A DNA stretch of 64,000 nucleotides from Watersipora subatra (lineage: Eukaryota > Bryozoa > Gymnolaemata > Cheilostomatida > Watersiporidae), in contig NC_088714.1 of NCBI RefSeq assembly GCF_963576615.1, forward strand, positions 42,750,072 through 42,814,071, in the 5' to 3' direction. Under the pieces are notes generated by a model. The model saw only the letters and a program-made list of their open reading frames with translations. It had not been told where the DNA came from and did not search any database. Below, piece by piece: positions 1 to 64,000 of the stretch (position 1 is its first letter; every line of letters begins with the position of its first letter). The translations under genes and the position numbers were made by a program.

Positions 1-149
1 TTTCGCTTGATCAAGTGAAAAGGGCTCATTAACCTAACAATAAATTTGAATGAAAAATATTTTTGTGAATTTTGCATTTTTGTGAATGGCATTTCAAGTT
101 TATTAAAGAATTACAAGTTTGTGTGTGGCAGTAAACAGTAAAGAGGGCA

Positions 150-265
150 GTTAAAATTGAAATTATGTCTACAAACAAGTAGAGGATTTCCATAGGATCT
201 CAACTCCGCGACATTCAAATCGCAAGTCTACAAACAAGTGCGCCTAGCCACTAGGCTAAGCTGTT
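150..265 (-). repeat. tRNA-derived SINE remnant
   Basis: On the minus strand a tRNA-like head can be read: an A-box-like TAGCCTAGTGGC, followed after the expected spacing by a B-box-like GGAGTTGAGATCC. The same architecture recurs near 10.2, 22.3 and 35.9 kb. It is a pol III-type promoter relic, not a working tRNA gene, because no cloverleaf can be closed. Confidence 0.45.
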
Positions 266-1171
266 CTTATCTTTTCTAATGTTCTTACATATAAATATAT
301 CCTTATCCCAATTGCACATGCAAAATATACACTTTTTATTAAATAATATTACCTTTTACTATTGTTATTTTTTGAAATGTTTTTTTACCTATTTTGTGAA
401 CGTGCCATTTCAATTTCAAATTTGTCATTGCACTCCTATTGCCGGTTTCGGTAAATCCGTAAAAGCTAAATACTTTTTATGTGAAAAAATATATTATCTG
501 GAGTAGGAATTTGATCTACATTTTCTCTCCGTTTGGTCAGACTAAGTATCAGAGAAAGAAAGTCTAATATCTCATTTTTATGTTTGTACCAGTATCGAGA
601 GGTACCAGTATCATTTATCAAAACTATGAATACAGCGAGCTTATGCTGCAACAGTAAACTTTTTTATACTCATTTCCATATACTCAGCGGTTATTTGTTC
701 TCTTAATTTATTTGAACTGCACAAAAATACTTTTCTCATGATTTGAAGTTCAAAAGTTAGAATGGTGAATGTTGTATATGCTAAATAAAATAAGTTTTCT
801 GCGCAAAGATTTTATTACCCGGGCAATACCGGGCATTCAACTCCGCCTTCAGTGACTTCAACTGCGCATAGCGATCAATATAGTGAATATATTTATTACA
901 TCGGTTAAAATACGCATAATGACATTGCGTCACACGCAACGATTGCTAGCTGGGTCACGGCTACACTAGATGATAATGGTAATAAAAACAACTTATAAAC
1001 AACTGGAGGTAGTGTAGTGTATAGGTAATGTAGGTAATGTAATGTTTATAAGCTGTTTTTATTACCCGTGCAACGCAAGGCATTCAGCTAGTAGCATAAG
1101 ATACATATGTAGATAAACAGCTGAATGTGAAAGGTCAGACGGAGTGAGCGACTAAAAGCCAAGGAAAGGTG

Positions 1172-1286
1172 CGGTAGATACGAAAAGATAATAATTGATT
1201 TATAGATAATAGTTGAGGGAGGGCAACTCCCAAAAGATATTTGGTCTGTTCAGTCATTCAGTGTGTTCGGCTTTTCGTATCTACCG
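1172..1286. mobile_element. 115-bp MITE with 16-bp TIRs and 10-bp TSD
   Basis: The ends CGGTAGATACGAAAAG (1172-1187) and CTTTTCGTATCTACCG (1271-1286) are perfect inverted repeats. They are flanked by the perfect direct repeat AGGAAAGGTG at 1162-1171 and 1287-1296. There is no coding capacity. A 9-10 bp target duplication is typical of Mutator-like (MULE) transposons, so a non-autonomous MULE is the likeliest class. Perfect TIRs and TSD suggest a recent insertion. Confidence 0.8.
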
Positions 1287-1389
1287 AGGAAAGGTGGCCA
1301 AAGGTAGAAAGCTATTTGTAAGATAATTTATATTTTATTACACTTTATAAATATGCCTATAAAGTAATAGCCAGTCTTTCTGGTTGTAG

Positions 1390-4300
1390 CAAACTTCCAC
1401 ATACCAGTGGCTGGGAGAAGGGAGGGATTAGATTACAGTTTTGATGAAGTTATCTACACAGAAGGGAATGCAGCGGATGCAGCCAAGCTAATAGAAGAGT
1501 ATAATATCCAAGGTCAGAAGAAGTTCAAGCGGATCTCAAAGCAATATCATAAGCGAGATGAAAAGGTCAAGCTGCGTGCAGGTGCGTATCATCTTGTGAC
1601 TTCTTTATTATTCATTCATATTTAATGCCTAAATTCAAGATTATGGCTCTTCATTTATTCAAAGATGTACAGTTGCAATGTCTGTGTGGTAATGTAAAAA
1701 TCTGTGTGGGGCAGACAGCTTCATTCGCTTTCTGGAATACTTTGTAATGGTTCAGCACATGTGTCTAGGGGTGGTGGAGCAAGCTATCATATGGTCATTT
1801 TAACTAAAATGTAATGTAAGTTGACTATGTAGATTATGTGATACTGTATGTAATATATGATAACTCCAAATTACACCGCAATTAAAAAAGCGCTTGCTGT
1901 TTACTGACTTTTGTGAGCCAGTGACACTAAATGAGACTTGTTGTACGCCGAACCAATGGAAAGCAAAGGTCCAAGACACAAAACTAACAAATGAGCCAAA
2001 GTACGAAAGATCGTTCGGCCTTTAATATCTACAAATATCTTTCGTGAGTTGAGGCAAAATTTCTCCCAAAAGACGACTCGTAACTCTAAAGTTTTATATG
2101 CAGTCTTTTGTAAGTAGAGGTTGCACTGTATATGTAAATAGTAATACATATCTTCAACACCTCTCAACTGCATAATTATCACTGTATATGTAAATAGTAA
2201 TACATATCTTCAACACCTCTCAACTGCATTATTATCACTGTATATGTATATAGTAATACATATCTTCAACACGTCTCAACTGCATTATTATCACTGTATA
2301 TGTAAATAGTAATACATATCTTCAACACGTCTCAACTGCATTATTATCACTGTATATGTATATAGTAATACATATCTTCAACACGTCTCAACTGCATTAT
2401 TATCACTGTATATGTAAATAGTAATACATATCTTCAACACCTCTCAACTGCATTATTATCACTGTTCTGCATCTAGTTTTACGAGTCTCTTCTACATCTA
2501 ATTTATCCATACTGATAATTGTACTGCATCTAGCTTTACCTTTTCCCCACTGTTCCCCACCCAGCAAGGTTGTCTTATTAATTTTGCACGATTTTTTAGT
2601 TGACATGATTAATAAAAAACAGCACAAAGCTGAGCGAGCGAACAGGAAACGTCATCAAGGATTTGGTACTCAAGGTCCAAGTTATGGCCCTAATAACTTT
2701 AACACTGGGACTGGCAATTCAACAGATTCTTTTGAAATGGCATGGACTCAACCAACAGGCACTGATGATGCTGTAAGGCAAGCCGTGCTACAAGTGAATG
2801 CTGAAGCTCAATCTGACACAATGTGGCGAGTAGGAGGTGTGAGAGGAATAAGAAGTGCACCTCCTCGAAATTGGGGTGGGATAATGCACGAATCTGTAAG
2901 AGGAAATCCAAGAGTGGTAGGCACTCAAGGATGGCAGCCCATGGGAATACCAAGAGCTTATAACAGGATGGGTATGCCGATAGGATATCCAAGAACTAGG
3001 CAACCCAATAGTGGACGAGGCATAAGAATTCAAGGAAATCAAATGGGCATACAGCTTTATCAGATGGGCATGCAGAGCAATCGGATGGGCATGCCGAGCA
3101 ATCGGATGGGCATGCAGGGAAATCAGATGGGCATGCATGGAAATCAGATGGGCATGCAGGCAAATCAGATGGGCATGCAGGCAAATCAGACGGGCATGCG
3201 AAGAAATCAAATTCGCATGCAGAAAAGTCCATTGGTTGGGCAGGAAAACCAGGTGGGCATGCAGGGTAACCAGGTGGGCATGCAGGGTAACCAGATGGAT
3301 ATGAAGGGAAACAAGATGATTATGCAAGGATATCAGGTTGGTCCTCCTGGAAATAAAATGGGAACGCAGTTGACTCGTATGGGTATGCAGGACAACCTGA
3401 TAGGCATGCAAGAAAATCAGACGGGCATGCAAGAAACTTATAAGAAAAAGCAACAGAGCCAGATGAACATTCAAGGGAATCAGATAGTAATGCCAGGAAC
3501 ACAAACGGGCGTGGAGAGCGGTGCTATGGGTTTGCAAGAAACTCGGGAAGGATTGCAAAAACTTGAGGAACAAATGCAAGTTGACACGATGAAAAGCGGT
3601 TCCCCAATACAGCACATATGGAGTGAAATGCAGCAAACAATGACTCAAACGATGGCAGAAAATATGCAGTACTCTATGCTTCAGGCTTTTCAGCAGCAAA
3701 TGGAAACAGCTGGTAAGGCTCTCTAATCAATTCTTGCGCTGACGGTTGATGTTAAGTTTGTATTTTACCAGTGTATAATGTATCTTCGGGCAACATTACA
3801 TAATGTATATTTGGACAATAATGCATTATGTGGCATGAAGCACGTGAACTCAGTGTGCATTGGGTTTGGATTTATAGTAGGCAGCAAAGACAACTGGCAC
3901 TATGAGGCAGGAACTACAGCGAGCTGGCAAACCAATGAGAGTCAAGGTGAGAATTTGCAGTTGAGTGCGCTGCCTATGTTCAGTATGTAGGATCCTGTTC
4001 AGAACATTTGCTGCAGTGACTCAGGTTCAGATAGTAAAACTGTCTTGCCTATAGTTAATGTGAGGCTCTGAGGCTATACTTTAGTTGATGTTCTTGTCGA
4101 GCTTTCATCTATGCTTTTGTTTATCCTTCAGTCTGTACAGCTTTTGTTTATATTATTCTATACACATTCTTGCCTCTACGCCTCTGTCTATTCTGCAGTA
4201 ATCTTGAAAATGTTTAGCGCACACACACACACATATGCGTGTGTATGATGCTAGGTCTGAGCCAACATGTGAAATTTAATTCTGTGTAAAATAAGTTAAT

Positions 4301-4483
4301 CCAATTAAACCTTGATTTGTATTTGTAACAATTATTAACAAATTTATTAACTACTATTAATTGCTGATGTGGTGCTGTTACTGTTCAGGTCTGACCGGTT
4401 ATGATGATAGTTTAAAACAGCAGCAGTCTGCTGCCCAGCAAGGGATGGCAGCATATGGACCGAGCTATGGAAGCTATGGCTAA
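1390..4483 (+). CDS. hnRNP U-like RNA-binding protein, C-terminal part (3 exons, 5' end outside window)
   Basis: Exons are 1390-1581, 2600-3712 and 4389-4483 (TAA stop at 4481). All junctions are GT/AG and phase 1, giving about 465 residues. The first exon carries NFHIP followed by FDEVIYTEGNAADAAKLIEEY, matching the end of the hnRNP U kinase-like region (an FDE-x-Y-x-E, then AQKLLEQY-type helix). The second exon encodes a basic linker, then a repeat of Asn-Gln-Met-Gly-Met-Gln units, then a Gln-rich helix. The last exon ends in a Tyr/Ser/Gly tail (AAYGPSYGSYG). In known hnRNP U proteins the tail is RGG-rich; here RGG is replaced by Met/Gln repeats. Likely role: nuclear RNA or chromatin-associated scaffold. 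The family call rests on one exon plus the low-complexity tail, so FUBP-like or other hnRNPs are not fully excluded. Confidence 0.68.
2125..2460. repeat. 56-bp tandem repeat, 6 copies
   Basis: Units begin ACTGTATATGTAAATAGT at 2125, 2181, 2237, 2293, 2349 and 2405. They differ at only a few positions (TAAATAG/TATATAG, CACCTC/CACGTC). The array lies in the intron 1582-2599 of the hnRNP U-like gene. Confidence 0.9.
2960..3480 (+). other. Met-rich low-complexity repeat domain inside the hnRNP U-like exon
   Basis: An imperfect 18-nt repeat (AATCAGATGGGCATGCAG-type) encodes NQMGMQ and variants such as NRMGMP, NQVGMQ and NQTGMR. About 32 of 177 residues are Met, spread evenly. Substitutions are mostly conservative (Val, Ile and Leu for Met) and the reading frame is intact through all units, which points to selection at the protein level. 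Confidence 0.8.
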
Positions 4484-4554
4484 GTGCACATTGCTCTCCT
4501 GAACTATGGTTAGTCTCATATGTTGCTAGCTTTGAGAAGTATCTCCTCTCAGCC

Positions 4555-4722
4555 TTATCTCTAATATATGTATTAGATATATACATGTATATGATATATA
4601 TATATATTATATATCTATATATATAATAGATATATATATATATAATATATATATATATATATGAAGGTGGCGTTCGAATTAAGGTGGCGTTTTATGTATA
4701 TGTGTATATATATATATATATA
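4555..4722. repeat. TA microsatellite and broken TIR-element end
   Basis: (TA)n tracts surround 4663-4695, which holds two GGTGGCGTT motifs characteristic of the TA-flanked element that starts at 4725. This looks like the end of another, broken copy. Confidence 0.6.
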
Positions 4723-4724
4723 TA

Positions 4725-6220
4725 CCGTAAAGCCTTTAATTGAACGCTACCGCTAATTGAATGCCACCTCCAATTGGCCGCCACCCTGAGAGAAGGGTTG
4801 AAAAATAGGCCGCCACTCTCCAATTGAACGCCATCTCCATTTGACCATTACTTTGACATTATTTGATCTTTACGAGCTCATAGTATCAACTGTTCAGCAG
4901 AACAATGTCTACAAAATCGTATTAATAATAAATCCCTTACATTAATAGCAATTAATTCTCTCGTTGTCCAATTCCAAAGTTTTTCGTTTTTTTTGTTAAA
5001 ACTTTGAAAGCAACACCATGAAAATAATCAATAACGGTCTCAGGCTAGTAGTACTTCTCTGTTTAACGCTGTCTTTCTACTTCAAAGTTGCCTACATTTA
5101 TAAAAACGGCTGGTAGTCGATTGGCAGTTCGATCGGCTGATAGTCGGTAGTTGATGGCAGTCGATTAACTTCCCATCACACCAATGTAATAAAACCCTGG
5201 TATGACTATCTATCTTATCTATGAGTAACTGATTGCATTAACTCACTTACTTAACACTATCTATTCAGTGCCTTTGCAAGTCATGTAGGTATTGAATTGC
5301 TTTAAATAATAAGCATATATTAGAGTAATAAAATATAATCATCATTTCTTTAATATGAGCAATAATTACTATCTTAACTGGGAAAATTCATGACCATTCT
5401 CATGGCTGATGGTATTGATCTAGTCAATCACTACGATTGACTGGCACAAAAAGGTGCGTGGCCTATAGGCTCCTTGTTGGCACCGGAAACGCTCGTGTTG
5501 TTGAAGGCACTGTTATCACTCTAGGGGAGATAACTCTATGGTTACGACACAAAGTCATGGCGTAACGTCACGGAGAGGGGTACCTCTTATTAGTATTACT
5601 CATAGGTATAGTATACTAGGTTTACTATATCTATGGTATTACTATATACCTCATATTATTTGATTGCATCACTGCGGTAATCTGAACTGGGCTTACAATG
5701 GATCGATGCTCCTAACTCCACTTTTATTGCGCATAAAAAGCCAGTTCTGACTGCAAACTGTAGCAAACATCTCAATGAGTGCAATAAGCTTTCATGCAGT
5801 CGCGTTAAATACAGTTGTAAAATGAAAATATGCTTTCAAATTTAAATTGAATTAAAAACCTTTAAAGCTCCAACAAACTGCAACGCAGGCTATAAGATCA
5901 TCTATAAGATCATCGTAGGTTAATTGCAAGCAATAGATATCAACTGGTGGAGACATGTATCAGCTTTTTCGTGCATATTATTAAAAGATTTACGACAAGT
6001 TTAAGGTAAGTTAGCGACTTTCTTGCATACAAAAGGGTTGATGTCATACCGGCCAAAGGAGAGTGTAAAATATAGGCGACATTCAATTTGTTTGTTGAAG
6101 GATTAAATTTATCTTCTCAATGTTCTGACGAGGTGTTTGAAAAATACAACGCCACCCTTTATTTGAATGTCAGCTGTAATACAGCGCCACAAGGGAAGGG
6201 TTTAAATAAAGGTTTAACTG
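4725..6220. mobile_element. TA-flanked TIR element, about 1.5 kb, copy 1
   Basis: It begins CCGTAAAGCCTTTAATTG and ends GTTTAACTG, inside TA dinucleotides (4723-4724, 6221-6222). Subterminal motifs of the type GGCGTTCAAATAAAGG are repeated at both ends. Internal sequence (for example around 5018-5040 and 5926-6080) matches the element at 57848-59237 in reverse orientation. A TA target duplication suggests the Tc1/mariner superfamily, but I found no transposase, so it is non-autonomous or unclassified. Confidence 0.65.
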
Positions 6221-6222
6221 TA

Positions 6223-7334
6223 TATATATATATATATATATATTAACTGAATGCCCCACGTTGCTAGGGTAATAAAAAAATTATCATATGATATTGAGAA
6301 CTTCAGTAGTAACTTAACCTAGTTTAAATCTTTCCTAAAATGAAAGCCGTGAAGCCAGCCTGACATTATGACGCGTCATGGCGTTACACATCATGTGTAC
6401 AGTTATTTCATAGTACGCAATTGTAATCTTTGTGTGTCTATTGAACGTCAAATAAGTTGTTTTACTTCAATTTTACTTAAATTTATAAGTTCTCTTTGTT
6501 TCTACAGGTACTTGACAGACTGGTACTTGACAGGTACTTGACAGACTGGTTCGATGGACCCTTCAAGGCTTTAACCCTATTGTTTATAAATTGTACATTA
6601 TCAAGTTAGTTCTTTGCTATGCAACATAATGATTCCATTTTTCAGAATCATGTTTGTCTATTTCAACTTTATATTTTGTAAATACATCCTCGGTCAAACC
6701 ATCTTTAATTCTCTGCTTCCCACAAGTCTTGCATTCTGAGATTACCGTGAGTGTGACAGTCTACGCAGTGCCTAGTGAACTAGTTTGTCATTGTTTCTAT
6801 ACTTTCCTTATCGTTGCGCAACACTGAATTCTTTGATCGATTGAAGCACATTCTGTAAGGAGACGCTGACCAAATAACAACGTTAGTGCTGTATATTTGG
6901 TAGCCGTTGTCTTTAATTCGCTTGAAATATAAATGTGTCAACTTCAAGAAAAGACTAGACAGCGATGCAGCTGGTCAAATAAGCAAAACATTAATTTAAA
7001 TGTGAAACAAATAATTAAATAAGCAATTAGATGTAAATGAGAGATAATTTGTAATGGCTGAATATGAAAGAGATTTGGTGAGAGCGTGGAACGTGTAAAG
7101 AAAAATATATGGTCCATAAATATACAGTGTATTATTAGAAAAACATTTTTCAGCTTGATGCATAGCCCTCGATTCTCTGGTGTATCTGTGAGTTTGCCAT
7201 AGACCTTAAGCTCTATACTAGTATCAGGGTTAAAATGATTAACAGGGATTTTTATCTGTAAAAGGAAAACATCTCTCATGATCGTCGTTTAAAGCTGAGT
7301 TAGAGAAACACAAATAAATTCATTGATGTAATTT
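6223..7334. other. Intergenic region between converging genes
   Basis: AT-rich DNA between the hnRNP U-like stop and the Vsx-A stop; it should include the Vsx-A 3' UTR on the minus strand. A short direct duplication (GGTACTTGACAGACTGGT) lies near 6507-6550. No coding exon seen. Confidence 0.4.
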
Positions 7335-10300
7335 TTAGAGATCTTTGAAATTAAAGTTGTCTTCTGTTGTACTGAGGGTGGCATCCTCAACACCCAGTAC
7401 ATTAGCTAGCTGAGAATGGTGCTCCTTGGCGCGGGCTCTTAGGGCCACTATGCTGCCAGATTTTTGTTCTGTACCGGAGGCCACTTCTTCAGTCTCTAAG
7501 GTTGCTGCTGCTTCTACAGATTTCTTGTGCATTCCTGAAAGCAACAGTACACAGTAACAAACTACCGTAGTATTTTATGGAAACCAAAGTTGTCTACTCT
7601 TTAGTTGGGTAAGGATAACTTCATATTAAGCTTTAAAATACAGTATAACAAGTTAATAGTTTTGGTAAATAGAACTATTTTTTATCACCATTTCATCTTA
7701 AACTTGTTATCACTGGCAACAAGGTTTAAACCAACCCAAAATATATATAAACGTGATCAAAACCTGAAGCTTGCTTAATAGTTTTTTGAAACATTGGAAT
7801 AGATCGCTCTGGAATTTCAATGACCTAAATGCATTTATTTTACAGTATACTCGTATACATTTATACATCTATATTTATGACCATAAGTAAGCACTTTTTC
7901 ATTCATTATTGATCATTGCCATGGTAATCATCATGATCACATTGTTTTGGTCACATGATCACATCATTATTCATGCACTTTCACTGATAACCTGAGTGCT
8001 GAATGCCTGAAACCTTTTTTAATTCAGTACTTACCAAAAACCTCAAAATAGAAGTTTTGTGATCGGCAACAATATTTACATAGAACATTTATTTTATGGT
8101 AGACCCGACAGCAATAAAGGTCCTCAATTACTAAAAGTAAGTCTTTAAACTTACTGTACATGCATCAGTTTCAAGTTCAAAAGGGTTTACTGATAGAATT
8201 GAAGGTTACTAACCTAATAGCCATGGTGCCTGTGATTGCTCTACATCTCCAGACTTTGCTGATTTGATGATAGATTCAGGGAGTGGCAATGCGTGCCTCA
8301 CCATTGCTCCATACAGACCATATTCTGCCATAATACTGCTAGCTCCCCAAGTTTTTTCTGTCTTCCTCCATTTTGCTCTTTTGTTTTGAAACCAAACCTA
8401 AAAACAAGTTGATTAAATTTATAACCTTCGAATAATCTATTGTTTATATAACAAGTTTTGAATTAGCATCATCTAGTAAGTTGTATGTACACAATTCTAA
8501 CTCATTAACTGAATGAAGTTGTGTGGGGGTGCTGCTTATACAATGGAAAATGTAAGCCAAGAGTAGACAACTCATGCCTTGCTAAGAAAGCTGCTTGTAT
8601 CAACAGAAGTTGGTCATTATATCCTGTAGCAATTATATGTCTGTTTGGGTTAATTGTAAAAGTCTCAGTTATAGTAAGTCATAAGATTACAAATACTCAG
8701 ATTATTTGCATGCTTCTCTATTTGGATTGAATTGTATCCAAAAAAATATAACAATCGGGTTTTTTATATTATTAATATATGATTAAGTTACTAAGTATAA
8801 AAAATATGTTAATAGTTTTATGTAATTAGCATAACACACCAGTACATAGCATAAATAGCTACTCAACATTCTCAAATAAATATAAATTAAATTTTAGGGT
8901 ATCATTTCGCTATGGTACGTCCCTTTACTTGATGATGAACTTGCAAGTATTATTAAAAAAAACTGTGCCTATTACTTATTTTAAAAGTTCATACAGTATT
9001 ATAGCATAGTGAGGCACCCTCATACGGTGCTGCACTGCCATCATGGGAACAGCTGTTGCTCTCATTATGTAGTGATTAAGTTTTGCTGCACGGAAGCAAA
9101 AGACCCGTGCGATGCGCCATCTTAGTGCTATGAAAAGGCGTCGCATGGCAACTCCAACAGCGTTGCACATAGGTCTTGCTTTCCTGTTGCTCCTGATGCA
9201 GACATATGCCTTGACACAAGGCGTCACACAACCATCGCTTTACGACAGCATTCTATAAAAACATGAGCTGTGTGTCGACCCAGCATAGCGCCTCAGCACT
9301 GGCTCGCCCGAGTGTCGATACACTATCTTTTTATGGAAATTTAGTAAATGCCTCTCTTGAGCTTTCGTTTGTGGTCTACAGAATTTACTTATAATCATAA
9401 ACAGTGACCAATATTCATTTGCTGTCATACTCCAAATAGGCTCGTAATACGTGTAGAGGTTCACAAGCGAATTCTAGCTGTTGTGAGCAGCACATCACTA
9501 TTTGACAAAATCAAAGAATTTGTAGCAAACAGTAACCTTGTTTTTACGCTTCTTCAAGTCTATAAAATATCATTTTACGTTAACAAGCAGTAGTGTTACT
9601 AGATCAGCGGTAACTAAGGTGTGTGAAGGATGATTCCATTAATTCTTTTTTCAGTGCTTCCTAAAGAAGCATCTACTAGCATGAGTCAAGCATTGGCACG
9701 AATGCTTAGTAAGTTAAGTTGTCCACCTAACGGAGGCAGGCTCTACTTGTCACAATGGTAAGCATTGCTAATCTTATGCAACTCGAGTGTCTTTGTTTTT
9801 AGCTCAGTCTAGTGATTCATCGCTGCAGATTTACCTATCCAAAGAAATGATTTGAAGTTGGACAAATAAACCATTCATTGATTGTGATGATTGCTCAAAC
9901 AAGATTATCCGGATGGTAAACATAATTCAGAGTTGTCTTCTCAATGATTTAATCATCCAATTCTCTGTTCAGATTATAAATATTATGGTTTATTGAGTTT
10001 CACATAGCTCATAATAAAATATATAACTATAATATAAGTTATTACAATTGAACTGTAACTTATTATAGATTTAGTATGTAACTATAATATAAGTTATTGT
10101 AATGTAACTTATTATAATATATAACTACAATATGCATTATCATAATTGTAATATAACTTATCATAACTTTTACTATAATAAAAGCAGTGTCAGTTCAACA
10201 GTTGAAGTCTAAACTAGCAGTTGAAAGCTGGGAAAAAGGATTACACCGCATGGGATTCAAACTCATGACATTCAGTTTGGTAGACCAGCTCTTCAACAAT

Positions 10301-13300
10301 TGTACCAAACAACCACCCATCGGCCTTGAAGAATAGTTGTATGTATAGTTATTACACCTGTCAATCTCTCACAGCACACTAGACTGCCAAAATACCAGTA
10401 CATATAATATGTAACTATGATATGTTATTATAAATGTAGTATAAGTTATTATAATTAAACTAAGCCATTACATTCATGTAAGTTTTTGATGTTGATTTCA
10501 ATTGATTAAAGACTATGATGCTCTCCTATTCTAATATCAGTATCTTTTGTTATTTTTTTATGTGAAAGAGGCAGTATTGCAGTATTATGGAATTATACCT
10601 GAATCCTATCTTCAGGAAGTCCAGTTTTTAATGAGAGTTTCTCCCGAGCGCCCAAGTCTGGGTAATGCGCTGTGAGGAAGACCTTCTCAAGCTCATCTAT
10701 CTGGTTGTTTGTGAATATAGTTCTGTGTCGTCTTCTCTTCCTTTTTTTTGATGAATTTTTGCTGTCGACCTCATGCCTTAGATAAGGGCTGTCAAATTCT
10801 CTCTCATCTGCAAACAAATGTATCATAACTTTTTAATCAAATTCGTATACAAACATTTTTTATGAATTCTGATTTTTGTCTCTTTCTAGAATTGGCGGCG
10901 AGGTTTGATTGTATCAGCAGTTTTACCCTTCTAGTTCTTTTTTAAAGTTCATTTCTGGTGAAGTTCTGACATTTTTGTGTAAATCTTCATCTAAGTTACA
11001 TTACAGAGCTACCTGCTGACAGCTCTCAGAGGTAAGTGGTTAACTTACACATGTTGACAGCTCTCAGAGGTAAGTGGTTAACTTACACATGTTGACAGCT
11101 CTCAGAGGTAAGGGGTTAACTTACACATGTTGACAGCTCTCAGAGGTAAGTGGTTAACTTACACATGTTGACAGCTCTCAGAGGTAAGGGGTTAACTTAC
11201 ACATGTTGACAACTCTCAGAGGTAAGTGGTTAACTTACACATGCTGAAAACTCTCAGAGGTAAGTGGTTAACTTACACATGTTGACAGCTCTCAGAGGTA
11301 AGGGGTTAACTTACACATGTTGACAACTCTCAGAGATAAGTGGTTAACTTACACATGCTGAAAACTCTCAAAGGTAAGTGGTTAACTTACACATGTTGAC
11401 AGCTCTCAGAGGTAAGCGGTTAACTTACACATGCTGACAGCTCTCAGAGTTAAGTGATTAACATACACATGCTGATAGCTCTCAGAGGTAAGTGGTTAAC
11501 TTACACATGCTGACAGCTCTCAGAGGTGATAGGTTAATTTCTTATACATGCTGACAGCTCGCAGAGGTGATAGGCTAATTTCTTATACATGTTGACAGAT
11601 CTCAGAAGTAAGCCACTCCATATATTAATTTTGATGAAGACTTCAATTCCCTGATATCAACTCAATATAATTTTTAGACTTATAATTATAACCACACATT
11701 CTACTATTTTGCCTATCATCATGTTCCTTTCTACACAAATAAATTTCCATTCCATTGTGGATTGATTTCGCTCTCTCAGTTAGATTTTAAATAGTCTTCA
11801 TTTAAAAAGAATCAAACAGGTGAAATTATGTAGCAAGATTTTAAAGCATAAATTTGTGAGCAGTATTAATATTTAGAAAGATACAATTAGAACATGCAAA
11901 GCTATACTCAAAACTGGCGAACGATATTTCCAGAATAACAGCAGTGTGTCATTGGATTAGTACAAAAATTATGTTTGTGCCCACTCTGAGAATTACTTCT
12001 CCATTAATTCCTTTTTCAATGATTTACAAAGAAGCATCTATTAATGTAGGTCAAGTATTTTCCGGCTCATTCACTACTTTGCACGGCTGAATGTTTATAT
12101 CTTTAAAATGGAGAAAAAGCATTAATTTTTTGTGGTTCACAAACTTGTAGGGTGAATAGTTGATAAGCTCACACTGAGTTCATCATACCCAGAATGCATC
12201 TAGTATAAAGAACCTTCGTCTCCTTGAATTGAAAAGATACTCGCTGCATACTAACAATAGCTTCATGTTAAATTTCTGGCTGTCAGAAATCCTACTGATG
12301 ATGACCATCTTCAAGGTCTGAAATCCTTGAATATGCTCAAATAGCGAAAGGCGAGTATACACGTAGAAACACCAGCTCTATCAAGTAATTCACTCATGAT
12401 AAGCCTTAATTTTCATTCAAAGATCTTTTCAAATGTAGAAAGCAGCTGTTTTTGTTGTATTTCACAGAAGTAACCGCTAAATATGGCATTGAGAAGGTCC
12501 CCTTGTGAACTCCGCCGAAGGGACACACGGCTCAATAGCTAGGGGAGAGAGAAGTGTGTCAGGAAAAGTATGAAAGGCAAACGAGACCATACCTGTCATT
12601 AGTCTTAATACGCTAATGAGAGTTTTTGTGTGTCTAATGACATTAGGCCAAGAAATACCACAAAACAAGCTTACTTGAAATTGTGTTACCACACATCAAC
12701 AAGTGCTTGCAAGTGCTCACCATCAAGTGCTTACTGACATTTCAGTTTTAACAATACGAAAGGAAATAGGGTCATTTCACAAATAACTTGTTTGATGTTT
12801 TTCAATCGCATTAGTACGGCATTTGAAGGTTTTAATTTCTTCTTCTATTCAAACAGATGGTGCGTGTCAAAAATGTTGCTGACACAAAATACACATTTGC
12901 GCTGAAAAAACATTGCTTTTGAAAGGTGATAGAATTTTATTCTAGGCAACCCATGCATTTACTGTTGGCATTTTTCATAAGCTTTTACCTAGCATTATCA
13001 GTATGAATAGAAACTTTTAAAAAGAAGAATATCTGGCTTTTACGGTGAAAATATGTTTATAAAAAATAGTATATTTATAACCTTTATGCCTATAAATGAC
13101 AGTAAAACTAACAAAGCACTAAAATAATTTGCATTCAAAGTGTCTGATACAAACAGAAATGTTTGACTTGGCTAAACTTTCTCATCCACATTCACCAATG
13201 TGAATCCTGAAGGTGTGTTGGTGAAGTTACAAGTCATCTAATGTTAACCTTAAAGGCGCGTAGGTGAAGTTACAAGGGATCGGATGTGAACCTTGAAGGC

Positions 13301-16300
13301 GCGTAGGTGAAGTTACAAGGGACCGGGTATGAACCTTGAAGGCGCGTAGGTGAAGTTACAAGGTACCCAATGTGAACCTTGAAGGCACGTAGGTGAAGTT
13401 ACATGTTATCTAATGTGAAACAGGCACAAATGACTGCTAGCAGGTGTCCTACTAATTTCTAATACTCTCTATTATTCACCAGACTCTTCCCTCTGCTCAA
13501 TAAGGGGCTATTTGTTCACTTGTATTTCGCTGTCAACTTGTAAATGCTACCCGCTCGTGTCATTTACCTCAGATTACATCTGCAGCAGATGGCATGCCAT
13601 GAATCAAATGCCTCAGTGTGGTCTTCCTCTGCACGCAGTCTTGCCAGTGTGCCCCCAACTCCAGTTGATATGACCATGAATGATTACATTGAGATTATCG
13701 CTAGCCATACTGATATGGTCTTTAAACCTTTCTAGTGTCAGTAAACCGAACTTTACTGAAAAGGTGTTTATTATTATATTTAAATCGTGTTTCAACATTT
13801 TAAAAACATGTAGAGCTAAATCTTTCTTTTTTCTTTATATTAATTTTTAATTTTTCTACTACCATTTTACAGGGTGAAAAATTGCTAAGTTGACAACATG
13901 CTTCTGATAGCTGGGGTTTCTAATTTGTGTACATCTATATCTTGCTATCATGTGCTACGTATCTACATGATGATAATATTTTGGTAATAAAATGTACACC
14001 CAATTTTAACTATTTCCTTTAGAATATGTTACATAGAAGTAATGACATTAGAGAGTTACAAAAGAGTTACAAATACAAATACTGCCGACCAAGCACTGCA
14101 AATTTGTTTCTTTTGTACAAAAGACAAAGTGAGAGAGAATATAACTTCACTGATAGCTGTCACTGATAGCCTTCATTTCTCATAGTCTTTATGATTCAGT
14201 TGATAACGTTCTGTTTACTTTTTAATACATCGGCATCAACCGAGTCAGCAACTTCTATTATTCATGTTATTTCTTTAGTTGCTTTTTCTGACTATTTTCC
14301 TTCTTATTGTAATAATATTTATTACTTTTTTTAATATTAAAAGTTTTTATTAGTATTCATTACACATGAATGCTTTTATGTTTTTATGCTACGTTTTAAA
14401 TATTTAAATTATTTATAAATTTGCTTAAAGCTAAACAAAGCATAACTTAATTATTTGCTTTGCTATTTTTTATTTATTATTTCAAGTATTCCAACTTCAT
14501 AAAATTGAACTAGATTACTAGTTCAGATAACTAATATATCAGTAAGAAAGAATTATATCAAAAACTCAATTGTAATTTTTAGATTGTTATATGATATACA
14601 CCTAGCAATATGGCCATAACTAAATTCTACATTGGTATATCTTTTAAATTTTAACCTAATTGCACGATTGTAAATATCACTCATGAAATAGGATTTGTAG
14701 CTGGATGGGAGAGCAAATCGTGTGTAGACCGAGTCATTAGCAGACGTGAAACGATGAATAATGTTATGAAATGCCATCAAAGCTGAGAAAGTTCACCTTT
14801 CTTAATAGTGAGAGGCTAGGTGTTGGTGTGAAGCTCACAATGTCAGACAGTTGCACAGAAGTGAACGTGATTAGCACCCTTGACTAGATGTTGTGCCAGG
14901 TAATTACTAGCCAGTTGTCAAGTAACAATGGGCAGCATTTCAACAAGCCAACCCAGCATCAGTCGATGGCTTATTCTTAATATCGGAATGATTACAACGA
15001 ATTCATCTCTCAGCTGTAAGACTTTAAAATAATCACTTTTCTTCACTCCAGAAGCGTGAGATTGAGCCAATTAGAATGCCCCGCATGTCCAGCAGTTGTT
15101 TGTTTTCAACTTGACAAATTCTAAGTTACCCACAATACAACACTTATTATGGCTTTCAAACGCAATTCTATTTCCATTCCAGTTCCAGTGATGAGAAACT
15201 GTAGGCAGGATTAGGCGATGCATATATTTGCTGCAGATAGCTTAGGATCTTTAAGGTAGAAGTGGCATTAACTAAATAAATACCAATATGTATAATTATA
15301 AATTCATAAATATATGTATAAATATAAATTTATAATTATGTATAAATATTAGTTCATAAATATATGTATAAATATAAGTCTATAAATATGTATAAATATA
15401 AATTTATAAATATATATATAAATTTATAATTATGTATAAATATTAATTCATAAATATATGTATAAATATAAATCTATAAATATGTATAAATATAAATTTA
15501 TAATTATGTATAAATATTAATTCATAAATATATGTATAAATATAAATTTATAAATCTATGTATAAATATAAATTTATAAATATATGTACAAATATAAATT
15601 TATAAATATATCTATAATGGCTCTACTAATATTTTATACTGTAAAGTTAGATAATAACGCTAGAAATTCATACATAATTACTTGATTGAATTATAGGTCT
15701 TCTTCAAAGTGTTAATTCAACAAATGAACTATAATACATAATGTATCGGGTAAATATATAATACTATCAGTTATATCAGGTGTTTATATGTCTGTAATAT
15801 TACTAGTGTATATCAGATGCTTATGTATATAGTACATTAATGTATGCAAGATTTATATGTGTATAATCAAATGTTTATATTTATATAAAACATATTATTA
15901 TTACATAATATTATTATATATTATATTTATTATATATTGTTAGTAATAACTTAATTTGCTTACTTGGTTTTTAAATTTCCACAATAAAATATGCATCCAA
16001 TTTTACAAAAATTCTATTTCTTATTCATATTTATCTTACATTAGCATAATAATATAATAATATATAATTTTATAATATATTACACTCGCTTCAAGCTTAT
16101 CACTGCCCCAAATTTCCGTCAATTTCAATTGAGTAGCTTGCGGCTCTGTAGATGTTTAACGCAAGTTACTATATTGCTTTATGGACATCGATCCGTAATC
16201 ACATAATTGAGGGCAAATGTCCTTAATGCATTCTTGAGTGTGTGAAATTTAGATGAAAGTTGGCCAAAAAATGTGGAAACGCAGAACTAACTCACACAAA

Positions 16301-19300
16301 TCACTGAATGCATATTATATTATATATAAATATTATATATTATAAGCGGTAATTAAAGTGCTTCATTGAAGATTGCTTTGTACAGAACTTGAACTACATG
16401 ACATTCAGTTCAGTAGACCGACACTATATTACCTGCGCAACTTACTGCCAGGCTAGCAGTAAGTCGAGTGATACATGAATTTCTTTGATTTCTAGTCAGA
16501 TAGCCCGCAGGAGAATGTTTTTAAAGGCTCAGGAACCTGATGTAGTTTTGAGACCAAATATTGTCCCCATCCTGACATATGCAAGTGAAGTTGAAAAAAA
16601 ATGTGTAAACGCATAGAGCTCCCACGGACTAACAGACAGACTCACACAATGACGAAATGGAATTTATTGATATAGATTTTGCAACGTATGTAGATTCAAA
16701 TTTTCTAAAATTATATTATATTCCTGCAAACTTTAACGTTACTGCTGTCACTGCGTATCAATTCTTTCTAATTCTAGTTTTAATTAACTTTAATAATAGC
16801 CTGTAAAAGTTCCTCGTATCTCCGCAGATGGCGCTTTTAAACGCATGCAACATGTAGTGGCCAGCTCAATAATATTTCCGATTCATTATTTTCAATCTGT
16901 CTTAGCTGTATAATTCATTTGACACAAACCTGAAGAGGGTGGAAGGCTTTTGCTGGAAAAATGATCATGTAATTGATGGTTGCTGACATGGAGAGGCCAC
17001 GAGGAATGTTGTCCATTGTATGCTGGTGGTGGTGGCTGCGCTGTGTGCTGTTGACTTCCTGTTTGCATTCCCAGCATGCCATTGGCGGCGCAGTCATAGT
17101 ATATCACCTGATTTGTTGATACTAAATTAGAGAAAAGAAGTAATGTAAATGTAATTTTTTACATATTTAAAAATAGATTGACACGTACAGTTGATATATT
17201 TTTATTCATGCTTCATTTTTGCCAATCTCTGCCCTTCCCAGAAACCCTGAACCCCAGAAACCCTGAACCCCTGAGCCCCAGAACCCCTGAACCCCTGAAC
17301 CCCTGAACCCCTGAACCCCTGAACCCCTGAACCCCTGAACCCCTGAACCCCTGAACCCCTGAACCCCTGAATCCCTGAGCCCCTGAACCCCTGAACCTGA
17401 TCTAGCATTTCAAGGATTTGGCAGTCCAACCTTTATCTTGCTTTCATGTTTTCATAGCGAGTTTTTAATACATAATCGCCTTGGTACTCAGGTCTTTGTT
17501 TTAATTTTACGAATTACTAAATTGCGAAGTTTGTAAATTTCAAATTTTATTAAGTTTGTAATTAAAATTTATGTCAATTTAGATAGTTATAAAAGTCAAG
17601 AACGAATATTATACGTATTAATATTAATGGATTATTATATAATTAAATATAAATAGTTGATTATTTTATGTTAATGTTCAAAAGTAACTCTATTTCTAAA
17701 CATAAATAATATAGAGTGAAGTGTAAAGCTACAAAAGAACTCTACACTAATAATAATAATAAGTGGAGTTATTGCTTCGACTAAAATTTATCTGGAAAGT
17801 CTTCATCTTCTCTACAAATCTGTTTTGTGGTGTAGTCTGTCAGGCATCTTTGTTCAAAATAATTATTTTATATATCACTATCCTGACTCCTCCGCAATAC
17901 TAGAAGATTACTAACTTTTATAACACGTCTATTCAATTCACTCAATAATTCCTGATTTCTGTTTCTCATTTTTGTCTTTGCATACAACGAAAAACATAAT
18001 TTTGTTGATGACTACTAATTCTAATAACATATTATACACACTACTAATGTTGATAACATGCTATACACACTACTAATGCTAATAACATGTTATACACACT
18101 ACTAATGCTAATAACATGTTATACACACTACTAATGCTAATAACATGTTATACACACTACTAATGCTAATAACATGTTATACACACTACTAATGCTAATA
18201 ACATGTTACACACACTACTAATGCTAATAACATGTTATACACACTACTAATGCTAATAACATGTTATACACACTACTAATGCTAATAACATGTTATACAC
18301 ACTACTAATGCTAATAACATGTTATACACACTAGTAATGTTGATAACATGTTATACACACTACTAATGCTAATAACATGTTATACACACATGCATTAAAA
18401 CTTTATAATTTACAGGAAGAGACCTGTTCAAAGTTAATTAGGAATGTTAAAGATAAATATAACACCAATATTTAAAAAGTAAATGATGAACCAGCTTATT
18501 AAGTTAAAATGTTATTTTTCTGCCATGCAATTTTGGAATATCTTGTTATTGCGCAAAGAGCGCTGTCGAACAGTGTTTATTCTGTCATTCTCAAAGCCTT
18601 TTCCAATATATTTAGTAAGTAATGAATGTCAGTATATTGAGATAAGAAAAACCTTTAGTTAATATTCCTGATCTACATTTTCTGCAGGCAAATCATAATT
18701 GTTTATGTTAAAATGTATGCAGAGACCCTTTTGTCAGACCGATGGATATACAACTCCTTCATATTTTCACTTATTATTTTATTTGTATTTTATTAATGTT
18801 TCTGAACAGTTTCATTGTCTTTGAAAACTAGAATGGAATGCTGCTTGCGGTATAGCGAATGCTCAGTAATAAACTGGCCATATATACAGTCCTGAACTGT
18901 GTAAGTATACAAAGAGAGCTCAATATCCTCAGTCCATTCCCTAGTGAGCTCAGGCTTATCTCTCACGTATTCTCAAATTAGCTGGCGTCTCGATATGTTT
19001 TTGCTAGATTATTACATAATACTTGATGAAGATTATTTATGTAAAGTCTGTCGTCGACAAGAGACACAACCACAAATATGGCAAAATTTTCTAATTATTT
19101 ATAATTATAGAAGAATTAGTAAACTAAGTACAAGCATTCAGTAAATCAGCAGCGACTGACTTCAGTAACAGCTGCTGCCATAACAGCTTTCCATGACATT
19201 GCTTGCTAAAATATCAGTTAGAATCTTTACTGCAATAAGACACATGTCCATCTGTCCGAAGCTACACCGAGTGCATATGAAAAAAAGACTGCTCCGCAGA

Positions 19301-20376
19301 GGAATAGGACCTGGGTATTCAGTCTCTCAGCCAAGCACATTACCATTTCCAATACTCGAAAACCATTCCGCATTTAAAAATAATTGTATGCATATTTATT
19401 ACATCTAATAATCTCTCTCGGCACGCGGGATTGTCTGGGTTCTAGTACTATTAATATCAGTTATATTTTCAGTTACTAGAAATCTTTTTATAAACCTTTC
19501 CATATCATCTACCCCGAGACTGGGTATTTATTTGCTTTAGCAATAAATAATTCCAGTCAACCTTCAATGCTAGCAATTGATGCAACTGTCCCAAAATGTT
19601 AAGACAGTCAAGAAGCTATGGTAGACATTTGTTTCTAATTCTATAACACTGAGTAACCTAAAATATGACTGTTTTAAATTTTAAACAGCGGACACCGTAA
19701 TATATCGAATCTTGCCAATAGAAAAAAATGGTATAAAATGTCATAATTTACTATTTTATAGTATCACATATTTAAAATTTAAATTATAAATTTTAAAATG
19801 GAAAATAAAGAAATAAAATGCTACAGTCTGTAGATGCCAAAAATGGTTCTCAAATAGTATAGTGAGAAAGCGCTAAAATTATTCATTCATCAGTTATGTA
19901 CACAAGTTATGCCTGAATTCAGTTGAAGTAGTAAATCCATTAGTACAAGAATCTTTATAAAAGGAAATGAATCAGAAGTTGGCAGATAGTTGGGAGTAAA
20001 TCTTACCCGCTGTCGAAGAAATCATGTGTTGTTGCTGTCCTTGCACACCATCTGACATATTCATCTGTGGCTGATACATCGGTCCGGGTGGCAAAAAGTT
20101 TGCAGAGTCTCCTCGGCCGCTAGGGTGGTATTCCTGTGGCAAAGTCTGTGAATGTTTTTCCGGTACGGCGTGTTGACCAAGGCCTAGCAGTTCGTGTATT
20201 CCAAAGGTAGATCGGGGTCCTTGATGTGGGTTTATAAGAGTATTCGCGCATGAACCATGTTGGTAGCCATTGTAAATGGCTGGCTGTTGGGAATATCCTG
20301 TGTACCCTGAGTGTTGTTGAGTGATCATTCTCTCCACAGTCATATCCCTGCTTTTAGGTTTTTCACGATAGTTCAT
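7335..20376 (-). CDS. Vsx: Vsx/Chx10-like paired-like homeobox transcription factor ('Vsx-A')
   Basis: Exons in coding order are 20376-20007, 17121-16930, 10807-10599, 8397-8214 and 7534-7335. All introns are GT/AG and the phases join, giving 384 residues. Features: octapeptide (eh1-like) FGIHELLGL near residues 58-66, which recruits Groucho in related proteins; basic KKRKRRRHR leading into the homeodomain at about 212-271, with Q50; CVC domain from about 272 ([27 protein letters not shown]); RV-like motif [13 protein letters not shown] near 346-358. The intron after homeodomain residue 46 (RIQ/VWFQN) is the classic paired-class site. Oddity: residue 52 is Lys (QNKRAKWRK) where Vsx proteins normally have Arg. 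CVC plus octapeptide makes Vsx secure; assignment to Vsx1 or Vsx2 is not. Confidence 0.93.
8214..8397 (-). CDS. Vsx: Vsx-A exon 4: homeodomain helix 3 and CVC domain
   Basis: This 184-nt exon starts at [12 protein letters not shown] (recognition helix, W48 to K58) and runs through the CVC core to APWLL. Acceptor TTTTTAG, donor GTTAGT, phase 0 to phase 1. Its length is identical to the matching exon of Vsx-B (26892-27075). Confidence 0.93.
8398..10598 (-). other. Vsx-A intron 3
   Basis: AT-rich, with an island of higher GC and low repetitiveness at about 8976-9330 whose open frames resemble no family I know. The only exact Chx10-type TAATTAGC in this intron is at 8823-8830. A SINE copy lies at about 10171-10404. 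Confidence 0.45.
10171..10404 (-). repeat. tRNA-derived SINE copy
   Basis: Read on the minus strand, GTTGAAGAGCTGGTCTACC and then GAGTTTGAATCCC look like a tRNA A-box to B-box region. The plus-strand left end TACTATAATAAAAGC and the right end CTCTCACAGCACACTAGACT match the copies at 22.1 and 35.9 kb, which defines a full-length family of about 235-280 bp. Confidence 0.7.
10599..10807 (-). CDS. Vsx: Vsx-A exon 3: homeodomain arm, helices 1 and 2
   Basis: The exon encodes an acidic linker, a basic KKRKRRRHR arm and [16 protein letters not shown], up to LPEDRIQ. Unlike Vsx-B, no intron interrupts the arm at RHR/TIF. Acceptor TTTGCAG, donor GTATAA. Confidence 0.93.
11013..11613. repeat. 38-bp tandem repeat, about 15 copies
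   Basis: Unit of the form TTACACATGTTGACAGCTCT followed by CAGAGGTAAGTGGTTAAC. The right end is more diverged. It lies in Vsx-A intron 2. The plus strand carries GAG/GTAAGT, donor-like but antisense to the gene. Confidence 0.9.
13199..13412. repeat. 43-bp tandem repeat, 5 copies
   Basis: The core GAACCTTGAAGGCGCGTAGG followed by TGAAGTTACAAGG repeats about every 43 bp, with diverging end units. Confidence 0.8.
15280..15615. repeat. AT-rich simple repeat
   Basis: Irregular repeats of ATAAATATAAATTTATAA and ATATGTATAAAT. No coding signal. Confidence 0.8.
16190..16680. repeat. Decayed SINE/dispersed-repeat cluster
   Basis: Two related segments (16190-16325 and 16530-16675) share GTGGAAACGCAGA/GTGTAAACGCATA and ACTCACACAA plus a short A-rich end. 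Between them, 16370-16460 resembles the tRNA-like SINE head (ACATGACATTCAGTTCAGTAG). Confidence 0.45.
17205..18020. repeat. Dispersed repeat family copy with inserted 8-bp array
   Basis: The left part (TTCATGCTTCATTTTTGCC) and right part (ACTCACTCAATAATTCCTGA) match segments at 52368-52830 and 28050-28240. Inside it, 17236-17398 is an array of CCCCTGAA (8 bp, about 20 units). It lies in Vsx-A intron 1. Confidence 0.65.
18020..18388. repeat. 29-bp tandem repeat, about 12 copies
   Basis: The unit TATACACACTACTAATGCTA followed by ATAACATGT starts exactly where the dispersed repeat to its left ends, and that repeat's own last segment resembles one unit. Confidence 0.9.
19225..19460 (-). repeat. 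Diverged tRNA-derived SINE copy
   Basis: It shares TCCATCTGTCCGAAGC, an AAAAAAGACTGC(T)CCGC segment and the right end CTCTCTCGGCACGCGGGATT with the other copies of the family. The B-box region is degraded. Confidence 0.5.
20007..20376 (-). CDS. Vsx: Vsx-A exon 1 with start codon and octapeptide
   Basis: ATG at 20376; the first 123 codons are rich in Gln, Tyr and Pro and contain [10 protein letters not shown]. The donor GTAAGA at 20006 is phase 1. The start is the only Met opening this frame; the sequence just upstream does not continue it usefully. Confidence 0.85.
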
Positions 20377-21074
20377 AGAATGAAAAACAGAGTAGAAGAA
20401 GAGTATAATACGGTCTCCAGTCTATCGTCAGTCTTATCGCAAAGAATATATTGGTATGTACCAATGTAAGCGGTTTATCCTTTTCTTATCACAACCAGGT
20501 GTCAGCCAAGCCGCCTCGTTCTCAGACCAGACCTTCCACACTCGCTGATAAACATAGAGTAAGGAGAGACGCCTGGAACTGAAGGCTATATGGCTAACTG
20601 GCTGCACGAGTCAACTACAATAGATAAGGGCCCTCAGTTGACATCCTTTGATTTGATTGGCTCAGATTCCTCGCTGACAACCATCTATTACGGATAATGC
20701 TTTTCACAAAGATCTAGTCTATATTTCCATTGTTGTTAAACAAGCGCTCTGCCTATTCATATGCATTAAAAAGATATGCCTAAAACAGAAAATGAAATAG
20801 AAATCTGTTCAAGAATTTGTTTTTAAATAAGGATTACTAACTTCCAATAAAATTCAACACAATTCTTTTCAAAGATTTGCTTGATAAAAAAAGGAAAGAA
20901 ACTCTAGAAAAAACATGAAAAAAATGTTTCAAAGTTAGATCACACAAAACATAGATTCAAAGTTGAATAAAGAAAAGTAAATTGTATAAAAACAACCTTC
21001 AGCACTTTAACATAATTTGTTAACTGTAGAATATTTTTGTAGACAAAGCTATAAGCTTGACAGCTCCTTTCTTA

Positions 21075-21114
21075 CGTATATATATACACATATACATACA
21101 CATATACGTATACG

Positions 21115-21185
<71 letters not shown>

Positions 21186-21417
21186 GTATACATATACGTA
21201 TACATACACATATACATATACATATACATACACATATAGATACACATATAGATATACGTATACATATACGTATACATATATGTATATGTGTATATATATA
21301 CACATATACATACTCATATACATATGCATATACATATGCATACACATACACATACACAAATACATATTCATATACATGTGCATATATACATATACATACA
21401 CATATGCATATACATTT
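21075..21417. repeat. (CATATA)n-type microsatellite
   Basis: A run of ACATAT/ACGTAT units about 340 bp long. Long open frames through it on both strands (Tyr/Met/His-Ile repeats) are composition artefacts. Confidence 0.95.
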
Positions 21418-22124
21418 TGGGGCTTCTATGGAATGTCTTAAGTTTCATGTACAAATGCTAAAATTTGTATTCTTTGTAAACTAGCTGTGCAGCCAATATC
21501 CATAAACAGGCATGAGTTGTTAATAGCAATCGATAAAGACTATGCTTTTGAAGCCATTCCCACGCTGCTGCCGTAACAAAAATATTGCTAAATTTAATGT
21601 AATGCATAAAATTAGCCTTCTTACACTGATTTATAGTTTTATGTCTTTATGCTGTCTTAAATATGTATCAATATTGACACATCTAGTTAAACATTCAATT
21701 AATTAAAGTACTCCTTCTCTTGGAGCGATGCAAACCGATATGCCAATTTAGCCATCATAGCAATTCAAGCTCGCAACTTTTAGCAAGTTTCATATAGCAT
21801 ATACAGGTATCAAGTTCAAAATTGTACCAGATCTTGTCATAAAATGTGGAATTCTTTTCGCGCGAGTAAAGTAATAGCGTAATGAGGGTGTTATAAGAAC
21901 ATTATGTAGGAAGTTATGCAGAAAATAATTAATTTCTTTGTTTTCCACGGTGAGCTAATCATAGCTTACATAGTGTTTTAGGGTTCTCAAACTCATGAAG
22001 CTAACGTACATATTGTGAAGTGTTTGAACTAAGCCAGAATCACCGAAAGATATTGAAAAGGAATGCGATAATAAATTTTTGTCTTCCATGTCATTTGTTC
22101 TCAACCCTTGTATTTTGTCAATTA

Positions 22125-22412
22125 CTACAATGTTTACTATAATAAGAGCCGTGCTCGTATGTTCATCTGTCTGTCTGTCTTTCTGTTTGTCTGTCGATTT
22201 TTCCGTCTATCCATCTGTCCATATGTCCGTCTGTTCGAAGCCACATTAAAAGCATTAGGAAAAAATATATTGCCTCGCATGGGCATCAAACTTGGGGCAT
22301 CAGATTCAAAGGCCAGCACATTACCACTACATCACTTGGCCACCAAACTACTTCACGGGATAATCATACTAATTACTCATGATGATCTCTCTCAGTGGCA
22401 AGTGTGCTAGTA
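22125..22412 (-). repeat. tRNA-derived SINE copy
   Basis: The left end ACTATAATAAGAGCCGTG is followed by a CTGTCTGTC-rich stretch. The tRNA-like part, read on the minus strand, has TGGCCAAGTGATGTAGTGG and AGTTTGATGCCC. The right end CTCTCTCAGTGGCAAGTGTG resembles the family tail. Confidence 0.7.
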
Positions 22413-22839
22413 AGTATAAAACCTTTATATACGTTTTGGCATGTATAGGTTTTTGTTGGCATTATTAAATTATCAACAAAAATTATGTTTTTTGTTACAT
22501 GCCACAAGACAAAAATGAGAAACAGAAATCAAGAATTATTGAGCAAGTTGAACAAAAGTGTTTTAAAAGTTGGTAATCTAATATATTGCAAAGGAATAGG
22601 GACAGTGAATTGAAGGTTGTAGTAACAGAAAATTCCTTAACTGAAATGGTGAATGTAGTATATTGGTGTCGTGAAATACATGTAGAAATGTTAGTCAATT
22701 CCTCCTAGTCTTTTCTGTCAGTACGCAAAAATAATATTTTTTAGTTTCAGGCTGTCCTCATTGTCAGTGGAAAGTCACCACAATCTGCTACAACAACTAT
22801 TCACTGTATTTTACTCTTCTCTCATTTTACATAGAACCA

Positions 22840-23140
22840 CTGTCAGCCTCTGCAGACAACTGCTAACTACTGTCAGTAACAGCCAACCGTTGTAAACTAT
22901 TGCTAACCCTGACAACAACTGTCAACAATTGTCAGTATCTATCAACAGCTGTCATTTACAGTAAAACATTGTCAAACATTGTCAACCTTTGTCAATCAAT
23001 ACCAACCCCCTACACTCAGTGTCAACCATTCTCAACCACTGTCAATCACTGTCAATCACTGTAAACTAATGTCAACCACTGTCAACCACTGTCAACTACT
23101 GTAAACTAATGTCAACCACTGTCAATCATCTCATTTTAAA
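22840..23140. repeat. Degenerate CTGTCAACCA repeat
   Basis: Loosely periodic units of about 10 bp (ACTGTCAACC, ACTGTCAATC, ACTGTAAACT), more diverged than other arrays in the window, so probably old. Confidence 0.75.
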
Positions 23141-26100
23141 CTAGGCCTCACTTTAAACTGCCATGGGGGATTTAAAGTTGAGCCAAGCATACCCAATTGA
23201 CTCTTCTGCCTTCTTGATTCCTTATCTCCTCTAGGTTATCCCTCCGCTTTAATCTCGGTTTAATCAGTGCAATTCTGTTTGCTCAACATAAGTTCAAGTT
23301 CCTTTGGCTCCAAAAATTTACATAAAATTTATTAAGGTAGATCCATTGTTAAATTGACATCAATTCAGCGTCATTTGTTTATACTTCAAAGGCTACACAT
23401 TAAAATATCTTTGAGAGACGACCTGGATATGAAGCGTATAGATTACAAAGAGGAGTTCGATTTATTGCAACCGGTGCTTGTATATTCGTTCTTGTTTCAT
23501 AGAACAATCACTCATCGTTAAAGCTACATTATAGGTTCAGACTCACTATAGTTATTTGTACTATATTAATAGATAGAATAAAGTGTTGCATTTTAATGGT
23601 ATATATAAATGATAGACATTGTTTTATTACAATAATGTACCACGTCTTTAAAATGAACTCACACAAAATTTTATAGATTTTATTAGAAAGTATTGGTGTT
23701 TTTCTATTATTTACGATTGTTTTTGATGTTTGATGTGATCTTTCTGCCAATATGTTTCAAGATTAAAATCGACAAATTAGATTAAGGTTAAAACACTCAG
23801 AAGAAAAATACCTGTAAAATGACTTCATCAGTTGCTAGCATTGCTATAATAGGTATCGGCTATTGTATTCAAATTGCAGCATTGTGCTTGTCTATTCTGT
23901 CCGTCTCTTTGCTACTATAGACATCATTAGTATATATGATGTTTATTATAGTAGTATATATATTAGACATTACTATAGACTCTTTGCTACCACACTTGTG
24001 TACGATCTGAGCATTTTAACCATGATCAAGTTTTGGGCAATTTGATTTTGAAACATCCTGGCAGTCAGATCACCTCAAATATCAAAAACAATCGCAAACG
24101 ATAAAAAATACCGATACTTTCTGATAGAACCTACTAAAATTTGGTGCAAGTTCATCTTTAAGTGATAATCCTTGAGAAATAGTGGCAAAGCCTTGAAACC
24201 TAAACACCGGGCGAGAGCAGTTGATGTTTAGAGCAGATGCTTGCCAGTCTTGGCAGACGACAAGTACACATTTGTGTCAGTCAGACAAGAAAAGTATGTC
24301 GGAAGGGTGCCCAGTGCACAATGTAATATTCCCTCGCTCTTAGCTTTCTCTCTTATTTTTCAGTGCTGCCACTGAGCGCTGCCAGCTTTCACCTATAAAA
24401 CACCTACAAGAGCATGTGCGCAGCCAATTAGCATCCAGTATGGTCTTACTTAGACCTGCCTGTTATTGATGTTTGCACAAGAACTTTTTGCTATTGCAGT
24501 AATACTGGACAGATGTGAAGAATTATTTATGACATTATTTTTAGCGGTGCATGTAATTAGCGCCTGCCACTACCTGCCAATCAACTCGTGATTAAATGGC
24601 CACACCAGATTATATAAAGAATTATCGCTAACAAAAAACTGATTCACCAAAACAATAGGAGCTCTTTTCTCGCACACCAAAGTTTTTTGCTGAACAAGCT
24701 GTAAATTTAACGATATTGTCATTAAATTTGAAAATGAAGTTTGCAATACAACTGTTACTAGAGTAATGAGCATGACATCTTGACCTATATAATCAAGTTT
24801 GAGTGTCAGCCAATAAGATTCTACAGTGTCAGAGGTTAAAGATTCCTCATAATCTCAAAAAGGTTAAATTTAATTTTATGGAGTTGTAATACATAAAAAT
24901 AATAAATGAAATAATAAATTAAGATAGTAAAGCAATAAATTGAATTCTGCATTGTTTGGCCTTAAACAAATTCTAAACAAAATAAATGATTAAAACATGG
25001 CATGAAAATATGAAAGCTCTCATGTGTAATGAACAACTAATTTAGTATATTAAAAAGTAATATTAGTAATATATTAGTAATATTTGTAAGAATATTATTA
25101 TCGAAAAAAGTAATAAATATTAATAAAATGAGAGACACAAATAATAGACGATGCTGGCTTGGTCGATGCTGACATATCAAAAAGCAAACAGAATATTATC
25201 AAATGAATTAAGAAAACTATAAGAAAGGAAAAGTCTATAGCCAAATAAAAGTTGTAGAAAAATGAATAGCTTTTTTGACTTACATAATAGAGTAGTCTGA
25301 AAAAAGTATCCTTTTCGTGATAGAATGATGTGAGCCCGAACAGATGATTTCTACAAACAAATGACCATTTGTGTGCGATTATACTACACCAGATATTTAA
25401 GATCTATATCAAAAGCAGGTGCCTTAAGATGCTTGTTATTAAGACGCACATAGTTATAGAGTTATTTCTAAAAAGAATTTCTCCAAATAAACTAAGCTAA
25501 ACGATAAAGAATTTTTGCTAAGGAGATAGTCATATCCAAAAACAATTTTTAGCATGGTACAAATCATAAAGTGAATGTACATTTTAATAACGATGGATAC
25601 CATTTCAAAATTGTCGAAAGAACTTGGTTGCCATAAATTTCTTTCGGTACACTAGAAGATTTGATAAGGCGGGATTAAAAGAAGATCCTGGAGTGGGCTC
25701 ACGTCGTACGCGACAATGCAGAGGTTTCTCTGTAAACACTCGCCAATCTAAACTCAAACAAATCACTGAGCGATTCTAACTGTCCGAGTGAATCGTCTGT
25801 TGACTCAAATTGTGCAGATGAGTCACCTGGTGCTCTTATGAATTAACTTTGCACCACACACGCCACAAGTACCTGTCAAGGCGAGTCAGTTTAAATGGCT
25901 CATCACCTTTATTCAATAATAAGGAACAGAGCTGCCCTCTCCAGAGATTTGATAACAGCTTAGCTAATCCATAAAACAAGGTGATTTTTCTAGCAAATTT
26001 TGACAAAAAAATATGAAGTAAGGATTGAACAGTTATATGAAAGGGTAAAAAAATAATAGTTGATATTAGTTAAACTAAGAACTGCTGAAGAAAACTATCT

Positions 26101-26520
26101 AAAATACTTGTTATATTCGATTACATTTGTATAATTGTATATCGACAGCTAGTCGGCTATCGACAGCTAGTCTATACATGTATGTGGTTTCTATATGGAA
26201 AACAATCGAGTAGAAAAGCAAGTCTATTGCTTTCGAGATCCGAAAAAACATTGTCAGCGAACTTTTAACGACTTAGAAATCGTTCTTGTTTCTGATCATA
26301 GCCAGTCCTTTGCCTGTTAACACACCATATTGTATGTAAAACTAAGTATAAATATTTAAATTAATGTTATTAATAAAAGATAAATAAATATTAGCAAGGT
26401 GTTTCAGCAGCTATTGCTCAGCAAATTATTGGAGTTGAATGCTTCCTCCAAACTTAATTTTCCCACTTTAGTTGATAATCTGACCAATCAGTGTCCCATT
26501 TCAGTTGATAATCTGACCAA

Positions 26521-28524
26521 TCAATGGTTTACAGCTTTCTCTCCTTCCAATGATTTTTGTAGGTTCTGTGCGGGTAATAAAGATGGCATATCCGTACTTG
26601 ATACAACTATAGACTTATTCATAGAGACGTTCTTGTCATCAGATTGACTAGAATCTTCTACACATGTTGTACCTTCCGACTCATCGGTTTTCTTGTGCAT
26701 ACCTACAAGAGGTCGTATGGGTGAAGAGTATGAGATTATGTGAGACTGTGTAGAACATCAACTGAATCAAATATGATATATTTAATATGACCAAGGAATA
26801 CCACCTACTGCTATTTACTATAAATACTCCTTTAGAGTTGCAGAGACTCACGGAAATATCGTTTTATATAAGATTGAAGTAAAAAACGTACTCAGTAACC
26901 AGGGTGCATTGCTCTCCATTATGCCTCCCTTCTTTGCTGACTCTACGATGCTGTCAGGAAGCGGAAGGGAATGCCTAACCATGGCCCCATAGAGCCCATA
27001 TTCAGCCATTATAGAGCTCTTTCCCCATGTCTTTTCTGTCTTTCTCCACTTCGCTCGTCGGTTTTGAAACCAGACCTACAGATAATGAAACGATTCTTGT
27101 AAAATAATTGCTTGAGTTTCTTCTTTATCTGAATTGATGACTTGAATTTAAAACTTTTTATGTACCTTTTATGTTTCACTACTCGTGGTAAATAATTCAT
27201 TATACATTAAAGACTATATCACAGCTTTATTTTGCGACTATTATATGTAACGGTTGGCTTGTCTAGCTATCATCTTTGAAAGAGTGAGAAAAAAACTATT
27301 CACTACATGTGATTTCTGTTTTTTTTTTCATTTAGTTCTACGGGTTTGGTGATTGAATATGGTATTCAGCTCAACAGGAATTGTGCTAGTAAAGATGCTT
27401 TTAAGGTCATTGAAAGTTGTTACTACGGTCCAGGATCAGGAGACCTGCTTGTGTATACAAGGTTAGACTTCAAAGTGTTAAACATTAAAGACTAACAACT
27501 TCATTTCGCAACTTTTACATGTAACAATTGGTCTGTTCAGAACCATCTACACAACTACAATTTATTGAGAAGATAAAGTAAGAGAAGACGTAATTGAGGG
27601 TAGCAAATGCTATTAGCGAGGATGCACAGACCGATAGCGCGTGTCAAGGTGCTCAAATTGCTGCAGATAAATTAGCCAAATTAATCTACAAGTTGTAATG
27701 AAGTTGATTGTGATCTTTTGTATGTCCAAACAAGCCAGGGGGAGGCATGACTGGCCAACTGCCTGGCAACTCCACATGAGATACATGATTATATTGCTAG
27801 CAACTTGCCTATCCGATCACCCTATAACCTACGTACGTCTACATACATCTCTATGTCTCATTATATAAAAAGATTAGATGTAGTTCTAGAGCTCGTGTCA
27901 TAAGGATATACCTTATACTACATGTACATACTATATCCACTAAACTATGCCCCGAATATTTGTATTTAATCTTCCACACATGACAAACACCGTTTTCTAT
28001 TCCATGACACCAACATACTACATTCACCACCATATGTTTCAGTTTATGAACTTTCTGTTACTACAATCTACATTAACTATCCAGACTCTCTGCAATACTA
28101 TTAAATTACTAACTTTTAAAAGACGTTTGTTCAACTCACTCAATAATTCCTGATTTCGGTATTTTCATTTTTCTTCTTTTTGGCACGTAACGTAAAACAT
28201 CATTTTGTTGCTGATTACCAATGCCAAATAAAATGTTAGACATGCGAGGATCTCCCAGACGGCAATAAGCTCTAGACTTTTAATCTATAAGGGTACCATT
28301 CGTTCCCAAAAATAGGAGATCAAATGTGCTTCTCTATGCCAAAACTATATTCATATATTTTAACTTAACCAAAACAACTTTGTCTAATTTTTTGCCATTA
28401 TTGTTTCTAAAATGTTTAATATTTGCTAGCACCGTGTATATATACACACATGTAAATCATATATATACACGTGTAAGTTATATATATATAATACACGTGT
28501 AAGTAAAGTATATACATGTGTAAG

Positions 28525-28570
<46 letters not shown>

Positions 28571-31500
28571 GTAAGCCATATATATACACATGTAAGCCAT
28601 ATATATACGTGTAAGCCATATATATATATATACGTGTAAGCCATATATATATACTTATGTAAGTCATATATATATACATGTAAGTCGTATATATATACAT
28701 GTAAGTCATATATATACATGTGTAAGTCATATATATATACACATGTGTAAACCATATATACATACACATGTAAGTCATATATATACATGTAAGTCATATA
28801 TATACACATGTAAGTCATATATATACACATGTAAGTCATATATATATATACACATGTAAGTCTGTGATTATTGTTTTCTTTATTTTTGTCATTATGAGAA
28901 TTAATTCTATTATAAACTATAATGACTTGTTTTTAGTAATTATTCTATAACAAACTTCATTGTCTTTTATTATTATCAAAATTGTTACAATTCTATTATT
29001 GTTACAAATTTTTTTCTTGGTATTATTACAACCTGTTGTTGGCGTTTATTGATTTCATGAACGCAGTTTCTTAGTAAGGAATAGATTGCTTTATTTAAAC
29101 TGTTTTATAAGTTTTTCAAACTAATTGAAATAAGAAAAATCCAGCAGTGAGAATAATTAAATGATGGGTGAAAATCAGGTACACCTATGACATGGATGAT
29201 CTGATAAGGCTAGAGAAAGAAAGCTGGCAGTAATGGGATGAACTGCTAATGACATGTCTGTCAACAGCGCTGGGTGGGTGGTCTTGTGCCAGGTGTAGGA
29301 AGACAGGTTCGTTTATTTGTTTGCCGAAATGAGTAACGATAATGGATGCATTTGTTAGTTAATTTGTGGTAAAGTAAAATCTGTCGAATCTACTTGATAT
29401 GCTCTGGTTTTAAGCACGTAATTATATAATAATTATGAAATAGATTAACACACCGAAAAGGGCTGCATTCCAACGCCTAGCAAATGTGATTCCTTAAGTC
29501 ATGGTGTGTCTAGTTCTATCTTGAACATGTATAAATGGATGTGAAAAGATGATTTATTTACGTTCATATAAGATCTGAGAACAGACATAGCTAACTAGCA
29601 CATTCATAGAAATGCTAAAAAAGTATATCATCAAATCACGCGCTATTATTAAAGTGCCGCTATAAGTATTTCCTATAAGCACCTATTGTATCATCAGCAG
29701 CTGCACCTTTAGACTGTTATGGTAGCTAAATTATAAAACCTACTTTCTTAATAGAGAACAGAATGTTTTCACGACCTAAATTCTTATGATAAACACTTAA
29801 CAGAGCTATCCTCTTTCAATGTATAACACAATATATTATATTATAGGCTATTATATTATAATAAATTATATTATACCATAATAAATAATATAACATTATA
29901 ATATATTGTAATGTTTATATTATAATATAATATATTATAATAAATTATATTATAACATATTATAAAATAATATATTATAGTATTTATATTATTATATAAA
30001 ATGTTATAACATATTATATTACAATTAGTAATATAATAACATAAAATGCTATGATATATTATGGTATATTATTTTGTAATATATAATATAATACGCTATA
30101 ATACAATATACTATATAGTATAAATGCATGTAGGGGTTATTATTGTAAACAAGTTTCTAAAATGCTGCAGTTTCCTTGATATTGTCTAAATTCAGCATTA
30201 CTCGAGTTCGGTGAAAAAGTAAACAAACTCGCCAAAAGAGACCAAAGTAACAGAGTTGCCAGAAAAGAACTTCTGAAGAAGTTTCCATATATGTCTGAAC
30301 TTTACTTTCAAACATATATTCGTTAAGGCTCGTGCTGGAAAACAACCTTCTTACAATCTGTATAAAGTTGGTTACGATATTTTACTGTTGGCAGAGCCCT
30401 GGCAGCCTCTAGCAAGCAGTCGTGGATGCCTGAAAGGCGGAAGCGAGGAGTGTGGCTAGCCTAGAACTGACAAGCTGTCTACTTGATGAGCTGTGGCAGC
30501 GGTGAGTTTACAAGAGGTGTGAGGATGCGTGTGAAGCTCACACTTTTGCTAGACCACCTAGAGCAACCTTGTGTGTCAACAGACTGTCTGTGACATCATA
30601 ATTAGTGAAGCGAAGTGAGAACTCCGGTATCGTCAAGAGTGGCCAGTCGCCAACGCTCCTTCGTCCGAGTGTCTCTATGTCTATTAAACCATTGAAGAGT
30701 CCATAATTGCTTTAGCACATCGTAGAAATGTATAAGTGTTAGGAAATTGACGGAAATTGTTCTTGGATGGCCACGGGTAAAAGACTTGACAAATGGAGAG
30801 CTGCATGTGAAACAATAAACGTTCGGTTGTTATTTTAGTTCGAGCATGATATGTCACAATTTCAAAGTCGAGACCATAATTGAATGCTTTACAAAGTCTG
30901 ACATGACAGAAACAACCATTCAGCTCATGGTCAAAATTTGTCAATCTATATTTACGTTTGTTCCTTTGCAAATTAGAAATGCATAGAAATAAAGGGTATT
31001 CCATCAATTGAATGGCGGACTGACACGACTAGGGGTTAATAAGAGGTGACATAACACCTCAGGTGTCTGAGTAAATAGCATGACATTGGCAAGAAACAGG
31101 GCATTATGGGGACATCTCATGTGTTCATATTTGACTTGTTTGAGTTTGGAGACCAAGGCCATCAAACTTTTCTTATTTATGAGCCATATAGAGAACCTAG
31201 TTGTAAGGAATCCTGCAAGCCCTATATCAACGCCACAGATCAGTGAACAAACTTTATGCTCTGATAAAGTGACAAAAACTATTCAAAAAATTAAAATTTA
31301 ATGAATTGATACAAAGCAACAAAAAACTTCATTGACCTAATTACTTGTTGTGCAAATTATTTTTTATGACAAAAACTATAAAAACGTTATACTTAGTGTT
31401 GTTCAGATTATATAGCAAGCATGAGACAAACTGCACAAAAAGCAAAGAAAAATGTTTTTGTTTCATCAACACGCGTGCTTGTGTTATAGTAGAAACATTT

Positions 31501-34500
31501 CACTTATTTTATTGTATGCTAATAATTAAAAATACCTTAATACATCCCACTATGATGGTATGTGTTGTTGTGATGGAATAGCTTGTTGTTTAGTCTACAT
31601 ATCACGTATAACAATAGTGTAATAACAGTATAATAATAACAATAGTACAGTAATAATACCAATATAGCAGTAATAATAACAATAATATTAATAGTAATAT
31701 TATTAATAATAATATTAATACTAATAATAGCAGTAGTATAGTACTAACAATAATAGTGATAATAACAATATTATCGCCATAATATGATTAGTAATAGCAA
31801 TAGTATAGTATTGGTAACACTATTGATAATAACATTATAGTTTCAGTACAGTATTAGCCATAGCTCTACCCCTAAACCTAGCCATAGATTTGGCTTTAGC
31901 CATAACCCTAGCAATATGTGGAGTGACAGAGACAAGACAATTTTCCATATACTCACCGAGTGCCAGAAACTGGCAGAAACTGATTATAGAAAAAGGCCTA
32001 AGAAGGTGACACCACTAGTACATTTGAACATGTGCATGAAGTCTGGAGAAGATGCCAGGGTTATGCACATACAGCGGAGATGGTTTTAGAGAATGACAAA
32101 ACAAAAATCCTGTAGGACTTTTTATTACAAACAGACCAGCATTTGAAGGCAGCAGACCAGACATCGTGGCGAATGACAAAGAATATGACTGTATCAGGAT
32201 TATAGACAATGCAGTACTAGGTCACGGTAAACACAAGAAAAAGAAACTGAAAAATAGAGAAATATTGAGAAATCTTTAGAGATGTAAGGAAGCTATAAAA
32301 ACATTTGCAGCAGTAATACCTGTGAAGGCTGGAGTGCTGGGAGTTGTAACCAAGCCGGAAGCATCCTTGGGCATGTTGGACGTTAAGAAGGAGATAGGAA
32401 AAATGCATTATTTGCCCTACTAGGATCAGCTACTATACTGAGAAAAGTATTGGACGTCCTAGGTTAGAAGCTCTAACCAATGCCATAAAAACTGACTGAA
32501 AAGCTAAAAAAGTCAACAATAGTAATAACAATTTTATTACTAGTCACCACAGGCCTTGGAAGGATGAAAGGCTGAAGGAATGAACCTTAAACAAGTGAAC
32601 CTCCGTAGTTATGAGCTACGGTGTATCACAATATTACAGAAAACAATAGCAGGTCCTTGAAGACCGTTGGTTCTCAGGTCTGGTCTGCAGCCATTTGGTA
32701 GAATCCAGGGCAGAATGAAGTGGGCAGCCTGCTACTGGAACTAGCAAATAGGTGAAGTTGAGAGGGAGAGAATAATGGGCTTATCATGAAATGTTTTTAT
32801 GAAGGAGGGCAAACTCATGGGTTTCAGGAAAAATGTTGACACCTTTGAACAGGTGAAGACCAAAAACAAAGTAACAGAACAACAAAAGTAGTAATAAAGA
32901 TTAAGTTACTGAGTGATACCGAATTGGAGTGGATACAAAGAAGTACCATCTCTGAGACTATCGCCATCATAAATGATGACAACACACTATTTCTCTATGC
33001 AAGTCAGAGACAAGGAGAGGAACTGGACAATCACTCGCATGAATTACATGTAGAAGCAGAAAAGCAGGAAGAATATAATTCACATCTAGAAGACAAGAAT
33101 TAACAAAGAAGAATTAGCAAGGAAATGTAATGGAAATAACAACTAAAATTAAATATGAAATCAGAAGGGAAGGTAAATGAACAAAGCAGAGAGCACCATC
33201 AGAACAAGGAATATAGAAGAAACGAAGAAGCTAGTATACTAGACAGCAGTAAAAACAATGGAACTGTTGGTATTAAACATCAATAAAATGAAGAAGGAGA
33301 AACTGGACCAATACTGGTATGAAGGTCGCCCATATTAGGAGAGGCTGAGAACTTACACTAGAGAAAACTACTAAAACTCTACTGAAACCAAAACTAGAGA
33401 ACTGCGTCAAGTATGAGACACCTGATCAAGGAGCGATGAAGCAGCTCTTGTGAAACAGTTCAGTAGCATAGTGAATCTAAGAGATGCATGAAGAATTCAA
33501 GGCTGTGGAAGAAGAAGAAAAGCTGGTTACCGCACTTAAGATGTGCAAGAATCTGTAACATCAACAAACAATTGGAAATGTACAAGACTTGGTTTCATTT
33601 ACAACTTCTGGCTGAAATGTCTAGCACAAATACACAGCAGAGGAGCAGAAAATTCTAATCAACTTATTCAAAAGCACTAAATGCTAACACAGCTAACAAA
33701 TGGAATGCTTCACCTCCTGAAGAAGTCATTTGAAAAGCCCAAACCAGACTCAAGTAGTTATTAACCAATAATCTGTTTAAACATAATTTTGAAACTGCTG
33801 ACATCAATCAGCACCAAAAACCTTCCAAGCCATCAGAATGAAAATTATATGACTGCGGAAGAACAGAAAGGCAACATATGGTAGACAGAACAAACGAAAG
33901 CAAAGATCATTTGCTGATGGATAAAATAACAATCAAAGCTACAAAGTCAAGGAAGATCAATCAATATGAGCATGTGCTGGATTAACTACAAGGATTAACT
34001 ACAAGAATTAACTACAAGGACTAACTACACTCTTCAATAGAAGAAAAACTAAAACTGACCGCGCAGTAGAAACAAAAAACTGATAAATTTTATAGAATGC
34101 AAAACTGGGCCATCTTGTAAGGATCAATAAAAATTAGATTTGAGACTGCCATCGGAAGAGGAAAATTCTAAAGAAATGTCATGTTTTCCTAACTTTTCTG
34201 CTTGCAACACTCTCAGTTATCTACTTAGAAAAAGAAATGAAGGGTATACAGTACCTTTAAAAAAGGAAAAATGTTATTTCCCTAAAGCGCATGAATAATA
34301 TCAAACTTCAAGTGAAAAACCCCAATGATATGAACAGCCTAGTTCGGACTGCTCAGATATACTCCCAGAACATAGAAGTAAGTTATCTTGATAAGTTAGT
34401 TATATTGAAAGTAAGTTATAATTGATATCAAATATGGAGAGCCCAAAACAGCAACATACACAGACAAACCGTTCAAATACCTCGAAGTTGAAGAGATAGA

Positions 34501-37500
34501 TGATATTCAACAAGGAAGGACCGAATCAAAAGAGAAAAAGGAATTCATCAAGAGGACAAACACTATGCGGGTCAAAGCTATCAAAATACAAAAAGTCATA
34601 TATAAACGGTATGTGGTGCTGATGATTTGGCACTGAGCTGGTGTGTTAGACTGAGAAGTGGAATAAACGCGGGCGTTACACAGAAAATCAAAAAGATAAT
34701 GGACATGAGCAAGTCATTACACTTACGATCTATTTTACAATCTATTGTACGATCTATTGTATGATCCATTGTACGATCTATTGTATGATCTATTGTATGA
34801 TCTATTGTATGATCTATTGTATGTTCTATTGTATGATCTATTGTATGATTTACTGTACGATCTATTTTATGATCTATTGTACGATCTATTGTATAATCTA
34901 ATATACGGTCTATTGTACGATCTATTATATGATCTATTGTACACAGACACATCCAAAGAACATAGTGGATGTCATCATCAACGACTAGGTGAAGTTGGAA
35001 GAAGAGATTGATAACGATGATAATAATGAGAGGACAATTCATCGATAAGTGAGAGAATAACTAACCCCTGAAGCATGCATGATAACTACAAAAAGTGATC
35101 ATGTTGATAGATGGACGGATAACCTAATGTATGGGCAATATGTGCGACAATAGAGAAAAAGTGTAGATACAGAAATGACTGAAAAACGTACCTGAAAGCA
35201 TCAACAGAGACACTCATAACGACAGCTCAAAACCAATTACTATTCAGCCGGAGTAACACCAACAATAGACAATCCAAAATGCTAACTATGCAAAACGGGA
35301 AAAGGAGGCAATTCATCATACTGTGTGATATTGGGATGCCAAGCGCTTACCAACGAAGAATATAGGAGCTGACACACGGTATGCAAGTACATTTACTGAA
35401 TTCTCAGTACGGAGCGCAATCTAAATAGACTAAACAGTGGTAGAAACGCAATCCTCTGCCTACCACCGATAAAGAGAACATCAAGCTACTACGTTTGACT
35501 TCTGATACACTGATAGAGAAATTCACACAAGAAGACCAGACATAGCTATCCAAAATAAATAAAAAAGACCAAGTCACTATCATTGATGTTTCCTGCCCCA
35601 TAGATGCAAATGTCAACAACAAAGAGACGGGGAATATCATAAAACATCAAGACTTCAAGATAGAAATGTGGAAGAATAGAAGAAGATGTGGATCGGTTGG
35701 AGCGTTTGGAGTAGTCACTAAAGCATTGTCAGATCACTATGCGTTCCCTTCAAAAGACTTGAATGTGTTCGTCATACAAAAACCCTCACCGCTTGGCACA
35801 TATCATACGCGAGTTTCACAACGCTAAACCTCTTGATGAGGAGCCAACAAATCCAGTTTTAGGCTATGTTCGGCTGGTAGTATAATCCAGCCTTAGGCTA
35901 TGTCCGGGTGGTAGTATAATAGTACGGTAATCTTTACTATAATGAGACCTATGTATGTCCGTCCATCTGTCTGAAGTCACACTAAGAGCGTGAGGAAAAA
36001 AGACTGCACCTCACTGGAATCAAACTCAGATATTCACATGACAATCTCTCACAGCAAAAGAGACTACCAGGATACTAGTATTAATAATAACAACCATCTT
36101 GTTACATTGTGGAATAATTGTGAACATAGTTAATACACCTGATGATCTTTCACAGCACACTAGACTACCAGGGTACTAGTATTAATAATAACAACCATCT
36201 TGTTACATTGTGGAATAACTGTAAACATAGTTAATACACCTGATGATCTTTCACAGCACACTAGACTACCAGGGTACTAGTATTAATAATAACAACCATC
36301 TTGTTACATTGTGGAATAATTGTGCACATAGTTATTACACATGACAATCTCTCACGAGGTGCCGAACTGCCTGTGTACTAGTAGTAATAATAATAGATTT
36401 CCATTTCAAAGTTGTATTTAATAGTAATTATTTTATGATTATCTTCATAGAGTTGAAACAAATCTCTTCCTTTGAAAGACTTTCTTGGTAAAATGTAGTT
36501 ATGGTAGAATGTTTGAAAGTTACCAGCTGATTTGAGGTATAGCCAAGAAAAGTAAAGTTGACAGCTTGCTGTAAACCTGAAGACTGCTTGCAGGTAAAAC
36601 ACACAATTGTTTTTAGCAAAAACTTACTTATACATAATGAACAAAGTTTTAAATACACAAAAGTAGTATGATTTACGAATCTATAGCATATACAGATAAA
36701 TTACCATGAATTGTACCTATAGGCCTATAGACTAAGACAGACAAGGCTATCTGTCAGGTATGAATTGTACCTATATAGACTAATACTGACAAGGCTATCT
36801 GTCGGGTATGAATTGCACCTATACAGACTAAGACAGACAAGGCTATCTGTCAGGTATGATTTGTGCCTATACAGACTAAGACAGACAAGGTTATCTGTCA
36901 GGTATGAATTTTAACTACATTGTATATAGACTAAGACAGACAAAGCTATCTGTCGGGTATGAATTGCACCTATACAGACTAAAACAGAAAAGGCTATCTG
37001 CCGAGTATGATTTGTGCCTATACAGACTAAGACAGACAAAGCTATCTGTCAGGTATGAACTTATGCCTATATGGACATAAATAGCATGAACCATCAAAAT
37101 GCTGACTGCATTCACTGACCTGTATTCGATCTTCTGGAAGCTCGGCGCGAGCAGAGAGAGATTCTCTTGTGTAAACGTCAGGATAGTGAGCATCTTGAAA
37201 TGCCTTGTCTAAGAGCTCGAGCTGATAGCTCGTGAAGATAGTCCTAAGGCACAAGATATACAGAACTGCCTTCTTACCAGAAAATATACAGAACTACCTT
37301 CTTAATAGAAGATATATAGCACTACCTTCCCTAATAGAAGATATATAGAGCTACTTTTTTAATAGAATATACATTGAACTACCTTCTTAACGGAAGATAC
37401 ATAGAACTACCTTTTTAATGGAAAATATATAGAACCTCTAGAGTATGGAAGTCTATTACTAGGGACTCCTATGCAAGCATTATGATGGTTTTCCTGAACC

Positions 37501-40500
37501 GCATGTGAATAAGCCTGACAGGTCACACCCAGTGAGAGCATGAGTCTTCTAGCATTGGTAAATGTATGATTTGTGATAAGTTAGGATTATATCATATGAC
37601 ACATGACATATCAGTTTGACAAACCTCATGACCTCAAATATGACAAGTGTCAACAAGTGCTTCAGACTAGTCAACTTTGTGATATACTTCCAAGACGGTA
37701 CCCACCCAACTAATTTTATTTATATGCTGCGTGGCAAAAAAGGTCAACTTTGATTAAAACCAAATAGAAGTTTTTTGGTGACATTAGTTTTGTATTAAAC
37801 ATGGTTACTGCATCGTTATACAACAATTGAAATTTAGATAAAGCATCTAATTAGCAATAAAAATAATATAATAATGTAATAATAATATAATAATACAATA
37901 ATAACATATTACAGGCAAAGTAACAAATAATGGGTATGTTTGCTACTGATAGGGAAAAAGTATTAAAAGGTAATATTCACCTGTGTCTGCGTTTTTTGCT
38001 CTTTTTACCAGCAGGATTCTGTTTCATTATCTGTCTATCATAGTACTCCTCCATTTCATTTCCTGTGCGATCCAATCAGCTATTATTGTTGTTCTTATTT
38101 TCATACACACATCTGTATAGTCTGATATAGCACAACATCAATGTTCCGTCATTGTTGATACAGAAACACTGTCTACCTACTGTTGCATCATGGGAATCTT
38201 TCCTTCATGAAACAGTTAGCTGTCATTCATGACAAAATTTAATAGAAATATAAGTCTAGGTCTTTGAGTAGTAATCAAAAACATTTTGCCATTTTTCAGG
38301 CAGTTTTTGTTGGTAAAAAAGAATTTGATGTTCTGATCCTAATCCCATCCTATCAACCGCAGCCATTGCTAAACAGCTGAAATAACTTGCCATAGCTTCA
38401 ATTAAGGTAAACAATTCAGGGCCGTAATATCACCCTCCCTTATCTCAGCATTAGCTAAAGGCTTTTTTATAAACATAAGAAGATGTGTACCCTGAATATA
38501 AGATCTGCTATTCAAAGAGTATCCAGAAGTCTATGCATTACTAATAATGGAACTATTCTAACTGCGAGCTATTATCTGTCTATCGTGTACTTTATCGTAC
38601 AATTTGTAACCTTCCTATCTTACCAGGTATTTTCCTTACAGATTACCAGATAAACATTTACAAAATGTGAAAAACTTTACTTACATGACTACCCAATGAC
38701 CACATCTTTCGACTTATAATAAAATTAAATCTTATATTAATTCATTTATATGCTGGCAAAAAATATAAATTTAAATGTTACAGAATATTTAATATTTAAA
38801 TAGTTTGAAGTAACTTAATAGTTTGTATTAATTCTACTACTAACTTTATAATTTAACAGATTGGTATATTACAACCTGTTTTTTTCAAAAAATTCATTCC
38901 AAAATTTTATTATCTTTTGAAATTTTAAATAAATTTTATTAAGATATCTAACGAGAGGACTATTATTATTACTGTGTTATATAGCCCATTGAAATCCTGT
39001 TTCTAGGGTGCTACCAAAGTTTTTTTTAGAATTTTCATATGTTTTTAGTGTGAAGTTATGATGTTTGGCAACACCTTCTTATGATACTCTTGCTCTCTGC
39101 TAATTCAACTTCTATGTCATATGTTCTAGTTTTTCATTAGTACTCAGTACTCTCTTAATCCGCTCCTTCAACTTATATGCTCTTCTGCCCATGCATTCTA
39201 CAGCTACAGGGATGGTTTCTACTCTAGAGCCGTGCCTTAGCTCACAGACTTTGTAAGCCAACTGTTGGTAGCTCTGCTGTTTTTTCTTCTTTCTAATTAT
39301 GTTCTCATCATGAGAGTCACGTCTCTTATTTGGATCAGCTTCTTGTTCTTGTACTAGTTGGTCACATCTGGTTGGCGGATGGTTGTTTCCTTTTTCATCT
39401 CGTTTTTAAAGTACCAACACGACTTTGCCTGTTCCCATGTCAACACAGTGTCTTTTCCTCATCTCAACTTGTACCGGCACTGGTCATGACTGAGGAGATT
39501 CTTTGGCCGAAGCAGCCGTCAGAATCTTTAGCACATTATTGTCTCTTGTCTCTGGTCACAGGATCGTTTCCTGCAAGTAGCTGGCATCCTTCTGTATCAC
39601 AGCCTCAGAGAACTTTATACACAACCTACATAGATCTGATTCAATGCCAAAACCCCTGTTCTGCTTCCATGCATGGTCTGAATAATCTGGTCTTGCATAT
39701 TGATAATTGCTGCCACTTTCCTTGGGTCTATATAACATTTCATCTACTCGTGTTCCCTTCTTCGAGGTATCTGTAGAATTCACTCTGCGCTCTTTTAGTT
39801 TTGTACCCCTCTACTTTGACATCAGTCCTCTTTTTGACTTCAGACTTCAAGCTCTGCCAGAGTCCTTCCACATCTCAATTACTTTTTCACCATCTTAGTG
39901 AACTCTATATTTATCAAAGCAACGCTGACACCATTATATTTACCAGTAAATACGCGGTAAATACGCGGTAGATACATGGTAAATATCTCTGCTACTGCTT
40001 TGCTTAAGGGTTTTCCTTCTTTCTCTGTCTTACTCTTCCAAGCTACTGTTGTCCTCTTACTGTCTTAGTATGTCGTGTAACAAGAACCCTCACCTTAGTA
40101 TTCTGACACCCTCCCTGACAACCTTCTGCCGTGTTCCCTACTCACGTATAATTATTCACCACCTGCTTGTTTCCCCATGCATGTTCTTTCCTCTCAGTTC
40201 TACTTAAATTAGTTTTTGTTATTACTATTATATATTATTACTATTATCTTCACTATTATATATATTATTATTACTATTATATATTATTACTATCATTATC
40301 ACTGTTATATATATTACTATTATTACTAATATATATTATTACTATTATTATCATGACTATATATATTAATATTACTATTATATATTATTACTATTATTAT
40401 CACTATTATATATTATTATTATTATTACTATTATATATTAGTACCTACAGATAATGAAACGGTTCTTGTAAAATAATTGCTTGAGCTTCTTCTTTATCTG

Positions 40501-42478
40501 AATTGATGATTTAAATTTAAAACCTTTCATGTATCCTTTATGTTTTACTGCTCAAATTAAGTAATTTACTATACATTAAAGACTATATCACAGCTTTATT
40601 TTGTGACTTTTATATGCCGCGGTTGACTTGTCTAGCAACCATCTTCAAAAGAATGTGAAACAAAACTATTTACTCTATTCGATTTCTGTTTTGTTTTCAT
40701 TTAGTTCTACGAGTTTGGAGATTGAATATGGTATTCAGTTCAACAGGAATTGTGCTATTAAAAATGCTTTTAAGGTCAATTGAAGGTTGTTAATACAGTC
40801 CAGGATCAGGAGACCTACTTCTATATATTATATATATATTAGTTACTACTATTATTATTATTTGAACATAATCAATACTTAAAATTGAAACATACGTTTA
40901 ACAAAGTTTGTTTAAAAGTACGTATGAGTATAAAATTTACGGTGAAGAATATGAGGTCAGAAGGTCAAAACCTACCATCCTATTATAATAACTATTTCTT
41001 TAGTTTTAAATCAAGCCAAGTTTGTTACTTTCATACCTTTATATAACTGTTGGTGCGTATCCATGCCTTGTTTGTGGTGAGCAACATGAAACGGCTGGTT
41101 GTTTGACTGCAACTGGTACTCGTGTGTCAAATGGTGTATACCTCCCCCGTGTTGACTGATATTCGGTGGAAAACTTGTGCTAGGTGTCGCATGATAGTAG
41201 CTTTGCGGCGAGGAAATTGCGCCATGGCGAAATGGATGACTAGTTTGGTTGGGGTCGAGAGCACAAGGCATATAATTTCCAGGAGCAGGTGGATGTACTT
41301 GGAACGCTGCTGTTGAGTTGGTATTTGACAAACCTAAATGTAACAATATGGTTGTGTTTCATTATCCTTCTAAAAGACAGTACCAAAAGTGTACCAGCGC
41401 TGCCTGTTCTTGTTTTTGCATGCAAAAAATCATTATTACAGTATTAATAAACTTCTTTAAACTTTGCAAACCAATTCTAAAAGACTATGTCTATGTCTAC
41501 TGGAGCCAACCGCATGGTTTTTCTATGAATTTTTTATAGACTGACAAATTATCTATTAAGGTCAGTTCTATTAAAAAGGATGCGTTATTAAAAGAATCTT
41601 ATTAACTGTTTTCAGCATTTGTCATCAGCTTTTTTATTTCCTAATTTTTAAAAAAGCTTCATTTTAATTGGCTACTATGATACCTTTTATATCCACCCAA
41701 ACACCACATAATTTCTGTTTGTGTTCTTCACAAAATTCTAACAGTGAATACATGGCTAAAAGCTAATCAACTATTGGCTAGGAAACACAAAAGATGTTCA
41801 ACAAATACTATGAAAATTTTTTTCAACAGTTAGTTTTACGTAAATATAGCTGAATGGCTTTAAAATAGTATGATTTTATTATATAAGAAATAGAAGGCAA
41901 CATAATTGCTGTATTACTGTTCTATCCATTGCTGCTGACAAATACTCAAATTTGGAAAGCAACACATTCCACTTTCCACATTGACTCGACAATTGCTACA
42001 TCAAAGGTGATACCAATAACAGAATATATTATACAGGTAAATGATGAAACAATAAATATGAGATAATACAACAAAAATGTAATATTACAGAAGACCATAA
42101 AATAATGCCAACAATTACATGTAGTATCTCACACATTTTACGAAACAACTTTCAAAGTTAGCTAATAGACATATTAACTTATGTAAGTGTAAACATATTA
42201 CGTTAGCTATCTATACAAAGATATATATTAATTTATACAAATACATCAATTTACTAATAGCTAACAGTCATAATACAATAATAAAAAAACATAATATATA
42301 ACTTACCAAGTAAATCATTGATAGCGAACGGGGCCCTCGTATTCTGTAGGTGATAGCCTCCATAAATCTGTCCGTTGCACGACTGTGCCAGAGATGATGA
42401 GTTTGAAGGAAAATGCCTGACATGGGATGAGCTGGCAGATGTGACGCTGACGATAGAGTTAATACTCTGATGGATCAT
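26521..42478 (-). CDS. Vsx: Vsx/Chx10-like paired-like homeobox transcription factor ('Vsx-B')
   Basis: Exons in coding order are 42478-42307, 41333-41037, 38062-37981, 37243-37120, 27075-26892 and 26702-26521 (TGA). All introns are GT/AG and the phases join, giving 346 residues. Features: octapeptide FAINDLLGL near residues 51-59, split by intron 1; His/Gln/Pro-rich linker; KKSKKRRHR leading to the homeodomain at about 180-239 with Q50 and canonical [12 protein letters not shown] domain ([27 protein letters not shown]). The C-terminal tail is a short acidic/Ser stretch ending AVNH, with no recognisable RV motif. An intron falls at homeodomain residue 5 (HR/TIF, phase 2), absent from Vsx-A. 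The 10-kb intron after residue 46 is loaded with retroelement debris. Nuclear transcription factor; Vsx1 or Vsx2 identity is unresolved. Confidence 0.93.
26892..27075 (-). CDS. Vsx: Vsx-B exon 5: homeodomain helix 3 and CVC domain
   Basis: A 184-nt exon from [18 protein letters not shown] to NAPWLL. Acceptor ATCTGTAG. The donor is GTACGT after an A, making the junction residue Ser (WLLS) where most Vsx proteins have Gly. The acceptor side of the neighbouring intron is duplicated at 40444. Confidence 0.92.
27078..27470. repeat. Intron segment duplicated at 40444-40830 (copy 1)
   Basis: Starting at the CTACAG (splice acceptor on the minus strand) and running about 390 bp to GATCAGGAGACCTGCTT, this sequence is repeated with modest divergence at 40444-40830. 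This copy is the functional 3' end of Vsx-B intron 4. Confidence 0.85.
28050..28240. repeat. Partial copy of dispersed repeat family
   Basis: CTCTGCAATACTATTAAATT and CAACTCACTCAATAATTCCT match the 17.2-18.0 kb and 52.4-52.8 kb copies. Confidence 0.6.
28432..28862. repeat. Tandem repeat of about 20 bp (TATATACACATGTAAGTCAT)
   Basis: About 20 units with variable (TA)n length. The plus strand repeats AT/GTAAGT, donor-like but antisense to Vsx-B. Long open frames on the minus strand (Tyr/Ile/Met-rich) are artefacts. Confidence 0.9.
29820..30125. repeat. AT-rich low-complexity tract
   Basis: Nearly pure TATTATAATA-type sequence with no coding signal. Confidence 0.85.
31610..31850. repeat. AATAAT/AATAGT low-complexity tract
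   Basis: Trinucleotide-like AATAAC/AATAGT runs, ending in a short TAGCCATAGC-type repeat. Confidence 0.8.
31915..32480 (+). pseudogene. LINE relic: C-terminal endonuclease region of an RLE-type non-LTR retrotransposon
   Basis: Translated in pieces across frameshifts: [15 protein letters not shown] (end of the zinc-finger region), a DKTKIL-DF-IQTDQ segment, remnants of the PD-type endonuclease stretch, and [13 protein letters not shown] at the very C-terminus. These are hallmarks of LINEs with a restriction-like endonuclease. Many stops and frameshifts; inactive. Antisense within Vsx-B intron 4. Confidence 0.65.
32600..35860 (+). pseudogene. LINE relic: RT to restriction-like endonuclease, heavily decayed
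   Basis: In order: a Glu/Lys-rich N-terminal part (32.85-33.4 kb); reverse transcriptase pieces at 33.70-34.40 kb (SYx[15 protein letters not shown], a SMCWINYK-like motif, [18 protein letters not shown]); [14 protein letters not shown] near 34.7 kb; a Cys/His finger remnant near 35.28 kb; and [15 protein letters not shown]-, then [15 protein letters not shown] near 35.6-35.75 kb. A 12-bp array (34725-34945) has expanded inside it. Same family or class as 31915-32480, but a separate copy, since both contain the C-terminal domain. Confidence 0.65.
34725..34945. repeat. 12-bp tandem repeat inside the LINE relic
   Basis: About 18 units of GATCTATTGTAT/GATCTATTGTAC. The period is a multiple of 3, so open frames run through it on both strands (Ile-Asp-His-Thr and Tyr-Asp-Leu-Leu repeats). 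Confidence 0.9.
35925..36380 (-). repeat. tRNA-derived SINE with triplicated tail
   Basis: The head TTACTATAATGAGACC, CCGTCCATCTGTCTGAAG and TGGAATCAAACTC (B-box region in reverse) match the family. The right part, ending CTAGACTACCAGGGTACTAG, repeats about three times with a 101-bp period (36070, 36171, 36272). Confidence 0.7.
36715..37078. repeat. 48-bp tandem repeat, about 7 copies
   Basis: Unit AAGACAGACAAGGCTATCTG then TCAGGTATGAATTGTACCTA plus TATAGACT. The array stops about 40 bp before the end of Vsx-B homeodomain exon 4 (37120). Confidence 0.85.
37120..37243 (-). CDS. Vsx: Vsx-B exon 4: homeodomain residues 6-46
   Basis: 124 nt encoding [15 protein letters not shown] to LPEDRIQ. 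Acceptor TTGTGCCTTAG, donor GTCAGT. The arm residues KKSKKRRHR come from exon 3 at 37981-38062. Confidence 0.93.
37255..37436. repeat. Tandem repeat of about 30 bp
   Basis: Five to six diverged units of AGAACTACCTTCTTAATAGA AGATATAT, directly upstream (in gene orientation) of Vsx-B exon 4, inside intron 3. The acceptor of exon 4 borders the array. Confidence 0.7.
39090..39900 (-). pseudogene. LINE fragment: zinc finger and endonuclease region, second RLE-type family
   Basis: Minus-strand pieces read [20 protein letters not shown] (finger), TIRQPDV (PD-type endonuclease), [18 protein letters not shown], and [19 protein letters not shown]. These follow the order seen in restriction-like-endonuclease LINEs, where the last motif is usually VPVVVGALG. 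Frameshifts and stops are present. It differs from the family at 31.9-35.9 kb. Confidence 0.55.
40215..40440. repeat. (TATTATTAC)n-type simple repeat
   Basis: A TATTATTACTATTATATA-type tract ending exactly at the left edge of the duplicated intron segment. Confidence 0.85.
40444..40830. repeat. Duplicate of Vsx-B intron 4 end (copy 2)
   Basis: It matches 27078-27470 from CTACAGATAATGAAACG to GATCAGGAGACCTACTT, same orientation, with scattered substitutions. It retains the intron's CTGTAG acceptor on the minus strand but no exon follows; downstream is simple repeat. Confidence 0.85.
42307..42478 (-). CDS. Vsx: Vsx-B exon 1 with start codon
   Basis: ATG at 42478 opens 57 codons rich in Ser, ending in FAINDLLG, with donor GTAAGT. 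The octapeptide finishes in exon 2 (41333) as G/LS. The phase 1 join confirms both exons. Confidence 0.87.
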
Positions 42479-42989
42479 CGTGCCCTGACAAGCTCGACTG
42501 GCTCTATTACCTGCGAGCCACTAATTACTGGCTACTGAGAGTCAAGGTAATGGCTAATGAAGATTCAGCCGTGGCAGCGAGATGTTATGTTAACGGCAGC
42601 ACACCTACCGCTATCAATATAACCAATCATCGAAGAAATCTCTATATAAAAAAGGTACGTACATCATTGATAAGCAAAGATAGCTTTATCTACCCGTTGG
42701 ATTATAAATTATAAACACGCTAATGAAAAAGTTTGATGAATGAAAGAAAAATATTTAGCAACAAGTTTCATTCGCTAAATTTAGCGGATGATTAGTTCTC
42801 CAAACGCGCGTGCGCTTCATTATGGAAAAAAGACTGTTTTTAACAAGTCTGAGTGTTTTTATAATAATTTTTCAGTTATACAAATGAGAAAAGTAGCTGT
42901 CAATTAGGAGAGAGTGAGAATGAAGCTCGGTGCAACTGCCAATCCTCAATTAAGGCTACAGTGTTTTGAATTACCATATAATATGCCTT

Positions 42990-43220
42990 GCAAACAATGT
43001 ATATCTATGGGTATGTATATTTATATATACAGTATATACTAGTATATATATACTAGTATATACTGTATATATATATATATACAGTAAACTATATATACTA
43101 GTATATATAGTTGTAATACACGGTGCAACTGTTGCACTCCTGTATACATATATATATACTGTAAACTATATATACTAGTATATATAGTTGTAATACACGG
43201 TGCAACTGTGGCACTCCGTT
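42990..43220. repeat. Palindrome-rich tandem duplication
   Basis: Two copies, about 78 bp apart, of a block holding a 22-bp perfect palindrome (half-site CTATATATACT, centred on CTAG) followed by GTAATACACGGTGCAACTGT and GCACTCC. Further TACTAGTATA palindromes precede it. Confidence 0.8.
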
Positions 43221-43597
43221 GTAATTGTCAGAAATTAATAACTATTCATCAAAATATACGATTCAATTATTTATGATCGAACATCTTTCCAATTTCTTTT
43301 AAAATTTTCTACAGAGTTAAAGCAAAAAGCATTTACTGTATATGCTGCCAGAGCTTATGTGAAAACGCATGACGCGGATTTGAGCTTTCAAACTGTAATC
43401 CGATTGGCTAGGTTTAAATCAAGCATTAGACAGCATGTAATTGTATTTACTTTGCAGGAATAATGCCTAATTATCACTCTATTTCTAAGAATGACAGAAC
43501 TAAACCCTAATTACATGTTATCAGCTCTCTGACTTACTCATAAGCTCAGAACCAACCCTTATTTCCAATCTTTACCTCTGAGCTCAACTCTGTTCCT

Positions 43598-43748
43598 GTT
43601 TTACGCTCTCTCTCCCTCTCCCTCTCCCTCTCCCTCCCTCTCCCTCCCTCTCCCCCTCTCTCTCTCCCTCTCTGCCTCCTCTCTCTCCCTCCCTCCCTCT
43701 CTCTCTCCCTCCCCCTCCCTCTCCCTCCCTCCCTCCCTCTCTCTCTTT
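43598..43748. repeat. Polypyrimidine (CCCTCT)n tract
   Basis: An uninterrupted C/T strand of about 150 bp, mirror-repeat-like; such tracts can form triplex (H-) DNA. Confidence 0.9.
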
Positions 43749-44969
43749 TAAACAAAGCTTATTGAATTGTTCACTGGCAAATAGAATGATGCGTGATGCT
43801 GTTCATAACTTTTGTACCCAACAAGTTATGAACAGATGATGAAAACTAGCAATAAAAGAGAGCCATGCTTTGCGAATTGATTTTGTTTACAGGGATATGT
43901 CATTTGTTGAAAGTTTGTCACATATTTTGTTCACCTCTAATAGTAGGCTATCCTGCGTTGTTACTATAACTGTGATGAGGCTAGTTCCCATTTGATCATT
44001 TTTGATTGTATTAACAGGGATATTTCACTTGTCGAAACTTTTATGTGAATGGAAGCCAGTGGTCTACCAGCGAAGTCAGCAGAGGCCGGTGCATCGGCAG
44101 CAACTGTAATTGCTGAGCAGATAGGACAAATCTGGATCATAATATTTGCATGTACAGCCTATGCATCTAGCAGGGTACTCCAGGTTCATATATCATAGAC
44201 GCGATTGCTAACTCGCTAAATCATTAATGACTTGAAATAGACGAAAATATTGTTTTGCCATTGTGATAGCTGTATACCTAAAACAATTGTAAGCAATTGT
44301 ACAAATTTATTTTATGTAATTGGAGCTATTTGCTAAAATAACATTGTTAAGGAACACATGGAGACTGTTGGTGGTACTTACATACTTATGATTGTAAAAT
44401 GCCCATTTACAACAGTCAAGTCTTTTGCAAGATGTCTATGAACCGAGACTGACACAAATATTTTTTATAGAAACAAAAGAAACCAAGAAAAATATAAAAT
44501 AACAAAGAGTTCTTGCTATAGTGGAAACAGAAGACAGGAAGAGGTCACACGAACAAAAGTACGCTGAAGACGAAATGCAAATTGCAAAAGCAAGAGTTGG
44601 TAAGCTCTATAGAATAATAGATCTATGCATAAGGGAGTACAATTGACAGAAGTCAGAAGTAAGATTAATGATTCCAATACACAAATCTACTATGACAACT
44701 TCTTTTGATGTTGTCTCAAACGAATGTAAAAAAACGCATGTGAACAAATGACCAAAAAACTAAAGCTGAAAGCTACATTCTGCTACATCAATCTTTAGCA
44801 ACCTGTTCCAGATTATATTAACGCATGAATAAATGGGTAGGGAAAGATCCATTCTCAGCGAGCACGCAAAGGACACTCATATGGTTTGAGCAGCTACTAA
44901 TACCCTGAGAAGACAACTTCCAAGTGTTATTAAACATAATGTCTATTATAAAATCCAGGTAGCAACCCT

Positions 44970-47900
44970 TCAAGGATAAAAGAACTCGTCTTCAGGTAAC
45001 TCATCATCCGCTTTCGCTCTTCTAGAGCCTCCGATTGGAAAATCAGACTCGCTCTCAACATCAGAATTAGTTCGACGTAAAGCTGTAAATTAAGATAACC
45101 ATGACAAAAAAATAACATACATGTAAATTGAAATTGAAACAAGTTGCTGGCTAGTGACAGAACTGAAATAAGCTTTGCAGGTCTAAGGCTAAGTGTATTT
45201 CATTGACAGGTCTGAGGCCAACTGTATGTCATTGACCTGCCTGAGGCAATTTGTAGGTCATTGGTTGGTCCGAGGAACTGTAGGTCAATGGCAGATAGCT
45301 AGTGCGTGGCTAAAAGTTAGCTGCCACAGTAGCTGTCATGTTAGTCCACTTGTCTACCAGATACAAAAGTTGCAATCTTCAATGCATGCATGCTTCAACT
45401 AAAAGCTCGTTAAATTCTGGGTCTTTTTGCTCAGTTCCTAGCAAACTACCAACACAATGCCGTAGCTCTATTAAATATTATAAAAGTAGCTCTATCAAAT
45501 ATTATAAAAGTAGCTTTATTAAATATTATAAAGTAGCTCTATTAAATATTATAAAAGTAGCTCTATTAAGTATTATACAAGTAGCTCTATTAAATATTAT
45601 AAAAGTAGCTCTATTAAATATTATAAAAGTAGCTCTATTAAGTATTATACAAGTAGCTCTATTAAATATTATAAAAGTAGCTCTATTAAATATTATAAAA
45701 GTAGCTCTATCAAATATTATAAAAGTAGCTCTATTAAGTATTATAAAAGTAGCTCTATTAAGTATTATAAAAGTAGCTCTATTAAATATTATAAAAGTAG
45801 CTCTATTAAATATTATAAAAATAGCTCTATTAAATATTATAAAGTAGCTCTATTAAATATTATAAAAGTAGCTCTATCAAATATTATAAAAGTAGCTCTA
45901 TTAAGTATTATAAAAGTAGCTCTATTAAGTATTATACAAGTAGCTCTATCAAATATCATAAAAGTAGCTCTATTAAATATTATAAAAGTAGCTCTATCAA
46001 ATATTATAAAAGTAGCTCTATTAAGTATTATAAAAGTAGCTCTATTAAGTATTATAAAAGTAGCTCTATTAAATATTATAAAAGTAGCTCTATTAAATAT
46101 TATAAAAGTAGCTCTATTAAGTATTATTAAAGTAGCTCTATTAAATATTATAAAAGTAGCTCTATCGAATATTATAAAAGTAGCTCTATTAAGTATTATA
46201 AAAGTAGCTCTATTAAATATTATATAAGTAGCCCTATCAAATATTATAAAAGTAGCTCTATTAAATATTATAAAAGTAGCTCTATTAAATATTATAAAAG
46301 TAGCTCTATTAAGTATTATACAAGTAGCTCTATTAAATATTATAAAAGTAGCTCTATTAAATATTATAAAAATAGCTCTATTAAGTATTATAAAAGTAGC
46401 TCTATTAAATATTATAAAAGTAGCTCTATTAAGTATTATACAAGTAGCTCTATTAAATATTATAAAAGTAGATCTATTAAATATTATAAAAGTAGCTCTA
46501 TTAAGTATTATACAAGTAGCTCTATTAAATATTATAAAAGTAGCTCTATTAAATATTATAAAAGTAGCTCTATTAAATATTATAAAAGTAGCTCTATTAA
46601 ATATTATAAAAGTAGCTCTATTAAGTATTATAAAAGTAGCTCTATTAAATATTATAAAAGTAGCTCTATTAAATATTATAAAAGTAGCTCTATCAAATAT
46701 TATAAAAGTAGCTCTATTAATTATTATACAAGTAGCTTTATTAAATACTATAAAAGTAGCTCTATTAAGTATTATAAAAGTAGCTCTATTAAATATTATA
46801 AAAGTAGCCCTATCAAATATTATAAAAGTAGCTCTATTAAATATTATAAAAGTAGCTCTATTAAGTATTATTAAAGTAGCTCTATTAAATATTATAAAAT
46901 TAGCTCTATTAAATATTATAAAAATAGCTCTATTAAGTATTATAAAAGTAGCTCTATTAAATATTATAAAAGTAGCCCTATCAAATATTATAAAAGTAGC
47001 TCTATTAAATATTATAAAAGTAGCTCTATTAAATATTATAAAAGTAGCCCTATCAAATATTATAAAAGTAGCTCTATTAAATATTATAAAAGTAGCCCTA
47101 TCAAATATTATAAAAGTAGCTCTATTAAATATTATAAAAGTAGCTCTATCAAATATTATAAAAGTAGCTCTATTAAATGTCATTGAGAACAAACAATTAA
47201 TAGAAATACTTGCATTAGCTACGACCTCAAATTATCAGCTAATAAAAATATTTAAACTAAATAGTATTTCAAACAAACAGCCAATAAGAAAGTTTGTACT
47301 AAACATTATTTTTAAATCAGAGCTTTAGGAAGCACATGTAAAAATGCAATGTTTAACAAACAGCCAATAAGAGAAGGTGTACCATAAACTAGCTTTGTGT
47401 ACAGCCAGTACATATCATTTTGACAACAGCAAACTCAGACAAGATGAAAATCTAAAAGCTATGGCGGAGAAACAGGCGACAAAGAAACACTCTCACTCAC
47501 CAACCCTATGACTGTCACTCAACAGCCCTATGACTGTCACTCACCAGCCTTATGACTGTCACTCACCAGCCCTATGACTGTCACTCACCAGCCTTATGTC
47601 TGTCACTCACCAGCCTTATGACTGTCACTCACCAGCCCTATGACTGTCACTCACCAGCCCTATGACTGTCACTCACCAGCCCTATGACTGTCACTCACCA
47701 GCCCTATGACTGTCACTCACCAGCCCTATGACTGTCACTCACCAGCCCTATGACTCTTGCTAGAACCTTTGCTATCTCCAGTACTTGACAGAGTCTGCAA
47801 GGTGTCTGTATACTTGGTAGAGTTTCCAACCAATTGAGTCTCGGTTGTGGGCTTCCTGCAGTACAATCAGTAGTCTAAACTTAGCGACTTCACAGTAAAT

Positions 47901-50900
47901 AAATGCTTAGACATATGTCGATCTCAGAGCATCGCTTTCAAAGAATAGAGATTTTGCTCCTTGGATAATTAGTGAGATGCACCGAGTCAGATGAAAGCAA
48001 AAGAGAAAACAAGACATACAGTGATGCTGACTTGACACGAGCACTAAAAATTAAAAGTAAAAATTGGTCATATACAAGATGAAATACTGGAAGAATTAGT
48101 TATAGCCAGCGGCTACTGTTTATAAAGACAAAGTGACTCTTTGATTAAAATGTTATAAAGGTAAATGCAAAAATAAAATGCAATACAAACCAGAAATGAA
48201 CCACTTTTTATTTTAATTATAGCACGATTTATTTTTCATGACCATTTATTTTCATGAAATGTTAGTTAAAAATATTGCGTTTCTTGAAAAAAGCTGCTTG
48301 GTTTTGGTGTCTGAAAAACGAGTTAGAGGTCAGAGGTCAAACATGAATACACAAAGCTGAAGGCTTCAATTATCTTTAGTTAGACACGGAGTACCGGTAG
48401 ATGGTGAAAACTCTGGAATTCATTAATCCGCTCCAACTATTATAGGTATTTGGTTTGTATAGCAAGAGCAGCCATAGTCTAGAGGCTGAGAATGCCTGCA
48501 ACACCTGAGAACCCCAACACCTGCAAACACAGGTCAGGGTTCAATACCCAAAAAATGCCACTAGTGGTGACAGGAATGACATCCAACCTTAACTTGTTCT
48601 CTGCAACTGGGTATGTCTCTAGTCGAAGTTTCCTTGTCACTGAACTCAGACATGCCCAACCAAGATCACAGAACCATTGCTAGTGCAACAATACTCTTAA
48701 AAAACCACATACACAGCCTCTACTTGCAGTAGAATACGGGTAAGCAGTCATCATACTCAATCTCCGAGGGATCGCTTACGTATGATGATCAAGTACTTTG
48801 GCCAGATTTGGTCATAAATAACTCTCAATTGGTGGGAGGAAACAACTTGAAGTCTCTATTTCATATTATACAAAAAAGCCTCTTTTTATGGTTGTCTTCT
48901 CATATAAATTTTCCACAATGTAACCTTCAAGCAAATGTTGGACTCTCGACTCAAATTAATTTTTAACATATCAGGTTTATAGATTTTCGAAGCAATACAG
49001 TTTTGTAGATGACAGTAAAAAGGCCAAAGATGAAAATAAATTATTACTATACTGAATAGGGTAGGTAGGTAGCGATTGACATACTCTAGGTTAAAATTAT
49101 GATGCCTATCTGTATCACCTTCTCTACCTCTTTACTGTCCTGTTATATGCACTGCTTGCTGTTCCTTCTGTTCCTACTTCCTCATTATTTTATATAAATC
49201 TTATATAATGCAACTGTTTTATTGTTGTGTGTATTAAGTTACAGTATTTATGGAGAAGCAAATTGAACATATTACAGTGTATTCTTTTAAGCATATCTAA
49301 TTGAACATAAGACCTGCTGCGTAGCTGGGCCTCACCGAGTCCACTCAAGCATGATGTATTACATAAAAGCTCCTAATTTAGGACTTCGGCAGCAGTTAAT
49401 AAAAAACTTCAATTTGGCAGTTGAATAACGTAGAAATAACGAAACAGTAGAACACTAACCAAGGTTAAGGCTAGTACTCGCAATACTACAATTGTAGGGC
49501 GACATCAATCCCACAAATACCGCAAAACCTCTATTTGAACACCATGGCGCTCTATTTTTTAACCCTTCTCCTATCGTGGCGGTCAAATAGAGGTGGCGTT
49601 CAAATAAAGTTGGCATTCAATTAGAGGTTTTACAGTAATCCCACAGGAGATCAGGGGATCCCCGATAAGAGATCGTTTGTGATAACACTAGTCACACAAT
49701 CACAAAACTCACCTGCATTTACCTCGGCGATTAGTCCAAGAAATAGTGTTCTCATTAAATGCTTCGGTTGCGAAAAACGATGAAATACAAGTCCTGCAGC
49801 AACTAGCGTAAGGAAAATATACATAGATTGAGCAATTCGTGACAGCCAATCACCATTGCTGAAGAAGTACACAGCACAGATTGTCGTGGATGCTCAGAAA
49901 ACTATCGGGAAAGTTTGACAGCTGCAAACTTTCCCCCACATATCGGCGCTGCCTCGATGATGTCATCGGTTTACTGTTTTACTGTGCACATAGTCGATGA
50001 ATAATCACTGAGAGCACAACTCCTATATACAGCCACACAGCGTGAACCAGCCTTTAGTTGTAATCAAAGTGACTCCATCATAAAATATATAGCCTGAAAG
50101 CAAATACTCACGACTTAAAAGTGAAGGAGGGAGTATAGCCCATGGGAGACGTGAGATCTTCTTCAGCCTCAGACTGACTCTCTTCAGGAGACTTTCCCTC
50201 TTGCTCTTCTCTTGGTAACGCTATTGGGCTATGAAGAACGAGAAATGACACAGCTAATTAGAACAGTAAACTGCATAAAATCATACTTTCAAAAACACTC
50301 ATGAATAATATAGACTAAAACTCATTAAACGAAAGATAAACAATTTGGGAATAAAGCAGTTAGTAGTGACTCAAGTGAACTATGAAAACATTTAATTAAT
50401 GGGTCTGTACAGAGTTATCCAACCATGCAGATAAAAATAAAAATGTGCTCACAACTCCTAATCTATGAAAGATAGTTGTGGCAGTGTAATATAATGACAA
50501 TATTTGATCATACTACATAACTATATCATACTAGGACCTCTCTAAAGACAAAATGCCTCAGGTTAGTTTGTAATCCGACATGTGTTAGCAAGAGGTCCTG
50601 CACCACACCCATGCACATAGACAAGTCTGATATGTTAGACTGCGAGGGTTGCTAGGGAGCAGGAATGTGAGTAGGTAATCACCTCTGCATTGGCAGGGTG
50701 TTGGTTTTCAACTCGAGCTGTTTCTTGTACTCAAGTTGTAGTATCGCTCTCGTCATAGAGTCATCACTATCACTGTCATCACCGTCCTGGCCAGCTAACT
50801 GACCAGTCATCTGACCACCCAAGTGGCCTCCCAACATACTCTTGAACTCGTCTGTCTCTGCGTGGTAAAAAGGGCTCGGTGGTTACTGGTTATTGGTGAG

Positions 50901-53900
50901 AGACAGATATCATAGCTAGATCATCTGCAAGGCCTATTAGCTGAGTACGTTGAAATTTAAGGGTGTCTCTACTAGAGCTAGCAGTGTAATAATCACCAAA
51001 ACTGTCTGTACACAAGCCAATAACCTGTATTGACTTGTCTTCTGGAAAAGTACTAATTATTGAAGGGGTCAGCTATAAAGCATATTACGTGACAGATATA
51101 TTGACTGAAATCTAACAGCAGATAACTGCATGTTATAGATGGAGAAACTGTGTGCAGCAGCAGATAACTCCCTGTTGTAGATGTAGAGATTGCGTGTAGC
51201 AGCAGATAACTCCTTGTTATAAATGTAGAAACTGTGTAACAGCAGATAACTCCCTGTTATACATGTAGAGACTGTGTGTAGCTTTGTCTGCTAACAATGT
51301 GGAATACTTTCTGAATGTTAATATATAGACGACGAGTTTAAAATAATTATCAAAACTGTTCAGTAAGACAAGAAAGAGGTAAAGAACAGAAAAAGATATT
51401 TGAAACTTACTAGCTAGATCAACTAGTGGTGGTTCCTCAGTTGCAGTAGTGTTGAGGGAGCTCATTGAGTGACGAGGGATAAGAGCTGAGTCTATGGTTT
51501 GATTTTCTGTAAAACAAATGTCCCTACTTGATGAGGCAACAAAAAGAGACGACAAATAAGCCTTATAATTATACTACAGTCGACTACAGCGCATTTAGGC
51601 ATATGAGTCATTATACTACAGTTGACTACAGCGCATTTAGGCATGTGAGTCATTATACTACAGTTGACTACAGCGCATTTAGGCATGTGAGTCTTTATAC
51701 TACAGTCCACTACAGTGCATTTAGGCGCATTTACAAAATATTGTAATTACAGTAAGGCTACAGGTGAGTAGTTCTATTAATTACAGTTAGGTGATCTTCC
51801 TTGAAAGTGAGTTTCAAATAATTTGTCTCTGAATATATTGTTATAGTTGCTTATTACCATCAATAGCCTCTCTATGACCTGGATAATCTAATAACCAAAA
51901 CGACTGGCTTATAACAAGAACAATGCATAAAAAACCAATGACAGCGTTTCAAGAACAAACGAGGAGAACAAGGATACTCACCAGCCATATGGTGTGGTCC
52001 ATTGAGCTCTTGCTTCTCCGAGTCATCTAACGACAACGCATCATCAGAGACATCTACAGAAGTAAATGAGTCGCAAAGCCTGACAGGAGAGCTCATGCAT
52101 ATGACATGATCAAGCATACTTTGTTGCAGCTGTTGACACATGCCATTAGGAAATTAAAATATAAGGTAAAAGACAAACAAACAGAATAATCTTAGTTGCT
52201 TTTTGGAATCGTTATTTCAGTCTGCACTGGATTACAACACAAAAGGCTGGTGAAAGGAGAGAATGCCCAAGTCTATTGAAAGAATACGGTTCCAAGACAA
52301 ACACATCAACAATTACTTATTTATAGTATTTATTTTATTTATTTATATTTACTACAACTTATAGTAATCTTATTCATGCTGCATTTCTTCCAATCTTTGC
52401 CCATTCTAAGAGAACTCGTAATTTAGAACACAGTGTATCCTTCAGCGTTTTGAGGTTTTGACAAGGCCGTCTGTTTTCTCTCCTCTTTTCAAAGCAAATT
52501 TCTAACGCATGTTTTTTAAATTATATATTTATAAATTACTAAAATTAACTAAAAATTACTAAAATTTATACGATTTTAGATAGCTATGAAAGCCACAGAA
52601 GAATATTATAGTTATTAATATAAATATATTATTATATATAATAATATAATCGTTATACATTTCACTATCCTAACTTTTCCACAATACTATTAGATAACCA
52701 ACTTTTAAAACACTTTTGTTCAACTCACTCAAAAATTTCTGACTTCTGTCTTCTCATTTATGTTTTGGTATGTAATATTACATATCATTTGTGTGGATGA
52801 TTACTGATGCTAATAAAGAGTTATACACGCGTACATCAACACTTACTTTGTTACGAATAAAACAACTCGAAGGAGATCAATAGGCTGTCACAAAATAAAG
52901 TGTCTTGCAAAGCTCACTGACCTTTCAAGACTTTTAAAAGTGCAACCCACATCAAACAGACTTGAGTTTTTACAAACCCTGGAAACTGATGCTAAATAGG
53001 GAAACCATGAAAATGAAATCCTTTTATCTATTAACTAGTAGTCGCTGCTGAGTTATACTAAGAGGAAAAGTCTTAGGACTTTGAATATTTGTTAATTGGA
53101 GTTAAAACGGCAGGCTGCTACTGCACCAAATTGACAATAGGCTTAACTATGGGTAAAGCTCAATACTCATCCTGATCAAGAAACTGCTAGCCAATAACTC
53201 GATTAGTAGAGATCATAACTCGATAACAGAGATCATAGCAGAGCACTCTTGTCTCACTTCGCAGCACTCTTTCGAAATAGGAATGAAAGAAGTGTAGAAG
53301 CTGTTTAAAATGGAATAGTAGCATCTTCATGCAAATCATTTGCAAGTGTCATTTTTATTTTTTGCATGCATGAAACAATCGTTGAAGGTGACAGAGGTAA
53401 ACACTTTGGGTCACATACTTAAGCCAAGCCTGTGAGGAAGGAGATTATAGGAAAGTGAGAGCCATGAAAAATAGCTGAGGCCGGTACTAGACAAATACCA
53501 TCAAACACTTTCTAGGTAATCACTTTCACCAATTCGAATGCAAAAACACTTCTGCTATTTCTTGAGTTCTGAACTACAGCCAGGGTGTTTGCAAATAGGG
53601 AAAGTTTTGAAAGTTTTTAATATTTTTACTAATAAATGTTATGAAAGAAATAAGCTAATTTGAAGATGATCATGAGTGGGCTTTTCTAGAAACATAAGAA
53701 TGCGTCTGTAAAATGGTGAACCCGTAGTAAAATAGAAGGATGTGAGATGAAACCATTTGACACGACAGATCACCTTTTGCGATAGAAGGAATAACCACTT
53801 CAGGTCCTGCCATCCTGAGAGGTGGAACCGATGAGATGTCTACTGTGTCTAACGTCGCAGAAGCTGAACTGGTGTTCTCGGCATACCCTTGTGAGGAACT

Positions 53901-56900
53901 AGTGGGTTGTCTAGCATCATCAGGCATGTGTGGTTTAACACTTTGATATTCCCTGATACCTGCGACACCTGGCACAGGTGATTTTAAGTTGGCATCTAGA
54001 CCAACATAGTGATCTTGCTCATGATCAGCATAAACAGCGTTAGCTTGGGGAGACGGTGAAATGCGTTGAGAAGGCATCTTCTGCGCACTACTGCCTAAAC
54101 TGTTCGTCGTTCCAAAGCTATCATGCGAGGAGGTATCACCAAACTCTGCACTTGTACGAATAAGTTCACTCGGGCTAGGTCCGCGCCAACGAGGGCTCTC
54201 CCTACACAACAGATGGTGTATATTTCACTTCAACTACATATTCAAAAAATGTTGAAAAGTATGAAGAAATTGAGTTAAGAACCCAATGCATTTGATGGGT
54301 AGCGATTGTCACATCTATATGTAGTTGGATATTGTCAACGGTTACCAGTAAACCGCCAGAAATTAGAAGCTGGTGTTTCGCCCTAAATATAAGGTTACCA
54401 ACACACTAATATAAGGTTACCAACACACTAATATAAGGGTACCAACACACTAATTTAAGGTTATCAACACACTAATATAAGGTTACCAACACACTAATAT
54501 ATGGTTACCAACACACTAATTTAAGGTTAACAACACACTGATATAAGGTTACCAACACACTAATATATGGTTACCAACACACTAATTTAAGGTTAACAAC
54601 ACACTGATATAAGGTTACCAACACATTAATATAAGGTTACCAACACACTAATATAAGGGTACCAACACACTAATTTAAGGTTATCAACACACTAATATAA
54701 GGTTACCAACACACTAATATATGGTTACCAACACACTAATTTAAGGTTAACAACACACTGATATAAGGTTACCAAAACACCCTTAAATATAAGGTTACCA
54801 ACACACCAAGTTTGAGTAAAATAATCTCGTCTAACCTTGCTTGTACATGATTAGTGTACTTTGGTGGTAATCCAGAAACACTGCCAGAGAGAGGTTTGAG
54901 AGATGACTCATCAAATGTAACACTCTTTTCACTATTTATCGACTGAAGGGAGGTGGAGACAATTCCTACAATAGATTAAAATGCTATTTTTTCATACCAA
55001 CAGTAATTTGCTGAAAATTTCTCAACTATGATTAAAATGACTATATTCGGTAACAATGTTCACTCTTCGTTGACTAGACATACGAATTACTCAAATTTCA
55101 TAGAGTGTGCACATGAACTGTGAGTTATCCTCCTCACGCTGCTTTCGAAAATAAGCAATCAACGCAATGGTTACTGTGTGTGCGTGGTGTGTGTGCTATG
55201 TTTTATTGCGTGTAATTTATAGGTGAAACATGGAAATTAACAGCAATACAAACATAAAGCAAAAGGCTGTCCAATAGCTCGAGACGAGCAGCAGGACAGC
55301 CCCGCTGGCAGTTAGCAGAAGAACAGACAGTCATAAGCGAGCACCGGTAGCACCACCGTCACCGGTCGCCCACAAATGCCCCGCCAACTTCATTTTTAAT
55401 AACACTTGAAGACAAGACATGCAAGCCAAATAAGTATTTATTGAATAATTTAGCTGCAGTTCACAACATAGATCTTTGACCTTCATAAGTTTCACAGTAT
55501 TGCATTTTAAAGCATTGCTTGTCTTTAATCTGGTACAGTAGCTGTGATCAATATACATATTTTAAAATTAAACATCCTTAAGAAAACTTTCATAAAATGC
55601 AGCACAAGCCGGACATCAAAAAGCATCTTTACAGGCATTATTAATTTTAATGAAGGAAAGCCACAATTACAGATGCTTCTGGTTTAATTTTTAAAATAAT
55701 CCTTACAGCTTTCTTCTGTGATAATAAAATTTTTTCTAACTCGGTTGAGCCAGCATGATCTCAAAACATTATTCCATAAATCATATGAGGGTAGAAAAAT
55801 GTATAATAAAGGTCAATCATTGTTTTGGTGTCAAAGTATCTTCTTACATGGTGCATCATCAAAAGTACAGATTGTAAATTACTGCTTTATTCTGCAATAT
55901 GGCTTTGAAATAATGTTTACATCAATAATTATTCCAAAAAACGGTGTATGACTTTTTTTACAAAAATTGGCATTCTGTTTATAAATTTATAAAAACTAAA
56001 CCAAAATCAAGCAAATTTTTTTGAGGGTTTTAACGTCTACTAGTAATGTTTTTGGCTATTTAGGGTAAGATTATTAGCCAAACACTATTTTCCAATTTTC
56101 TTTAATTCGTTTGTAAAATGTGAAAATCTGTAGTAAAAACAGTTGTAGCGTCAGCAAAAAATATGCTGCGACTTAATTGATTATGATCAGTTTCACATGC
56201 AAGTCTAATAAAAGAATTTTTAGCATCTATTGAACATGTCTATTATATGACAAGTGGTTGATCAACATAAACTAAAAAAATTAAAAAACTTTTAAATAAA
56301 CTTTCAAGCAGCTTTTTCAATGCTCTATTATACAAACTTTGGTATACCAACTGTCAATGAGGCCTTTAAGAGCAAAGCTTGCATTCGATCACACAGCAGG
56401 TAAAATTACTGTAATTATTTTACAATTGTGAGAAGTAAACAGTTGAATTCAAGCCTCTTTTGTATAACCTTACATATAGATATTCTGAGAAGACCTTAAA
56501 TTCAACCGGTGTTTATGCAGTTAGTTACCATTTCTGTTTCAACATCAATCGATTGTGAACATCTATAGAATAATACAATGTATAATATATAGTAATAGAT
56601 TATAGCTACTACTGAGCCCTGAAGTAGTCTGAGTAGATGACCTGCTTGCAGCGCGCGTTACCTACAGGTCGTACCCAACATTAGCACCAAATACATAGCA
56701 GTAGTAGTACTAGCGCAGGTACAAGGAATAACAATCAATGAATTATGTATGTAACGTTTTAGTTGCGACCTGAATACATTCAAACTTTTCTCTAGAGCCG
56801 AATTTGTCCAAAAACAACAAAAATTAAGACCTTGAAAACAGCTTTTAATGAAACTTTGATGCCTGATTCACACACGATCCGCTCCTTAAGTTGAGCTGAG

Positions 56901-59900
56901 GAGAAATCTGATACATGAGTACACAACTCTTGGGTTTCCTCATATAATGTCCCAAGCTAAATGCTGCTGTTATATACATGTATGTTGACAACCGATAAAG
57001 ACCATGTGTTATACACTCCAGAGCCAGTCATTATATTGCTAATCAGAACTGGTCACATTCAGATATACTGAGAAAGCTTATACGTGTACAAGCAGATTAT
57101 ACATGTACATGTATACTGTCATTGAGAGGGAGTATATTGTCATTGAGAGGGAGTATATTGTCATTGAGAGGGAGTATATTGTCATTGAGAGGGAGTATAT
57201 TGTCATTGAGAGGGAGTATATTGTCATTGAGAGGGAGTACATTGTCATTGAGAGGGAGTATATTGTCATTGAGAGGGAGTATATTGTCATTGAGAGGGAG
57301 TATATTGTCATTGAGAGGGAGTATATTGTCATTGAGAGGGAGTATATTGTCATTGAGAGGGAGTATATTGTCATTGAGAGGGAGTATATTGTCATTGAGA
57401 GGGAGTATATTGTCATTGAGAGGGAGTATATTGTCATTGAGAGGGAGTATATTGTCATTGAGAGGGAGTATATTGTCATTGAGAGGGAGCATATTGTCAT
57501 TGAGAGGGAGTATATTGCCATTAAGAGGGAGCATATTGTCATTGAGAGAGAGTATATTGTCATTGAGAGGGAGCATATTGTCATTGAGAGGAATTATATT
57601 TGAGTAAGCCCCGGGTAATGGAGACTATCCATTATCTTACCTCTATCTGACACACCAGCAGCTCTAGAATATTCAGGCGTTGACGAGCGGGGAAGCGCAA
57701 GAACCTCCCGCTTTAAATCAGAAAAGACAAACATCAAGTAAGCGTTAAAGATAACAGCGGTATGATGCTCTTCCAGTCACAGATCAGAGATGATCTGATT
57801 ACTGGATTGCAAGGCTAGCCCGCTTGAAGCTATGCCACAAACAAATACCGTAAAACATCTATTTGAATGCCATGACGCTCTATTTTTCAACCCTTTCTCT
57901 ATAGTGGCGGTCAAATAGGGGTAGCACTCAAATGGAGGCTGGCGTTGTATTTTTCAAATAGCTCGTCAGAATTTTGAGAAGATAAATTTTCGGTAACACT
58001 TTTACGGGCGAAGTGAATGTCGCCTATATTTTGCACTCTGCTTTGGGCAAAGCAATATTAACCTTTTTGGATGCAGTAAATCCGCTAACTTACCTCCAAC
58101 TTGTCAAAGATCTCTAAATAAATACGCATTGGAAGGCCGAGAAATATCTCTACCAGTTGATATCTACTGCTTGCAATTAACCTCCGAAGATATTATACCA
58201 TATGCCCTGCTTTGCAATTTGTTGGAGCTTTCAAATGTTTGATTTTGTTTTAAATTTGAAGGCATATTTGTATTTTATACCTATATTTAACAATGTTGAA
58301 TAAAAGCTAATTGCACTCATTGATATGTTTGCTACAGTTTGTAGCCAAAACTGATGTTTTATGTGCAATAGAAGAGGAGTTATGAGCATCGATCCAGTGT
58401 AAGCCGTGTTAAGATAACCGCAAGGATGCTATCAAATAATATGCTACAAATCTGCAAATTTTTAGGATGTATAATAATCTATTAAAAGCTACAAATATAC
58501 ATTAAAAACAAGTGACACAAATGAACTATACTTATAATATATGCAGAAACAAAAGTTAACATTTTTGAAACAAAGGTATTTGCATCATGTACTCAGATAT
58601 TTGCATTCTGATTGTTACTTCTGATGGAACGAACATCTTCTGGCTGTTCAATATCTCCCACAATGTCTTATAACCTCAACTCTTTTTTGTTCTGCTGAAC
58701 TATTCGATATTAGCATGCAAAAAATTTTTTGAGCAGAGAAAAACTTTTATGCCTTGGATTTCGCACAAATAACGATAAATTTTTAGCCGCGTGGGTGCTA
58801 AAACTAGTCATTCATATACCATCACAAATGTGAGCCATTTTTCACATACGTCGAAGTATCACGACCGCACTGAACAAGGAACTACTCTTAACTTGATAGC
58901 TATTAATTATTTTCGCGGTGTTGCTTTCAAAGTTTTAACGAAAAAAAAACTAAAAGCTTTGGATTTGGAAAACAGACTTCGAGTTGAGCAGAAACAATGA
59001 AAGAATTAATGGTTATTGATGTAATTGAGTCATTCTTAGTACGATTTTATGGACACTGTTTTACTGATCACTTTCTATTATGGGTTCGTAAAGATCAAAG
59101 AATGTCAAAGCGGTCAAATGGAGGTGGCATTCAATTAAAGAGTGGGCGCTCTATTTTTCAAACCTTCTCCTATTATAGTGGCGGTCAAATGGAGGTGGCG
59201 TTCAAATAAAGGTGGCGTTCAATTAGAGGTTTTACAGTATCTACACCAAACACCTACACAACAGTTGAAAACAATGGTAATTATACCAATATTGAGTAAG
59301 ACAAAAAGTAAGTTATCTTGGCTAGATGGTTATTTTAGTTAAATACACATAGCTACATTTCTGGCAAAATCAACTACATTTTTGTCAGAATCAACTACAT
59401 TTCTGACAGAATCAACTACATTTCTGTCAGAATCAACTACATTTCTGTCAGAATCAACTACATTTCTGCCAGAATCAACTACATTTCTGCCAGAATCAAC
59501 TACATTTCTGTCAGAATCAACTACATTTCAGTCAGAATCAACTACATTTCTGCCAGAATCAACTACATTTCTGCCAGAATCGGCTACATTTCTGTCAGAA
59601 TCAACTACATTTCTGCCAGAATCAACTACATTTCTGCCAGAATCAACTACATTTCTGTCAGAATCAACTACATTTCTGCCAGAATCAACTACATTTCTGT
59701 CAGAATCAACCATATTTCTGTCGAAATCGTGCAAGCTTAAATTTATACAATATAATTATAAGCCCATCAGCATTTTGCACTGCTTATTATGACAAAAGCT
59801 GTGACAGAAAAATACAAGCAATGACCAGAATATGCGATAAAATAATTCTTACTTGTATGAGAGGTGAACGTGTAGGAGATTGACTAGCTTGAGATCCATG

Positions 59901-62900
59901 GCCACTAGAATACCCAGCCTCATCTAAATTTATAGAATCAAAGAAACTATGTGGATAAATATTGCAAGTGATCGTTAAGTGCGAGTTAATAGGAGGCATG
60001 AGCTCTATCGAGTGGAACTTGTTGAGGTGAGACAGCTATAGGCATCATATGCTGCCATAAACCTCTTCTACATATACAAGCATGTAAGAGTATGCTCACT
60101 GCTAAACTGCCTCAAGCCTTGGTATATCTATAGCCTTATCCAAACAGCTCCTGGTAGAGTAACTAAAGAGACACTAGAATACACAGCTTTATATCACACT
60201 TCGTAATGGTAAACCATACTTATTCATTGACAAATATGACAGCAAATGATATAAAGAGCATGAGCTACGCTGCTAAATACATGAAGATGCCTTGAGGAAT
60301 GTTGAGAGAAACTGGAGATAGTAATAACCATGCGGTGATGAGCTTACGTCGAGATTTGAAACCCCTGAATGCCTCTTGAAACTGTTCTAGTGCTATTTCA
60401 TGATGATGCGTTGCAGGAAGTGAAGGAAAAGCTGAGACTCTATTAGCAATGGTAACTGGTCTAAGGGGCCATAGAGGTTTAGTAGAACTTATCCGAGGAG
60501 AAGAAAGACCCGGATAGAGATTTTGTGAAGATGCATCTGTGGTACTTTGAAGGAGGCATGAGAGAGAAGGTAAAGAGTCAGAGCTGTCAGTGTTTGCAAT
60601 ATCGTGCTGCCTTTGTGTGCAACAACAATGACCAAGATGAAAGGGCTCATCATGATTCATGGAAGATGAGGCAGCAGCTGAACCTGCAACAGCATATAAG
60701 CCACCGAGTCTACACCTATTACAACCATACACATGTACTGCAAATCATCAGACACGAATAGCAACTCATCAGATGTGTATAGCAACTCATCAGATGTGTA
60801 TGGCAACTCACCAGACGTGTATAGCAACTCACCAGACGTGTATAGAAACTCACCAGACGTGTATAGCAACTCACCAGATGTGTATAGCAACTCACCAGAC
60901 GTGTATAGCAACTCACCAGACGTGTATAGCAACTCACCAGACGTGTATAGCAACTCACCAGACGTGTATAGCAACTCACCAGACGTGTATTGCAACTCAC
61001 CAGACGTGTATAGCAACTCACCAGACGTGTATAGCAACTCACCAGACGTGTATAGCAACTCACCAGACGTGTATAGCAACTCACCAGACGTGTATAGCAA
61101 CTCACCAGACATGTATAGCAACTCACCAGACATGTATAGCAACTCACCAGACGTGTATAGCAACTCACCAGACGTGTATAGCAACTCACCAGACATGTAT
61201 AGCAACTCACCAGACATGTATAGCAACTCACAATAAATTGCTGGGCTTACATGTAGAACTACACACATTATCACTAAATTGCTTTCGTCACAACCTAATC
61301 ACAGCATTTATTATTATTTCAATAACTAAAAATCATATAATGGTTTACATTGTTGCTAGTTTTGTAGAAGTTAAACAAATGGTGTGGAAACATTTTAGAA
61401 TAAGAAACCATTTTAATGTTTAATTTGATGATTTAGGTGAAGTGAATAGCATAACGAGTTATTAAACTGATATAATACCGTAGCTAAGCAACAGCACTCA
61501 CAGTCAAGTAACATTTCCAGTAAGCTATATAAATGTCATAAAGGTCATGAACCTCAAACACTTACAATGACAGGACTCACTCTGACCAGCCGAAAAAGAT
61601 TCTTGAGGTAGCCTAATATCTTTTCTCATGGTGGACAATCTCTGTGCCTACAGCAAAATGTTTTTGCACTAAACCCCTAATCCGGTGAACAAGAAATGAT
61701 ACGAACAAGACTAGCTTAACACGATGTCGTAAAAAGTATAATAGAAGTTACCGTATCAAGATATGAGAAAGATGCTTATGCGTAAGATAAAGCATACCTT
61801 CTCTCTCTGCTGAGCTGCCTGTTTAACAACCTGCTCCTTCCACTGCGGGTAAATCCTTTCAATGTATTCCTCGTACTCATCCTGTAAAGGCAAACTTTCT
61901 CAATAAGTAAAACTTTCCATGAATCAGCAATGCATGAAAAGGGGACTGCCATCAATAGAAAGAAGTAACTGTTATGGCCGCCTGTTTAAGGAAGAGGTCA
62001 AGAACTGAAACTCTTACTTTTAGAATGCGGAGAGACTGAGTTTTAGCCGCCACAATCGACATGCTAGCCTCAAACTCTTGCATCTGTCGGCGAATCATCT
62101 GATTCCTTTGGAGACTCTTCTCTCGTTGTGATCTCAGGCTTTCCATCTGTGATTTCAACTGTATTTTTTTTAATACATCACTACAAATGTTGAGTATTAT
62201 TAGTAAATGTAGATAACCTCCCAGTCTCAAATATAAACATAAAACGAAAAAAGGTGTGTAGAGATTCTGAAAAGGCTGTATTTGGTGCTATCTTCTTACT
62301 CATACTGAGCAAGAATAAGTGAATAGCAAGTAAGTGAGAACTAGTCAGTAAACAGTCCGTGAATAGTTAGTCATTAAACAGTTAGTCATTAAACAGTTAG
62401 TCAGTGAACAGTTAGTCAGTATACAGCTAGTCAGTAAACAGTTAGTCAGCGAACAGCTAGTCAGCGAACAGCTAGTCAGTGAACAGCTAGTCAGTGAACA
62501 GCTAGTCAGTGAACAGCTAGTCAGTGAACAGCTAGTCAGTGAACAGCTAGTCAGTAAACAGCTAGTCAATGAACAGCTAGTCAGTAAACAGTTAGTCAGT
62601 AAACAGCTAGTCAGTAAACAGCTAGTCAGTGAACAGCTAGTCAGTAAACAGCTAGTCAGTGAACAGCTAGTCAGTATACAGCTAGTCAGTGAACAGCTAG
62701 TCAGTGAACAGTTAGTCAGTGAACAGTTAGTCAGTGAACAGCTAGTCAGTGAACAGCTAGTCAGTAAACAGCTAGTCAGTGAACAGTTAGTCAGTGAACA
62801 GCTAGTCAGTGAAAAGTTAGTCAGTGAACAGCTAGTCAGTGAACAGTTACTCAGTGAACAGCTAGTCAGTAAACAGCTAGTCAGTGAACAGTTAGTCAGT

Positions 62901-63655
62901 GAACAGTTAGTCAGTGAACAGCTAGTCAGTGAACAGCTAGTCAGTAAACAGCTAGTCAGTGAACAGTTAGTCAGTGAACAGCTAGTCAGTGAACAGTTAG
63001 TCAGTGAACAGCTAGTAAGTGAACAGTTACTCAGTGAACAGCTAGTCAGTAAACAGCTAGTCAGTGAACAGCTAGTCAGTAAACAGTTAGTCAGTGAACA
63101 GCTAATCAGTAAACAGTAAGTCAGTGAGCAGCTAGTCGATGAACAGCTAGTCAATAAACAGCTAGCTAGTCGTCTAGTAATTCGCAGACAACTAGTCACA
63201 TATAAAACAATATTAAAAGTGCGGCATTAACCTTATTAATAATATTTGCAGATCTAATAAAAATGTTATACTTGAACACTAAACAAATCAATACTACTTG
63301 AGAGGTAATGCAACCTTTTGTTGTTGTGTGCCATGAGTCGCTGTAAGTCCTGGCTAAGCTGAATCCGCTTCTGTTCACTGCAACCATGTAGAACAAGTGT
63401 GAAATGCAGTGACATCCATTCTCACTATTACATCGCTTATGACTGACAAGAGAAACTCCTTGACGAATGATTGTTTGATTTCACCACAATACTTTAAAGA
63501 TAGTTTAATAAAAAAACATCAAGATGCATTTTTTCAAAAGTGATGTGATTTGCACAAATCAAAGGAGTTATCAAACAGATGAATAAATTGCTGATACGGT
63601 TTTGAACAGACCTGGCAATAAGCTGGGCTTGCGAGTCATCCAAAAGAGGATCCAT
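44970..63655 (-). CDS. Kizuna-like centrosomal coiled-coil protein (16 exons)
   Basis: Exons in coding order: 63655-63612, 63377-63315, 62180-62018, 61881-61798, 61647-61566, 60683-60348, 59923-59853, 57710-57641, 54965-54836, 54201-53774, 52053-51982, 51506-51411, 50857-50683, 50228-50112, 47876-47743 and 45082-44970 (TGA). Every junction is GT/AG and in phase; the total of 2178 nt gives 725 residues. Residues 15-115 are a charged coiled coil (SEQKRIQLSQDL, QREKSLQRNQ, DEYEEYIERIYPQW) that aligns by eye with the N-terminal coil of vertebrate Kizuna, which stabilises pericentriolar material. The middle is Ser/Pro-rich and disordered. Near the C-terminus are an Asp/Ser patch with a short helix (DDSDSDDSMTRAILQLEY) and an acidic-aromatic end (DDELPEDEFFYP). 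Length is close to human Kizuna (about 670). The exon 5 donor could instead be at 61581, and the exon 13 acceptor is NAGNAG-like. Gene structure is firm; the name is tentative. Confidence 0.72.
45463..47180. repeat. 24-bp minisatellite, about 70 copies (1.7 kb)
   Basis: Unit AGCTCTATTAAATATTATAA AAGT with recurrent variants (AAGTATTATACAAGT, CAAATATTATAAAAGT, GCCCTATCAAAT). It fills most of the last intron (45083-47742). The period of 24 keeps frames open: an apparent 451-residue minus-strand frame (NRATFIIF repeats) is an artefact. Confidence 0.95.
47503..47756. repeat. 22-bp minisatellite spanning the exon 15 donor, about 11 copies
   Basis: Plus-strand unit CAGCCCTATGACTGTCACTC AC. Read in gene orientation each unit carries GGGCTG/GTGAGTGAC, a strong 5' splice site. 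The first unit supplies the donor of the exon ending at 47743. Confidence 0.9.
48455..48680 (+). repeat. tRNA-derived SINE, second type
   Basis: TAGTCTAGAGGCTGAGAAT resembles an A-box and GGTTCAATACC is a good B-box, about 60 bp apart. The internal CACCTG-CAACACC stretch is not like the other SINE family here. Confidence 0.5.
49520..49635. mobile_element. 116-bp MITE of the TA-flanked family
   Basis: Ends CCGCAAAACCTCTATTTGAA and TTCAATTAGAGGTTTTACAG are near-perfect inverted repeats within TA dinucleotides (49518-49519, 49636-49637). Internal GGCGGTCAAATAGAGGTGGC is shared with the elements at 4725 and 57848; this copy is only the two ends joined. Confidence 0.8.
51115..51275. repeat. Tandem repeat of about 43 bp, 3-4 copies
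   Basis: Diverged units of AGCAGATAACTCCCTGTTAT AGATGTAGAGACTGTGTG in Kizuna-like intron 12. Confidence 0.75.
51560..51735. repeat. 42-bp tandem repeat, about 4 copies
   Basis: Unit TATACTACAGTTGACTACAG CGCATTTAGGCATGTGAGTC AT in intron 11. Period divisible by 3; both strands stay open. Confidence 0.85.
52054..53773 (-). other. Kizuna-like intron 10
   Basis: Apart from the dispersed repeat at 52368-52830, unremarkable AT-rich intron; no further exon fits the flanking phase-1 junctions. Confidence 0.45.
52368..52830. repeat. Dispersed repeat family copy
   Basis: TTCATGCTGCATTTCTTCCA at the left and TTCAACTCACTCAAAAATTT to the right match the 17.2-18.0 kb copy, including the AT-rich middle (TTAGATAGCTATGAAAGCCA). 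Intron 10 of the Kizuna-like gene. Confidence 0.65.
54383..54805. repeat. 22-bp minisatellite with higher-order pattern
   Basis: Unit ATAAGGTTACCAACACACTA AT, about 19 copies. A block of units (with TTTAAGGTTA variants) itself recurs, suggesting multi-unit duplication. Intron 9. Confidence 0.9.
54966..57640 (-). other. Kizuna-like intron 8
   Basis: Mostly unique AT-rich sequence (55.0-57.0 kb) with no supported exon, then the 21-bp array at 57113-57600, which ends about 40 bp from the exon 8 donor. Confidence 0.45.
57113..57600. repeat. 21-bp minisatellite, about 23 copies
   Basis: Unit GTCATTGAGAGGGAGTATAT T, very homogeneous apart from the right end (GAGCATATT, CCATTAAG). All frames on both strands stay open for about 160 codons; artefacts. 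Confidence 0.95.
57848..59237. mobile_element. TA-flanked TIR element, 1.4 kb, copy 2
   Basis: Ends CCGTAAAACATCTATTTG and AATTAGAGGTTTTACAG lie within TA dinucleotides (57846-57847, 59238-59239). Subterminal GTGGCGGTCAAAT repeats are at both ends. Internal sequence matches 4725-6220 in the opposite orientation. A 69-codon frame at 58791-59000 (NYFRGVAFKVLTKKKLKAL) corresponds to sequence in the other copy too, but I cannot assign it to a transposase. Inside intron 7. Confidence 0.75.
59352..59730. repeat. 21-bp minisatellite, about 18 copies
   Basis: Unit AATCAACTACATTTCTGTCA G with T/C alternation (CTGTCAG/CTGCCAG). Intron 7 of the Kizuna-like gene. The open frame 59382-59792 (ESTTFLS repeats) is an artefact. 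Confidence 0.93.
60738..61232. repeat. 21-bp minisatellite carrying donor-like motifs, about 23 copies
   Basis: Plus-strand unit AGCAACTCACCAGACGTGTA T. In gene orientation each unit reads GTCTG/GTGAGTTGC, a good 5' splice-site match. It occupies intron 5 (60684-61565) between real exons. Four long open frames run through it because the period is a multiple of 3. Confidence 0.95.
62018..62180 (-). CDS. Kizuna-like exon 3: main coiled-coil exon
   Basis: 163 nt encoding a helix rich in Gln, Arg, Lys and Glu (SDVLKKIQLKSQMESLRSQ, then RNQMIRRQMQEFEASMS). The acceptor is the TTTGTAG at 62181-62182, which restores the phase left by exon 2. A closer AG at 62147 would break it. Confidence 0.75.
62345..63168. 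repeat. 15-bp minisatellite, about 55 copies
   Basis: Unit GTCAGTGAACAGCTA with AAACAG and GTTAG variants, filling most of intron 2 (62181-63314). A block of about 180 bp (roughly 62.69-62.87 kb) recurs at 62.87-63.05 kb, including the GTTACTCAG variant, pointing to segmental expansion. The 284-residue minus-strand frame (Ser-Cys-Leu-Thr repeats) is an artefact. Confidence 0.95.
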
Positions 63656-64000
63656 GATCAATCAAAGGAATTATGTAACTTTAAGAATCTTTGTCCAATA
63701 CTCTCTCAGTGTCACGATAGCAGCTGTAATTAATGCTGTGAATTAAAGAAAAAACTAAGCAGTTGCAAGAATAAAATTAACTAGAAATTCCCCTGTCATA
63801 CAGCCCACGACCAAAGTGATAATGGAACAAGAAAGGGTACTGCCAGTTGGGAAATGCAATATTAACAGTCAAATGGCACTGCAGTGCAATAGGAGAACTG
63901 CAATGGTAGCTGCAATGGTTGCTGTAATGTACTGGGTGTTATTATGTACAACAAACTGCAATAATGAAAGGAAAAGATTATATGTTTATATCTCTCCACT
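63656..64000 (-). promoter_or_regulatory. Presumed 5' UTR and promoter side of the Kizuna-like gene
   Basis: The ATG at 63655 opens the coil-encoding frame and sits 44 nt before the first intron. Upstream sequence shows no TATA box I would trust; CTGCAATGG-type short repeats lie near 63880-63930. The start assignment rests on frame only; a further upstream exon is possible. Confidence 0.35.

Follow-up and report, generated by a model that had tools for sequence, protein, structure and literature searches.

Two predicted Vsx-family transcription-factor genes, both intact as judged from their sequence, are neighbours in the assembly, where they form a head-to-tail tandem on the minus strand with gene B transcribed towards gene A (Table 1). 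I consider it most likely that the pair is an old tandem shared with other spiralians; the reading preferred here, at a probability of about 0.6, is that a single Vsx gene was duplicated in tandem on the spiralian or protostome stem, not in this species, and that the two copies have been neighbours since. The stretch analysed, hereafter the window, comprises 64,000 nucleotides (positions 42750072-42814071 of contig C7, in an assembly of 783.7 Mb and 239 contigs) and contains no N. Gene B (42478-26521) has six exons and encodes 346 amino acids, gene A (20376-7335) has five exons and encodes 384 amino acids, and the outer boundaries of the pair thus stand at 7335 and 42478. GT..AG ends flank each of the nine introns, and the spliced reading frames stay open throughout, with no frameshift or stop in either model; B and A each have their own start, their own stop and an in-frame stop ahead of the start. 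These models bear out the original prediction of two complete Vsx genes in tandem on one strand with those boundaries, and the spacing of about 6.1 kb that it gave was measured as 6,144 bp (20377-26520). Polyadenylation-like words are found 417 bp past the stop of A (ATTAAA) and 607 bp past the stop of B (AATAAA), although words of this kind turn up often where DNA is A+T-rich and are no proof, and no RNA family reaches its gathering score anywhere in the window.

Table 1. Exons and associated features of the two Vsx genes, in window coordinates and in the order of transcription
Feature	Position	Strand	Remarks
B, upstream of exon 1		-	in-frame stop, 14 codons between; supports the start
B exon 1: start codon, octapeptide FAINDLLG/L cut at the slash by a phase-1 intron	42307..42478	-	172 nt; GT donor
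B exon 2	41037..41333	-	297 nt; AG/GT ends; phase 1 in, phase 1 out
B exon 3: linker and basic arm KKSKKRRH to homeodomain R5	37981..38062	-	82 nt; AG/GT ends; phase 1 in, phase 2 out; in frame with exon 4
B exon 4: homeodomain residues 5-46	37120..37243	-	124 nt; Pfam homeodomain on spliced protein; genome match E 1.4e-7
B exon 5: homeodomain residues 47-60 and CVC	26892..27075	-	184 nt; 80% identical to A; genome-wide E 1.0e-36 (query itself)
B exon 6: MHKK and C-terminus, stop codon; no OAR-like motif found	26521..26702	-	182 nt
Spacer, B stop to A start	20377..26520	.	6,144 bp; 6-bp-unit repeat at 21078-21415
A, upstream of exon 1		-	in-frame stop, 15 codons between; supports the start
A exon 1: start codon, unsplit octapeptide FGIHELLGL	20007..20376	-	370 nt; GT donor
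A exon 2	16930..17121	-	192 nt; AG/GT ends; phase 1 in, phase 1 out
A exon 3: linker, basic arm and homeodomain residues 1-46 together	10599..10807	-	209 nt; Pfam homeodomain; genome match E 5.3e-12
A exon 4: homeodomain residues 47-60 and CVC; K52 for R52	8214..8397	-	184 nt; genome-wide E 1.8e-29 with B query
A exon 5: MHKK, OAR-like motif (protein residues 341-357), stop codon	7335..7534	-	200 nt; Pfam OAR 15.3 bits, cut-off 20.1

As predicted for them, both spliced models contain an octapeptide, a Q50 homeodomain and a CVC region. The homeodomains score 80.2 bits in A (E 9.7e-23) and 78.5 bits in B (E 3.4e-22) against a Pfam cut-off of 22.9, and WFQN as well as Q50 is present in both. The CVC region follows directly after the homeodomain, and the octapeptide reads FGIHELLGL in A and FAINDLLGL in B, both features having been recognised by sequence pattern and not by profiles. 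Among the proteins compared in one study, a discernible CVC region was confined to VSX proteins (PMC3447932), and vertebrate VSX1 and VSX2 combine a homeodomain and a CVC region as A and B do. In the PDB, the best matches of B are aristaless-type, paired-class homeodomains, with ALX4 at the top and no VSX-named entry among the best 60 of 124 matches. Some members of the Vsx family carry a C-terminal OAR. An OAR-like motif stands at the C-terminus of A with a score of 15.3 bits, short of the 20.1 that Pfam requires, whereas B showed none. A loose scan for this motif on both strands of the window returned only A and one plus-strand match at 15239, while the short OAR profile, run against the whole genome, matched neither here nor in any of 14 controls, so that this search is uninformative.

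The CVC exon, which is 184 nt long in both genes as originally stated, was used in its B version to search the whole genome. Of the nine candidates scored, only B (E 1.0e-36) and A (E 1.8e-29) were found at E <= 0.01, and because of these E values, with no other match, chance is excluded as the source of the likeness. The search runs exon by exon, and a Vsx gene without a recognisable CVC region would escape it. Among 104 stretches in GTDB genomes and 5 in viral contigs that fitted the Vsx pattern, no relative was found.

A pair of this kind could also be produced by an assembly that holds a false duplicate, or one of the copies could be dead. The window is indeed rich in tandem repeats (86 rows including overlapping ones), one of which, at 37253-37435, lies 9 bp from the homeodomain exon of B. 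However, 25 of 97 residues differ between A and B in the conserved part, from the basic arm to the CVC region (72/97 identical), and a false duplicate does not fit because of this divergence; with both models free of frameshifts and stops in a window without N, I regard artefact and pseudogene alike as very remote.

The original prediction also named shared elements of gene structure, which are confirmed. A has four introns and B five, and two of these match exactly, namely the intron after homeodomain residue 46 (phase 0) that had been named at the outset, and the intron before MHKK (phase 1). A third, of phase 1, falls in the weakly conserved linker; the alignment places it with an offset of two residues between A and B, and it probably represents one intron common to both. 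The whole structure is not shared, as the intron sets differ at three places. B has a phase-2 intron at R5 of the homeodomain that A lacks and that the original prediction did not mention; the 82-nt exon ahead of it, with the basic arm, was found by a scan for basic runs in the gap preceding the homeodomain exon. Furthermore, a phase-1 intron inside the octapeptide occurs only in B, whereas A has a phase-1 intron further on. The split octapeptide of B and the OAR-like motif of A are likewise additions to the original prediction.

As to which state is older, the human gene gives an indication. The VSX1 variants c.504-24C>T and c.627+23G>A are listed with genome positions 170 bases apart (PMC4630895), and by arithmetic these names and positions fit a single 124-nt exon, c.504-627, with phase 2 at its start and phase 0 at its end. 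Exon 4 of B has the same length and the same phases, and because of this match the R5 intron probably predates the duplication, B having retained it and A having lost it. In a study of mouse Vsx2, the R200 and R227 changes are both placed in exon 4 and a cassette in intron 3 (PMC3447932), which fits a shared CVC exon without fixing where that exon starts. On the preferred reading, the R5 intron, an old feature, would have survived in B but not in A, and the OAR in A but not in B.

The divergence of the two genes argues against a young pair. In the homeodomain 41/60 residues are identical, and at four-fold sites only 8/24, where the third-base make-up leads to an expectation of 0.28. As a yardstick, homeodomain residues 1-46 agree at 28/46 positions between A and B and at 43/46 between two genes of the same genome that are Otx-like by comparison with provisional reference sequences. 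With four-fold sites near chance, a homeodomain identity of 41/60 and a changed intron set, a recent duplication appears unlikely from the sequences.

The main rival to an old spiralian tandem is an independent tandem duplication in the animal's own lineage, at the level of family or order, with both copies diverging fast. If both copies had changed quickly since a younger duplication, silent sites would likewise be saturated and identity reduced, and both homeodomains do depart from the consensus of provisional sequences of human VSX1, VSX2 and worm CEH-10: of the 11 positions where these three agree and A or B does not, A alone differs at five, B alone at five, and both have S at one. Just past the homeodomain, moreover, A and B share 29/34 residues, above the 28/34 that either reaches with the nearest of these three references. 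In the homeodomain itself the order is reversed, as the 41/60 between A and B falls below the values for either gene against human VSX2 (A 44/60, B 49/60), human VSX1 (43/60 and 46/60) and worm CEH-10 (45/60 and 46/60), all three reference sequences being provisional. This closer likeness to the references than to each other is a lead and not a test, because the same picture would arise if both copies had changed fast. The introns that differ at three places, and two oyster genes with consecutive locus tags (PMC5322547), also stand against a duplication confined to this lineage, while the authors of the Biomphalaria study infer the Vsx duplications of that genus only as at least genus-old (PMC8848322). 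On balance I consider an independent duplication rather unlikely, perhaps one chance in a few.

Tandem Vsx pairs are a known arrangement, with similar pairs reported for an oyster and a snail, and the present pair adds one genome to it. In the Pacific oyster, Vsx1 carries the locus tag CGI_10010562 and Vsx2 the tag CGI_10010563 (PMC5322547). The consecutive tags only suggest adjacency, but the two genes are probably neighbours, and the oyster would then resemble A and B in having two adjoining Vsx genes, as far as a comparison through locus tags goes. Two Biomphalaria species are reported to share three Vsx paralogues, two of them clustered and taken as tandem duplicates (PMC8848322); the clustered two are comparable to A and B, although there are three paralogues in these snails versus two CVC exons here. 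Elsewhere among the protostomes, a polychaete gene has been named Vsx B (PMC6118893), and Lepidoptera are listed with the Vsx family (PMC9977156). In the main-text passages covered, all from one open-licence library, I found no statement on the age of Vsx pairs across phyla. The absence of the R5 intron in A and of the OAR in B could serve as markers to discern one old event from several across the protostomes. Whether such a pair preserves an ancestral arrangement or arose by independent duplication had been posed as an alternative by the original prediction. The choice is now narrowed: a recent origin is unlikely, and the side-by-side placement indicated for the oyster and snail genes too favours an old spiralian tandem.

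A still older origin would make the pair a bilaterian, or protostome, ancestral tandem. On this account control DNA used by both would have kept an OAR-bearing A (VSX2-like) and an OAR-free B (VSX1-like) side by side, and the adjacent Vsx1 and Vsx2 of the fly and the scattered VSX1 and VSX2 of vertebrates would be altered remnants. Vsx1 and Vsx2 of Drosophila, as the original prediction states, are presumably adjacent, which is a likeness to A and B in arrangement, and an OAR-like motif in A but not in B recalls what I take to be the state of VSX2, with an OAR, and VSX1, without. The oyster (PMC5322547) and snail (PMC8848322) reports are equally in line with such an origin. The original prediction had placed vertebrate VSX1 and VSX2 on separate chromosomes, which is correct for human (20p11.21 and 14q24.3, PMC2211742) but not for zebrafish, where both genes are on chromosome 17 (PMC10212559), again in agreement with an ancestral tandem. 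Nevertheless, the human pair, on its separate chromosomes, is much more alike than A and B (55/60 versus 41/60 homeodomain residues, both human sequences being provisional), as would be expected of a vertebrate duplication; the likeness of B to VSX1 in exon 4 is a retained old state and not a shared novelty, and an OAR is easily lost. A common origin of the spiralian, fly and vertebrate pairs is therefore possible but unsupported, and I consider it improbable, both in the general form and in the version with matched OAR states.

If the tandem is old and spiralian, shared control DNA would account for A and B having stayed together, and the two genes may have divided or changed their roles after the duplication. 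The Q50 homeodomain of each protein would be expected to bind TAATTA-type sites, while the CVC region would raise the affinity for DNA and a corepressor would be recruited through the octapeptide. R53 of the homeodomain and the R of GAMVRH are present in A as well as in B; from a count of positions I take them to correspond to R200 and R227 of VSX2. Mouse VSX2 cannot bind DNA properly without R200 and does not reach full affinity without R227 (PMC3447932), and VSX proteins are described to bind TAATTAGC (PMC10212559). Because both keep the matching arginines, A and B should both bind TAATTAGC sites, by analogy, A having K52 for R52. Expression of Vsx in the visual system is described for vertebrates, for the fly and for cuttlefish (PMC10212559, PMC4186843), in Sepia in the optic lobes (PMC4186843), and Vsx of the squid optic lobe is treated in PMC12240821; A and B may likewise act in visual or other interneuron precursors.

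A genome search for homeodomains gave at least 68 matches, 13 of them on C7 and two of these in the window, with a match in 0/14 control genomes. Outside the window, 45 distinct stretches were compared with provisional reference sequences, and many of them were without clear family. On C7, I take an exon at 38.03 Mb to be Otx-like (47 identities to the reference), one at 33.30 Mb to be weakly Gsc-like (33 identities versus 32 for Arx), two exons at 4.81 and 15.08 Mb to be NK2-like and three further homeodomain matches to be SIX-like by eye; a piece at 33.60 Mb is presumably paired-class, its best reference being Pax3/7 (24), and like three further matches among the 11 read on C7 it was assigned to no family. 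By the same kind of reference, an Hbn-like exon is found on C3 at 12 kb from a Rax-like one, whereas Vsx shares C7 with the Otx-like and weakly Gsc-like exons. For the Hong Kong oyster, linkage of Vsx to an Hbn-Rax-Otp cluster has been reported (PMC7566022), and a grouping of this type is seen here only in part.

Two other features of the homeobox complement can be mentioned. The two Otx-like genes, alike at 43/46 homeodomain residues, are on different chromosomes (L020 on C7, L057 on C5). A Hox4/Dfd-like exon (L002) lies on C4 and two other Hox-like exons (L001 and L003) on C1, by provisional labels, and the Hox cluster may be split. The KLTGP stretch after the homeodomain of L003 is presumably the Lox5 signature, which points to a protostome. 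A search of the genome for COX1, as a marker of mitochondrial DNA, yielded 0 matches, against matches in 8/14 controls.

The repeats in the window show some proximity to the exons of B. A stretch of about 385 bp at 27074-27457 begins within two bases of the edge of the CVC exon at 27075 and has a copy at 40443-40827 in intron 2 of the same gene, the two being 86-91% identical in ungapped pieces and 87% over 384 bp. About 190 bp of this stretch belongs to a dispersed repeat family with at least 65 matches including both copies (40 of 523 candidates scored). The minisatellite at 37253-37435 has a 28-bp unit, and its end 9 bp short of the homeodomain exon places it within the R5 intron that A is without. 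Long minisatellites are found at 45462-47178, 62318-63165 and elsewhere, for example with a 24-bp unit in 71.6 copies and a 15-bp unit in 56.9 copies. On the plus strand, an open frame of 433 residues (2425-3723) with many NQMGMQ-like repeats runs over a 21-bp tandem repeat and has no Pfam match at E <= 1. Upstream of B on the minus strand, open frames at 53673-54224, 60268-60744 and 61955-62287 may represent the exons of one more gene and likewise have no Pfam match at E <= 1.
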